A stretch of 36,031 bases of DNA from Methanobacteriota archaeon (GTDB lineage Archaea; Thermoplasmatota; Thermoplasmata; Thermoplasmatales; GCA-001856825). How positions within the stretch are numbered: the first letter of the stretch is position 1; each line of letters opens with the position of its first letter. A program made the position numbers and the translations under genes. The notes below the pieces were generated by a model. The model worked only from the letters and a program-made list of their open reading frames with translations, had not been told where the DNA came from and ran no database searches. This document shows, in pieces, positions 1 through 36,031 of this stretch. Where the stretch lies: assembly GCA_017857235.1 (NCBI GenBank), contig JAFMDN010000011.1, positions 1 to 36,031 of the forward strand, given 5' to 3'.

Positions 1-75
1 CCTCAACATCCTTTCTAGTCTTGATGCAACTAAACCCCCACCAGCATTTCCACCCACAATGACTATATTTTTCAT
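1..75 (-). CDS. FAD/NAD(P)-binding oxidoreductase, N-terminal fragment
   Basis: Only the first 25 codons are inside the window; the gene runs off the left edge. The peptide begins MKNIVIVGGNAGGG, a beta strand followed by a glycine-rich turn typical of the FAD-binding Rossmann fold in the pyridine nucleotide-disulfide oxidoreductase group, which includes sulfide:quinone reductases and NADH dehydrogenases. The ATG at 75 is the natural start because the dinucleotide-binding motif follows at once. Which member of the group this is cannot be told from so little sequence. It diverges from the dehydrogenase gene at 387. Confidence 0.7.
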   Translation of the reverse strand, partial: MKNIVIVGGNAGGGLVASRLERMLR

Positions 76-386
76 AGAACAAATACCTCGCTTGGAATAT
101 TGCAAGTTAATATTTATAGATTAACTAATATTTAGGGCGGTTAATTTTTATAACCTGTCCATGATAGCATATTTCTCAATGCAATTTTATTCCTTAAAAG
201 TATTCGCCTTAAATATCGATAATCATTTAGATAAATATAACATGAAAATTTCGAATTTGAATTCGACTCTTCCTTTATGAGTTTTTATTGATACTTTTAT
301 TCAATTCATAGCATTACTAGTCCTGATTTAAGGGCAATCTTTGAAATTGCACTAATTTTAAGAATCTTAATCTGATTTCTCCAATT
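76..386. promoter_or_regulatory. Divergent intergenic region with promoter-like boxes
   Basis: This is 311 bp of AT-rich DNA between two divergent genes with no credible reading frame. On the minus strand an A/T-rich box at about 111-118 (TATTTATA on the plus strand) lies about 35-45 bases before the ATG at 75 and is a plausible TATA element for that gene. For the plus-strand gene at 387 the best candidate is the A/T-rich run at about 351-361. No SD is evident before 387, so its transcript may be leaderless. The boxes were picked by eye. Confidence 0.4.
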
Positions 387-1109
387 ATGGCAGAAACTAT
401 TATTGTCACAGGAGGTTCCAGTGGAATAGGATTAAGTTTGATCAAAATATTAATAAACAAAAATTACAAGGTGATTAACTTGGATTTAAAACCATCTGGA
501 ATAGATAATGTCATTGAATTTTTAGGTGACGTATCTCAATATCAATTTTTGAAAAACACAGTAAGTTCCCTAGAAATTAACAATGTTTCTATTTACGGCT
601 TAGTCAACAATGCAGGGATATCTCAAAAAGGGGATTTTCTCTATAATTTGACTGAAGATGACATAAATAAAGTGATTCAAGTGAATCTTATGGGAACAAT
701 TTATCTGACTTCATTGGTGCTTCCTTTGATGCTTAAAAATGGTAAAGGAAGCATAGTTAATGTTGCCTCTGTTATTGGGAAGGTTGGAGCATACAACAAT
801 GAAGTATATGCCGCATCAAAGAGTGCATTGATTGGATTTACCAAGTCCTTAGCAGTTACTTATGCTTCTAGGGGAATCAGAGCAAATGTTATATTACCTG
901 GATATGTGGAAACCCCCTTAATAGAAAGAGCAGCAAAATCATCTCCGAATGAAACCGCATTTTATAAGGAATTAGCATCCAGGCATCCTTTACAGAGGAT
1001 TGGAAAACCCGAGGAAGTAGCAAAATTAATTGAGTTTTTGCTTTCTGACGACTCTAGTTTTATAACAGGCTCAGAGATACCAGTGGATGGAGGATATCTA
1101 GCAAGATAA
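387..1109 (+). CDS. Short-chain dehydrogenase/reductase (SDR family)
   Basis: A 240-residue classical SDR, the usual length. The cofactor site TGGSSGIG is at residues 8-15, the structural NNAG motif at 74-77, and the catalytic Ser128, Tyr141 and Lys145 (YAASK) are all present. The C-terminal part carries the usual PGYVETPL segment and the ITGSEIPVDGG end seen in FabG-like and sugar dehydrogenases. It should oxidise or reduce an alcohol/ketone substrate with NAD(P)(H) in the cytoplasm. The substrate is not readable: 3-oxoacyl reductase, sugar dehydrogenase and other alcohol dehydrogenases all share this pattern. It stands alone, 51 bp before the next gene. Confidence 0.9.
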   Translation: MAETIIVTGGSSGIGLSLIKILINKNYKVINLDLKPSGIDNVIEFLGDVSQYQFLKNTVSSLEINNVSIYGLVNNAGISQKGDFLYNLTEDDINKVIQVNLMGTIYLTSLVLPLMLKNGKGSIVNVASVIGKVGAYNNEVYAASKSALIGFTKSLAVTYASRGIRANVILPGYVETPLIERAAKSSPNETAFYKELASRHPLQRIGKPEEVAKLIEFLLSDDSSFITGSEIPVDGGYLAR

Positions 1110-1160
1110 TTTAAAAATTAAGACCCAAAATTTTTATTCATACTTTTTTTATGATTTGAT

Positions 1161-1898
1161 ATGTCTAAAATAAAGGTAAAATTATTCCAGTACAGACCGA
1201 TTAACAAGACTAAAAATTTCGAGAGAATTATTGATTCCATTGAAAGGGGCGGATTTAATATTGGAATATTTCCAGAGCTTTTTTTCTCCGGGTACCTCAT
1301 AAGAGATGAGCTTAACTCTAATTATATAACAGATTATGAATTGAATAGAATAAGGGAAAAGCTACCTGATGATATGGTTATTGTTTTCGGGGCCCCTAAA
1401 TTTGAAAATTTTCTTTATAATTCGGCTTTTATTGTTACCAGGAATGGATGGATTTCCTATAAGAAAATGCACCTTCCAAATTTTGGACCATTTGAAGAAA
1501 AAAGATATTTTAAGGAGGGAAACACGCCCTTAACTTTTGAATTTAATGGATTTAAGGTTAATGTTGAAATTTGCTATGATATCTTCTTCGACGATCCACT
1601 GGTTAACGGGAGCGATATTATCATAAACATTTCCGCATCTCCATTTACCTCAAGAACTTATTTTGAAAACGTATTTCAATCCATTGCGATTAAGAAGCAG
1701 GCTTATTTTATATACGTAAATACAGTGGGACTTCAAAGAAATTTGATTTTCTGGGGAGGCTCGAGCGTAATAGATCCGGATGGCAATACGGTTCTAAAAT
1801 TGCCTTATTTCAGCGAGGACTCAGGAGTAGCAATAGTTGACAGGGAAATAATAAATGAAGCAAGGATGAAAAGAAGGGTTTTAAGGGATGAAATTTAA
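1161..1898 (+). CDS. Carbon-nitrogen hydrolase (nitrilase superfamily)
   Basis: A 245-residue protein with the complete Glu-Lys-Cys catalytic triad of the nitrilase superfamily: Glu39 in IFPELFFSGY, Lys102 in YKKMHLPN and Cys138 in VEICYD. Such enzymes hydrolyse amides or nitriles through a cysteine thioester in the cytoplasm. Length and motif spacing are normal for a single-domain amidase; there is no NAD synthetase domain. The substrate cannot be assigned. The gene ends 11 bp inside the membrane-protein gene that follows, so the two are probably co-transcribed. An A/T-rich box at about 1127-1136 is a possible promoter. Confidence 0.88.
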   Translation: MSKIKVKLFQYRPINKTKNFERIIDSIERGGFNIGIFPELFFSGYLIRDELNSNYITDYELNRIREKLPDDMVIVFGAPKFENFLYNSAFIVTRNGWISYKKMHLPNFGPFEEKRYFKEGNTPLTFEFNGFKVNVEICYDIFFDDPLVNGSDIIINISASPFTSRTYFENVFQSIAIKKQAYFIYVNTVGLQRNLIFWGGSSVIDPDGNTVLKLPYFSEDSGVAIVDREIINEARMKRRVLRDEI

Positions 1899-3483
1899 TA
1901 ATTTAATATTAGGGCGCTTCATTTCTATAATTAAAATAGCTACTGTTATCAATACCGAATTGAAATACCAATTTTTGAAGAACACTAAAAAATTTCAAAC
2001 CAGCAATGCTTATGAATTAAATCATGCTAAAGCTTACCTTAAAAATTCCCTAATTTATCCAATTATAACAAATATATTAATTTACGGAGGTCTCTCCTCA
2101 TTATTTGGAGAAACTGCCTTAAGAAACCCCCATGACATAGGGAATATTCTGCTATCAATATTTTCTTTAATACTTATTCTCGGAATATTAACAGATTCCC
2201 AATTCTTCAGAGGAATTTGGGAGATGAATCTCATAGGTCCTTTAAGAGCTTTACCGATTAAGATTCATTCTGTCATAATTCCCGTCTCAACATTTATATA
2301 CAATGAGTCTTTTCTTTTTGCAATTAGTTTACCTGCTGCTTTAGTGCTTTACATGGGTTTACACAATCCTTACATTTTATTTATTATAATTGCATATACA
2401 ATTCTATTCATTTACGCCGCAAGGTTGATATCTCTCGCGCTAGGAATATTATGGTCAAAATATAACACAAACAGGATTTCCAAAAGACTATATATATCGC
2501 AATTCATGCAGGTATTGTTTATTCTCGTATTTGTGCTGTCAATACAAATTGTAACAAATCCACTTCTGTTAGGAAAAGTTTACTTTCCCCCAATACTATT
2601 TTTAATCTTCCCCTTAAACTACTATTCCTTCTATAACTTTTATTTACATTCGATTGCTATTTTTGGTATAGAATTCTTTCCCATTTTTGCCCTATATCAA
2701 TACGCAATTAGAATTGCATTCACGGAAAGGTTTGAAACATATATAAATATATCAAAAGAAGAAGTAAATACAAATGACGCCCATAGGAAATTCAAAACTA
2801 GAAATCAGGTAATGGCATTAATAGTTAAAGATCTGAAGAGCATAGCAAGAAAAAGAGGTGCTCTTTCAGTAATAATTCTCCCTGCCATAATCATTATACC
2901 AATACTAGTGAATTTATCAAGTCTTGGAACTGGCGCTAGCCAAGTATCTGGTGCTTTACCTTACATTTCTACAATATTTCTTATTACCTTTTTAGAGCTG
3001 GTTGCACTCGAAGGGAAAGGCGCGTGGCACCTATCTAATTTACCAATAACTAGAACAACCTTTTTCTTTGCAAAATTCTTGGAAGTTATAATTATTGCTG
3101 TTGCCTACTACTTTATTATACTTATTATTTTTACATTAACGAAAGGCTTAAGCTCTTTCTTTATACTTTTATTTTTACCGTTTTACATTATCTTGATTAG
3201 TACAATAATATTCGTTGGAGGAGGTTTTATTATCAAATCTATTCCAGAAAACTTAACAGTTATATCTATTGATGCAATAGGTGGGAGGGCTTTCCTTCTA
3301 AAGGTAATGATAATATCATTACCATTGATCGTATTAAATGCTTTCCTTTTTGCTCTGACTCCAAAATATCTTCACTTATTCACTCAAGGGATATTAAACT
3401 CTTATATTGGAGTTACCTTAATAGATATGGTTTTAATAACCGCTTCTTATTTCCTCCTAGTCAGAAGGATCAGTTTCTTCTAA
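1888..3483 (+). CDS. Polytopic membrane protein, ABC-2 permease-like
   Basis: A 531-residue, very hydrophobic protein with about a dozen predicted membrane segments in two blocks separated by a hydrophilic loop around residues 290-315. After the loop comes VKDLKSIARKRGALS followed by a long hydrophobic helix, an arrangement typical of ABC-2-type permeases, where a short cytoplasmic helix precedes a membrane span. No ATP-binding subunit is adjacent, so an exporter role is inference. It overlaps the upstream hydrolase gene by 11 bp and ends 11 bp before sua5. It could equally be an uncharacterised integral membrane protein. The hydrophobic character is certain; the family is tentative. Confidence 0.6.
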   Translation: MKFNNLILGRFISIIKIATVINTELKYQFLKNTKKFQTSNAYELNHAKAYLKNSLIYPIITNILIYGGLSSLFGETALRNPHDIGNILLSIFSLILILGILTDSQFFRGIWEMNLIGPLRALPIKIHSVIIPVSTFIYNESFLFAISLPAALVLYMGLHNPYILFIIIAYTILFIYAARLISLALGILWSKYNTNRISKRLYISQFMQVLFILVFVLSIQIVTNPLLLGKVYFPPILFLIFPLNYYSFYNFYLHSIAIFGIEFFPIFALYQYAIRIAFTERFETYINISKEEVNTNDAHRKFKTRNQVMALIVKDLKSIARKRGALSVIILPAIIIIPILVNLSSLGTGASQVSGALPYISTIFLITFLELVALEGKGAWHLSNLPITRTTFFFAKFLEVIIIAVAYYFIILIIFTLTKGLSSFFILLFLPFYIILISTIIFVGGGFIIKSIPENLTVISIDAIGGRAFLLKVMIISLPLIVLNAFLFALTPKYLHLFTQGILNSYIGVTLIDMVLITASYFLLVRRISFF

Positions 3484-3494
3484 GGTGGTGAGAA

Positions 3495-4481
3495 GTGAAA
3501 GTTGTCAAATTGGATCCTGTTAATCCAGATCAAGATAAGTTACTGGAACCGGCAGAATTAATCAAAAATGGAGAGCTTGTAGCCTTTCCCACTGAAACTG
3601 TCTATGGGTTAGGTGCAGATGCAACCAGTGATAAAGCTTGCCTAAAGATCTACGAAGCCAAGGGTAGACCACCAGACAATCCATTGATCGTTCATATCAA
3701 TAGTTTTGAAATGTTCTTCAAATACACAGATTTCCACGATGAAAGAATACTCAAAATTATGGAGGAGATTTGGCCGGGACCTATTACTCTTGTAGTTAAA
3801 AAAAGAAATATAGGAGATGTTCCCACCTCTGGATTGGATACTGTTGCCATAAGGATGCCGGGACATCCAATAGCCTTAAAATTAATAGAGCTCTCAGACA
3901 GACCAATAGCGGCACCCAGTGCTAATATCTCCGGAAGACCTAGCCCCACAAGGGCTAGCCATGTCATATCAGATTTGGGCAACAGAATTCCAATGATTAT
4001 TGATGGAGGCGAGACATTCTTTGGACTTGAATCAACAGTGATTCAACCTGTACAGGATAAGATTTTCATATTAAGACCAGGGCCTTTTTCCCCGGAAGAA
4101 ATAGAAGAAAAATTCAAAATGAAAGTTGTGTTGAGTGGCACTGAACAGCACGTTCCTCGTGCCCCTGGAATGAAATATAGACACTATGCCCCCAATAAGA
4201 AACTTGTTATAGCCAATGATTTGGATGAAATCCTGAAATTGTATAAAGAAAATCCAAACGCCCTAGTCCTATGTTCCAAAGAAACAGCTGAAAAATTTGA
4301 GGGAAATAAGTATATTTTGGGCTCCAGAGAAAATCTTTATGAAATTGCTAAAAATCTGTTCCATTCCTTTAGATATTTAGACCAATCTGACTATTCAATC
4401 GGTATAATTGAGAAATTCCAAGAAGCTGGCATAGGATATGCAATCATGAATAGAATAAAAAAAGCTGCTTCAAAAAATTAA
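3495..4481 (+). CDS. sua5: Threonylcarbamoyl-AMP synthase Sua5
   Basis: This cytoplasmic enzyme makes threonylcarbamoyl-AMP from threonine, bicarbonate and ATP, the first step of the t6A37 modification of ANN-decoding tRNAs. The 328 residues hold the YrdC-type domain (FPTETVYGLGADA, KGRPPDNPLIVHI, APSANISGRPSPT, GLESTVI) followed by the linker APGMKYRHYAP and a C-terminal Sua5 domain, so it is the long form rather than a lone YrdC. The start is GTG at 3495, chosen because GGTGGTGAG at 3484-3492 is a good SD and the next residues match the family N terminus. It converges on the APS kinase gene with a 4-bp overlap. Confidence 0.95.
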   Translation: MKVVKLDPVNPDQDKLLEPAELIKNGELVAFPTETVYGLGADATSDKACLKIYEAKGRPPDNPLIVHINSFEMFFKYTDFHDERILKIMEEIWPGPITLVVKKRNIGDVPTSGLDTVAIRMPGHPIALKLIELSDRPIAAPSANISGRPSPTRASHVISDLGNRIPMIIDGGETFFGLESTVIQPVQDKIFILRPGPFSPEEIEEKFKMKVVLSGTEQHVPRAPGMKYRHYAPNKKLVIANDLDEILKLYKENPNALVLCSKETAEKFEGNKYILGSRENLYEIAKNLFHSFRYLDQSDYSIGIIEKFQEAGIGYAIMNRIKKAASKN

Positions 4482-5047
4482 TTTTCCAAACTATTTTCTT
4501 CCTTCAATTTGACCCCATCTAAGAGATTGTTTGATTTAAGATGTGATAATATTTTATTGACGCTTTCCTCAACTGTTAGTTTGTCTGTGTCAATCACTAT
4601 ATCAGGATTCAAAGGCTCTTCGTAAGGATCCTGCAAACCAGTAAGGTTTTTTATCTCTCCAGCCAAGGCTTTCTTGTATAGTCCTTTTGGGTCTCTCTTT
4701 ATTAGAACATCTAACGGGCATCTTACATATACCTCTATAAAATTTTCAATTTCATTCCTTGCCCTTTCCCTGATTTCCCTGTAAGGCGAAATAAGTGGGA
4801 CAAGTGTTATCACGCCATTTCTAGACAGAATTTTTGCTACAAACATTACCCTTTCATTGTGCTTTTCCCTATCTTCTTTGCTGAAGCCCAAATCCTTAGA
4901 CAACCCCTTTCTTATTTCATCCCCATCAAGTATCTCCACCTTGTATCCATAGCTTTTTAATATCTTTTGAATTTCGTTTGCTAGAGTTGTTTTACCTGAG
5001 CCTGGAAGTCCCGTGAACCATATAACAAACCCCTTGTCATTTGACAT
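4478..5047 (-). CDS. cysC: Adenylylsulfate (APS) kinase
   Basis: This cytoplasmic enzyme phosphorylates APS to PAPS. The 189 residues contain the P-loop GLPGSGKTT (13-21), the DGDEIRKGLSKDLGFS stretch (41-56) that contacts APS, and the conserved DPKGLYKKA and DPYEEP segments, so the enzyme looks intact. It is the last gene of a minus-strand operon and overlaps the upstream phosphodiesterase gene by 11 bp; an SD-like GGAGGGG lies at 5055-5061. No ATP sulfurylase or PAPS reductase is in the window, so whether PAPS feeds assimilation or sulfation is not shown here. Confidence 0.95.
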   Translation of the reverse strand: MSNDKGFVIWFTGLPGSGKTTLANEIQKILKSYGYKVEILDGDEIRKGLSKDLGFSKEDREKHNERVMFVAKILSRNGVITLVPLISPYREIRERARNEIENFIEVYVRCPLDVLIKRDPKGLYKKALAGEIKNLTGLQDPYEEPLNPDIVIDTDKLTVEESVNKILSHLKSNNLLDGVKLKEENSLEN

Positions 5048-6428
5048 ATCTCATCCCCTCCATTACCTTGCCCTTTAGGCCTGTAATTTTTCTCACCGAA
5101 AAGACATCAAGCATGGTCGGCATTACATTGTAAATTGTTTCATTGAATATTTTACCAACCTTTTTGCCTTTCCTGTAAAGAACGTATATTCCATCATAAT
5201 CATGGACAGCATCATCTGGGCCTGTATCGTTCTCCAAAAGATACATTGTTTCATAACCTAGAGTGCCCGCTGCTCTCCAGTTTAGATCGTCAAAGTAAAC
5301 AAATAGATCCGATCTATCTCCATTTACAACATCATACTTTTCTTCAGGTTCAAAAACCTTAGTATCCCATGTTTCTCCATTTGGTCCCTTTATGGATTTC
5401 AATTTCTCCTTTAATATCTCAATTTCTTTTCTTACATCCTGGGGGTCAATAACTCCCTTTTCTTCCCTCCCTTTAATATTTAGGAAAACTCTTGCATAAT
5501 ACCCTCCCCATGCCCACGCTTTTGTGTTTTCCCAGTCAACCTCAACTTCATCAAGTGAAGAGCCTGGCTTAATACTGTTAGATTTTAGCTTCAGATAGCC
5601 CTCTTTTATTAACCATTCATTAATTGCAAATGCACCTTTCATACCTTTGGCTCCGTGATCAGAAACTATCATCACCAATGTATCCTCATCCACTTGCTCT
5701 ACCATTTCGCCAACGTACCTATCAACCATTTTAAAATAATTAACGAATTTTTCTCGCATCAAAGGATTGTTCTCATATAAATGATGCTTCTCATCTATGT
5801 ATCTCCAAAATGCATGGTGAATCCTGTCTATACCTATTTCAACAAAGAAAAATAGGTCCCATGGCTTATTCCTCATAAAATCAAGTGCCATCCTAAATCT
5901 TGTCTCTGTCATCTTGTAGATTTCGTCAATTATCTTTTCCTTTTCTGGCTTTCTAAATTTTACATCAAATTCGTAATCAGGATACTTTGCTAGAATGTCA
6001 TTTTTCAAACCGGGAGGATATGTAAATTCCTTATCCTTTCCTGGGGTGAGAAAATCTGTCACAAGGATTCCTGTTATAGGTCTTGGTGGGTAAGAAGGAG
6101 GAACTGCTATCACTATACTCCTTTTGTTTCTCTTTCCGATTATGTCCCATATTGTATCATATTTTACATCCCTTGAAGTTGGAATTTTAATTTTATTATA
6201 TGAATTTCCCTCCCTCGACCTGAAACCGTACAATCCTAATTCGCCAGGTGTTCTACCTGTTGCCATTACCATCCAAGCAGGCACAGTGATGGGTGGATCA
6301 CATGACCTCAACTTTCCCCAAACCCCATCCTCTCTCATCTTGCTTATATTTGGCAACTGATCAGCCAATTTATCGAACATTATACTTGGAGCTGCGCAGT
6401 CCAGACCAATTACGAGAAGTTTATTCAT
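5037..6428 (-). CDS. Alkaline-phosphatase-superfamily phosphodiesterase/nucleotide pyrophosphatase
   Basis: A 463-residue metal-dependent hydrolase of the type I phosphodiesterase/nucleotide pyrophosphatase group. Metal ligands are visible: Asp10 in GLDCAAP, the likely nucleophile Thr48 in ITVPAWM, Asp201 and His204/His205 in IDRIHHAFW, Asp257-His258 in VSDHGAKG, and a late His in DDAVHDYDG. There is no signal peptide, so it is cytoplasmic. The substrate is unknown; phosphodiester, pyrophosphate or sulfate-ester bonds are all possible in this superfamily. It lies between a ribbon-helix-helix gene 9 bp upstream and APS kinase, which overlaps it by 11 bp. This suggests a link to adenylylsulfate or sulfate/phosphate ester metabolism (inference). 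Confidence 0.85.
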   Translation of the reverse strand: MNKLLVIGLDCAAPSIMFDKLADQLPNISKMREDGVWGKLRSCDPPITVPAWMVMATGRTPGELGLYGFRSREGNSYNKIKIPTSRDVKYDTIWDIIGKRNKRSIVIAVPPSYPPRPITGILVTDFLTPGKDKEFTYPPGLKNDILAKYPDYEFDVKFRKPEKEKIIDEIYKMTETRFRMALDFMRNKPWDLFFFVEIGIDRIHHAFWRYIDEKHHLYENNPLMREKFVNYFKMVDRYVGEMVEQVDEDTLVMIVSDHGAKGMKGAFAINEWLIKEGYLKLKSNSIKPGSSLDEVEVDWENTKAWAWGGYYARVFLNIKGREEKGVIDPQDVRKEIEILKEKLKSIKGPNGETWDTKVFEPEEKYDVVNGDRSDLFVYFDDLNWRAAGTLGYETMYLLENDTGPDDAVHDYDGIYVLYRKGKKVGKIFNETIYNVMPTMLDVFSVRKITGLKGKVMEGMRYVK

Positions 6429-6437
6429 AAAATCATC

Positions 6438-6656
6438 TCAGTCTAGATAACCAAGAGACTTGAGCCTTTCCTTAACCCTTTTTTCATCTTCTTCTGTGAA
6501 GGCCTCCTGATCATTGCTGTGAGCTAGGATTTCCCTCAAAATGAATGTTACATAATCGCTCACCGATGTAAATCCCGTACCTTCTATTTTTTTCTGAATT
6601 TTCTCGAATAACGGTGTTGGTATCGAGACAGTAGTGTATTTCTTATCTTCTGCCAT
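6438..6656 (-). CDS. Small ribbon-helix-helix (CopG-like) protein
   Basis: A 72-residue protein. The N-terminal YTTVSIPTPLFEKIQ segment looks like a beta strand followed by a helix, and GFTSVSDYVTFILREIL fits the second helix of a ribbon-helix-helix fold; the tail is acidic (EEDEKRVKERL). Such proteins usually bind DNA as dimers, as repressors or antitoxins. No toxin gene adjoins it: the next gene in the operon, 9 bp downstream, is the phosphatase-superfamily enzyme. It may regulate its own operon (phosphodiesterase and APS kinase), or be an accessory partner of those enzymes. Confidence 0.75.
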   Translation of the reverse strand: MAEDKKYTTVSIPTPLFEKIQKKIEGTGFTSVSDYVTFILREILAHSNDQEAFTEEDEKRVKERLKSLGYLD

Positions 6657-6769
6657 GATTTTACATTAAATATAATTATTAATAATTTGTCCTAATTATA
6701 CTTAATTAAGATTGGGGAAATGAGTAAAATTTAATATTATAATCTCATTTCTCCACACTGGTGATTGAC
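6657..6769. promoter_or_regulatory. Divergent promoter region, ribbon-helix-helix operon and alba
   Basis: This is 113 bp of very AT-rich DNA between divergent genes. For alba, a TATA-like run (TTAATATTATAAT) at about 6731-6743 lies 27-39 bases before the ATG at 6770, and GGTGAT at 6760-6765 is a good SD that fixes that ATG. For the minus-strand operon, the A/T run at about 6665-6682 is the candidate TATA region. If the ribbon-helix-helix protein is autoregulatory, its operator is likely here; no clear inverted repeat was identified by eye. Confidence 0.5.
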
Positions 6770-7051
6770 ATGGCTGAAAACAACGTAATCTATGTGGGTC
6801 AGAGGCCAGCAGATTCGTATGCTTTTAATGGAATTATGCTCTTTGGCAATGGAGCAGAGGAAGTAGTAATAAAGGCAAGGGGTATGGCAATTAAGAGGGC
6901 AGTAGACGTTGCCGAAATAATTAGGAAGAGAATGGAGGACATGATGAAAACAGAGATCAAATATAAAGACATAAAAATCTCAACAGAAAAAGTACAGAGG
7001 GACAACGGGGAACGCAACGTTTCTGCCATAGAGATTGTCTTGTCCAAGTAG
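6770..7051 (+). CDS. albA: DNA/RNA-binding protein Alba
   Basis: Alba is a small abundant archaeal chromatin and RNA-binding protein that works as a dimer. The 93 residues show the family order: NVIYVGQRPADSY, then a loop and strand, then VVIKARGMAIKRAVDVAE, which holds the RNA/DNA-facing helix, and a C-terminal strand ending NVSAIEIVLSK. The lysine normally found in the GKKP-type motif near the N terminus is replaced by GQRP here. An in-frame GTG at 6761 would add three residues, but the ATG at 6770 sits at proper spacing from the SD GGTGAT (6760-6765) and is preferred. Transcription probably ends at the palindrome that overlaps the stop codon. Confidence 0.93.
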   Translation: MAENNVIYVGQRPADSYAFNGIMLFGNGAEEVVIKARGMAIKRAVDVAEIIRKRMEDMMKTEIKYKDIKISTEKVQRDNGERNVSAIEIVLSK

Positions 7052-7070
7052 ATGGTTTAACCATCTACTT
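7046..7070 (+). terminator. Perfect 12-bp inverted repeat at the alba stop codon
   Basis: Two perfect 12-base arms (7046-7057 and 7059-7070) with a one-base centre form a palindrome that includes the alba TAG stop at 7049-7051. It is followed directly by an A/T-rich tract ending in a T run (7071-7080). As RNA it would form a hairpin plus U-rich tail, which could stop transcription or define the 3' end. The next gene starts only 28 bp downstream with its own TATA-like box. Confidence 0.6.
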
Positions 7071-7072
7071 AA

Positions 7073-7098
7073 AAATTTTTATAAATAGTTAATTTCTA
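7073..7098 (+). promoter_or_regulatory. Promoter-like TATA box of tgtA
   Basis: The run TTTTTATAAATAG at about 7076-7088 is a good archaeal TATA-like element. It lies roughly 12-24 bases upstream of the ATG at 7099. No SD precedes that ATG, so a leaderless or very short-leader transcript is likely. Confidence 0.5.
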
Positions 7099-8898
7099 AT
7101 GTTTCAGATTCTTCATAGGGATGGATTAGGAAGAATAGGGGAGTTAATTGTAAATAACAGAAAAATTACAACTCCTGCCCTGTTGCCAGTAGTCCATCCC
7201 TTTATGAAAGATCCTTGGATACAGATTATTAAAGAATTGGGATTTGAAGGGATAATCACAAATTCATATATTCTCTATAAAAGAAAATTCAATGGTAAAG
7301 ATATCCACGATCATTTAGGTTTCAATGGGCTTATAATGACAGATTCCGGAACTTTCCAAGATTATGTATATGGCGGAATAGATGCAACAAATAGTCAGAT
7401 GGTTTCATATCAGGAAATGATCAAAAGCGATATCATTACCATTAGGGACGTTTTCTCCCTTCCGGAAGATAGCTGGGAAGAGGTAAATAACGGTGTTAAT
7501 GAAACTTACAATAGAGCCATTGAAGCAATTAAACTTACAGATAAATACTTGGCCTTACCCATTCAGGGGGGTAGATTTCCTGATCTTAGGGCCAAAAGCG
7601 CTAGATTAATGGGGAGTCTTAATAATGAGTACTTCCCTATAGGGGGAATTGTCCCATTGATGGAATCTTACAATTATTCAAGTGTAGTTGAGGCAATAAT
7701 AATTTCAAAAATGAATTTAAAAACCAATGCTGTTATACATGCTTTCGGAGCAGGGCATCCCATGTTTTTTTCACTTTTGGTTTTATCCGGGGCTGATGTA
7801 TTCGACTCATCGGCATATATAAAATATGCCAGGGACGGAAGAATATTAACAAATGAAGGAACAGTGGAGTTAAATTATGTATCAGAAGAATTACCTCAAT
7901 CAGCAATTCTTGATAAATACACCTTAAAGGAATTAAAGGGGATGGATGAATCTGAAAGAACTTTAATTATAGCGAAACATAATCTTTACATTTCGCTGAA
8001 TGAGATAAAGAGAATCAAAGAGGAAATAAGGCAAGAAAATTTGTGGAATTATACAGAATACAGAATAAGAGCGCATCCTCTTCTCCTAGAAGCCTATAGA
8101 AAATTATTAACCTTTTATGATTACCTAGAGAAATTTGAATCCAGATCAAAAAGGTCCCCTGTTTTTTATACCGGAGAGGAAACATTTTTGAGGCCATTAA
8201 TTAAAAGAGTTGTTGAGAAGGAAGGAAAAAAGCAAGATGGGATACAAATAAATAAAAAACCATATTCTTTCTATCTAGGACCAGTAGATACCATAATTAA
8301 AACCCCCTTTGGAAATTTCAGCATATACTTGGATGAAACTTACCCCATAGCACAATCTGTTTTCCCTGGAGAATATTATGAGAAGGAATTCAAGGAAGAA
8401 ATTATTAAATCTGAGGAATGGAAAGATTTTCTTATAAGGAAAGCCAATTACATCTTCAGATACCAGTTTTCAATTCCACTTTCAGATATTGTAGATCTAG
8501 ACGAAATACAAATAAGAATAAGCAAAAACACTGGTAAACTTCGAAATATTTACCTTAATGATAAACTCCTGTTTTCATTAAGGGCTGAGGATGGGTTATT
8601 TACGCTGGCTTACGAGGGGGCAAAATTACTTCATCAAAAACTTGAAAGACCGAAGCAGAGGGTATTCGTTAGCAAGGAAATTTCTAGTTTCCTTGAAGAG
8701 GGTAAAAATCTATTCTCAAAGTTTGTTATAAATGTTGACGATAGTTTACGTCCCGGTGATGAAGTAATTGTAGTTGATGAAGAAGATCAATTTATTACGT
8801 TTGGAAGAGCAATATTGAGCCCGGAAGAAATGAAAGATTTCAAATACGGAGTGGCGGTTAAAAACAGAATTAAGAGCAAGGATTTAGAAAAAGATTAG
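7099..8898 (+). CDS. tgtA: Archaeosine tRNA-guanine transglycosylase with PUA domain
   Basis: This enzyme exchanges guanine for preQ0 in the D-loop of archaeal tRNAs, the first step to archaeosine. The 599 residues hold the TIM-barrel catalytic domain with Asp82 in MTDSGTFQ, LPIQGG (153-158), GGIVPLMES (182-190) and the nucleophile-type Asp236 in DVFDSSAY. A C-terminal PUA-type domain spans about 520-599 (RVFVSKEI, LRPGDEVIVVDE). The zinc site usual in TGTs is lost: where the family has a C-x-C-x2-C cluster, residues 266-272 read PQSAILD, although the fourth-ligand His294 (AKHNLY) remains. The rest looks intact, so the gene is probably functional. It is monocistronic or leads the acetyltransferase gene 43 bp later. 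Confidence 0.92.
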   Translation: MFQILHRDGLGRIGELIVNNRKITTPALLPVVHPFMKDPWIQIIKELGFEGIITNSYILYKRKFNGKDIHDHLGFNGLIMTDSGTFQDYVYGGIDATNSQMVSYQEMIKSDIITIRDVFSLPEDSWEEVNNGVNETYNRAIEAIKLTDKYLALPIQGGRFPDLRAKSARLMGSLNNEYFPIGGIVPLMESYNYSSVVEAIIISKMNLKTNAVIHAFGAGHPMFFSLLVLSGADVFDSSAYIKYARDGRILTNEGTVELNYVSEELPQSAILDKYTLKELKGMDESERTLIIAKHNLYISLNEIKRIKEEIRQENLWNYTEYRIRAHPLLLEAYRKLLTFYDYLEKFESRSKRSPVFYTGEETFLRPLIKRVVEKEGKKQDGIQINKKPYSFYLGPVDTIIKTPFGNFSIYLDETYPIAQSVFPGEYYEKEFKEEIIKSEEWKDFLIRKANYIFRYQFSIPLSDIVDLDEIQIRISKNTGKLRNIYLNDKLLFSLRAEDGLFTLAYEGAKLLHQKLERPKQRVFVSKEISSFLEEGKNLFSKFVINVDDSLRPGDEVIVVDEEDQFITFGRAILSPEEMKDFKYGVAVKNRIKSKDLEKD

Positions 8899-8941
8899 TA
8901 CCATTATGAAAAGGATTAATTAATTGAGATAATTTCTCAGC

Positions 8942-9706
8942 GTGGAAATTAGGAGAATATCCACTATTGAAGAGTACAAAAAAGTTGAAGAAATTCAGAG
9001 AATCGCATGGGGTATGGAGGAAGAGTGCCCGGTTCCTGTACCAATTTTAGTTGCCATAAATAACAATGGGGGACTAGTTGAGGGGGCATTCATAGATGGA
9101 GAAATGGTTGGATTTACATTAGGATTCCCAGCGAACAAGGGAAATTACAGGTATTTTTACTCACATATGGCTGGTGTACTTCCCGATTATAGGAATTATA
9201 ACGTCGGTTATCATCTAAAAATTCATCAATTCCAATCTGCTTTCTCAATGGGTTATAGTGAGGTAAGGTGGACCTTTGACCCTATGAAAACTCGCAACGC
9301 CTATTTCAACACTCATAAATTAGGATCATTCGCATATGAATACAAGATAAATTATTATGGGATAATGGGTAGTAAGGAGAATAAAGGAATTGAATCAGAC
9401 AGGATTGAAGCCCATAAATTCAAAGACAAATCCCCTATAAGGAACTATAATTTTAATATAGCAGCTGAGCTACATAATTCGGCTGAGCCTTGGGAAAAAT
9501 ATAGCATAGATGGTGACGTATTGGGGTTTGAGGTTCTGGAAGAAATTGATCAGTCGAATCTGGAACTAGTTAAAAAATGGAGATATGCATTGAGGAAAGT
9601 TATACTAGAACTTGAAGGTAAAAATTATGTTATGATAGATGTCGTACGTGAATCCCCGAAGGCTTTTCTTATATTCGCCCTCAAGGAAAAATCAGGTTTA
9701 ATTTAA
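8942..9706 (+). CDS. Predicted GNAT-type acetyltransferase (COG3375-like)
   Basis: A 254-residue protein resembling the archaeal/bacterial family of predicted acetyltransferases with a GNAT fold. Landmarks are AWGMEEECPVP near residue 25, GFTLGFPANKG, the HMAGVLPDYRNYNVGYHLK region that corresponds to the acetyl-CoA pyrophosphate loop, and VRWTFDPMKTRNAYFN. The GTG at 8942 is chosen because the family-type start IRRISTIEEY follows it. No SD is present, but a small inverted repeat (TGAGA/TCTCA, 8925-8939) ends just before the start. The substrate is unknown. It converges on rps17e with a 9-bp overlap. Confidence 0.75.
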   Translation: MEIRRISTIEEYKKVEEIQRIAWGMEEECPVPVPILVAINNNGGLVEGAFIDGEMVGFTLGFPANKGNYRYFYSHMAGVLPDYRNYNVGYHLKIHQFQSAFSMGYSEVRWTFDPMKTRNAYFNTHKLGSFAYEYKINYYGIMGSKENKGIESDRIEAHKFKDKSPIRNYNFNIAAELHNSAEPWEKYSIDGDVLGFEVLEEIDQSNLELVKKWRYALRKVILELEGKNYVMIDVVRESPKAFLIFALKEKSGLI

Positions 9707-9925
9707 ATCCTCTTCTATTTCCTCTTTCTTTCTTGGGATTTTCTTTGTTTTCCAGTATCTGGTTACATATCCAGCTACAAGATTTCTGAATTTTTTAGAT
9801 GTATCAGGTATTGCCTCATTAACTATCTTTTTATTCTCTTCGAAATTGTTAGACAATTTATCCTCATATTTCTCGTAAATTTGTCTTGCAACTGTTTTCA
9901 CTAGATTTGGTCTAATACTTCCCAT
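9698..9925 (-). CDS. rps17e: 30S ribosomal protein S17e
   Basis: A 75-residue ribosomal protein shared by archaea and eukaryotes. MGSIRPNLVKTVARQIYEKY followed by NNFEENKKIVNEA and KKFRNLVAGYVTRYWK is the family signature, and the length is normal. It is the last gene of the minus-strand run and follows priS after 33 bp, so it may be translated from a transcript that also carries priS. It converges on the acetyltransferase gene with a 9-bp overlap, leaving no room for a separate terminator. Confidence 0.92.
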   Translation of the reverse strand: MGSIRPNLVKTVARQIYEKYEDKLSNNFEENKKIVNEAIPDTSKKFRNLVAGYVTRYWKTKKIPRKKEEIEEDLN

Positions 9926-9958
9926 GTGACCCTAATTTCATTTCACTAATTAAATATT

Positions 9959-11005
9959 TCATTCCAGGAATTCCATTGCATCGTTTAACGCCAAATAGAG
10001 CGCCTCATGTATCTTTATTTTCTGAATTCCTTCTTGATAATATTCATTTCCCTCATTAAAGTCCTTTGGAAACTTTTTAGTTACCTTAACTCTAACCTCC
10101 ATCTGGGTGAATTCCTTTGGAATTGCATCGACAAATGGATCAAACTTTTCCAACTCGGAAAATTTCAGGACCTTAACAATAAAACCTGTTTTACCATGAA
10201 GGCTCATGGGTGTTCTTATTAACCTATGTATATCTATGGTTACTGGTTCATCAATGGCGGATCCATATTTCTCCTTAGCTCGATCCCTTGCCAAGCGATT
10301 TATAATATTTATATCTTCACTGGATGGGAAATTTCGAGATCTTTTAAATTTGTAACCTTGATATTCAATTTCCTTGACCTTTGGATTAGAATGAAATAGA
10401 GATTTAATCTCCTCAACCAAAATTCTTTCCTCAGACTTAATCCTCTGATTCCAGATCGAGTTCCTGTTAAGATTTAATTTATCAAGGCATCTACCTGTAA
10501 TATAATCAACAATTTCCCTTCTCTGGAATGTGTTAAGGTCTGTAAAAATATCATAAATATGTATATGATACCCCCTCGAACCAGAAAACACTAACTCCAT
10601 CTTATTCTCATTTATGCCAAAATCTTGCATGAGAATATTAGTTAATTTATATACCTCCTTCTTTACCATGTCCAACATTTCCCTTTTTTTGAGATTTTCA
10701 GATCCCCTCAAATGGTCCGCATCAATATCGAAAATTAAATCTGCACCGAGCCATGTTGAATTTAAATCTTCACTCGCTGGATTATCATAGTATGCACTGG
10801 AATAATAGAAATGTTTAGGAGGGTTCTCACTGAGAGATTTTTTTAGATCTCTTTGAGAACTGAAACCCAGATGTCTCATCATGGAAGAACCTTCAAAATA
10901 AGAGAAGGCCAATTCTCTTTTCGGTAGATCTCTAATCTCATAATTGAAATTCTTATAATAAATTGAAAAATAGTTTTTTATTACCCTTACTGTATGATCA
11001 TTCAT
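9959..11005 (-). CDS. priS: DNA primase small (catalytic) subunit PriS
   Basis: PriS makes RNA/DNA primers for replication with PriL. The 348 residues contain the catalytic DxDxD at 93-97 (DIDADHL), the nucleotide-binding SGSRGYHIH (141-149) and the later DIHRLIRTPMSLHG that carries the third metal-linked Asp. After DIDADHL, other archaeal PriS proteins usually have a Cys/His zinc knuckle; here that stretch (GSENLKKREM) has none, and the protein has a single Cys. The start ATG overlaps the end of the secreted-protein gene by 8 bp, pointing to translational coupling. PriL is not in the window. Confidence 0.93.
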   Translation of the reverse strand: MNDHTVRVIKNYFSIYYKNFNYEIRDLPKRELAFSYFEGSSMMRHLGFSSQRDLKKSLSENPPKHFYYSSAYYDNPASEDLNSTWLGADLIFDIDADHLRGSENLKKREMLDMVKKEVYKLTNILMQDFGINENKMELVFSGSRGYHIHIYDIFTDLNTFQRREIVDYITGRCLDKLNLNRNSIWNQRIKSEERILVEEIKSLFHSNPKVKEIEYQGYKFKRSRNFPSSEDINIINRLARDRAKEKYGSAIDEPVTIDIHRLIRTPMSLHGKTGFIVKVLKFSELEKFDPFVDAIPKEFTQMEVRVKVTKKFPKDFNEGNEYYQEGIQKIKIHEALYLALNDAMEFLE

Positions 11006-11555
11006 TGCCTTCCTTCTTTCTATTGAAAACGAAGTATAATATGAAAACGGAAACTACAACTAAGGCCGTAAACACATACCCATAAGTTGCTCTGACCGTT
11101 GGATCATTGAAGCTTGTGGGGGTGGAATTATAAAATCCGGGAAGCGCACCTGCATTCAGTTTCTCCTGATTAGTATAACCATCACCCGTAGCATCTAGAT
11201 TCGCAATTGCCTGAAATGCCTTTGTTACATTAGCCTGGGTAAGGTTTCCTATAGATTGTAATGCTAGAATAAATTCTGCCCCGTATGGATTAAGTCCAGT
11301 TAAGGAATAGTCAAAGAGTATGTAATTCTTAAGTGGACTCTTCTTCCAGTCATATGTTGAGAAGTTTGAACTATAAATAACCGGATAAACAATATTGTAC
11401 CAATCGAGATCAGTAATCGTTACATTGTAACCTTGATATGTAGTATAGTATATAGTGGGGAATATGACCTCATTCTGCGCATGCACTTGGTTGAGTGGGA
11501 TGTTCATTATAACCATTAAAGCAATTAATCCTATGGCAATGGCTCTCAAATACAC
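10998..11555 (-). CDS. Secreted, membrane-anchored protein with one EF-hand-like loop
   Basis: Not a recognised family. The 185 residues start with a signal-type hydrophobic segment (about 5-22, cleavage plausible after VHAQ). A tyrosine-, asparagine- and threonine-rich extracellular part follows, then a C-terminal membrane helix (about 160-177) and a positively charged tail (NRKKEGNE), so it should be anchored in the cytoplasmic membrane facing outward. Residues 121-132 (DATGDGYTNQEK) have the D-x-T-G-D-G-x-T-x-x-E pattern of calcium-binding EF-hand or thrombospondin-type loops. The start is GTG at 11555. The gene sits 23 bp after purQ and overlaps priS by 8 bp, an odd place for a surface protein. 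Confidence 0.7.
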   Translation of the reverse strand: MYLRAIAIGLIALMVIMNIPLNQVHAQNEVIFPTIYYTTYQGYNVTITDLDWYNIVYPVIYSSNFSTYDWKKSPLKNYILFDYSLTGLNPYGAEFILALQSIGNLTQANVTKAFQAIANLDATGDGYTNQEKLNAGALPGFYNSTPTSFNDPTVRATYGYVFTALVVVSVFILYFVFNRKKEGNE

Positions 11556-11578
11556 AATGGGTGATATTAATCTGCATT

Positions 11579-12364
11579 TTAAAATTTCTCATTCAAGTAT
11601 TCCACTGCACCTTTAAAGAATAATTGCCCATAATCTTCCTCGTTTCCTCTTGTCCAATCTGAATGTGTATATTTTGTAAAAACCCTTTCAGGATGAGGCA
11701 TTAGCCCTAAAATGTTTCCCGACTTAGAGCATAGGCCTGCTATATTCATAATCGAGCCGTTGGGATTCCATGGATAATCTACTTCTTTTCCATATGGATC
11801 CACATACTTTAATCCAATCATGTTATTTTTTAATATTTCTTTCAGTAAATCTTCATCTTTAGGTATGAACCTGCCCTCAAAATGTGCTATGGGCAATCTT
11901 ATAATTTGATTGATTTTAAATTTTTTCAAAAATGGGCAGAGATTGTTCGTAATTTTTAAATAAACAGTTCTAGCTTCAAATCTGTTACTTAGATTAGTTG
12001 CCAGAGCTGCCTCACGTTCATAGTTTTTTCCTATATTTGGTATTAAACCCAATTCAATAAGTACCTGAAACCCATTACAAGAACCCATGATCAATTTTCC
12101 CGAATCGACAAAATTTTCAATGTCTTCCATAACCGATGCTCTCAATCTCGAGGCCATTATCGCCCCGGCCCTCACATAGTCCCCGGCAGAAAAACCACCT
12201 GGGAAAAAAATAGCATCAAATTCTTCTAACTTTCTTAAACCACTTTCCAGTTTTTTTATATGTATTATTTCTGCATCAGCCCCAGCACCCTTCCAAGATT
12301 GAAAAGCTTCCTCTTCATTATTGGTACCTTCCATGGTTAGGACTGCGACCTTCGGAGAATTCAT
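11579..12364 (-). CDS. purQ: Phosphoribosylformylglycinamidine synthase, glutaminase subunit PurQ
   Basis: PurQ supplies ammonia from glutamine to PurL in the fourth step of purine synthesis. The 261 residues form a class I glutamine amidotransferase with nucleophile Cys96 (MGSCNGFQ), His224 and Glu226 (PHPER) and the oxyanion region FFPGGFSAGDY. An in-frame ATG further upstream would add six residues, but the ATG at 12364 overlaps the purL stop as ATGA and has the SD GGAGGG about six bases before it (12370-12375), so that start is used. The gene is intact and coupled to purL. Confidence 0.95.
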   Translation of the reverse strand: MNSPKVAVLTMEGTNNEEEAFQSWKGAGADAEIIHIKKLESGLRKLEEFDAIFFPGGFSAGDYVRAGAIMASRLRASVMEDIENFVDSGKLIMGSCNGFQVLIELGLIPNIGKNYEREAALATNLSNRFEARTVYLKITNNLCPFLKKFKINQIIRLPIAHFEGRFIPKDEDLLKEILKNNMIGLKYVDPYGKEVDYPWNPNGSIMNIAGLCSKSGNILGLMPHPERVFTKYTHSDWTRGNEEDYGQLFFKGAVEYLNEKF

Positions 12365-14622
12365 ATATAACCCTCCTTCCATTTTGATCTAATTTGATCA
12401 ATATGGAGATACACCAGAGTCTTTCCATTAAATTTTACATCTAACATCTGGCTACCGGTATAACCTAATTTAATCGATAAACCTTTCATATATTCTTCAA
12501 ATTCCTTTTCTTTTCCTTTCTGGACTTCAAGAATGAACATAGATTGAGACTCTGAAAACATAAAGAAATCAGGTCTACCAACTGTTATACCCGTTAAATC
12601 TATTTCGGCACCAATATCCGAACCGATAGTCATTTCCGCAATAGCCAATGCTAAACCACCCTCTGAAACGTCGTGCGAAGATAGTATAATCCCCGCATCC
12701 ATTGCCCTTAAAACCATTTCAGATCTCTGGTACAGAACTTTTGGATCAGAAAAAGGCACCCTTCCTCCATTTTTTCTTTGAATTCTAAAATATAATGATC
12801 CCCCAAATTCAATACCAGGTCTACCTATCAAATAAATTGGATTTCCTGTGCCCTTAAAATCTGGAGTAATTGCTTTCCTATAATCCTTGAGTTTCCCTAC
12901 AGCCAAAATAGTAGGAATGGATGGAATACTTTTCACTCCTGTTTCGTTGTATAAGGATACATTTCCAGACACGAATGGAACTCCTAAATCCTTTGCTTCA
13001 TCTGATAGACCCTTTATCATAGAAATAAACTCACCCATCCTTTCTGGTCTTTCTGGGTTTCCAGAATTTAAGCAGTCAGAAAATGCTAGAGGAATAGAAT
13101 TTACCGAAACTAAGTTTCTATATGCTTCATCTACTGCATTTCTGGCCCCCATGTATGGATCAATTTTTGAATAAAACGGGTTGCTGCCGTGTGATACTGA
13201 TATAGCCGAATAATCTTCCCAGTTAATTCTAATTACTGATGCATCTGTTGGACCTTCTTTGCCTATGATTCCAGTAAAGGGTGGTATAACCGTGTTCCCC
13301 CTAACAGTGTGATCGTATTGTCTCACCGCATATTCCTTTGATGCCACATTTAGATCAGAAAGCATTTTCAATATAATGTCGTTGTAACTCTCCCTTTCTT
13401 TTGGCATATCAAATTTATATTCATTATATTTCAATCTGTATGCTCTTTGGTAAAGCGGAGGGGATGTCATGAAATCTAAATCGAGATCCATAACAATCTC
13501 CCCTTTGTAATAAAGTGTTAGTTTACTCCCTTTCACACTTTCTCCAATTACAGCACTTGTGATATCCCAATCATTCATTATATCCAGAACTTTTTGAACA
13601 TTTTGCTCTTCAACTCCAAGGAGCATTCTCTCTTGACTTTCAGATACCCAAATTTCCCATGGTAACATGTCTCTTTCTTTTAATGGAACTTTATCAAGAT
13701 AAACAACTCCACCCTTACCACCAGAATATAACATTTCTCCAACTACGCTGCTAAGACCCCCTCCACCTAGGTCCTTCAATGAATATATAAGCCCTGCTTC
13801 GTTCGCCTGTAAGACTGCATGTATCAATGGTTCTTTAATTATAGGATTCCCCAATTGAACCGTGGATATATTGGCACTCCCTGAATCCAGATTTGCGGAG
13901 GCCATGTTAACGCCATGTATGCCATCTCTACCTGTTTTACCACCTGCTATTATAAGCTTAATACCTTCTTTATCTATGCTTTGCTTGGCTATTTTATCTT
14001 TTTTAACGATACCTACGCAACCAACATTCACTAGGACGTTCGGAGAAAACATGTCAGAATAGTATATTCCACCGGAAACAGTTGGTATACCAACTCTATT
14101 CCCGTAGTCTCTAATGCCACTAATCACCCCAGATCTTATGAAAGCGGGTGATGGATAATCCCTATACTTATTAATCCCGAAATAGAGTACATCCGTAACT
14201 GCTACCGGCTGGGCTCCCATGCTTAGAATATCTCTTAAAATACCGCCAACACCTGTTGATGCTCCACCATATGGCTCAATAGCAGATGGATGATTATGGC
14301 TTTCCATTTTTAGAGCCACTGCATAATTTTCATCCAGTAATACAACTCCTGCATCTCCTTGAGAGTATATTTTTTCTGAATTGAGTCCAAATATGTATCT
14401 CTTAAGATAAATTTTGGAGCTCTTATATCCACAATGCTCGCTCCATGCCTGCCCTAAAGCCTGTAGCTCAACGTCAGTTGGATCTCTCCCTAAGTTTCTA
14501 AAATAAGACTGTATCCTTGCCATTTCCTGGATGGATAAACCTAGTGCTAGATCTTCAGAAATTTTCTTTAACCCTTTCAATGTTAAATTTCTTAATGCTA
14601 TTACTTTAAAGAAATCACTCAT
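12361..14622 (-). CDS. purL: Phosphoribosylformylglycinamidine synthase, large subunit PurL
   Basis: PurL is the ATP-dependent synthase subunit that turns FGAR and ammonia into FGAM. The 753-residue length is normal for the small-type (PurSLQ) enzyme. Recognisable segments are LGRDPTDVELQALGQAWSEH, SHNHPSAIEPYGGASTGVGG, GRDGIHG, DLGGGGLSSVVGEM and, in the second half, VSGNVSLYNE and SHDVSEGGLALAIAEM. An in-frame TTG nine bases upstream is possible, but the ATG at 14622 overlaps the purS stop (ATGAGTGA) and is preferred. It sits between purS and purQ in one operon. Confidence 0.96.
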   Translation of the reverse strand: MSDFFKVIALRNLTLKGLKKISEDLALGLSIQEMARIQSYFRNLGRDPTDVELQALGQAWSEHCGYKSSKIYLKRYIFGLNSEKIYSQGDAGVVLLDENYAVALKMESHNHPSAIEPYGGASTGVGGILRDILSMGAQPVAVTDVLYFGINKYRDYPSPAFIRSGVISGIRDYGNRVGIPTVSGGIYYSDMFSPNVLVNVGCVGIVKKDKIAKQSIDKEGIKLIIAGGKTGRDGIHGVNMASANLDSGSANISTVQLGNPIIKEPLIHAVLQANEAGLIYSLKDLGGGGLSSVVGEMLYSGGKGGVVYLDKVPLKERDMLPWEIWVSESQERMLLGVEEQNVQKVLDIMNDWDITSAVIGESVKGSKLTLYYKGEIVMDLDLDFMTSPPLYQRAYRLKYNEYKFDMPKERESYNDIILKMLSDLNVASKEYAVRQYDHTVRGNTVIPPFTGIIGKEGPTDASVIRINWEDYSAISVSHGSNPFYSKIDPYMGARNAVDEAYRNLVSVNSIPLAFSDCLNSGNPERPERMGEFISMIKGLSDEAKDLGVPFVSGNVSLYNETGVKSIPSIPTILAVGKLKDYRKAITPDFKGTGNPIYLIGRPGIEFGGSLYFRIQRKNGGRVPFSDPKVLYQRSEMVLRAMDAGIILSSHDVSEGGLALAIAEMTIGSDIGAEIDLTGITVGRPDFFMFSESQSMFILEVQKGKEKEFEEYMKGLSIKLGYTGSQMLDVKFNGKTLVYLHIDQIRSKWKEGYI

Positions 14623-14845
14623 TTTTCTCAACCTTACATATATTTATCACAGGATTTGCAAGGAGCTTATCGCAGAATTCATAGCCCCTGGAAAGATCGT
14701 TGCCTTCCATTTCTATATAATATATCTTTCCGGTTCTTACGTTTGATACTTCATTATAACCAAGCATACGTAGTGCCTTTAAGACTGATTGCCCCTCCGC
14801 ATCTTCTACATTGTCCTTCAGAGTTACGGTAATAATAATTCTCAC
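14615..14845 (-). CDS. purS: Phosphoribosylformylglycinamidine synthase subunit PurS
   Basis: PurS is the small dimeric subunit that bridges PurL and PurQ. The 76 residues show the family pattern: TVTLKDNVEDAEGQSVLKAL, then VSNVRTGKIYYIEME and a C-terminal LANPVINICKVE. The start is GTG at 14845. It is the first gene of purSLQ and overlaps purL by 8 bp. Upstream lies 46 bp of A/T-rich DNA and then the truncated transporter, so the operon promoter is probably in 14846-14890. Confidence 0.93.
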   Translation of the reverse strand: MRIIITVTLKDNVEDAEGQSVLKALRMLGYNEVSNVRTGKIYYIEMEGNDLSRGYEFCDKLLANPVINICKVEKNE

Positions 14846-14891
14846 AATGTAAAATAATAGATGGTAAAAAAACTTTAACTGTATTTCACGA

Positions 14892-15509
14892 TTATATCCA
14901 TAAATATGTCAGATACATCTTCACATTTATCACTAACAGCCTCCATGTACTCACCTGATTACCTAATATCAGCACATACTCATGACGCCCGAATATGTAT
15001 CCAACGATAGCAGCCGTCATGGAACCTATTCCCCAAAATGTAAATGTTAATGTGGTTAATTTTCCCCTTAAATTTTTAGGTGAAAACTCTGCTACGTATG
15101 TGCTAGATACTGGATAATCAGCACCTATACCAATACCCAATAAAAATCTGAATATGAGAAGTTCAATAATATTTGCTGCAAGTGCAGTCAAAAGGCCAAA
15201 TAAGACAAAAAATATAAGATCTATTATGTAAAGGGTTCTTCTTCCTATTTTATCCGCATATCTGCCTATTGTTATTGCACCTACCAGCATTCCTGCGAGA
15301 GCACTTGAATTTAATAAACCGATTTCTACTGAAGCTATTGCAGGATTGGATGATAACCAATTTTGCGTTTCTATATAAATCAGGGCCACTGAAATTATGA
15401 ATAGATCATAGCCATCAAGAAATACACCAGCTGCTGATAAGGCGACAACTTTTCTCAGGAAACGGTTTCTCAATGGATGGTTTTCGTCCATCAATCGATA
15501 ATTCTTCAT
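14892..15509 (-). pseudogene. Truncated MFS transporter, N-terminal half only
   Basis: About 205 residues remain of a transporter family that normally has about 400-460. It starts with a cytoplasmic tail, a first helix ending in FLDGYDLFIIS, the MFS motif GRYADKIGRRTLY between helices 2 and 3, and RFLLGIGIGADYPVSSTYVAE in helices 4-5. It ends in the sixth-helix region at VSTWRLLVINV, followed by an unrelated short tail and stop. The second six-helix bundle is missing, and purS begins 46 bp further on, so the rest was deleted rather than frameshifted. TTG at 15521 is an alternative start. A working half-transporter is unlikely. Confidence 0.75.
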
Positions 15510-15521
15510 CCATTGAACCAA

Positions 15522-15589
15522 CTGCGGTTATTTTAACCAATTAAAAAAAATTTAGATGAAACTTTAAACTAATTTTTCATTACCGGATA
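15522..15589 (+). promoter_or_regulatory. Promoter region of moaE
   Basis: An A/T-rich run at about 15559-15571 (AAACTTTAAACTA) lies 19-31 bases before the moaE ATG and fits a TATA box for a leaderless transcript. A short perfect inverted repeat GGTTA-TTT-TAACC at 15526-15538 is just upstream and could be a regulator site. Confidence 0.4.
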
Positions 15590-15994
15590 ATGTATTCTGA
15601 AATTACTAAGGATGAAATCAATGCCTTAGAATTAATAAAGAAGTTAGATTGTCAAGGTTGTGGATCCATAATTGAATTCCATGGGGTAGTTAGGCCAGAC
15701 GGTGAACTCGGAGAAATAATGGCCCTTTATTATGACTATCACGAAAGTATGGCACCAAAAATTTTAAATGAGGTATTATCCGAAGCAATTGGAAAATTTT
15801 CTTTAATAGATGGCGTGGTTATACACAGAGTTGGTTTAATTCCTGTGGGCGAGACATCCTTGTTTATTGCTTTATCCTCAAAGCACAGGAAGGAGGCGCT
15901 TTCTGGTATGGAATGGTTAATTGATGGAATAAAGACTAGAGTACCTATATGGAAAAAAGACGTCTATAAAAACGGATCATACTGGCATCAGTAG
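15590..15994 (+). CDS. moaE: Molybdopterin synthase catalytic subunit MoaE
   Basis: MoaE transfers sulfur from MoaD thiocarboxylate to precursor Z to make the dithiolene of molybdopterin. The 134 residues carry the family segments GSIIEFHGVVRP, ALYYDYHESMAPK, VIHRVGLIPVGETS and the C-terminal RVPIWKKDVY with the active-site lysines Lys115 and Lys122. Its partner moaD lies about 1.2 kb downstream in a separate transcription unit. A hairpin after the stop probably ends the transcript. Confidence 0.95.
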   Translation: MYSEITKDEINALELIKKLDCQGCGSIIEFHGVVRPDGELGEIMALYYDYHESMAPKILNEVLSEAIGKFSLIDGVVIHRVGLIPVGETSLFIALSSKHRKEALSGMEWLIDGIKTRVPIWKKDVYKNGSYWHQ

Positions 15995-16016
15995 GACTCA
16001 GAAATTGCGAATGGAA

Positions 16017-16039
16017 CATGAAAAATCCTAATTTTCATG
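16017..16039 (+). terminator. Stem-loop after moaE
   Basis: Eight-base arms CATGAAAA (16017-16024) and TTTTCATG (16032-16039) flank a seven-base loop, 22 bp after the moaE stop, followed by T-rich sequence. The position fits a transcription end or RNA 3' stabiliser. Confidence 0.45.
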
Positions 16040-16271
16040 AATTTTATAATGCTTCCATGTTGCGTTTCTTTAAAATTTAATGGATAGTTAATATCATTTC
16101 TCAACTTTTATAACGATTTATGATCATTCCTAAAAATTTTCTTTAATTGAAATCAAATTTATCTTAGTGAGTTAGCATATTATTTCCTTACTATTGACAT
16201 CCTTATCACCAAACCAAGCATCTTACCGAAGGTTGAAGTCTTAACATATATGCACTGGTCATAAGCTAATG

Positions 16272-16314
16272 GAATTATAAAAGCTTGAAATATTGAAATT
16301 ATATAGGTACAACA
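16272..16314 (+). promoter_or_regulatory. Promoter of the moaA-moaD-moeB-mobA operon
   Basis: ATTATAAAAG at 16274-16283 is a strong TATA-like element about 32-41 bases before the moaA ATG at 16315, predicting a short leader of about ten bases. No SD is obvious in front of moaA. Confidence 0.5.
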
Positions 16315-17214
16315 ATGATAAAAGATAATTTCGGTCGTCCTCTAAATAGTTTGAGAATCCAACTGAATGCCACCTGTAATTTTAAATGTTTTTTCTGCCA
16401 CATGGAGGGCACTGAGGAAAATACAAAAACTATGAGTCTGGAAGAAATTGAAAAGGTGATCAAGGCTGCATCTCAGTTGGGTGTAAAGAGAATAAAATTT
16501 ACAGGTGGCGAACCTTTACTTCGAAGGGATATTTTAGAAATTATAAAGGTTACAAGAAAATATATTGATGGCGATATTTCCTTAACAACAAATGGCTATT
16601 TCCTGGAAGGTATGGCTGTCAAGCTCAAAGAAGCCGGGCTTAATAGAGTAAATATATCTCTACATGCCATGACTCCAGAATCTTTTAAGACCATAACAGG
16701 TATAGGTTCTCTCAATATAGTGAAAGAAGGAGCTAAGGCAGCTGTAAGGGCTGGATTGAATCCGGTCAAGCTAAACATGGTTATTCTTAAGGGTATAAAT
16801 GACGGTCAAATTTTTCAATTGCTGGATTTTGCCCGAGAGATAGGAGCCATGGTCCAATTTATTGAATTAGAATCCCCAAGGGAAAAAGAAAAAGAAGAAT
16901 GGTTTAGAAGATTTCATGTAAGTCTGGATTTCATTGAAGATCTTTTGAAGCCTTATCTTAAAGGGATAGAATACAATCCCCTTCATAAGAGGAGAATTTT
17001 GATCCTTGATTATAATGGTTCTGAATTGAAGGTAGAAATTGTAAACCCGCATAGGAATCATGATTTCTGTATGAACTGCACTAGACTGAGGATAACCTCA
17101 ACTGGCAGTGTACAAACTTGCATTCATAGACCGGATCAGAGAATATCGATTGATTATAATAATACATCTGAATCTTTAATAGTAGCAACCAAGATGAGAG
17201 AACCGTACTGGTGA
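16315..17214 (+). CDS. moaA: GTP 3',8-cyclase MoaA
   Basis: This radical-SAM enzyme starts molybdopterin synthesis by rearranging GTP to 3',8-cyclo-GTP. The 299 residues contain the SAM cluster motif C-x3-C-x2-C at Cys21, Cys25 and Cys28, the SAM-binding FTGGEPLLRRD (62-72), and the second cluster at Cys252, Cys255 and Cys269. The protein ends REPYW rather than with the Gly-Gly tail of bacterial MoaA. It heads a four-gene operon. MoaC, which acts next, is not encoded in the window. Confidence 0.95.
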   Translation: MIKDNFGRPLNSLRIQLNATCNFKCFFCHMEGTEENTKTMSLEEIEKVIKAASQLGVKRIKFTGGEPLLRRDILEIIKVTRKYIDGDISLTTNGYFLEGMAVKLKEAGLNRVNISLHAMTPESFKTITGIGSLNIVKEGAKAAVRAGLNPVKLNMVILKGINDGQIFQLLDFAREIGAMVQFIELESPREKEKEEWFRRFHVSLDFIEDLLKPYLKGIEYNPLHKRRILILDYNGSELKVEIVNPHRNHDFCMNCTRLRITSTGSVQTCIHRPDQRISIDYNNTSESLIVATKMREPYW

Positions 17215-17218
17215 TAGC

Positions 17219-17458
17219 ATGAAAATCAGAGTAAAATTTTATGCCCGTTACGGAGATAAGTTTGGGAAAGAGCATTATATAGATATTGAGAGTTCGATGA
17301 GTGTAGAAAATTTCTTAAAACTGCTTTATAAGGTAATTCCGGGTTTACAAAATGAAAGGAATATTATACTGGCCATTAATGATTCTTTGGCTTCTGCTGA
17401 TTATATATTGAAAGATGGAGATAGTGTTTCAATATTTCCCCCTCCAGGAGGAGGATAA
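17219..17458 (+). CDS. moaD: Molybdopterin synthase sulfur carrier MoaD
   Basis: A 79-residue ubiquitin-like sulfur carrier. It begins MKIRVKFYARYGDKFGK and ends SIFPPPGGG; the terminal Gly-Gly is adenylated by the E1-like protein encoded next and then thiocarboxylated for use by MoaE. An SD-like GGTGAT (17210-17215) overlaps the moaA stop. The last glycine codons (GGAGGAGGA) also serve as the SD for the following gene, which starts one base after the moaD stop codon. Confidence 0.93.
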   Translation: MKIRVKFYARYGDKFGKEHYIDIESSMSVENFLKLLYKVIPGLQNERNIILAINDSLASADYILKDGDSVSIFPPPGGG

Positions 17459-18181
17459 ATGTTTGAAAGATATTTAACTCAGATAGCGTTTGCAAAATTA
17501 TTCCCTGATGGGCAGAGAAAATTGATGCAGACCACAGTAGGCATCGTTGGAGTCGGGGGGACTGGTAGCCATATTTCAGACCTTATTGTAAGGATGGGGT
17601 TCGGGAAAGTTAAAATTGTAGATCATGACACTGTTGAAATTTCCAATCTAAATAGGCAGTCTTTATATGACGAATATGATATTGGAAGACCCAAAGTATT
17701 AGCGGCCTATGAAAAATTAATTAAAATAAATAGAGAAGTAAAAATTATCCCAATAAATAAGAAAGTCACTGAGGAAAATGTTGATGAAATACTTGGAGAT
17801 GTTGACATTATTATGGACGGTACTGATTCTTTTGGTGCAAGAGGATTATTAAACAGATTTTCAATCGAGAGGGAAAAAATCTTCATATTTTCGGCGGTAG
17901 AAGGATCAGCAGGTATGGCGAAGGCCATTATCCCTAAAAAAACAGCATGCCTTGAATGTATAGGGTATCCGACATACGGAGATTCAGTCCCTTGTTCTGT
18001 CAACGGCCTGATCCCAAACGTAGTTGAAATGGCTGCAGCAATTTCCGTTACGTTAGCAGTGAAGAGTCTACTTGATTATGTTGAAGATGAAATCGTTGTA
18101 TTTGATTCATGGGACCTATCATTGGAAAAGGTAAAAACTAAAATCAATCCTTCCTGTAAAATTTGTGGGCATAGAAAATGA
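17459..18181 (+). CDS. moeB: MoeB/ThiF-type sulfur-carrier adenylyltransferase
   Basis: An E1-like enzyme that activates the C terminus of MoaD with ATP. The 240 residues hold the nucleotide site GVGGTGSH (31-38), Asp55, the NLNRQ loop (63-67) and Lys79. Two CxxC pairs (CLEC and the C-terminal CKIC) make the structural zinc site. No rhodanese domain is attached, so the sulfur donor comes from elsewhere. Placement directly after moaD indicates a role in molybdopterin synthesis, though archaeal members often also serve other small carrier proteins. It overlaps mobA by ATGA. Confidence 0.92.
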   Translation: MFERYLTQIAFAKLFPDGQRKLMQTTVGIVGVGGTGSHISDLIVRMGFGKVKIVDHDTVEISNLNRQSLYDEYDIGRPKVLAAYEKLIKINREVKIIPINKKVTEENVDEILGDVDIIMDGTDSFGARGLLNRFSIEREKIFIFSAVEGSAGMAKAIIPKKTACLECIGYPTYGDSVPCSVNGLIPNVVEMAAAISVTLAVKSLLDYVEDEIVVFDSWDLSLEKVKTKINPSCKICGHRK

Positions 18182-18723
18182 TTGCCGTGATATTTGCCAA
18201 AGTTAGCCAGAGACTTCCAAACAAGCATATGCTTAATATTTGTGGAAAACCCTTAATTCTTAGAGTTTATGAGACTGCTTTGAACAGCGGACTATTCAAT
18301 GATGTAATAATTTATTCGAAAAACCCCAATCTAAATGTTAATGCTAATATTGTTTTTGATAATTCATCGGGAGTACTCATTGACGCTGTTGAGAGTGCAA
18401 TAAAGCTATTCGGCACTATATTTGCTCTTGGTGGAGATATGCCTTACTTAGATTCCGAAATCCTATCAAAAATTTATGAAAATTATGAAAATGATACTGT
18501 ATACGGACTCAACAATGATGGCATCCCTGAGCCTTTACTTGCCATTTATAATGGAGGATCAGATAAATGCATCGAAAAATTCAAACAAAGTTCAAAGTCA
18601 GTTTCTAAATATTTAAAAAATTATGGAAAAGCTATTCCATTAAAAGAAGAGTCTTGGAAAGTTAAAAGCATTAACGTTTTTGATGATTATGAGCAAGCTT
18701 TGAAAATTCTTGGATGTTATTAA
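18178..18723 (+). CDS. mobA: MobA-like nucleotidyltransferase (cofactor guanylyltransferase)
   Basis: A 181-residue single-domain nucleotidyltransferase. It has the metal-binding FALGGDMPYL (83-92), close to the MobA pattern, and GKPLILRVYE (23-32) after the N-terminal loop. The usual LAGGxSxRMGxxK loop is replaced by IFAKVSQRLPNKH (5-17), closer in look to CMP-sugar synthetase loops. Operon position strongly suggests it attaches GMP or CMP to the pterin cofactor for the formate dehydrogenase encoded next. The start overlaps the moeB stop as ATGA. Confidence 0.8.
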   Translation: MIAVIFAKVSQRLPNKHMLNICGKPLILRVYETALNSGLFNDVIIYSKNPNLNVNANIVFDNSSGVLIDAVESAIKLFGTIFALGGDMPYLDSEILSKIYENYENDTVYGLNNDGIPEPLLAIYNGGSDKCIEKFKQSSKSVSKYLKNYGKAIPLKEESWKVKSINVFDDYEQALKILGCY

Positions 18724-18735
18724 TGATTCGCAAGT

Positions 18736-18777
18736 AACTGTAAAAATCTTATCTAATTGTATCTGATTTACTATTAG
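18736..18777 (+). promoter_or_regulatory. Promoter region of the formate dehydrogenase operon
   Basis: An A/T run at about 18740-18751 (TAAAAATCTTAT) lies 27-38 bases before the fdhA ATG, as expected for a TATA element with a very short or absent leader. No SD is seen before 18778. Read-through from mobA, 54 bp upstream, is also possible. Confidence 0.4.
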
Positions 18778-20790
18778 ATGGCTCAAATTAGTGTGTGTCC
18801 ATACTGTGGAACCGGATGCCAAATTGTAGTGCCTGAGAAGGATGAGCCATTTTCTGTTTCAGGGTACAAAGGCTCCCCCGTTAACAATGGAAAGTTGTGT
18901 ATAAAGGGTTATACTGGTCTGAACTATAGTTTTTCTAAAGAAAGATTGACATACCCTCTTTTTAATGAAAACGGAAATTTCATTAGGATTTCGTGGGAAG
19001 ATGCCATAGAATTAGCTGCAAATAAATTGTTGAAAATCAGGGAAGAATTCGGACCGGATTCAGTGGCATTTCAATCTTCGGCTAAATGTACTAACGAAGA
19101 GAATTATTTGATGCAGAAAATGGCAAGGGTATTTGGTACTAATAATATAGATCATTGTGCAAGAAGCTGCCATAGTCCTACCGCATTAGGTTTAATTAAT
19201 ACATTGGGAACCGGTGCTGCAACTGGATCTATTAAAAGCCTAGAGGGTACCAATACCTTTTTCATTATAGGCTCCAATACAACGGAACAGCATCCTATAA
19301 TAGGCTCCAAAATAATTAGCGAAGTCAAGAAAGGGAAGAAACTAATTGTTGCAGACCCTAGGAAGATTAAGTTAGCCGAATTGGCAGATATTCATATGCA
19401 ATTTAGACCCGGTACTGACGTTGCCCTCCTTAATAGTTTGATGTTTGTCATAGTAAAAGAAAAACTTTATGACAAGGAGTTCATAGATAGTCGCACAGAA
19501 GGATTCAATGAGTTAAGGGAGGAGGTTATCAAATACGATCCCATTATCACGTCCGAAATTACCGGTGTTGAGCCAGAATTAGTTTATGAGGCTGCCAGAA
19601 CTTATGCTACTAACAGACCTTCAGCCATATTTTATGCGATGGGTATCACTCAGCATATTCATGGAACCGAAAATGTGATGAACGTTTCCAATTTAGCCTT
19701 AATTACAGGCAACTTAGGGAAATATGGATCAGGAATATTTCCATTAAGGGGGCAAAATAATGTCCAAGGAAGTAGCGATATGGGTGCACTGGCAGAATTT
19801 TATCCTGGCTATATTAGATGGGATTCAGACAAAATCGAGAAGTTTGCAAAACTCTGGAATTCAACTCTCCCAAAGAAAAAGGGACTTACTTTATCCGAAA
19901 TGTTTGACAAGGCGGCAGATGGCGAAATTAAAGCAATTTATCTCATGGGGGAAAATCCATTAATCACTGAAGCAAATATTGCGAGAGTAGAAGAAGGAAT
20001 CGACAATCTCGAATTTTTCATAGTTCAGGATATTTTCATGACGCTAACAGCCGCTAAAGCAGATCTTGTGCTTCCGGCGGCGTCTTCACTTGAAAAGGAG
20101 GGTACATTCACCAATACTGAGAGGCGTATTCAGAGGATATTCCCCATTTATAAGCCTCCAGGGGAAGCTAAGCCTGACTGGTGGATAATAAATAAAATAG
20201 GAAGCAGAATGAATTTATGGAAAGAGTATAGCGGACCTGAAGAAATTTTCAATGAGATCAGGGAGGCAATTTATAATTACTCCGGGGCAACATATGAAAA
20301 TATTTATCCCGTGGGAAAACAATGGCCAATTAATAAAGAAAATCCTGACGGAACTGAAATACTTCATACAAGATCATTCCCGCTTGGTAAGGGTAAGCTA
20401 GTTCCTATAAAATTCAATCCACCAAGCGAATCTGTGGACGGTGAGTATGATTTGATAATGACTACTGGTAGAAATTATTTCCATTGGCATTCCGGTACAA
20501 TGACCCGTCTTTCTCAGATATTGGAGAGGGAAGCTCCTGAACCATACATAGAAATCAATTCAGAAGATGCTTATGAGAGAAAAATAAGAAATGGTCAGTT
20601 GGTTAATGTAAAATCAAGGCATGGGGAGATCAGGATTAGAGCGAAGGTAACAAACCTCGTACCAAAAGGGATTGTTTTCATCCCGTTCCATTATAAAGAA
20701 TCAAGAGTGAACCTCCTTGTTGGCGAAAATCTTGATCCGATTTCAAAAATTCCAGAGTTTAAAGTTGTTGCAGTGAAGGTGATGCCATGA
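18778..20790 (+). CDS. fdhA: Formate dehydrogenase catalytic subunit, cysteine type
   Basis: A Mo/W-bis-pterin oxidoreductase that oxidises formate to CO2. The 670 residues begin with a 4Fe-4S site at Cys7, Cys10, Cys14 and Cys41, followed by the electron-relay lysine Lys43. The metal ligand is Cys130 next to His131 (CARSCHSPTALG); no selenocysteine is used. NNVQGSSDMG, the EKEGTFTNTERR segment and the C-terminal pterin domain (GRNYFHWHSGTMTR, RHGEIRIRAKV) match formate dehydrogenases. There is no Tat signal and no membrane anchor, so the enzyme is cytoplasmic. It overlaps the next gene by ATGA. Confidence 0.93.
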   Translation: MAQISVCPYCGTGCQIVVPEKDEPFSVSGYKGSPVNNGKLCIKGYTGLNYSFSKERLTYPLFNENGNFIRISWEDAIELAANKLLKIREEFGPDSVAFQSSAKCTNEENYLMQKMARVFGTNNIDHCARSCHSPTALGLINTLGTGAATGSIKSLEGTNTFFIIGSNTTEQHPIIGSKIISEVKKGKKLIVADPRKIKLAELADIHMQFRPGTDVALLNSLMFVIVKEKLYDKEFIDSRTEGFNELREEVIKYDPIITSEITGVEPELVYEAARTYATNRPSAIFYAMGITQHIHGTENVMNVSNLALITGNLGKYGSGIFPLRGQNNVQGSSDMGALAEFYPGYIRWDSDKIEKFAKLWNSTLPKKKGLTLSEMFDKAADGEIKAIYLMGENPLITEANIARVEEGIDNLEFFIVQDIFMTLTAAKADLVLPAASSLEKEGTFTNTERRIQRIFPIYKPPGEAKPDWWIINKIGSRMNLWKEYSGPEEIFNEIREAIYNYSGATYENIYPVGKQWPINKENPDGTEILHTRSFPLGKGKLVPIKFNPPSESVDGEYDLIMTTGRNYFHWHSGTMTRLSQILEREAPEPYIEINSEDAYERKIRNGQLVNVKSRHGEIRIRAKVTNLVPKGIVFIPFHYKESRVNLLVGENLDPISKIPEFKVVAVKVMP

Positions 20791-21716
20791 TATATTCACT
20801 AAATGCTGAAGAAATGGCCCAACTATATGAAAGAATCAGCAAAGAGTTCGAGACCTATGGTACCGTGGATATACAGGGTGACATAACATTCTCCAGAATT
20901 GAAAGTTATGATGAATTAAGAATTGGCAGATCTGATAAACCACCCAAAGAATTCCTAATAGGTAGAAATGAAAACGTCCTTGTTTTTACAGAGCCTAATA
21001 AAAAAGCAGTGTTTGGGGTTATGAGTTGTGATCTCAAGGGATTCTATATAATGGATAAACAGATTTACGGAAAAGATCCTTTTTACACTGCCAGAAGGGA
21101 TAACACAGTTTTCATAAATTACGTCTGTACTGAACCTTGCGAGACAGGTTTCTGTTCAAGCTTTGGTGGCCCTCTTCTGAATGATTACCAGATACAGGTA
21201 ATTAATTATGAAAATGACAAGTATTTAATCTATGCTGATGATGCCTATAAATCATTTTTTGAGGGTTTTAAACAAGCATCGAAAGAGGAAATTTCAAAGG
21301 TGGAGAAATTAATGCATAATTTTAATATGAAACAGAAAAAACATGAAGTAGAGGGTATCGAAAATAGAATAAAATGGAATTCTAAACTCTGGGACGAATA
21401 TGCTAAAATATGCATACAGTGTGGAGCTTGCAATTACTCCTGCCCCACTTGCTATTGCTTCGATTTAAATGATGTGGGAGAAGAGAGATTCAGAGAATGG
21501 GATTCATGCATTCTGGCTGGTTTTACGAAAACATCTGCGGGTAATCCAAGAGAATCTCTTGCATCAAGATTAAGGCAGCGTTTCTATCATAAATTCGTTT
21601 ATTACAAAAAATCCAAAGGAGAGTACTTATGTACAGGATGCAATAGATGTACTGATGATTGCCCTGTAGATATTGAAATTAAAGAGGTGATAGATCATGA
21701 CTACAATAATGAATAG
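20787..21716 (+). CDS. Iron-sulfur electron-transfer subunit, HydB/AsrA-like
   Basis: A 309-residue protein with two C-terminal 4Fe-4S sites: Cys209, Cys212, Cys215, Cys219 and Cys282, Cys285, Cys288, Cys292. Extra cysteines (Cys222, Cys224, and Cys114, Cys118, Cys123 in CTEPCETGFC) suggest further cluster or metal binding. The layout matches the beta subunit of archaeal sulfhydrogenases and anaerobic sulfite reductase subunit A. Between fdhA and a flavoprotein gene it most likely carries electrons from the formate site to FAD. Its ATG overlaps the fdhA stop. Confidence 0.85.
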   Translation: MIYSLNAEEMAQLYERISKEFETYGTVDIQGDITFSRIESYDELRIGRSDKPPKEFLIGRNENVLVFTEPNKKAVFGVMSCDLKGFYIMDKQIYGKDPFYTARRDNTVFINYVCTEPCETGFCSSFGGPLLNDYQIQVINYENDKYLIYADDAYKSFFEGFKQASKEEISKVEKLMHNFNMKQKKHEVEGIENRIKWNSKLWDEYAKICIQCGACNYSCPTCYCFDLNDVGEERFREWDSCILAGFTKTSAGNPRESLASRLRQRFYHKFVYYKKSKGEYLCTGCNRCTDDCPVDIEIKEVIDHDYNNE

Positions 21717-22473
21717 CTTTAAACCACATGAAAAGAGGATAGCGAGGAAAATAAAAGAAACCACAGATATTTTTACTATAGAAATTGATATGGAATCCAA
21801 TTCTTATCCAGGGCAATTTTATGAGCTCTCAATACTTGGAATTGGAGAAGCGCCCATTTCTGCAGCTTCCAGTAGTTCAGAAAAACTGAAATTCACCATT
21901 AGAAGTATAGGCCATGTTACTTCCAAAATATTTGAACAGGATGTCATAGGAGTGAGGGGACCTTATGGAAACTATTGGCCATTCAAAGAATATGACAGAA
22001 TCTTGGCAATAGCAGGAGGAATTGGGATTCCACCAATAAGGGCTCTTATTCATGAATTAGAGGGTAAAAAGGATTTATGGGTCATCTATGGAGCTAGGAC
22101 TCCTTCCGACCTTGTCTATAAATATGAATTTGATCAATGGAGAAACAAGGCTAACCTCATATTAACAGTGGACAGAGGAGATGAAAGTTGGAATGGAAAA
22201 GTAGGACTTGTTACCAAATACATTCCTGAAATACCGGATTTAAAAAACATGGCTGCCTTTCTTATTGGACCACCAATAATGATGGAAAATTCTGTTAAGG
22301 ACCTTTTGAAATATGGCTTGCAACCTGAAAATATATTTCTTAGCCTGGAGAGAAGAATGGAGTGTGGGTTTGGAGTTTGTGGACATTGCAATGTTGGCCA
22401 CTTTTATGTCTGCGAAGACGGACCAATATTCAGGTATTCTGAAGTTAGTAATCTTCCAGAGTTGTTTTTGTAA
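21697..22473 (+). CDS. FAD/NAD(P)-binding, 2Fe-2S electron-transfer subunit, HydG/AsrB-like
   Basis: A 258-residue ferredoxin-reductase-type protein: a beta-barrel FAD domain (about 10-98, GPYGNYWP), an NAD(P) domain (AGGIGIPPIRAL at 106-117, YGART at 131-135) and a C-terminal 2Fe-2S site formed by Cys223, Cys228, Cys231 and Cys239. This is the pattern of sulfhydrogenase gamma subunits, AsrB and PyrK. With its two partners it should make a soluble formate:NAD(P)+ oxidoreductase (inference from order and domains). The ATG at 21697 has the SD GAGGTGAT (21685-21692) and lies 20 bp inside the upstream gene. Confidence 0.87.
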   Translation: MTTIMNSFKPHEKRIARKIKETTDIFTIEIDMESNSYPGQFYELSILGIGEAPISAASSSSEKLKFTIRSIGHVTSKIFEQDVIGVRGPYGNYWPFKEYDRILAIAGGIGIPPIRALIHELEGKKDLWVIYGARTPSDLVYKYEFDQWRNKANLILTVDRGDESWNGKVGLVTKYIPEIPDLKNMAAFLIGPPIMMENSVKDLLKYGLQPENIFLSLERRMECGFGVCGHCNVGHFYVCEDGPIFRYSEVSNLPELFL

Positions 22474-22519
22474 ATTCTAACCCCCATGAATTTTTCTTAT
22501 TTCAATAATTTTGAAGGCA

Positions 22520-24370
22520 TTATGCTATTCCCAATTCCCTAAGTACTTCAGGCTTTGGACTTCCATTTTCATCTAATCCAATCTCATCAAGATACTCCTT
22601 TACCATTGTTTTATAATCTACAGTTATTCCAGCTGTCGGGCCAGCCTTTAGTGGCGGTTTTCCAATTACTCTATCAGGTAGGTCGACCTTCATTGGGTTT
22701 ATACCGCATTTATAATTGAAGTAATGTCTGCTTATTTGTATTCTTCTACCTATTTCCATAAGCTCTTCCGGTGTGACTTCCCATCCCATGATAGCTTTTA
22801 AAAGCTTAGCATATGGATAAGAATTAGGCCAGACAGAAGTTGAAAACATGCACATCCCTGTTGAGTTTATAATCTGCATACCATATGTTGAAAGGGCTTG
22901 TAGTTTGCCCTTACCCTCATACTTGTATCTCTCAATTTTATTTCTTTCCACAGGATATTCAAATGGAAGAGTTATATAGCCTCCTTCATCAAATCCAATT
23001 CCTCCGGCCGTATGTCTGCCTGGAGTTGGATCTGCTGCATAAGTAGTGGCAAGAGATGGCATAAGCCTTGGATCATGCATAGGTAATTCCTGACCATGCG
23101 CATGCATAGCAGCCTCGTAACATTTACCTCCCAGTATCTCGGAGGCCTTCTTTACCCCCTGCCCCAATATCTTGCCTATTCCCTCCCCGTCAATTATCAT
23201 CTGTAAAAGTCTGATCATTGAATCCGGTTTACCGAACCCTATTTCAAATCCTATTTGTTCCTTGGTAATATAACCCTTTTCGTAGCATTCGTTAGCAAAC
23301 GCAATCACAGCACCAGCACTAATAATATCCAGACCTTCGCGGTTGCACATTTCGAAGGCCATCGCCATGGCATCTAGATCTGAAATCAAATTTAAACCTC
23401 CAAATGATCCTGTTCCTTCATACTCCAGTCTATGACCTTTAATTTCGCCATACTTGGTATGCCTTGATATTGTACCACCGCAAGCTAGAACACATTGTGC
23501 ACAGCCATATGATCTTATTTTATCCTTTGCAATGTTCTCTCCGCTTATTTTTCGAGCATTTTCCTCACCAAAATCGATTAAGCCGACACCTGCCCAATTC
23601 TTGATTGGAGTGTCCCCATTCAAATGGGATGACTCGGTTATCATTGTTGTTCCGTACAGCTGCCATGGCCTCACTGATTCTATATTTCTGTGAAACATCG
23701 CCTGTATTTCTTTTAAAGTTTGCCTTAGAAGATCCATATCATAAACTTCGAGTTTCTTTGTACCTCTAACTAATATCCCCTTTACTTTTTTTGATCCCAT
23801 TACTGCACCTAGTCCAGACCTGCCAGCAGCTCTCCCGTAATCATTCATTATGCCAGTAATTAAAGATAGATTTTCAGCTGGTCTCCCTATAACCAGCGCC
23901 TGTCCCTTTGGTTCCAATCTTCTAAGATAATCCTCAGCCTCATAAGCGCTTTTACCCCATATTTCGGAAGCGTCTTCCAAGCTATAATTTCCGTCCTTGA
24001 TTTTTATATATACGGGCTTATCAGAAATTCCTTTTATGAAAATACCATCAAAACCACTATTCTTTAATTCTGGACCAAATTTCCCGCCACAGTTTGCATC
24101 TCCCCATGTTCCAGTAAGGGGTGATTTCCCAACGACTTCAAATCTGCCTCCCAATGGAACCCCATTAGAATTGAAAATACCTGTAATTATTCCCAAAATG
24201 TTATCAGGCCCAAGAGGATCCTCATCTCCTTTCATTTCTCTATTTAGGATGTAAGAACCTAAACCATTTCCAGTTAAGTATTTTCTATAAATTTCTTCTG
24301 GTATTTCTTCCTCCCACATTTCTTTTTTAGTTAGATCAACCCAAAGGATTTTTCCGTTTACACCATACAT
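22520..24370 (-). CDS. aor: Tungsten-dependent aldehyde:ferredoxin oxidoreductase
   Basis: A 616-residue AOR-family enzyme, normal in length, that oxidises aldehydes to carboxylic acids with a W-bis-pterin and a 4Fe-4S cluster. Cluster ligands are Cys290, Cys293, Cys297 and Cys507. The N-terminal domain carries VNGKILWVDLT, GVPLGGRFEVVGKSPLTGTW and GDANCGGKFGPELK, and the pterin-binding part has HAHGQELPMHDPRL (423-436) followed by TPGRHTAGG. It is cytoplasmic and should pass electrons to ferredoxin. The aldehyde specificity is unknown. It converges with the formate dehydrogenase operon and diverges from the tungstate importer about 0.8 kb away. Confidence 0.94.
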   Translation of the reverse strand: MYGVNGKILWVDLTKKEMWEEEIPEEIYRKYLTGNGLGSYILNREMKGDEDPLGPDNILGIITGIFNSNGVPLGGRFEVVGKSPLTGTWGDANCGGKFGPELKNSGFDGIFIKGISDKPVYIKIKDGNYSLEDASEIWGKSAYEAEDYLRRLEPKGQALVIGRPAENLSLITGIMNDYGRAAGRSGLGAVMGSKKVKGILVRGTKKLEVYDMDLLRQTLKEIQAMFHRNIESVRPWQLYGTTMITESSHLNGDTPIKNWAGVGLIDFGEENARKISGENIAKDKIRSYGCAQCVLACGGTISRHTKYGEIKGHRLEYEGTGSFGGLNLISDLDAMAMAFEMCNREGLDIISAGAVIAFANECYEKGYITKEQIGFEIGFGKPDSMIRLLQMIIDGEGIGKILGQGVKKASEILGGKCYEAAMHAHGQELPMHDPRLMPSLATTYAADPTPGRHTAGGIGFDEGGYITLPFEYPVERNKIERYKYEGKGKLQALSTYGMQIINSTGMCMFSTSVWPNSYPYAKLLKAIMGWEVTPEELMEIGRRIQISRHYFNYKCGINPMKVDLPDRVIGKPPLKAGPTAGITVDYKTMVKEYLDEIGLDENGSPKPEVLRELGIA

Positions 24371-24456
24371 AATTATGATAAGAAATATTCGTTCATATTC
24401 TTTTCTAAAAGTTAAGCCTAAATTTATTAATGAGTTAGGTTAAATGGATGCAATTA

Positions 24457-24723
24457 ATGTTTGTTTATTTTTCACATAGAATTGATGACTACAAAGACCT
24501 CATAAATGCATTTACTTGCTTAGACTAAAATGGGAACAAATATTCAATAGACGATAAGAAAAACTGGAATCTTGAAAAATTGTTCATAATAAAGGCTGGT
24601 ATTAAACCTGACAATGATATACTCGCTTAGATGCTTCTTGAAGCTAAAATACCGGTTGGATCAAAAGAAGGTAAAATAAACCCTCTTCAAAAATTAATTA
24701 AAGAACATTATGAAGCTAGATGA
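24457..24723 (+). pseudogene. Decayed 89-codon reading frame with two in-frame stops
   Basis: Reading from the ATG at 24457 gives a protein-like sequence to a TGA at 24721, broken only by TAA at 24526-24528 and TAG at 24628-24630. The peptide pieces are hydrophilic and well composed (for example SHRIDDYKDLINAF, DDKKNWNLEKLFIIKAG, EAKIPVGSKEGKINPLQKLI). Both stops differ from Glu codons by one change (GAA to TAA, GAG to TAG), and Glu would fit each context. The family is not recognised. A recent pseudogene is the simplest reading; translational read-through is less likely because two different stops are involved. Confidence 0.5.
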
Positions 24724-25164
24724 TAGTAAGGAGGGGATTCCCACTAGAAAAATTAGAATTAGATCTGGATTTCAATTCTAACTAATTTTTATTCATGCAA
24801 CCGGCAACTATTGGGAATAAATCTATTTTATCTTAATTTGATAATTGAGTGGTTAGCATGGAAATAAACTTAATGTTAATTACATTTTTTGGAATTATAA
24901 CATTTATTATTAAAGAATTATTGCTTAATAGCTTTTCCTTGAATCTTTAATAATGATTATTTTTTATCCTCTTTAATATCTCCAAAAGCTTGAAAATTTA
25001 TACTTTAAGATCTAAGTATTCTTACTCAATACTTGGGGAATTTCTAAAAGTTGCATAATTAATTGTTCTTTCCATTTTTCAGATAATGAATGCATTTATA
25101 CTTATTCAACTGTTGCCCTAAGAAACTTTGGAAACTTATTAATCTTTGAGATACATTTTTTACT
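24724..25164 (+). other. Gene-poor region upstream of wtpA
   Basis: This is 441 bp of very AT-rich DNA. It begins with an inverted repeat, TTAGAATT at 24753-24760 and AATTCTAA at 24774-24781, whose flanks extend the pairing with a small bulge; it could be a transcription end of the decayed frame or a regulator site. A 30-codon frame at 24858-24950 encodes a single hydrophobic helix (MEINLMLITFFGIITFIIKE) with no clear SD; it may be a miniprotein, but chance is likely in such AT-rich DNA. A promoter for wtpA must lie toward the right end. No RNA gene was recognised. Confidence 0.45.
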
Positions 25165-26331
25165 GTGAGGACTTCCTTAGCTATTATCGCCCTAGTGATC
25201 ATATTTATCGCAGGAATTGCTATTGGGCTTTATATAACTCCTAGAGAATCTAAAACTGTAATTATAACAGGTTTTGCCGCAGGCTCTTTAAAATATGCCA
25301 TAGGTGATAATTTTATTCCTGAATTCTCCAACTTAACCGGCATAAAGATTGGCATGAGCTTCGGTGGTTCTGTTTCTGGCGCAAGACAAATTCAATCAGG
25401 ACAACCCTATGACATCTTTATATCCGCAGCAGCTGGAGTTATCCCATCCTTGTTGATGCCAAACTACACCGATTGGATGATAATTTTTGCTACAAACGAA
25501 ATGGCCGTGACTTGGATCAACCAATCATACAATATACAGCCGGGGGCCTTCTGGTTCGAAAATATATCTGCAAAAGGTATAATAGTAGCAGCATCAAATG
25601 CATCTCTTGATCCTAGCGGATTCCAAGCAATAGAAATGATAAAATTAGCTGGAATTTATTATACAAACTGGTCTAATCCTTACGTTAGAATGGCTTGGCA
25701 CAATAATTTCCATGAGTTTATGATATACAACAGTGCATGGAACTCATGGTTCGGCCCAAATGGTACCTTGGCATCAGAACATTATGGAGGAGGTTATCCC
25801 ATAAATGATTCTATGGCACTTTACGATCAACTCTTCCAGTACAAATTGAAAGTGGGAGACTTAAAATTGACAACAGTTGAGATTGGATTAGACGGGTATT
25901 TGCAATCAGGTGCTGCTGACTATGCCTTAACATACAAATCTCAGGCTATAAACCAACATCTAAATTACTTTAAAAATACAAATGGATCTAACGGCTTGAG
26001 TTCATGGATAAACTTGGGCTCAATTCAGAGAAATCAAGTGATGTTCTATCAGGAAGTTAATTCAACTGGTCCATCCATAGATAATATAGGAGATTATCCA
26101 GGAGGTCCAATTCTTTATGGTGCAACTATATTATCAAAAACAAAGTACCTCAACAATGATGAAGCTTTTATATACTTCCTTGTAACACCTCTTGGTCAAC
26201 AGATATTAAATAACAGTGATTTTGATCCAATCTCAGTTCCATTCATATATGGGCAAGCTCCCCCGTTGATTTCACAGCTAGGGCAGCCTATTCCAGCTTA
26301 CATACCTACAAACTCTTATGAAGAAATATGA
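25165..26331 (+). CDS. wtpA: Tungstate/molybdate ABC transporter substrate-binding protein
   Basis: A 388-residue extracellular binding protein of the WtpA/ModA group. An N-terminal hydrophobic helix (about 4-23) acts as signal or anchor; there is no lipobox cysteine. Landmarks are ITGFAAGSLKYA, SGQPYDIFISAA, LLMPNYTDWMIIFATNEMAV, the stretch around SLDPSGFQAIEM, and the late GDYPGGPILYGATIL. WtpA-type proteins bind tungstate and molybdate tightly, and the cofactor genes around it support that substrate. The start is GTG at 25165. It overlaps the permease gene by ATGA. Confidence 0.9.
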   Translation: MRTSLAIIALVIIFIAGIAIGLYITPRESKTVIITGFAAGSLKYAIGDNFIPEFSNLTGIKIGMSFGGSVSGARQIQSGQPYDIFISAAAGVIPSLLMPNYTDWMIIFATNEMAVTWINQSYNIQPGAFWFENISAKGIIVAASNASLDPSGFQAIEMIKLAGIYYTNWSNPYVRMAWHNNFHEFMIYNSAWNSWFGPNGTLASEHYGGGYPINDSMALYDQLFQYKLKVGDLKLTTVEIGLDGYLQSGAADYALTYKSQAINQHLNYFKNTNGSNGLSSWINLGSIQRNQVMFYQEVNSTGPSIDNIGDYPGGPILYGATILSKTKYLNNDEAFIYFLVTPLGQQILNNSDFDPISVPFIYGQAPPLISQLGQPIPAYIPTNSYEEI

Positions 26332-27128
26332 AATTTGACAAACTTTACTACATTTTTTCCATATTTGTCATAATTTACCTTGGAATCATTGTCGTACCCA
26401 TACTGAGAACACTGCTATTTACAAGCATAAACGGGCTTGTTCAAGATTCCAAATCAGGGATCATTCAATCTATTGAACTTACTTATTTAATGGCATTTAT
26501 AGTAGCCATTATTAGTGTGGTTTTCGCCATTCCTTATACATATTTTATTTCAAGAAGCCCCCACCCATTCTTCAAATTTGTTGATTCCATTATAGAATTG
26601 CCTATAATGATTCCTCATACAGTTGTTGGAATTATTATGCTTCTTACATTTGAACCTAGCATGCCTTTAGGTTCACTTATTTCAAAAATATATCCCAATT
26701 ACAGATTTGATGATACTTTTTTCGCAGTTATTGTTACCCTATTCTTCTTAGCTTCGGCTTATTCCATAAGAACAATTCAGGTTTCTTACACAAAAAATGC
26801 TATTGAATATGAAAATATGGCTAGAAGCTTTGGATATAAACCATTGGAGGCTTTTATGCTGGTATCTGTCCCGTTTATGTGGCGCTCCATTCTTAGGGGA
26901 ATGGCACTAACATGGGCTAGGTCCATATCGGAGGTTGGCTCAATGCTTATAGTTGCTTATTATATCTTTCCCAGTTTCACCCATTTGGTGGGTATCTTTA
27001 TTTATTCGCAATTTATAGGAAACGGCCTAATTCCAGCGGCTGAGTCTTCGTCTATCCTAATAATCACTGGCCTCTTGACCTTACTTATTTTAAAGATATT
27101 GGAGGGAAAAGATGCTTCATATTACTGA
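26328..27128 (+). CDS. wtpB: Tungstate/molybdate ABC transporter permease
   Basis: A 266-residue inner-membrane permease with about six helices. It carries the binding-protein-dependent permease motif around NMARSFGYKPLEAFMLVSVP, which docks on the ATPase, and the ModB-like IIELPIMIPHTVVGIIMLL and WARSISEVGSMLIVAYY. It sits between the binding protein (ATGA overlap) and the ATPase (17-bp overlap), so the three subunits are translated together. Confidence 0.92.
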   Translation: MKFDKLYYIFSIFVIIYLGIIVVPILRTLLFTSINGLVQDSKSGIIQSIELTYLMAFIVAIISVVFAIPYTYFISRSPHPFFKFVDSIIELPIMIPHTVVGIIMLLTFEPSMPLGSLISKIYPNYRFDDTFFAVIVTLFFLASAYSIRTIQVSYTKNAIEYENMARSFGYKPLEAFMLVSVPFMWRSILRGMALTWARSISEVGSMLIVAYYIFPSFTHLVGIFIYSQFIGNGLIPAAESSSILIITGLLTLLILKILEGKDASYY

Positions 27129-27978
27129 TCTTAGAGTTATTCGGGGGAAATTCAAGCTTCAAATCGATGACTTAAATTTATCTGGTAGAAGTATACTTTT
27201 AATAGGCGAAAATGGCTCCGGAAAAACTACCCTTCTCCAATCCATTGCTGGCTTCATACAGTCGAGTGGTAAAATTTACCTTGAAGATTTTGAAATTAAT
27301 TCTTTGCCCATTGAGAAAAGAAATGTTTGCATGCTATCCACGACATTAAATATCTTTAAAGATAAAACAGTAAAAGAAAATTTAAACTTCCCCAAAAGGA
27401 AAAGGGATGGTGTTTATGATGATCTTATAAATGATCTATGCCTTGCAGAAAAAGAAAACGTCAAAGGTGCCTATCTTTCCTCAGGTGAGATGCAAAGATT
27501 GGCCATAGGCAGATGTCTGATATCTGAATCAAGGTTAATGTTATTTGATGAGCCGTTTTCATTTCAGGACCAAATAAATAAGATGCTTATGAGAGATATC
27601 ATTGAAAAGTATTCGGTTAAATTCAATGTACCATATGTTATAACCACAAATATATATGGAGAATTTCTGTACAATTTTCATAACATCGTTTCCATATGGA
27701 AAGGAATGATTTTAGAAAATGTGAATTCATTGGACAATATTTCTCACTTCAGAACCGCATCTTTGATCTCTCCGTTGAATTTATTAAAAATTAAAGACGA
27801 ATATTACATTGTAGACCCTAACGAAATAGTATTCGGAGATTCAGGGTATGATTATGAGGCAATTTCAAACAACATCCTTAGGATAAAAATAGATGGAAAT
27901 TTTTTCTACTTAAAAACCAGCGCACCTCCAAATGGAAACAAATTAAATTTTGGAAAAATAAGGAAGCTTCAATATTGA
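27112..27978 (+). CDS. wtpC: Tungstate/molybdate ABC transporter ATPase, with atypical Q- and H-loops
   Basis: A 288-residue ABC ATPase energising the importer. The Walker A motif GENGSGKTT (32-40), signature YLSSGEMQRL (121-130) and Walker B LMLFDEP (142-148) are intact. Two switch residues are not: where ModC/WtpC have the Q-loop Gln the sequence is MLSTT (Thr77), and the switch His is Asn180 (ITTNIYGE). The C-terminal part (about 210-288) may be a reduced TOBE-like regulatory domain. The SD GGAGGG (27101-27106) precedes the ATG inside wtpB. The gene has no frameshift, so altered motifs rather than decay are indicated. Confidence 0.87.
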   Translation: MLHITDLRVIRGKFKLQIDDLNLSGRSILLIGENGSGKTTLLQSIAGFIQSSGKIYLEDFEINSLPIEKRNVCMLSTTLNIFKDKTVKENLNFPKRKRDGVYDDLINDLCLAEKENVKGAYLSSGEMQRLAIGRCLISESRLMLFDEPFSFQDQINKMLMRDIIEKYSVKFNVPYVITTNIYGEFLYNFHNIVSIWKGMILENVNSLDNISHFRTASLISPLNLLKIKDEYYIVDPNEIVFGDSGYDYEAISNNILRIKIDGNFFYLKTSAPPNGNKLNFGKIRKLQY

Positions 27979-28003
27979 AATATGGAAATTTCATTATTAT
28001 GGT

Positions 28004-29197
28004 ATGATAAGGGATTATATTTCCCTCGATGAAGCCCTAAAGATCGGGAAGGAAGCGAAGTATGAACTTGATATGGAAGATAGAATATTCGAAATAAATA
28101 CTCAATATGCGGTAGGAAAGTTGTCCGCAGAAGAAGTTCTATCACCAAAAGATTATCCGGCCGAAAATAAAAGTGCAGTAGATGGGTATGCATTAAATTC
28201 AAAATATATCTTGTCAGCCTCCAGTTCTAATCCAATTTCTTTAAAAATAATAGGGAAGTCTGAGCCTGATAATCCTTTTGATGGAGTATTAAGGGATGAT
28301 GAAACCGTAAGGATTTTGACAGGTGCAAAGTTACCTCAAGGAGCAGATTCTATTTTGATGGATGAAGATGCAATCGTTGAAGGAGAATATTTAAAGGTAA
28401 ACAAAAATTTGAGACCATTTCAGAATGTCAGCTTCATCGGTGAAGATATAAAAAAGGGAGAAAGAATAATCTCCAGAGGGGAAATCATAAGTCCTGCGAA
28501 ACTTGTTGCACTTTTAGAAACAGGAATTAGAAATATTAAGATCCTTGATCTTAAGATAGGGATACTATCCACGGGGAATGAACTTTTATCAGGTAAGGTT
28601 AAGAACACTACTCAATATTTACTTATTGAAACCCTAAAGAAATACGGTTACAATCCTATTAATCTAGGTATAGCAGCGGATGATTATGAGGATTTAATTT
28701 CAAAATTGTCAAAAGAAAAGACTGATGTATTGATTTTAACCGGCGGAACAGGTCCCAGTGAAAATGACCTGACTAGTGAATTTGTGAAATCAACTGGAAA
28801 AATTCTTTTCCATGGAATAAAGATGCGACCCGGTAGAACAACCGGCTTGGGAATTATTGATGGAACTCCAGTTTTTATCATTTCAGGTTTACCAGTAGCT
28901 TCCCTTATGGCCTTGGAAAATGTTATAGATCCGCTTATAAGATACTGGTTTAATTTAGAACCTATAAGAGATCAATTTGTTAAAGCTAAATTAAACCGTG
29001 CAGTAGTTAATACCTTGGGATTTAGATCGTTTGTGAGGGTGAAATTAAATGAAAACTATGAGGCTGAACCTCTAAAAGTAACCGGTTCAGGGGTAATATC
29101 TTCTATTATCAATGCTGACGGAATATTAATTGTCCCAGAAAACGTTGAGGGTTATTCCGAAGGTGAAGAAGTAAATATTAAGCTCCTGAGGTGCTAA
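28004..29197 (+). CDS. moeA: Molybdopterin molybdenumtransferase MoeA
   Basis: MoeA inserts molybdate or tungstate into adenylylated molybdopterin. The 397 residues show SAVDGYALNS in the N-terminal domain, LTGAKLPQGADSILMDED, GILSTGNELL and LTGGTGPSENDLT in the MoaB-like domain, and the active-site loop IKMRPGRTTGLGIIDGTPVF followed by a C-terminal beta domain. It starts 25 bp after wtpC and ends one base before a second moeA, so it belongs to the importer operon. Archaea often have two MoeA paralogues, perhaps one each for Mo and W. Confidence 0.94.
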   Translation: MIRDYISLDEALKIGKEAKYELDMEDRIFEINTQYAVGKLSAEEVLSPKDYPAENKSAVDGYALNSKYILSASSSNPISLKIIGKSEPDNPFDGVLRDDETVRILTGAKLPQGADSILMDEDAIVEGEYLKVNKNLRPFQNVSFIGEDIKKGERIISRGEIISPAKLVALLETGIRNIKILDLKIGILSTGNELLSGKVKNTTQYLLIETLKKYGYNPINLGIAADDYEDLISKLSKEKTDVLILTGGTGPSENDLTSEFVKSTGKILFHGIKMRPGRTTGLGIIDGTPVFIISGLPVASLMALENVIDPLIRYWFNLEPIRDQFVKAKLNRAVVNTLGFRSFVRVKLNENYEAEPLKVTGSGVISSIINADGILIVPENVEGYSEGEEVNIKLLRC

Positions 29198-29198
29198 G

Positions 29199-31091
29199 AT
29201 GGTTAAAATTTTCCATAAACTCGTTTCCATTGAAGAAGCTAAAAAAATCCTAACCGATTCCTTCCAAAAATTAATTTCTGCTGAGGTTGTTGATATAACT
29301 GATTCCGTTGGACTGATAAGTTCTGAGGATGTTTATTCAACGCTTGACAACCCTCCTTTTGATAGATCTGAAGTTGATGGGTATGCTTTAGATCATAGGT
29401 CTATTTTGAACGCCGATGACTATAACCCAATAAAATTGAAAATAGTTGGTACGATAGAGGCTGGAAGCAAATATTTAGGAAAAATCCAAGATTTGAATGA
29501 GTGCATCTACGTAGCTACGGGAGCACCTATACCGAGAGGGTCGGATTCAGTTGTTATGGTAGAGTATACAAAAAGGGAAGGAGAATTTGTTTATGTATAT
29601 AGGCCAACAGCTCCAGGAGAAAATATTGCCCATGCTGGAAGTGATTTCACTGTAGAAGAAATCATTTTAAGGAAAGGAGAAAAAATTTCAGCTGAAAAGA
29701 TTGCAGTTTTGAGCGCTTCGGGAATTGGGAAAGTTTCGGTTTTATCAAAACTAAGAATTGGTATCCTATCCACAGGGAATGAAATTATTAGACCTGAAAA
29801 TGAAATTGAATTCGGACAAATATATGATGTAAATGGACCCTATGTCAAGACTCTTTTGGATTCATATAAATTGATCCAATCAGATTACTTGGGCATAATA
29901 AGAGATAGTTATGAATCCATAAGGGATTCATTGGAATCTTATTTAAAGAAATATAAAATTATAATCACATCTGGTGCTACTTCTGCTGGCTTTCATGACC
30001 TTTTGTACTCAGTTTTAGATGATATTGGAGCAACCCCAATTTATCATGGAATCGCAATAAAGCCAGGTAAGCCTTCATTCCTTTACTCGATTAATGGTAA
30101 TCTAGTAATTGGTCTGCCTGGCTTTCCATTGTCTGCTGCTTCGGTACTATATACAGTAATAATTCCATCAATCTTATCTGCTTATAATGTGGAAATAGGA
30201 AAACCTCAAAGCGTTAGATTGGGATTGAAAATAACTCCTGAAAGGGGGAAAGAACTTATATTACCTGGAATTCTAAGCAGAAATGGATATGTTTATCCCA
30301 TATTTGGTGAGTCCGGAAGTATTAGTAGGATCTCTCAGGCTGATGGATTTTTGATTGTTTCTGGAGATAGAATATTCTATAATAAAGGGGATCAGGTCAA
30401 TTTCTATAAAATGGCTGAACACGAGAAGGATTTAATCGCCATAGGTAGCAATGATCCAATATTAGAAAGGATCATTTTATTAACGACAAATAAGGCAATT
30501 ATAGTGAATGCAGGCTCTATGGGCGCTATAGAAGCAATGATTAATGGATATTCGGATTTAGGAGGTTTACACCTTTATAAAGATGGACAATACAATACCT
30601 TCGTAATGGATGATAAACTAAAAATGAAAGCCTCTATCATAAGAGGCTTTGATAGGATTCAAGGTTTTATTTCTAGAGATGGTTACAAATCCTTTAGAGA
30701 AATTATGGAAAGGAAAGCAATATTTGTCAATAGAAACAGAGGCTCCGGAACCAGAGCTATCATTGATGAATTGATAGAATCAGAATTTGGTAAAAATTTC
30801 GATAAATCAGCAATATACAATTATTTTTGGGAGGCTAAAAGTCATGCCGCTGTTGCCAGATCAGTATTGCAAGGTAGAGCAGATGTTGGTATAAGCATAA
30901 AATTTTATGCCGACTTATTCAATTTAAAATTCCATGAGGTAAAGAAGGAGAGCTATGATATCATCGTTTCCAGAGATTTCTTGGACAGTGCAGTAGGGAA
31001 AAAATTTATTGATAATTTAAAATCTTTGAAACAAACTAATCCACCGTCCGGTTATATATTCCCTGAGAATATTGGCGAAATAATTTCTTAA
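29199..31091 (+). CDS. moeA2: MoeA fused to a periplasmic-binding-type (LysR-substrate-like) domain
   Basis: A 630-residue two-part protein. Residues 1 to about 405 are a full MoeA (RSEVDGYALDHRS, GAPIPRGSDSVVMVEYT, GILSTGNEIIR, TSGATSAGFHDLLYS, IKPGKPSFLYSINGNLVIG). Residues from about 410 to 630 form a binding-protein-like domain (NAGSMGAIEAMINGYSDLGG, NRNRGSGTRAIIDELIE, VARSVLQGRADVGI) that is cytoplasmic here and may sense or hold the metal oxyanion. The fusion is known in archaea. Its start follows moeA by one base. The paralogue next door suggests division of labour between Mo and W. Confidence 0.92.
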   Translation: MVKIFHKLVSIEEAKKILTDSFQKLISAEVVDITDSVGLISSEDVYSTLDNPPFDRSEVDGYALDHRSILNADDYNPIKLKIVGTIEAGSKYLGKIQDLNECIYVATGAPIPRGSDSVVMVEYTKREGEFVYVYRPTAPGENIAHAGSDFTVEEIILRKGEKISAEKIAVLSASGIGKVSVLSKLRIGILSTGNEIIRPENEIEFGQIYDVNGPYVKTLLDSYKLIQSDYLGIIRDSYESIRDSLESYLKKYKIIITSGATSAGFHDLLYSVLDDIGATPIYHGIAIKPGKPSFLYSINGNLVIGLPGFPLSAASVLYTVIIPSILSAYNVEIGKPQSVRLGLKITPERGKELILPGILSRNGYVYPIFGESGSISRISQADGFLIVSGDRIFYNKGDQVNFYKMAEHEKDLIAIGSNDPILERIILLTTNKAIIVNAGSMGAIEAMINGYSDLGGLHLYKDGQYNTFVMDDKLKMKASIIRGFDRIQGFISRDGYKSFREIMERKAIFVNRNRGSGTRAIIDELIESEFGKNFDKSAIYNYFWEAKSHAAVARSVLQGRADVGISIKFYADLFNLKFHEVKKESYDIIVSRDFLDSAVGKKFIDNLKSLKQTNPPSGYIFPENIGEIIS

Positions 31092-31096
31092 TCTCC

Positions 31097-31582
31097 CTAC
31101 TCTTTATGGAGTTCGTGATAAATATGGTATATGAATTTTTTAATTATTTCAACGCCCTTCTTTACAGCACCAGGTGATCCTGGAAGACAGTATATCTGAG
31201 TCCTACCAACTAAGAATAGGGAAGCATTTGAGAAATATGCAATTTCCTCATTAGAGGATTGCCTAAACAGCTCCCCAAACCCCTTTATTTCCTTCTCGGC
31301 GATTTTTGAAACTGCAGAAATTGTTACATCCCTTATAGAAGGACCGGTTCCTCCTGTTATAATTATTACATCCTTTTCAATATTGCATAATGTTTCCCTT
31401 AATATTTTAATCTGTTCATCTGGACAAAGTGATCTAGATGTTTCATGTTCCAAACTCATAAAATTTTCTATCAATTTTCCCGACTCGTCATTTTCTAATG
31501 TCCTCGAACTTGATACTGTTAATATGTGCACTTTAAGCCTCTTTTTTTCACCCATATTGTGTAATGAAATTTCTTTTTCCAT
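31097..31582 (-). CDS. moaB: Molybdopterin adenylyltransferase-type protein MoaB/Mog
   Basis: A 161-residue MoaB/MogA-family protein, which adenylates molybdopterin before metal insertion by MoeA. TVSSSRTLENDESGKLI near the N terminus, IITGGTGPSIRDVT in the middle and YCLPGSPGAVKKG near the end are the family marks. The ATG at 31582 is preferred; an in-frame TTG at 31597 would add five residues. A TATA-like run on the minus strand at about 31606-31618 is suitably placed. It converges on moeA2 with 5 bp between stops. Confidence 0.92.
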   Translation of the reverse strand: MEKEISLHNMGEKKRLKVHILTVSSSRTLENDESGKLIENFMSLEHETSRSLCPDEQIKILRETLCNIEKDVIIITGGTGPSIRDVTISAVSKIAEKEIKGFGELFRQSSNEEIAYFSNASLFLVGRTQIYCLPGSPGAVKKGVEIIKKFIYHIYHELHKE

Positions 31583-31675
31583 GGTAAATAGATGCAATAT
31601 GAGAATAAATCTATTTAGAATATTAGCTATTAATGTCTAATAAAGACTCTCATCCTTTTCAAAAAATGTGTTGAT

Positions 31676-31766
31676 TTATTGGGTTTTCTGAGGTATAACA
31701 TTCAAAAGGTAAAAATATATTACCAGACCCCTCATCTCGCTAATTTGACCCTTTATTTTGATCTTT
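31676..31766 (+). repeat. Imperfect direct repeat, copy 1
   Basis: Ninety-one bases that align without gaps to 31934-32024. The best-preserved parts are a shared 18-19-base block beginning ATTCAAAAGG and the CCCTTTATTTTGA block near the end; the middle diverges. Copies are in the same orientation, 258 bp apart start to start. Confidence 0.75.
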
Positions 31767-31933
31767 ACAAGTATATTCTGAGAGTGATTTTTGACTATGC
31801 ATGCTTGCATAAGGTCAGAGTATCCTGAATTGCTTTATATAGAACAGTACGAGTAGTTTATTGCTGAGACCACTGTGGTTTCCGATGGCAATGACGAACA
31901 GGAATCCTCTAGTTATTCAAAAAACATATCCAA

Positions 31934-32024
31934 TTATTGAATTTTCGGAGGTATCGCATTCAAAAGGTAAAAATATACTGCCCGATCGCTTATCTTTAAA
32001 AATTGGCCCTTTATTTTGACCTTT
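31934..32024 (+). repeat. Imperfect direct repeat, copy 2
   Basis: Second copy of the 91-base repeat, equal in length to copy 1 and conserved at both ends and in the ATTCAAAAGG block. It could mark an old insertion or duplication, or be a regulatory module; no reading frame runs through it. Confidence 0.75.
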
Positions 32025-32101
32025 TCCCAGAGAATTTCAATTGTAAGTTTAAGATATCGCAATACTTAATAGGATATCGAAATAAACTATGGGGAGATGC
32101 A

Positions 32102-32134
32102 GTTAGGTTAGTTACCTTAGTTAGCTTAGTTATT
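32102..32134 (+). repeat. Short TTAG-type imperfect tandem repeat
   Basis: The stretch repeats units of the kind GTTAG/CTTAG (for example TTAGGTTAG and CTTAGTTAG) five to six times over about 33 bases. It is low-complexity DNA next to the island boundary. Confidence 0.45.
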
Positions 32135-32405
32135 TTAAGTGAAAAGGGGGTATAGAAATCCGTGAAAGGTAATCTTTTACATTTTTACTATATTATATTC
32201 TTTATTAGATATTGATATTATTATATTTCAAACTTCGAACTCCGAGTATTTAAAGAAAAGTTATATTTTTAGATATTATTATTAAAACATGCATAATATA
32301 AATGGGAGGGATTCTAACTTTTATTATCACTCTCCTCCACGGCGCTTATACTATTGTTACACTCCACAACATTTGTGGGCTAGAAAGGACTATACCATCT
32401 GTCAA

Positions 32406-32612
32406 CTACTCCTCGCTAAAGCTTCGGAGCTTGTTGCTGTTCTCCCCTCCACCCGTGAGTGGAGATTCATTGAAACGCAACGATTGGCTGGTTGACATCA
32501 GCCTGAAGTACTCATTACAGAGCACCTCGATGTTCCTTGAAGCATTCAAGTCAGCATTTAATTCGAATCCACAATTCTTGCATTTGAATATTGGACCATG
32601 CCCCTCATTGTG
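32406..32612 (-). pseudogene. tnpB: TnpB (IS200/IS605 OrfB) C-terminal remnant
   Basis: The minus strand encodes 68 residues ending at TAG (32406-32408). They contain HNEGHGPIFKCKNCGFELN and NADLNASRNIE, the second half of the TnpB zinc ribbon and the D-x-N-A-S-R-N-I motif with the last RuvC aspartate. A stop (TGA) lies directly upstream in frame where the first zinc CxxC should be, and the rest of the gene is gone. TnpB is an RNA-guided nuclease of IS200/IS605 elements; this fragment cannot be active. The sequence after the ribbon is a typical variable tail rich in Ser, Asn and Gly. Confidence 0.82.
32419..32464 (-). repeat. Hairpins at the 3' end of the TnpB remnant
   Basis: Two stem-loops overlap the end of the tnpB frame. 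One has arms AAGCT (32419-32423) and AGCTT (32428-32432) with a four-base loop. The other has arms CTCCAC (32447-32452) and GTGGAG (32459-32464) with a six-base loop. Hairpins at this place are expected in IS200/IS605 right ends, where they serve transposition and the overlapping guide RNA; that role here is inference. Confidence 0.5.
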
Positions 32613-32750
32613 TCACATCCAGAGAGCAAGAGCTCATTGAGTTTCGAGAAGATTGTAGACAACATCCTCCAGATAGTAGCGGCGGAAAGCAGACAAGAGG
32701 CCCAAAATGTTAGGTTAATATACCCAGATGAAATGACCATTCATTTATGA
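32598..32750 (+). CDS. Short reading frame coupled to the ABC ATPase, possible gene remnant
   Basis: A 50-codon frame from ATG 32598 ends at TGA 32748-32750, overlapping the ATG of the ABC ATPase gene as ATGA. From about residue 6 it reads as a plausible protein end (SLSFEKIVDNILQIVAAES, then LIYPDEMTIHL). The first few codons overlap the antisense TnpB remnant, so the original gene probably extended further upstream and lost its start when the element inserted or the region was deleted. The family is not recognised. It may be only a chance frame, though the exact stop/start overlap argues for a former operon member. Confidence 0.4.
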   Translation: MPLIVSHPESKSSLSFEKIVDNILQIVAAESRQEAQNVRLIYPDEMTIHL

Positions 32751-33667
32751 GAATAGCGACCCATGGACTCACCAAGATCTATGATAAGAAGTATCAGGCC
32801 CTAGACCAACTGACATTCAATGTAGACTTAAATGGGATATTCTCGGTGATAGGCAGGAATGGTGCCGGGAAAACCACACTTATCAGAATACTCTCAACAG
32901 AGCTGCTACCGACCTCTGGTACAGCATTTGTGAACAACCTTGATGTCGTAAAAGATGCGACTGCACTGAGGAATGAAATTGCAGTGGTCCCGCAGGAGGC
33001 TAGGCCTCTTCCTTGGCTTACACCGCTGCAGACAGTCAGGTCATACCTGATGTGGAGGGGATATTCCTATCGGGAATCAAAGGAAAGATCAAAGGACGCA
33101 CTGAGGTCGCTAGGTCTGGAGAACCTGGAAAAGGTGAAGAACAGGAAACTTTCCGGAGGACAGAAGAGAAAACTGATGGTGGCTACTGTCATTGCAAGCG
33201 AGGCTCCTATAATTTTCTTGGATGAACCAACTACTGGCCTTGACTATGTATCGAGAAAGGAAATGTGGGAAATATTATCAAGACTCAAGAAGGATAGACT
33301 GATTATCCTGACCACCCACTATCTGGAGGAAGCAGAGATACTGGGGGACCGGATAATGATTCTCGACAAAGGAAAGCTTGCAGACATTGGTTCGATAGAC
33401 GAACTTCGTTCGAAAATAAAATTCCCTTACGTTCTGAGAATAATGTCAGATAATGTTGACATAAATGAAGATGGAGTAGAAATAAAAAGGGTTTCAAATA
33501 GGCAAACGCTGGTCTACGGTACTGCCTCAAAGATTTACAACCTTGTTCCGTATCTTGTGACCAACAAGATAAAATTCACTGTTGAGCAGGCCTCTCTTGG
33601 AAATATATTCGAACAATATGTGGGAGAAGAAGATGGAGGTGATAAGAATGAAAAGGAGGATTGGTAG
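32747..33667 (+). CDS. ABC-2-type transporter ATP-binding protein
   Basis: A 306-residue ATPase of the exporter type. Walker A GRNGAGKTT, a Q-loop in VVPQEARPLPW, signature LSGGQKRKLM, Walker B plus D-loop IIFLDEPTTGLD and switch His in TTHYLEEAE are all complete. A C-terminal extension (about 215-306) is typical of drug- or NatA-like ATPases. The partner permease overlaps its end. GC-rich third positions differ from the AT-rich genes to the left. A TATA-like TTAATATA at about 32715-32722 could drive it. The substrate is unknown. Confidence 0.93.
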   Translation: MRIATHGLTKIYDKKYQALDQLTFNVDLNGIFSVIGRNGAGKTTLIRILSTELLPTSGTAFVNNLDVVKDATALRNEIAVVPQEARPLPWLTPLQTVRSYLMWRGYSYRESKERSKDALRSLGLENLEKVKNRKLSGGQKRKLMVATVIASEAPIIFLDEPTTGLDYVSRKEMWEILSRLKKDRLIILTTHYLEEAEILGDRIMILDKGKLADIGSIDELRSKIKFPYVLRIMSDNVDINEDGVEIKRVSNRQTLVYGTASKIYNLVPYLVTNKIKFTVEQASLGNIFEQYVGEEDGGDKNEKEDW

Positions 33668-34391
33668 CCAGATTATGGCATCCATTCTTGTCAATGCGAT
33701 ATATGCCATGATAAACTATCCCATTATCCTGCTGAATACGCTCCTGGCTCCTCTGGCTATCCTTGCGGTTGTCACATTTGCAAGCCACGGGACCCTTCTT
33801 CCGGTTGCCGTGACTGGTGCACTGATAATGAATATGGTCTCCAGTGGCACTTCCATGCAACAGGATCTCTCTCACCTGAAAAATGATATGAGACTCCAGG
33901 ATATGATAGTAAGCTCTCCGACGACTTCTACCATATACATTGTGGGCATGGCAATATCGGAGATCGTGTATTCTATACCCACGATAGCATTCCTGATAGT
34001 TCTTCACTTTATATTCGTGAAGACAACAATCCTTGGAGGATTTATTATATTCCTAGCTCTTGCTACAACATTCACGTTTTCCGTATCGCTGGGATTCTTC
34101 CTTTCGACATTCACATCGGACATAATTCAGTCATGGGGGTTCTCCGGTATAATTTCCCCATTGCTCACCACAATTCCCCCTGTTTACTACCCGATAACGT
34201 ACATCCCATATCCGTACAGATACCTGTCATATCTTTCTCCGACAACTTACGCATCTGAAATCGTCCAGAGCCAGATAGGGGTCTTCCACCTGGGGTTCCA
34301 GAACTTTGTAATCTCCTGGGTTGTTCTCATATCGATCACCGTTGTTCTAGGCTATCTAGCAGTTAGAAGATCGAGGTGGAGGGAAGTTTGA
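33648..34391 (+). CDS. ABC-2-type transporter permease
   Basis: A 247-residue membrane protein with six predicted helices, partner of the ATPase encoded upstream. Typical features are NAIYAMINYPIILLNTLLAPL for the first helix pair, MVVSSPTTSTIY-like wording of the cytoplasmic loop (DMIVSSPTTSTIYIVG), and SPTTYASEIVQSQIG before the last helix. The frame is open further upstream, but the ATG at 33648 has a strong SD (GGAGGTGAT, 33635-33643) and gives a normal N terminus, so it is used; it lies 20 bp inside the ATPase gene. Substrate unknown; such pairs often export drugs, lipids or peptides. Confidence 0.88.
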   Translation: MKRRIGSQIMASILVNAIYAMINYPIILLNTLLAPLAILAVVTFASHGTLLPVAVTGALIMNMVSSGTSMQQDLSHLKNDMRLQDMIVSSPTTSTIYIVGMAISEIVYSIPTIAFLIVLHFIFVKTTILGGFIIFLALATTFTFSVSLGFFLSTFTSDIIQSWGFSGIISPLLTTIPPVYYPITYIPYPYRYLSYLSPTTYASEIVQSQIGVFHLGFQNFVISWVVLISITVVLGYLAVRRSRWREV

Positions 34392-34480
34392 ATTCATATC
34401 TATTAGAGAAACAATTGCCCGTTGGTGATAGATGGAAAATATGCAATAACAGCTAAACAGAAAGCTTTCCAGAGCTCCTA

Positions 34481-34690
34481 TCATTCCACGCAACATGACA
34501 TCTTGGAGATATCCCTTAAGAAGGATTGGGCGGCCAGTTTTATACCCTCCGATAGGGACGGGAAGATGTGGCTTGAGGATATGATATCACCTATGGTGAA
34601 ACCATACTTCACGGCATAAGAACCCTCCGTTATGATGTCAGTTGCGTTGGGGGAAACGACCAAAAACCCTCTGAAAATAAGGCTCCCAGA
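34481..34690 (-). pseudogene. merA: Mercuric reductase (MerA) C-terminal remnant
   Basis: On the minus strand about 70 residues match the C-terminal dimerisation part of mercuric reductases: FRGFLVVSPNATDIITEG, AVKYGFTIGDI, then FPSLSEGIKLAAQSF and RDISKMSCCVE before the TGA at 34481. The end corresponds to the family's EGxKLAAQxFxxDVxxLSCC, including the Cys-Cys pair that hands Hg(II) to the active site. The flavin- and NADPH-binding domains are missing, so the gene is a fragment. The plus-strand frame over it (34422-34619) is its antisense and is not a gene. No other mer gene is in the window. Confidence 0.85.
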
Positions 34691-34702
34691 GACAGTAAAC
34701 CC

Positions 34703-34987
34703 GTGTCCAACTTGAACAAGGATAATGAACCTCCCCATTTTAAAACCACTGAACAAGGATATCATGATTGGGATTACTTTAGAGTTACGGACACTTTTGA
34801 TTCATATTTGTTTGGAAAAAAGAAGCGTCATTTTAAGGGGAATGTTATAAAATTTCCAACTGTTGAAGCCCCTAAATACATTGAAAAAGGGTTCTTGGCC
34901 CCTGCTTGTCCCTCTGGTTATGCTTGGGATGAGTCGGAAAAAACTTGCGTTGAAATTCAAGAAGGTGAGAAAAATGGAAACAACTGA
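34703..34987 (+). CDS. Small uncharacterised protein, first gene of the accessory run
   Basis: Not recognised. The frame gives 94 residues from a GTG at 34703; no SD precedes it and the true start may be further in. The sequence is hydrophilic and aromatic-rich (GYHDWDYFRVTDTFDSYLF), then basic (GKKKRHFKGNVIKF), and ends with a two-cysteine part (PACPSGYAWDESEKTC). No signal peptide or membrane helix is present. It overlaps the next gene by 14 bp. The base composition is less GC-rich than its downstream neighbours. Confidence 0.55.
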   Translation: MSNLNKDNEPPHFKTTEQGYHDWDYFRVTDTFDSYLFGKKKRHFKGNVIKFPTVEAPKYIEKGFLAPACPSGYAWDESEKTCVEIQEGEKNGNN

Positions 34988-35468
34988 TGATGTAAGGAAG
35001 GAATGTATAAACCAGCATGGCTCCGGTCCAGAAACATCCGTAACCAGAACCCCTCAGGACTGCAAATACTTTCACACATGCTCAGCCAGTCTGTGCCCCT
35101 TAGATCCAGACGTCTCATTGAAAATATGGCTTCCGGAAGAGAGCGATACCGAGGAAATATGCAGAAACACAGAGTTCGCAGGCCTGCAGTTTGTGATAAC
35201 TCAGAAAAAGATCCGGAGGGCACTGAGAAACAGGAAACAGGAAAGGAACGACTATTTCACGTACGAAATGCTGAACCGTAACTTTATTGTGAGACCAGGA
35301 ATACGGGGAGCTCCTTCGGATCCTCCGGAAAACGTCAAAGACTCTATGGCGTGGTACGTCAAGAAAGAGAAGATATGGCTTACGAAACATCCTGAGATAA
35401 AACTCTCCAAGGATGATATCGAGAAACTGACTTCACGTTTCAAGAAAGAGGGTGAGGTGAGTCTATGA
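34974..35468 (+). CDS. Four-cysteine protein of mobile-element type, function unknown
   Basis: A 164-residue protein starting at ATG 34974, which follows the SD-like GAAGGTGAG (34961-34969). Cys30, Cys36 and Cys41 in DCKYFHTCSASLCPLD, with Cys63 in EEICRN after a conserved-looking IWLPEES, look like ligands of a zinc or iron-sulfur centre. The rest is basic and helical (KKIRRALRNRKQERND) and ends in a charged helix. It recalls small Cys-rich proteins of phages and plasmids, but no family can be named with certainty. Its stop overlaps the next start as ATGA. Confidence 0.65.
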   Translation: METTDDVRKECINQHGSGPETSVTRTPQDCKYFHTCSASLCPLDPDVSLKIWLPEESDTEEICRNTEFAGLQFVITQKKIRRALRNRKQERNDYFTYEMLNRNFIVRPGIRGAPSDPPENVKDSMAWYVKKEKIWLTKHPEIKLSKDDIEKLTSRFKKEGEVSL

Positions 35469-35602
35469 CAGCATTTCCAATTTTTGAACAAAAAATGCCT
35501 CTTTGCTGGGCGTTATTAGAGATATCAGGGCTAAGACGAGTAATTACACCTTTTGACCCCCATCTCTCTCAAAACATAGGGGAAGGAGGGGGTTTTGAAT
35601 GA
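35465..35602 (+). CDS. 45-residue reading frame within the ATGA-coupled run
   Basis: The frame starts at ATG 35465, overlapping the previous stop, behind an SD-like GAGGGTGAGGTGAG, and ends at TGA 35600-35602, overlapping the next start. The product (MTAFPIFEQKMPLCWALLEI...) has no recognisable domain, a weakly hydrophobic middle and a Gly-rich end. Support is positional: it fits exactly between two stop/start overlaps. It could be a real small protein or a spacer that keeps ribosomes running to the next gene. Confidence 0.45.
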   Translation: MTAFPIFEQKMPLCWALLEISGLRRVITPFDPHLSQNIGEGGGFE

Positions 35603-35724
35603 GAGCCATAATCTGGGGTCTCCCTCTGGGCATTCTCGTGATATTCGGTCTGGTCGTGGAATACGAAACTATCACAAGGATACTGGACTCTTTCATAGAT
35701 AGAATAGGGAGGTTAAGGAAATGA
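35599..35724 (+). CDS. 41-residue single-pass membrane protein
   Basis: ATG 35599 follows a strong SD (GGAAGGAGG, 35581-35589). The product has one hydrophobic helix (about residues 4-20, IIWGLPLGILVIFGLVV) and then a charged amphipathic tail (DSFIDRIGRLRK), a layout like small holin-like or accessory membrane peptides. No family is recognised. Its stop overlaps the following ATG as ATGA. Confidence 0.6.
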   Translation: MRAIIWGLPLGILVIFGLVVEYETITRILDSFIDRIGRLRK

Positions 35725-36014
35725 GCAAATTTGTGACAATTTCATATGAGAACGTTACCGTGACGGTACCCGAACTTTCGAGAATCAAAGTCTATCACAA
35801 ATTCAGGGGATCCATAAGAGAGTATATAATGAGCGAGGATGAGGATCATCTCACGCTCATTGTTCCTAGGGATGTCAAGCAGTTCTACGAGGGCAGAATA
35901 GTTTGGGACGTGAAAACATTCAGGAAGACTGACCTGAACGGTTTCGACTTCTACCCCGAAGTAACCGTTCTTGAAACGAGGAACTACACTGGGAGGGCTC
36001 AGGATGATGACTAA
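35721..36014 (+). CDS. Uncharacterised 97-residue protein
   Basis: Not recognised. The protein begins MSKFVTISYENVTVTVPELS, is predicted to be rich in beta strands (LTLIVPRDVKQFY, GRIVWDVKTFRK) and ends in an acidic tail (QDDD). It has no cysteine, signal or membrane helix. The SD GGGAGG (35707-35712) precedes the start, which overlaps the stop of the membrane peptide gene. The downstream frame begins inside its last codons, so the operon continues. Confidence 0.6.
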   Translation: MSKFVTISYENVTVTVPELSRIKVYHKFRGSIREYIMSEDEDHLTLIVPRDVKQFYEGRIVWDVKTFRKTDLNGFDFYPEVTVLETRNYTGRAQDDD

Positions 36015-36031
36015 ATTCATGAGGATCCCAG
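36004..36031 (+). CDS. Start of the next gene in the run, partial
   Basis: An ATG at 36004 (or 36007) follows the SD GGGAGGG (35991-35997) and overlaps the end of the previous gene; nine codons (MMTKFMRIP) are visible before the window ends. Nothing can be said about function. Confidence 0.5.

Follow-up and report, generated by a model that had tools for sequence, protein, structure and literature searches.

The 16 kb between positions 15590 and 31597 is very probably a molybdenum and tungsten (Mo/W) gene block conserved within one family of Thermoplasmatales, carried here by an archaeon related to I-plasma, and its genes suggest a pathway for taking up the metal, building its cofactor and using it. 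The window, by which we mean the whole stretch of DNA analysed, is a complete contig of 36031 bases (C49) from a 1.28 Mb assembly (G000) that is 89.5% complete. Fifteen Mo/W genes lie in the block, which makes up 1.25% of the assembly, and no unrelated intact gene was found inside its limits. A sequence-only reading had listed these genes as contiguous, with a single decayed frame between them; profile matches to Pfam and NCBIfam recovered all of the named genes within the same limits, and the decayed frame (24478-24720) is the remnant of an aldehyde ferredoxin oxidoreductase (AFOR) gene with two stops. The features are as follows.

15590..15994, plus strand: moaE, molybdopterin synthase large subunit (PF02391, E 3.8e-26, 91.9 bits against a cut-off of 23.4)
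16315..17214, plus strand: moaA, GTP 3',8-cyclase of archaeal type (TIGR02668, 340 bits against 325; NF001199, 346 against 231)
17219..17458, plus strand: moaD, sulfur carrier whose translation has the C-terminal end ...PPPGGG (PF02597, E 2.7e-12)
17459..18181, plus strand: moeB/thiF-type adenylyltransferase for MoaD (PF00899, E 1.5e-58)
18178..18723, plus strand: divergent mobA-like nucleotidyltransferase (top NCBIfam match MobA, E 1.5e-13)
18778..20790, plus strand: fdhA, formate dehydrogenase alpha subunit of Cys type, with DHCARSCHSPT and PLRGQNNVQG (TIGR01591, 820.6 bits against 666; nearest solved chains are formate dehydrogenases)
20787..21716, plus strand: fdhB, Fe-S subunit, sulfhydrogenase beta or AsrA-like (sulfhydrogenase 1 beta, 9nez, E 4.2e-19; TIGR02910 under its cut-off)
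21697..22473, plus strand: fdhC, FAD/NAD(P) subunit, sulfhydrogenase gamma or AsrB-like (sulfhydrogenase 1 gamma, 9nez, E 1.1e-41; PF00175, PF10418)
22520..24370, minus strand: AFOR1, tungsten aldehyde oxidoreductase (PF01314 and PF02730; AOR 1aor, E 1.8e-91)
24478..24720, plus strand: decayed C-terminal piece of another AFOR gene, interrupted by two stop codons (PF01314 positions 287-367, E 5.1e-8)
25165..26331, plus strand: wtpA-type tungstate/molybdate binding protein (nearest solved chains PH0151 and PF0080; Asp149 and Glu239 at ligand positions)
26328..27128, plus strand: wtpB-like permease (NF040839, E 1.6e-41, under its cut-off)
27112..27978, plus strand: wtpC-like ATPase (PF00005, E 2.4e-23; top NCBIfam match WtpC, under its cut-off)
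28004..29197, plus strand: moeA1, metal insertase (PF03453, PF00994, PF03454)
29199..31091, plus strand: moeA2 with a C-terminal PBP-like domain (NF011068, 565 bits against 534; PF12727)
31097..31597, minus strand: moaB, MPT adenylyltransferase (PF00994, E 3.5e-21; TIGR02667, E 3.9e-27, under its cut-off)

Some of these assignments are weaker than others. NCBIfam scores do not tell MoeB and ThiF apart for the gene at 17459-18181. The three uptake proteins miss the NCBIfam equivalog cut-offs (WtpA 121.6 bits against 355, WtpB 142.6 against 340, WtpC 88.2 against 440), so we refer to their genes as Wtp-like; Asp149 and Glu239 of WtpA align with Asp160 and Glu218 of P. furiosus and are retained in all 14 aligned sequences. 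AFOR1 has AFOR_N and AFOR_C domains above cut-off, its nearest solved chain is an AOR, and it is 70-94% identical to seven aligned family orthologues.

That the genes supplying, assembling and using the cofactor lie together, as had been proposed, holds at the level of the genome. MoaA, MoaC, MoaD, MoaE, MoeB, MoaB/MogA and MoeA are all encoded in G000, and its single PF00384 enzyme and single intact AFOR are both in the window. A search for four large Mo/W enzyme families found no further member outside the block: neither the xanthine oxidase (PF02738) nor the sulfite oxidase (PF00174) family is represented in the assembly, which is 89.5% complete, so that a single absence there carries little weight.

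The content and order of the genes, their conservation, the residues at active sites and metal ligands and the existence of a moaC are direct observations; each reaction of the proposed pathway, the identity of the metal and that of the electron acceptor are predicted from the families named above. Tungstate or molybdate would be imported by WtpABC. The MoaA of the block and a MoaC encoded on another contig (C42) would make cPMP, which MoaD, MoaE and MoeB would turn into molybdopterin; this may then be adenylated by MoaB and receive its metal from the two MoeA proteins. The MobA-like enzyme would attach a nucleotide to the cofactor for FdhA, from which electrons could pass to NAD(P) through the sulfhydrogenase-like FdhB and FdhC, and a bis-molybdopterin cofactor would go to the aldehyde oxidoreductase. 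The 16 kb stretch and moaC thus hold nearly everything for metal import, cofactor building and use, which makes a test in a laboratory host feasible.

This kind of cluster has already been described in the relative I-plasma, an archaeon of the same family, where, according to Yelton et al. 2011 (PMC3197636) and 2013 (PMC3750248), a formate dehydrogenase gene lies within a molybdopterin synthesis cluster and is tied by synteny to the AsrA/AsrB-like genes adjoining it. The I-plasma locus (L073/L014) has the order of our block from mobA-like to moaB; unlike G000, it keeps moaC inside the cluster and has moaE-moaA-moaD-moeB elsewhere. The main texts contain no mention of aldehyde (2011), nor of aldehyde ferredoxin, aldehyde oxidoreductase or fdhD (2013). 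Similar to our block are also the neighbourhoods of moaD, moeB, moaA and moaE linked to an aldehyde oxidoreductase that Iyer, Burroughs and Aravind (2006, PMC1779556) proposed to serve a tungsten cofactor. Our block goes beyond them in adding the formate dehydrogenase, WtpABC, two moeA genes and moaB, and its AFOR, in contrast to theirs, is on the opposite strand and does not adjoin moaD. According to a review (PMC10221389), the tungsten system of Pyrococcus furiosus shares with the block the Asp and Glu ligands of WtpA, a pair of MoeA paralogues, MoaB and enzymes of the AOR family, whereas the block genes are contiguous and joined to a formate dehydrogenase. The sulfhydrogenase 1 beta and gamma subunits (9nez) are related to FdhB and FdhC, which are here paired with a formate dehydrogenase rather than a hydrogenase.

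The cluster is ordinary overall; its odd points, both downstream in the pathway, are the MobA-like loop and the absence of FdhD. MobA normally carries a glycine-rich nucleotide loop at its N-terminus. Where this loop is expected, the MobA-like protein has the N-terminal sequence FAKVSQRLPNKH, and no canonical glycine-rich loop was found in the eight aligned family copies, all of which keep FxKxSxRLxxKH at that site. The top solved structures for this protein are two MobAs; its NCBIfam MobA score of 50.7 bits falls short of the cut-off (164), a value that none of the matches in 14 named control genomes reaches either. The N-terminal region is matched by KdsB-type cytidylyltransferases as well. 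Because of these matches and the missing loop, the gene is called MobA-like.

FdhD sulfurates the cofactor of formate dehydrogenases. A search of 15 family (f1) genomes, 13 of them with a PF00384 match, did not find it in any, while the control search detected it in 8 of the 14 named genomes; an active formate dehydrogenase in this family is therefore not assured. Nor did it turn up in any f2-f5 genome of the order that was searched, complete f4 genomes included. Across the class, FdhD and FdhA-like genes (matches with E up to 1e-100) co-occur, FdhD being present in 27 of 39 genomes with such a match versus 7 of 72 without one, a set named in part only. The 12 of 39 lacking it include G000, G016, G017, G021 and two f6 genomes. 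This pattern could mean that the "formate dehydrogenase" is another enzyme of the DMSO-reductase family, which we consider unlikely: FdhA lies above the TIGR01591 cut-off (820.6 bits against 666), its top solved chains are formate dehydrogenases, and its Cys, His and Arg motifs are retained in each f1 copy that reaches them. In metal-dependent formate dehydrogenases the active-site residues are Cys/Sec, His and Arg. A review describes halobacteria that likewise have formate dehydrogenase genes without fdhD, and states this as an open question; it calls FdhD nearly, not strictly, universal for these enzymes, and for that reason we do not count FdhD as defining them.

A tentative reading, which we put forward as possible rather than probable, is that a working Cys-type formate dehydrogenase is matured in the family with no help from FdhD, through a different sulfur route or with a cofactor needing none, and with the atypical MobA-like enzyme maybe attaching a non-guanine nucleotide. 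If this is true, the conserved stretch from mobA-like to moaC would approximate a minimal FdhD-free maturation set. The family would be another case of formate dehydrogenase without FdhD, and its lack of FdhD offers, beside halobacteria, a second archaeal setting for asking how the enzyme obtains its sulfido ligand. Among 18 neighbour frames of L014 and L017 (f1), L032 (f4), L042 (f3) and L081 (f6), no shared candidate was seen for an extra gene beside fdhA that might replace FdhD.

Comparison with relatives shows that the core order is kept across the family and loosens outside it. AFOR1 adjoins fdhC in 13 of 13 evaluable family genomes (15 were searched), and in 10 of these 13 the FDH/AFOR half and the wtp/moe half are connected; the halves are apart in three, so their linkage is not required for function. 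Flanking genes vary among f1 genera, and Iyer et al. 2006 (PMC1779556) raise the possibility that moaD clusters linked to an AOR are mobile, but the window has no tRNA, no recombinase appears among its 39 frames scanned with Pfam, and the joined block was seen in one family only, all of which makes a mobile metabolic island improbable. The window has no Rfam match either. A chance neighbourhood in one assembly is less probable still. The genes are indeed scattered outside the family, for example over the single contigs of G017 and G033, and moaEAD-moeB lies elsewhere in G005; yet the order is shared by many family genomes from separate assemblies, in which even the closest pair of species agree at only about half of the third codon positions. 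With the core order so conserved, the grouping is not incidental.

The absence of moaC from the window, correctly noted in the sequence-only reading, had been ascribed to a gene elsewhere or an unusual replacement, and the first of these stood: a whole-genome search found an intact moaC on contig C42 (9436-9861; 208 bits, cut-off 171). Replacement of MoaC by an unusual enzyme, for which the window without moaC and the lack of any remnant by moaB (between 31590 and 32760) might speak, has next to no chance, as the C42 gene exceeds its curated cut-off, has the same location in G001, the sister species, and encodes a protein that sits in a tree among the other MoaC proteins of the family. Of the 13 family genomes in which moaC was found, 11 have it adjoining moaB at the cluster end, and only in the genus of G000 and G001 has it moved out. 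In both species the displaced gene lies beside a lysyl-tRNA synthetase-like gene, well inside its contig; because the sister species has the identical position, an assembly effect is unlikely. A foreign origin is unsupported: the displaced MoaC shares a clade (support 0.918) with every other f1 sequence and two from f6, with no resolved inner order.

The sister species also clarifies the decayed frame, which aligns with its intact AFOR2 at the same place (51% identity over 87 codons). A recoded gene was considered and rejected, as the greater part of the gene has been lost here, and G001 keeps an intact copy of some 600 residues. Local gene exchange between the two species, considered for AFOR and WtpA (94% identical), was rejected as well, as the third codon positions of these genes are equally diverged (identity 0.54 and 0.57 versus 0.49-0.58 in other cluster genes).

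The fifteen Mo/W genes in the window span 15590-31597 and make up 1.25% of the assembly of this Thermoplasmatales archaeon, G000 (1.28 Mb in 58 contigs, 89.5% complete, the window being the entire contig C49). Thirteen lie on the plus strand, and the aldehyde oxidoreductase (AFOR) and moaB genes lie on the minus strand. The sequence-only reading described a supercluster that brings together supply, assembly and use of the cofactor, with one decayed frame between. Both points are borne out, 24478-24720 being the sole broken frame, and the cluster is genuine; it is conserved, coherent in function and belongs to a known kind. The accessible text of Yelton et al. 2011 (PMC3197636) places formate dehydrogenase (FDH) genes within molybdopterin synthesis clusters in the relative I-plasma and others, with MobA backed by modelling, and that of Yelton et al. 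2013 (PMC3750248) ties two AsrA/AsrB-like I-plasma genes to the adjacent FDH. AOR-linked moaD neighbourhoods are described in the accessible part of Iyer et al. 2006 (PMC1779556), and the term 'thermoplasma' was not found in that of the 2026 WOR classification.

Gene order among relatives confirms that the cluster is conserved. The join of its FDH/AFOR half with its wtp/moe half can be judged in 13 of the 15 genomes of f1, the family of G000, leaving out G012, where contig ends cut the locus, and the half-complete G014, in which no FDH, AFOR or MoeA match was found. The halves are joined in 10/13 (G000, its sister species G001, G005-G011 and G013) and apart in 3/13 (G002-G004), and AFOR1, the intact tungsten aldehyde oxidoreductase of the window, adjoins fdhC in 13/13. 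The moaE-moaA-moaD-moeB block is attached to the FDH half in G000, G001, G002 and G004, lies about 10 kb off in G003 and is on a separate contig in G005. Among the genomes examined, only the window's genus has all these genes as a single block, and it is the same genus that moved moaC out. Outside f1, fdhA-fdhB-fdhC remain grouped in 7/7 genomes (families f2 and f3, and genus g13 of f6), and the stretch examined contains no AFOR. The f4 FDH has a different, complex I-like arrangement (one genome scanned); in three genomes the nearby AFOR belongs to the other type. In many f1 genomes an additional fdhC-like gene, about 30% identical, is located some kilobases away from cluster genes (L015, L017, L018, L021, L022, L024, L026 and L030).

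Because moaC is absent from the window, dependence on a gene elsewhere or on an unusual replacement had been proposed. The whole-genome search recovered the gene, which upholds the first option and removes the second:

C42:9445-9861, moaC of G000, PF01967 match

This copy is intact (141 codons), scores 208 bits against a curated profile with a cut-off of 171, and overlaps by four bases the end of a gene judged by eye from its translation to be lysyl-tRNA synthetase-like. PF01967 was found in 37/41 genomes searched, G000 included. Within f1, moaC adjoins moaB in 11/13 genomes having a moaC match; in the other two, G000 and G001, it sits at a common displaced site. The displaced moaC is therefore a change within one genus and not an absent step. 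Within a few kilobases around, the moaB-moaC pair is kept in 10/10 f4 and 6/6 f6 genomes examined (moaC itself was found in 8/9 f6 genomes) and in 0/5 f3 and 0/1 f5 genomes examined.

The decayed frame has an intact counterpart in the sister species:

24478-24720, plus strand, remnant of a second AFOR (AFOR2), AFOR family match with two stops
L013:8471-10264, minus strand, intact AFOR2 orthologue of G001, between AFOR1 and wtpA

The two are 51% identical over 87 codons; of two neighbouring aldehyde oxidoreductases, G000 therefore seems to have lost one. A search of G000 for further members of four Mo/W enzyme families found none beyond the window: the single PF00384 match and the single intact AFOR both lie inside it, and profile searches of the 89.5% complete assembly gave no match to PF02738 or PF00174. 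A PF02738 enzyme is present outside the cluster in 9/11 genomes of the f1 genus g3, and AFOR numbers rise to two or three in several f1 genomes, with the extra copies elsewhere.

FdhA is of the Cys type, with the motifs DHCARSCHSPT and PLRGQNNVQG, and its partners FdhB and FdhC have their relatives among sulfhydrogenase 1 subunits (beta and gamma, respectively), a kinship that points to NAD(P) as the probable electron acceptor. The nearest solved chain to AFOR1 is AOR (1aor). Asp149 and Glu239 of WtpA align, against PF0080, with Asp160 and Glu218 of P. furiosus WtpA (matched by hand counting, a single numbering offset of 28 fitting both ligands). According to the accessible text of a review (PMC10221389), the latter two are ligands and Asp160 decides tungstate selectivity. 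Equivalents of both residues are kept in 14/14 aligned sequences, which makes tungsten uptake by this system likely despite low Wtp profile scores.

Profile searches found FdhD (PF02634) in 0/15 f1 genomes, G000 included, and 13 of these 15 have a PF00384 match. Among 41 genomes, FdhD was found in only 8, all f6, and in 8/8 a different FDH, encoded by a frame of roughly 1000 codons, lies no more than 1 kb away. Across a class-wide sample of 111 genomes, FdhD was present in 27/39 with an FdhA-like match versus 7/72 without. The FdhD-FdhA link is therefore strong, and the absence in f1 looks like a lineage trait. As far as the accessible texts go, FdhD is required for the activity of the W- and Mo-FDH of Methylorubrum, the W-FDH also needing MobB (PMC13197769), and of E. 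coli FdhF (PMC10609526); the latter source adds that halobacterial FDH genes often occur without fdhD and poses the question of how the cofactor then gets sulfurated. A literature search, with most subscription journals outside its reach, found no paper that, judged by title or accessible text, deals with FdhD in Thermoplasmatales.

The N-terminal loop of the MobA-like protein (18178-18723, plus strand) resembles that of KdsB-type cytidylyltransferases. It reads FxKxSxRLxxKH at the site where MobA proteins have a glycine-rich loop. The FdhD gap and this odd protein are points that deserve a bench test.

Other frames were also noted. A sugar-transporter frame at 14892-15521 (minus strand, 209 codons) covers less than half of its domain; a full-length relative (476 codons) adjoins fdhABC in the compared genome G033 (L081:5588-7018), where the neighbourhood also includes a short frame bearing a Cas12f1-like TNB domain (L081:7048-7455, minus strand). 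Near the contig end, a short frame at 34481-34765 (minus strand) has only a partial match to the pyridine nucleotide-disulphide oxidoreductase dimerisation domain and is perhaps a gene remnant.

Follow-up and report, generated by a model that had tools for sequence, protein, structure and literature searches.

Gene content of the right-hand end of the contig

The window, that is, the whole stretch of DNA analysed, is contig C49 in its entirety (36,031 bp). It belongs to a Thermoplasmatales-like MAG of 1.28 Mb in 58 contigs that is 89.5% complete and comes from an acidophilic archaeon; relatives with names include Thermoplasmatales MAGs, I-plasma among them, and Acidiplasma aeolicum. Its right-hand end carries a run of frames that ends with the contig itself, at position 36031, and that comprises the following features.

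34646–34987, plus strand: putative 3′ remnant (about 100 codons) of a replication ATPase/helicase-like gene for a 635–754-aa protein, its 5′ part missing (tblastn and profile match)
34974–35468, plus strand: 164-aa protein of an unnamed four-cysteine family (homologs and motif)
35465–35602, plus strand: 45-aa frame, probably not a gene (GC3 and inverted segment)
35519–35601, minus strand: inverted homolog of the final stretch of the sister-genus four-cysteine gene (local alignments)
35527–35556, minus strand: 30-bp element TCAAAAGGTGTAATTACTCGTCTTAGCCCT (pattern matches in 117 genomes)
35599–35724, plus strand: 41-aa peptide, predicted to have a single membrane helix, with a basic tail (same-position peptides in three loci)
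35721–36014, plus strand: 97-aa protein, probably a small beta-barrel (homologs and all-beta model)
36004–36031, plus strand: further frame (start ATG 36004 or 36007), cut off by the contig end

The first-pass annotation had described a tight run of small unknown genes, joined by ATGA overlaps and mostly preceded by strong Shine-Dalgarno sequences. The four frames beginning at 34974, 35465, 35599 and 35721 were confirmed from the sequence, as were the three ATGA overlaps (35465–35468, 35599–35602 and 35721–35724), and GA-rich Shine-Dalgarno-like stretches are visible by eye before each of the four starts. As a run of unknown genes the description holds only in part: its first frame is better read as the remnant of a gene and its third (35465) is probably no gene. 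Overlaps of this length are unexceptional: of 14 closely spaced gene pairs on the same strand in the rest of the window, 3 also share exactly 4 bases. The run is considered more than a chance arrangement because the 34974 and 35721 frames are conserved in other genomes, not because of the overlaps, and homologs of both adjoin replication genes in loci L015 and L016.

The 94-aa frame proposed at 34703 does not survive as a gene. It lies inside a longer stretch that stays open beyond the proposed GTG on the 5′ side, where no start codon occurs, and to which residues 564–663 of the 665-aa replication protein of L016 align at 34646–34963 (tblastn, E 4.6e-17). A profile match links the stretch to the C-termini of the large proteins of L016, L020 and L015 (635–754 aa), each of which precedes the homolog of the 34974 frame; in the window the two reading frames overlap by 14 nt. 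Judged from these matches, the first frame is the remnant of a replication ATPase gene, of which only the last 100 or so codons are present. The rest of the L016 protein gave no other match by tblastn in this 89.5%-complete genome, nor was a full copy of the gene found there.

At around 32.3 kb the GC content climbs from some 35% to 44%, close to the remnant of a TnpB-like gene of the IS605 family (32290–32610, minus strand, recognised by eye). Further to the right, an ABC transporter (32747–34391) is about 71% identical to its sister-genus copies, and no comparable copy was found in the one same-genus genome. A chimeric join, or sister-genus contamination, beginning at about 32.3 kb could produce the same picture. 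However, no near-identical repeat lies at this point, other genomic copies of the TnpB-like remnant being only 73–78% identical and too diverged for ordinary repeat collapse, and horizontal transfer accounts for the same facts. An artefactual right end is unlikely, and horizontal acquisition is the likeliest explanation of both the GC shift and the transporter.

A 50-aa frame (32598–32750) shares 4 nt with the start of the ABC gene and has its match in the region preceding the ABC genes of the sister genus; it probably represents what is left, at the 3′-end, of a truncated gene upstream. A 65-aa frame (34422–34619) that separates the helicase remnant from the ABC permease had no match in the loci compared. 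Further to the left, non-coding DNA contains a 109-nt direct repeat (31658–31766 and 31916–32024; 78% identical), a related stretch of which is present on contig C42, and two adjoining MoeA-like genes (28004–31091) were recognised by eye within a molybdenum-cofactor and transport cluster.

The four-cysteine family and its gene neighbourhoods

The 164-aa protein belongs to a family defined by the motif C-x5,6-C-x4-C-P-x7-9-W-x6,10-C, which is invariant in all 25 members examined and is followed by a conserved YF[TS]xxML block. Sister-genus members carry a C-terminal tail that is absent from the protein in the window. A first search recovered homologs in 10 of 61 genomes, including its own; the family is present in 14 of 400 genomes of the archaeal class, and in 9 of 155 genomes of a bacterial class that includes two MAGs titled Syntrophaceae. 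It is new to the libraries searched, as far as profile comparison can tell: no model in Pfam, NCBIfam or PADLOC matches it, and PHROGs gave weak matches (E 0.001–0.005) in just 2 of 14 members. Single-protein queries identified the family in only two, near-identical, IMG/VR contigs, and viral contigs queried with three alignments yielded no match. Matches in viral and plasmid databases had been suggested as a check on the proposed module; plasmid and phage records returned none for the family, and plasmid records none for the L020 helicase. A structure model of the 164-aa protein, built from a 12-row alignment (pLDDT 71), had no match in the PDB or in a viral structure library. A literature search of partial coverage found no paper on the family or its elements.

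Linkage of the family to replication genes is conserved in archaea and bacteria alike, and it is here that the attribution of the run to a virus or plasmid module finds its support. In archaea, homologs adjoin primase or helicase genes of integrated elements, several of them with tyrosine recombinases, and DNA primase profiles match at these loci. A D5_N/DUF5906 helicase takes the place of the large protein before the family gene in L018, Prim-Pol genes are also present in L019 and L021, and L022 has the reversed order, with the family gene upstream of the primase. No replication gene was recognised in the 8.6-kb contig of L017. In L020, positions 2611–5916 (minus strand) encode a 1,101-aa MCM-like protein with an apparent intein, as seen by eye.

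In bacteria, family members lie within the replication modules of prophages, after replication O-like, replication-initiation or DnaC-like loader genes, often with a 4-nt overlap, and an integrase then follows the family gene. The order in phage contigs L129 and L130 is clamp-loader-like, RecA, PDDEXK_15, family member and SMC/Rad50-like AAA protein. In L138, L154, L156 and L157 the four-cysteine part is joined, within a single reading frame, to a RusA-like part on its upstream side, which PHROGs supports through phrog_34 in L154 (E 1.7e-16, confirmed with the whole protein) and L138 (E 1.8e-13) and Pfam supports weakly; the RusA part of L156 was not recognised by PHROGs or Pfam profiles. The 590–602-aa fusion in L138/G419 was rejected as a whole, its frame crossing out-of-frame sequence upstream; the RusA-like and four-cysteine parts are nevertheless in one frame there, and the case for joining is carried mainly by L154, L156 and L157. 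The protein in the window consists of the four-cysteine domain alone, the one found joined to RusA in those loci, and lacks the RusA nuclease domain.

An inverted segment within the run and the genes beyond it

Frame 35465 has a GC3 of 0.28, against 0.52–0.56 in the surrounding frames, and the matched loci contain no convincing homolog of it in sense orientation. On the opposite strand, the segment 35519–35601 resembles the last part of the sister-genus four-cysteine gene: local alignments with eight relatives scored 50–65 on the minus strand and 38–52 on the plus strand. The 30-bp element within it sits, in the sister genus, in the DNA of the extra C-terminal tail. Among 117 genomes it has nine matches, all in loci of the four-cysteine family, eight in the sense orientation and one, that of the window, inverted; the reversed pattern, used as a control, had none. 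Given this distribution, a chromosomal attachment site is not supported as the nature of the element.

Read most simply, the segment is the 3′-end of the four-cysteine gene in locally inverted form, and frame 35465 would probably then be an inverted relic rather than a gene. Its ATG, the strong Shine-Dalgarno-like stretch and the ATGA links on both sides are what a real small gene would show. The frame is nevertheless very doubtful because its low GC3 coincides with an inverted copy of the neighbouring gene family's DNA; it runs antisense across a segment that elsewhere codes for the four-cysteine tail, and this, together with the want of convincing homologs, makes a functional gene improbable. 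A sense C-terminal tail of the 164-aa family was also considered. The sense match scores only 5.8 bits, although this exceeds all 1,398 scored shuffles (of 2,000), and the proposal was dropped because the opposite-strand DNA match is far stronger and the only copy of the 30-bp element present is inverted. Among seven relatives, synonymous-codon identity is 0.83 in the 30-bp element against 0.54 in the gene body, which hints at constraint on DNA or RNA but would equally be expected from recent exchange between elements.

The N-terminal 22 residues of the 164-aa protein resemble the leader of Hfq-like proteins encoded by related elements (21.3 bits, a score reached by none of 3,000 shuffles), and the similarity extends to the DNA. 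This leader, the truncated helicase gene and the inversion together fit a recombined, decaying element.

At the position of the 41-aa peptide, sister-genus loci L015, L016 and L019 encode one-helix peptides of 42–43 aa that are likewise linked to the four-cysteine gene by ATGA. Their sequences resemble that of the 41-aa peptide only weakly, the scores being reached by 35, 337 and 56 of 1,000 half-shuffled controls. The 97-aa protein has homologs in L015, L016 and, near a primase gene, in genome G002 (E 4e-36). It is probably a small beta-barrel of Sm/SH3-like type, as suggested by an all-beta model built from a 2-row alignment (pLDDT 71), for which Foldseek returned weak, non-significant matches including Gemin6/7, Hfq and LSm (best E 0.1). 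No Pfam profile matched the protein, Hfq and LSM included, and a PDB profile search gave a chance-level match.

A gene for an Hfq-like protein is often close to the family gene in the archaeal loci. Such proteins lie beside replication genes in L015 (10321–10623), L016 (8643–8945), L019 (8952–9392), L024 (936–1424) and L035 (4947–5315); that of L019 is above the Pfam Hfq cut-off, and the best PDB matches are the archaeal Hfq-like structures 5dy9 and MJ1435. The likeness of the window to Hfq/Sm-like systems (PF17209) lies in these neighbours of the family in related elements and in the probable beta-barrel of the 97-aa protein. It differs in that its own genome (89.5% complete) has no match to the Hfq-like profile, which is found in 32 of 117 genomes of the order, and in that the 97-aa protein itself is without such a profile match.

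A probable replication module and the proposed role of its four-cysteine protein

The gene run is very probably the replication module of a mobile element. The window would hold the downstream end of such a module, from a plasmid- or virus-like element in integrated form. The element would be cut short on its left, the 5′ part of the helicase gene being gone, and rearranged locally, with the four-cysteine gene apparently inverted at its 3′-end. No integrase or recombinase gene was seen within the window, whose contig ends at 36031, and two weak recombinase matches lie on other contigs of the genome. Like the primase-helicase modules of integrated archaeal plasmids and viruses (Prim-Pol PF09250; D5_N/DUF5906), the window has a replication ATPase gene, here as a putative remnant; its relatives have primase or helicase genes in the same position, and a tyrosine recombinase is near several of them. 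Unlike those modules, it is without primase, helicase body and integrase, and its accessory genes are undescribed in the libraries searched. The bacterial members lie inside the replication and recombination block of lambdoid phages (O, DnaC-like loader, RusA; PF04492, phrog_50, phrog_34), and some are joined to its RusA-like part. However, the four-cysteine domain is no known part of that block, and the archaeal members examined are without RusA.

Within this module, the four cysteines may bind zinc or an iron-sulphur cluster, and the domain could hold or target forked or branched DNA. In archaeal elements the protein would work beside the primase-helicase, while in bacterial prophages the domain would be an addition to a RusA-like junction resolvase; the 97-aa beta-barrel could be a nucleic-acid-binding partner. 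The genomic context and the fusion suggest a metal-binding accessory that would act on DNA when the element replicates and recombines, an assignment that is tentative and falls a little short of an even chance. Taken together, a replication module of integrated plasmid or viral origin, truncated and rearranged, with the four-cysteine protein in an accessory role, is given a probability of about 0.6.

The four-cysteine protein might instead be a zinc-finger-type transcription regulator, its replication neighbours reflecting the timing of expression. A small protein with a cysteine cluster, and with HTH proteins among its neighbours in some loci, would suit that function. It agrees poorly, however, with the joining to RusA in several loci, with neighbours in unrelated elements that include primase, DnaC-like loader, RecA and nuclease genes, and with the fact that no HTH or zinc-ribbon profile was recognised in the 164-aa protein; regulation is an unlikely role. 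Small mobile-element genes that include a one-helix membrane peptide also recall defence, counter-defence or toxin-antitoxin units, but the conserved partners are replication genes and PADLOC matched neither the 164-aa and 97-aa proteins nor three homologs, which makes an operon of that kind more improbable still.

A bolder version of the accessory role would make the family an undescribed metal-dependent branched-DNA factor common to archaeal and bacterial elements and paired with very different replication machines, and the 30-bp element a site acting at the DNA level, for instance as an origin or in recombination. Such a site would account both for the raised synonymous conservation and for the survival of the element in inverted orientation in the window. 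The two propositions together are nonetheless doubtful.

With the replication module retained as the preferred reading, the window itself teaches that one “gene” in a tidy ATGA chain is probably an inverted relic. More broadly, a protein found in replication modules of both archaeal and bacterial elements is informative, since the core machinery is not the same in the two. A small, invariant four-cysteine domain that accompanies primase-helicases in archaea, and DnaC-like loaders and RusA resolvases in bacteria, points to a common step. That step might be the processing of forks or branches in DNA, and the libraries searched record no protein of this type for it. With the RusA-joined proteins, the branched-DNA idea can be tested directly.
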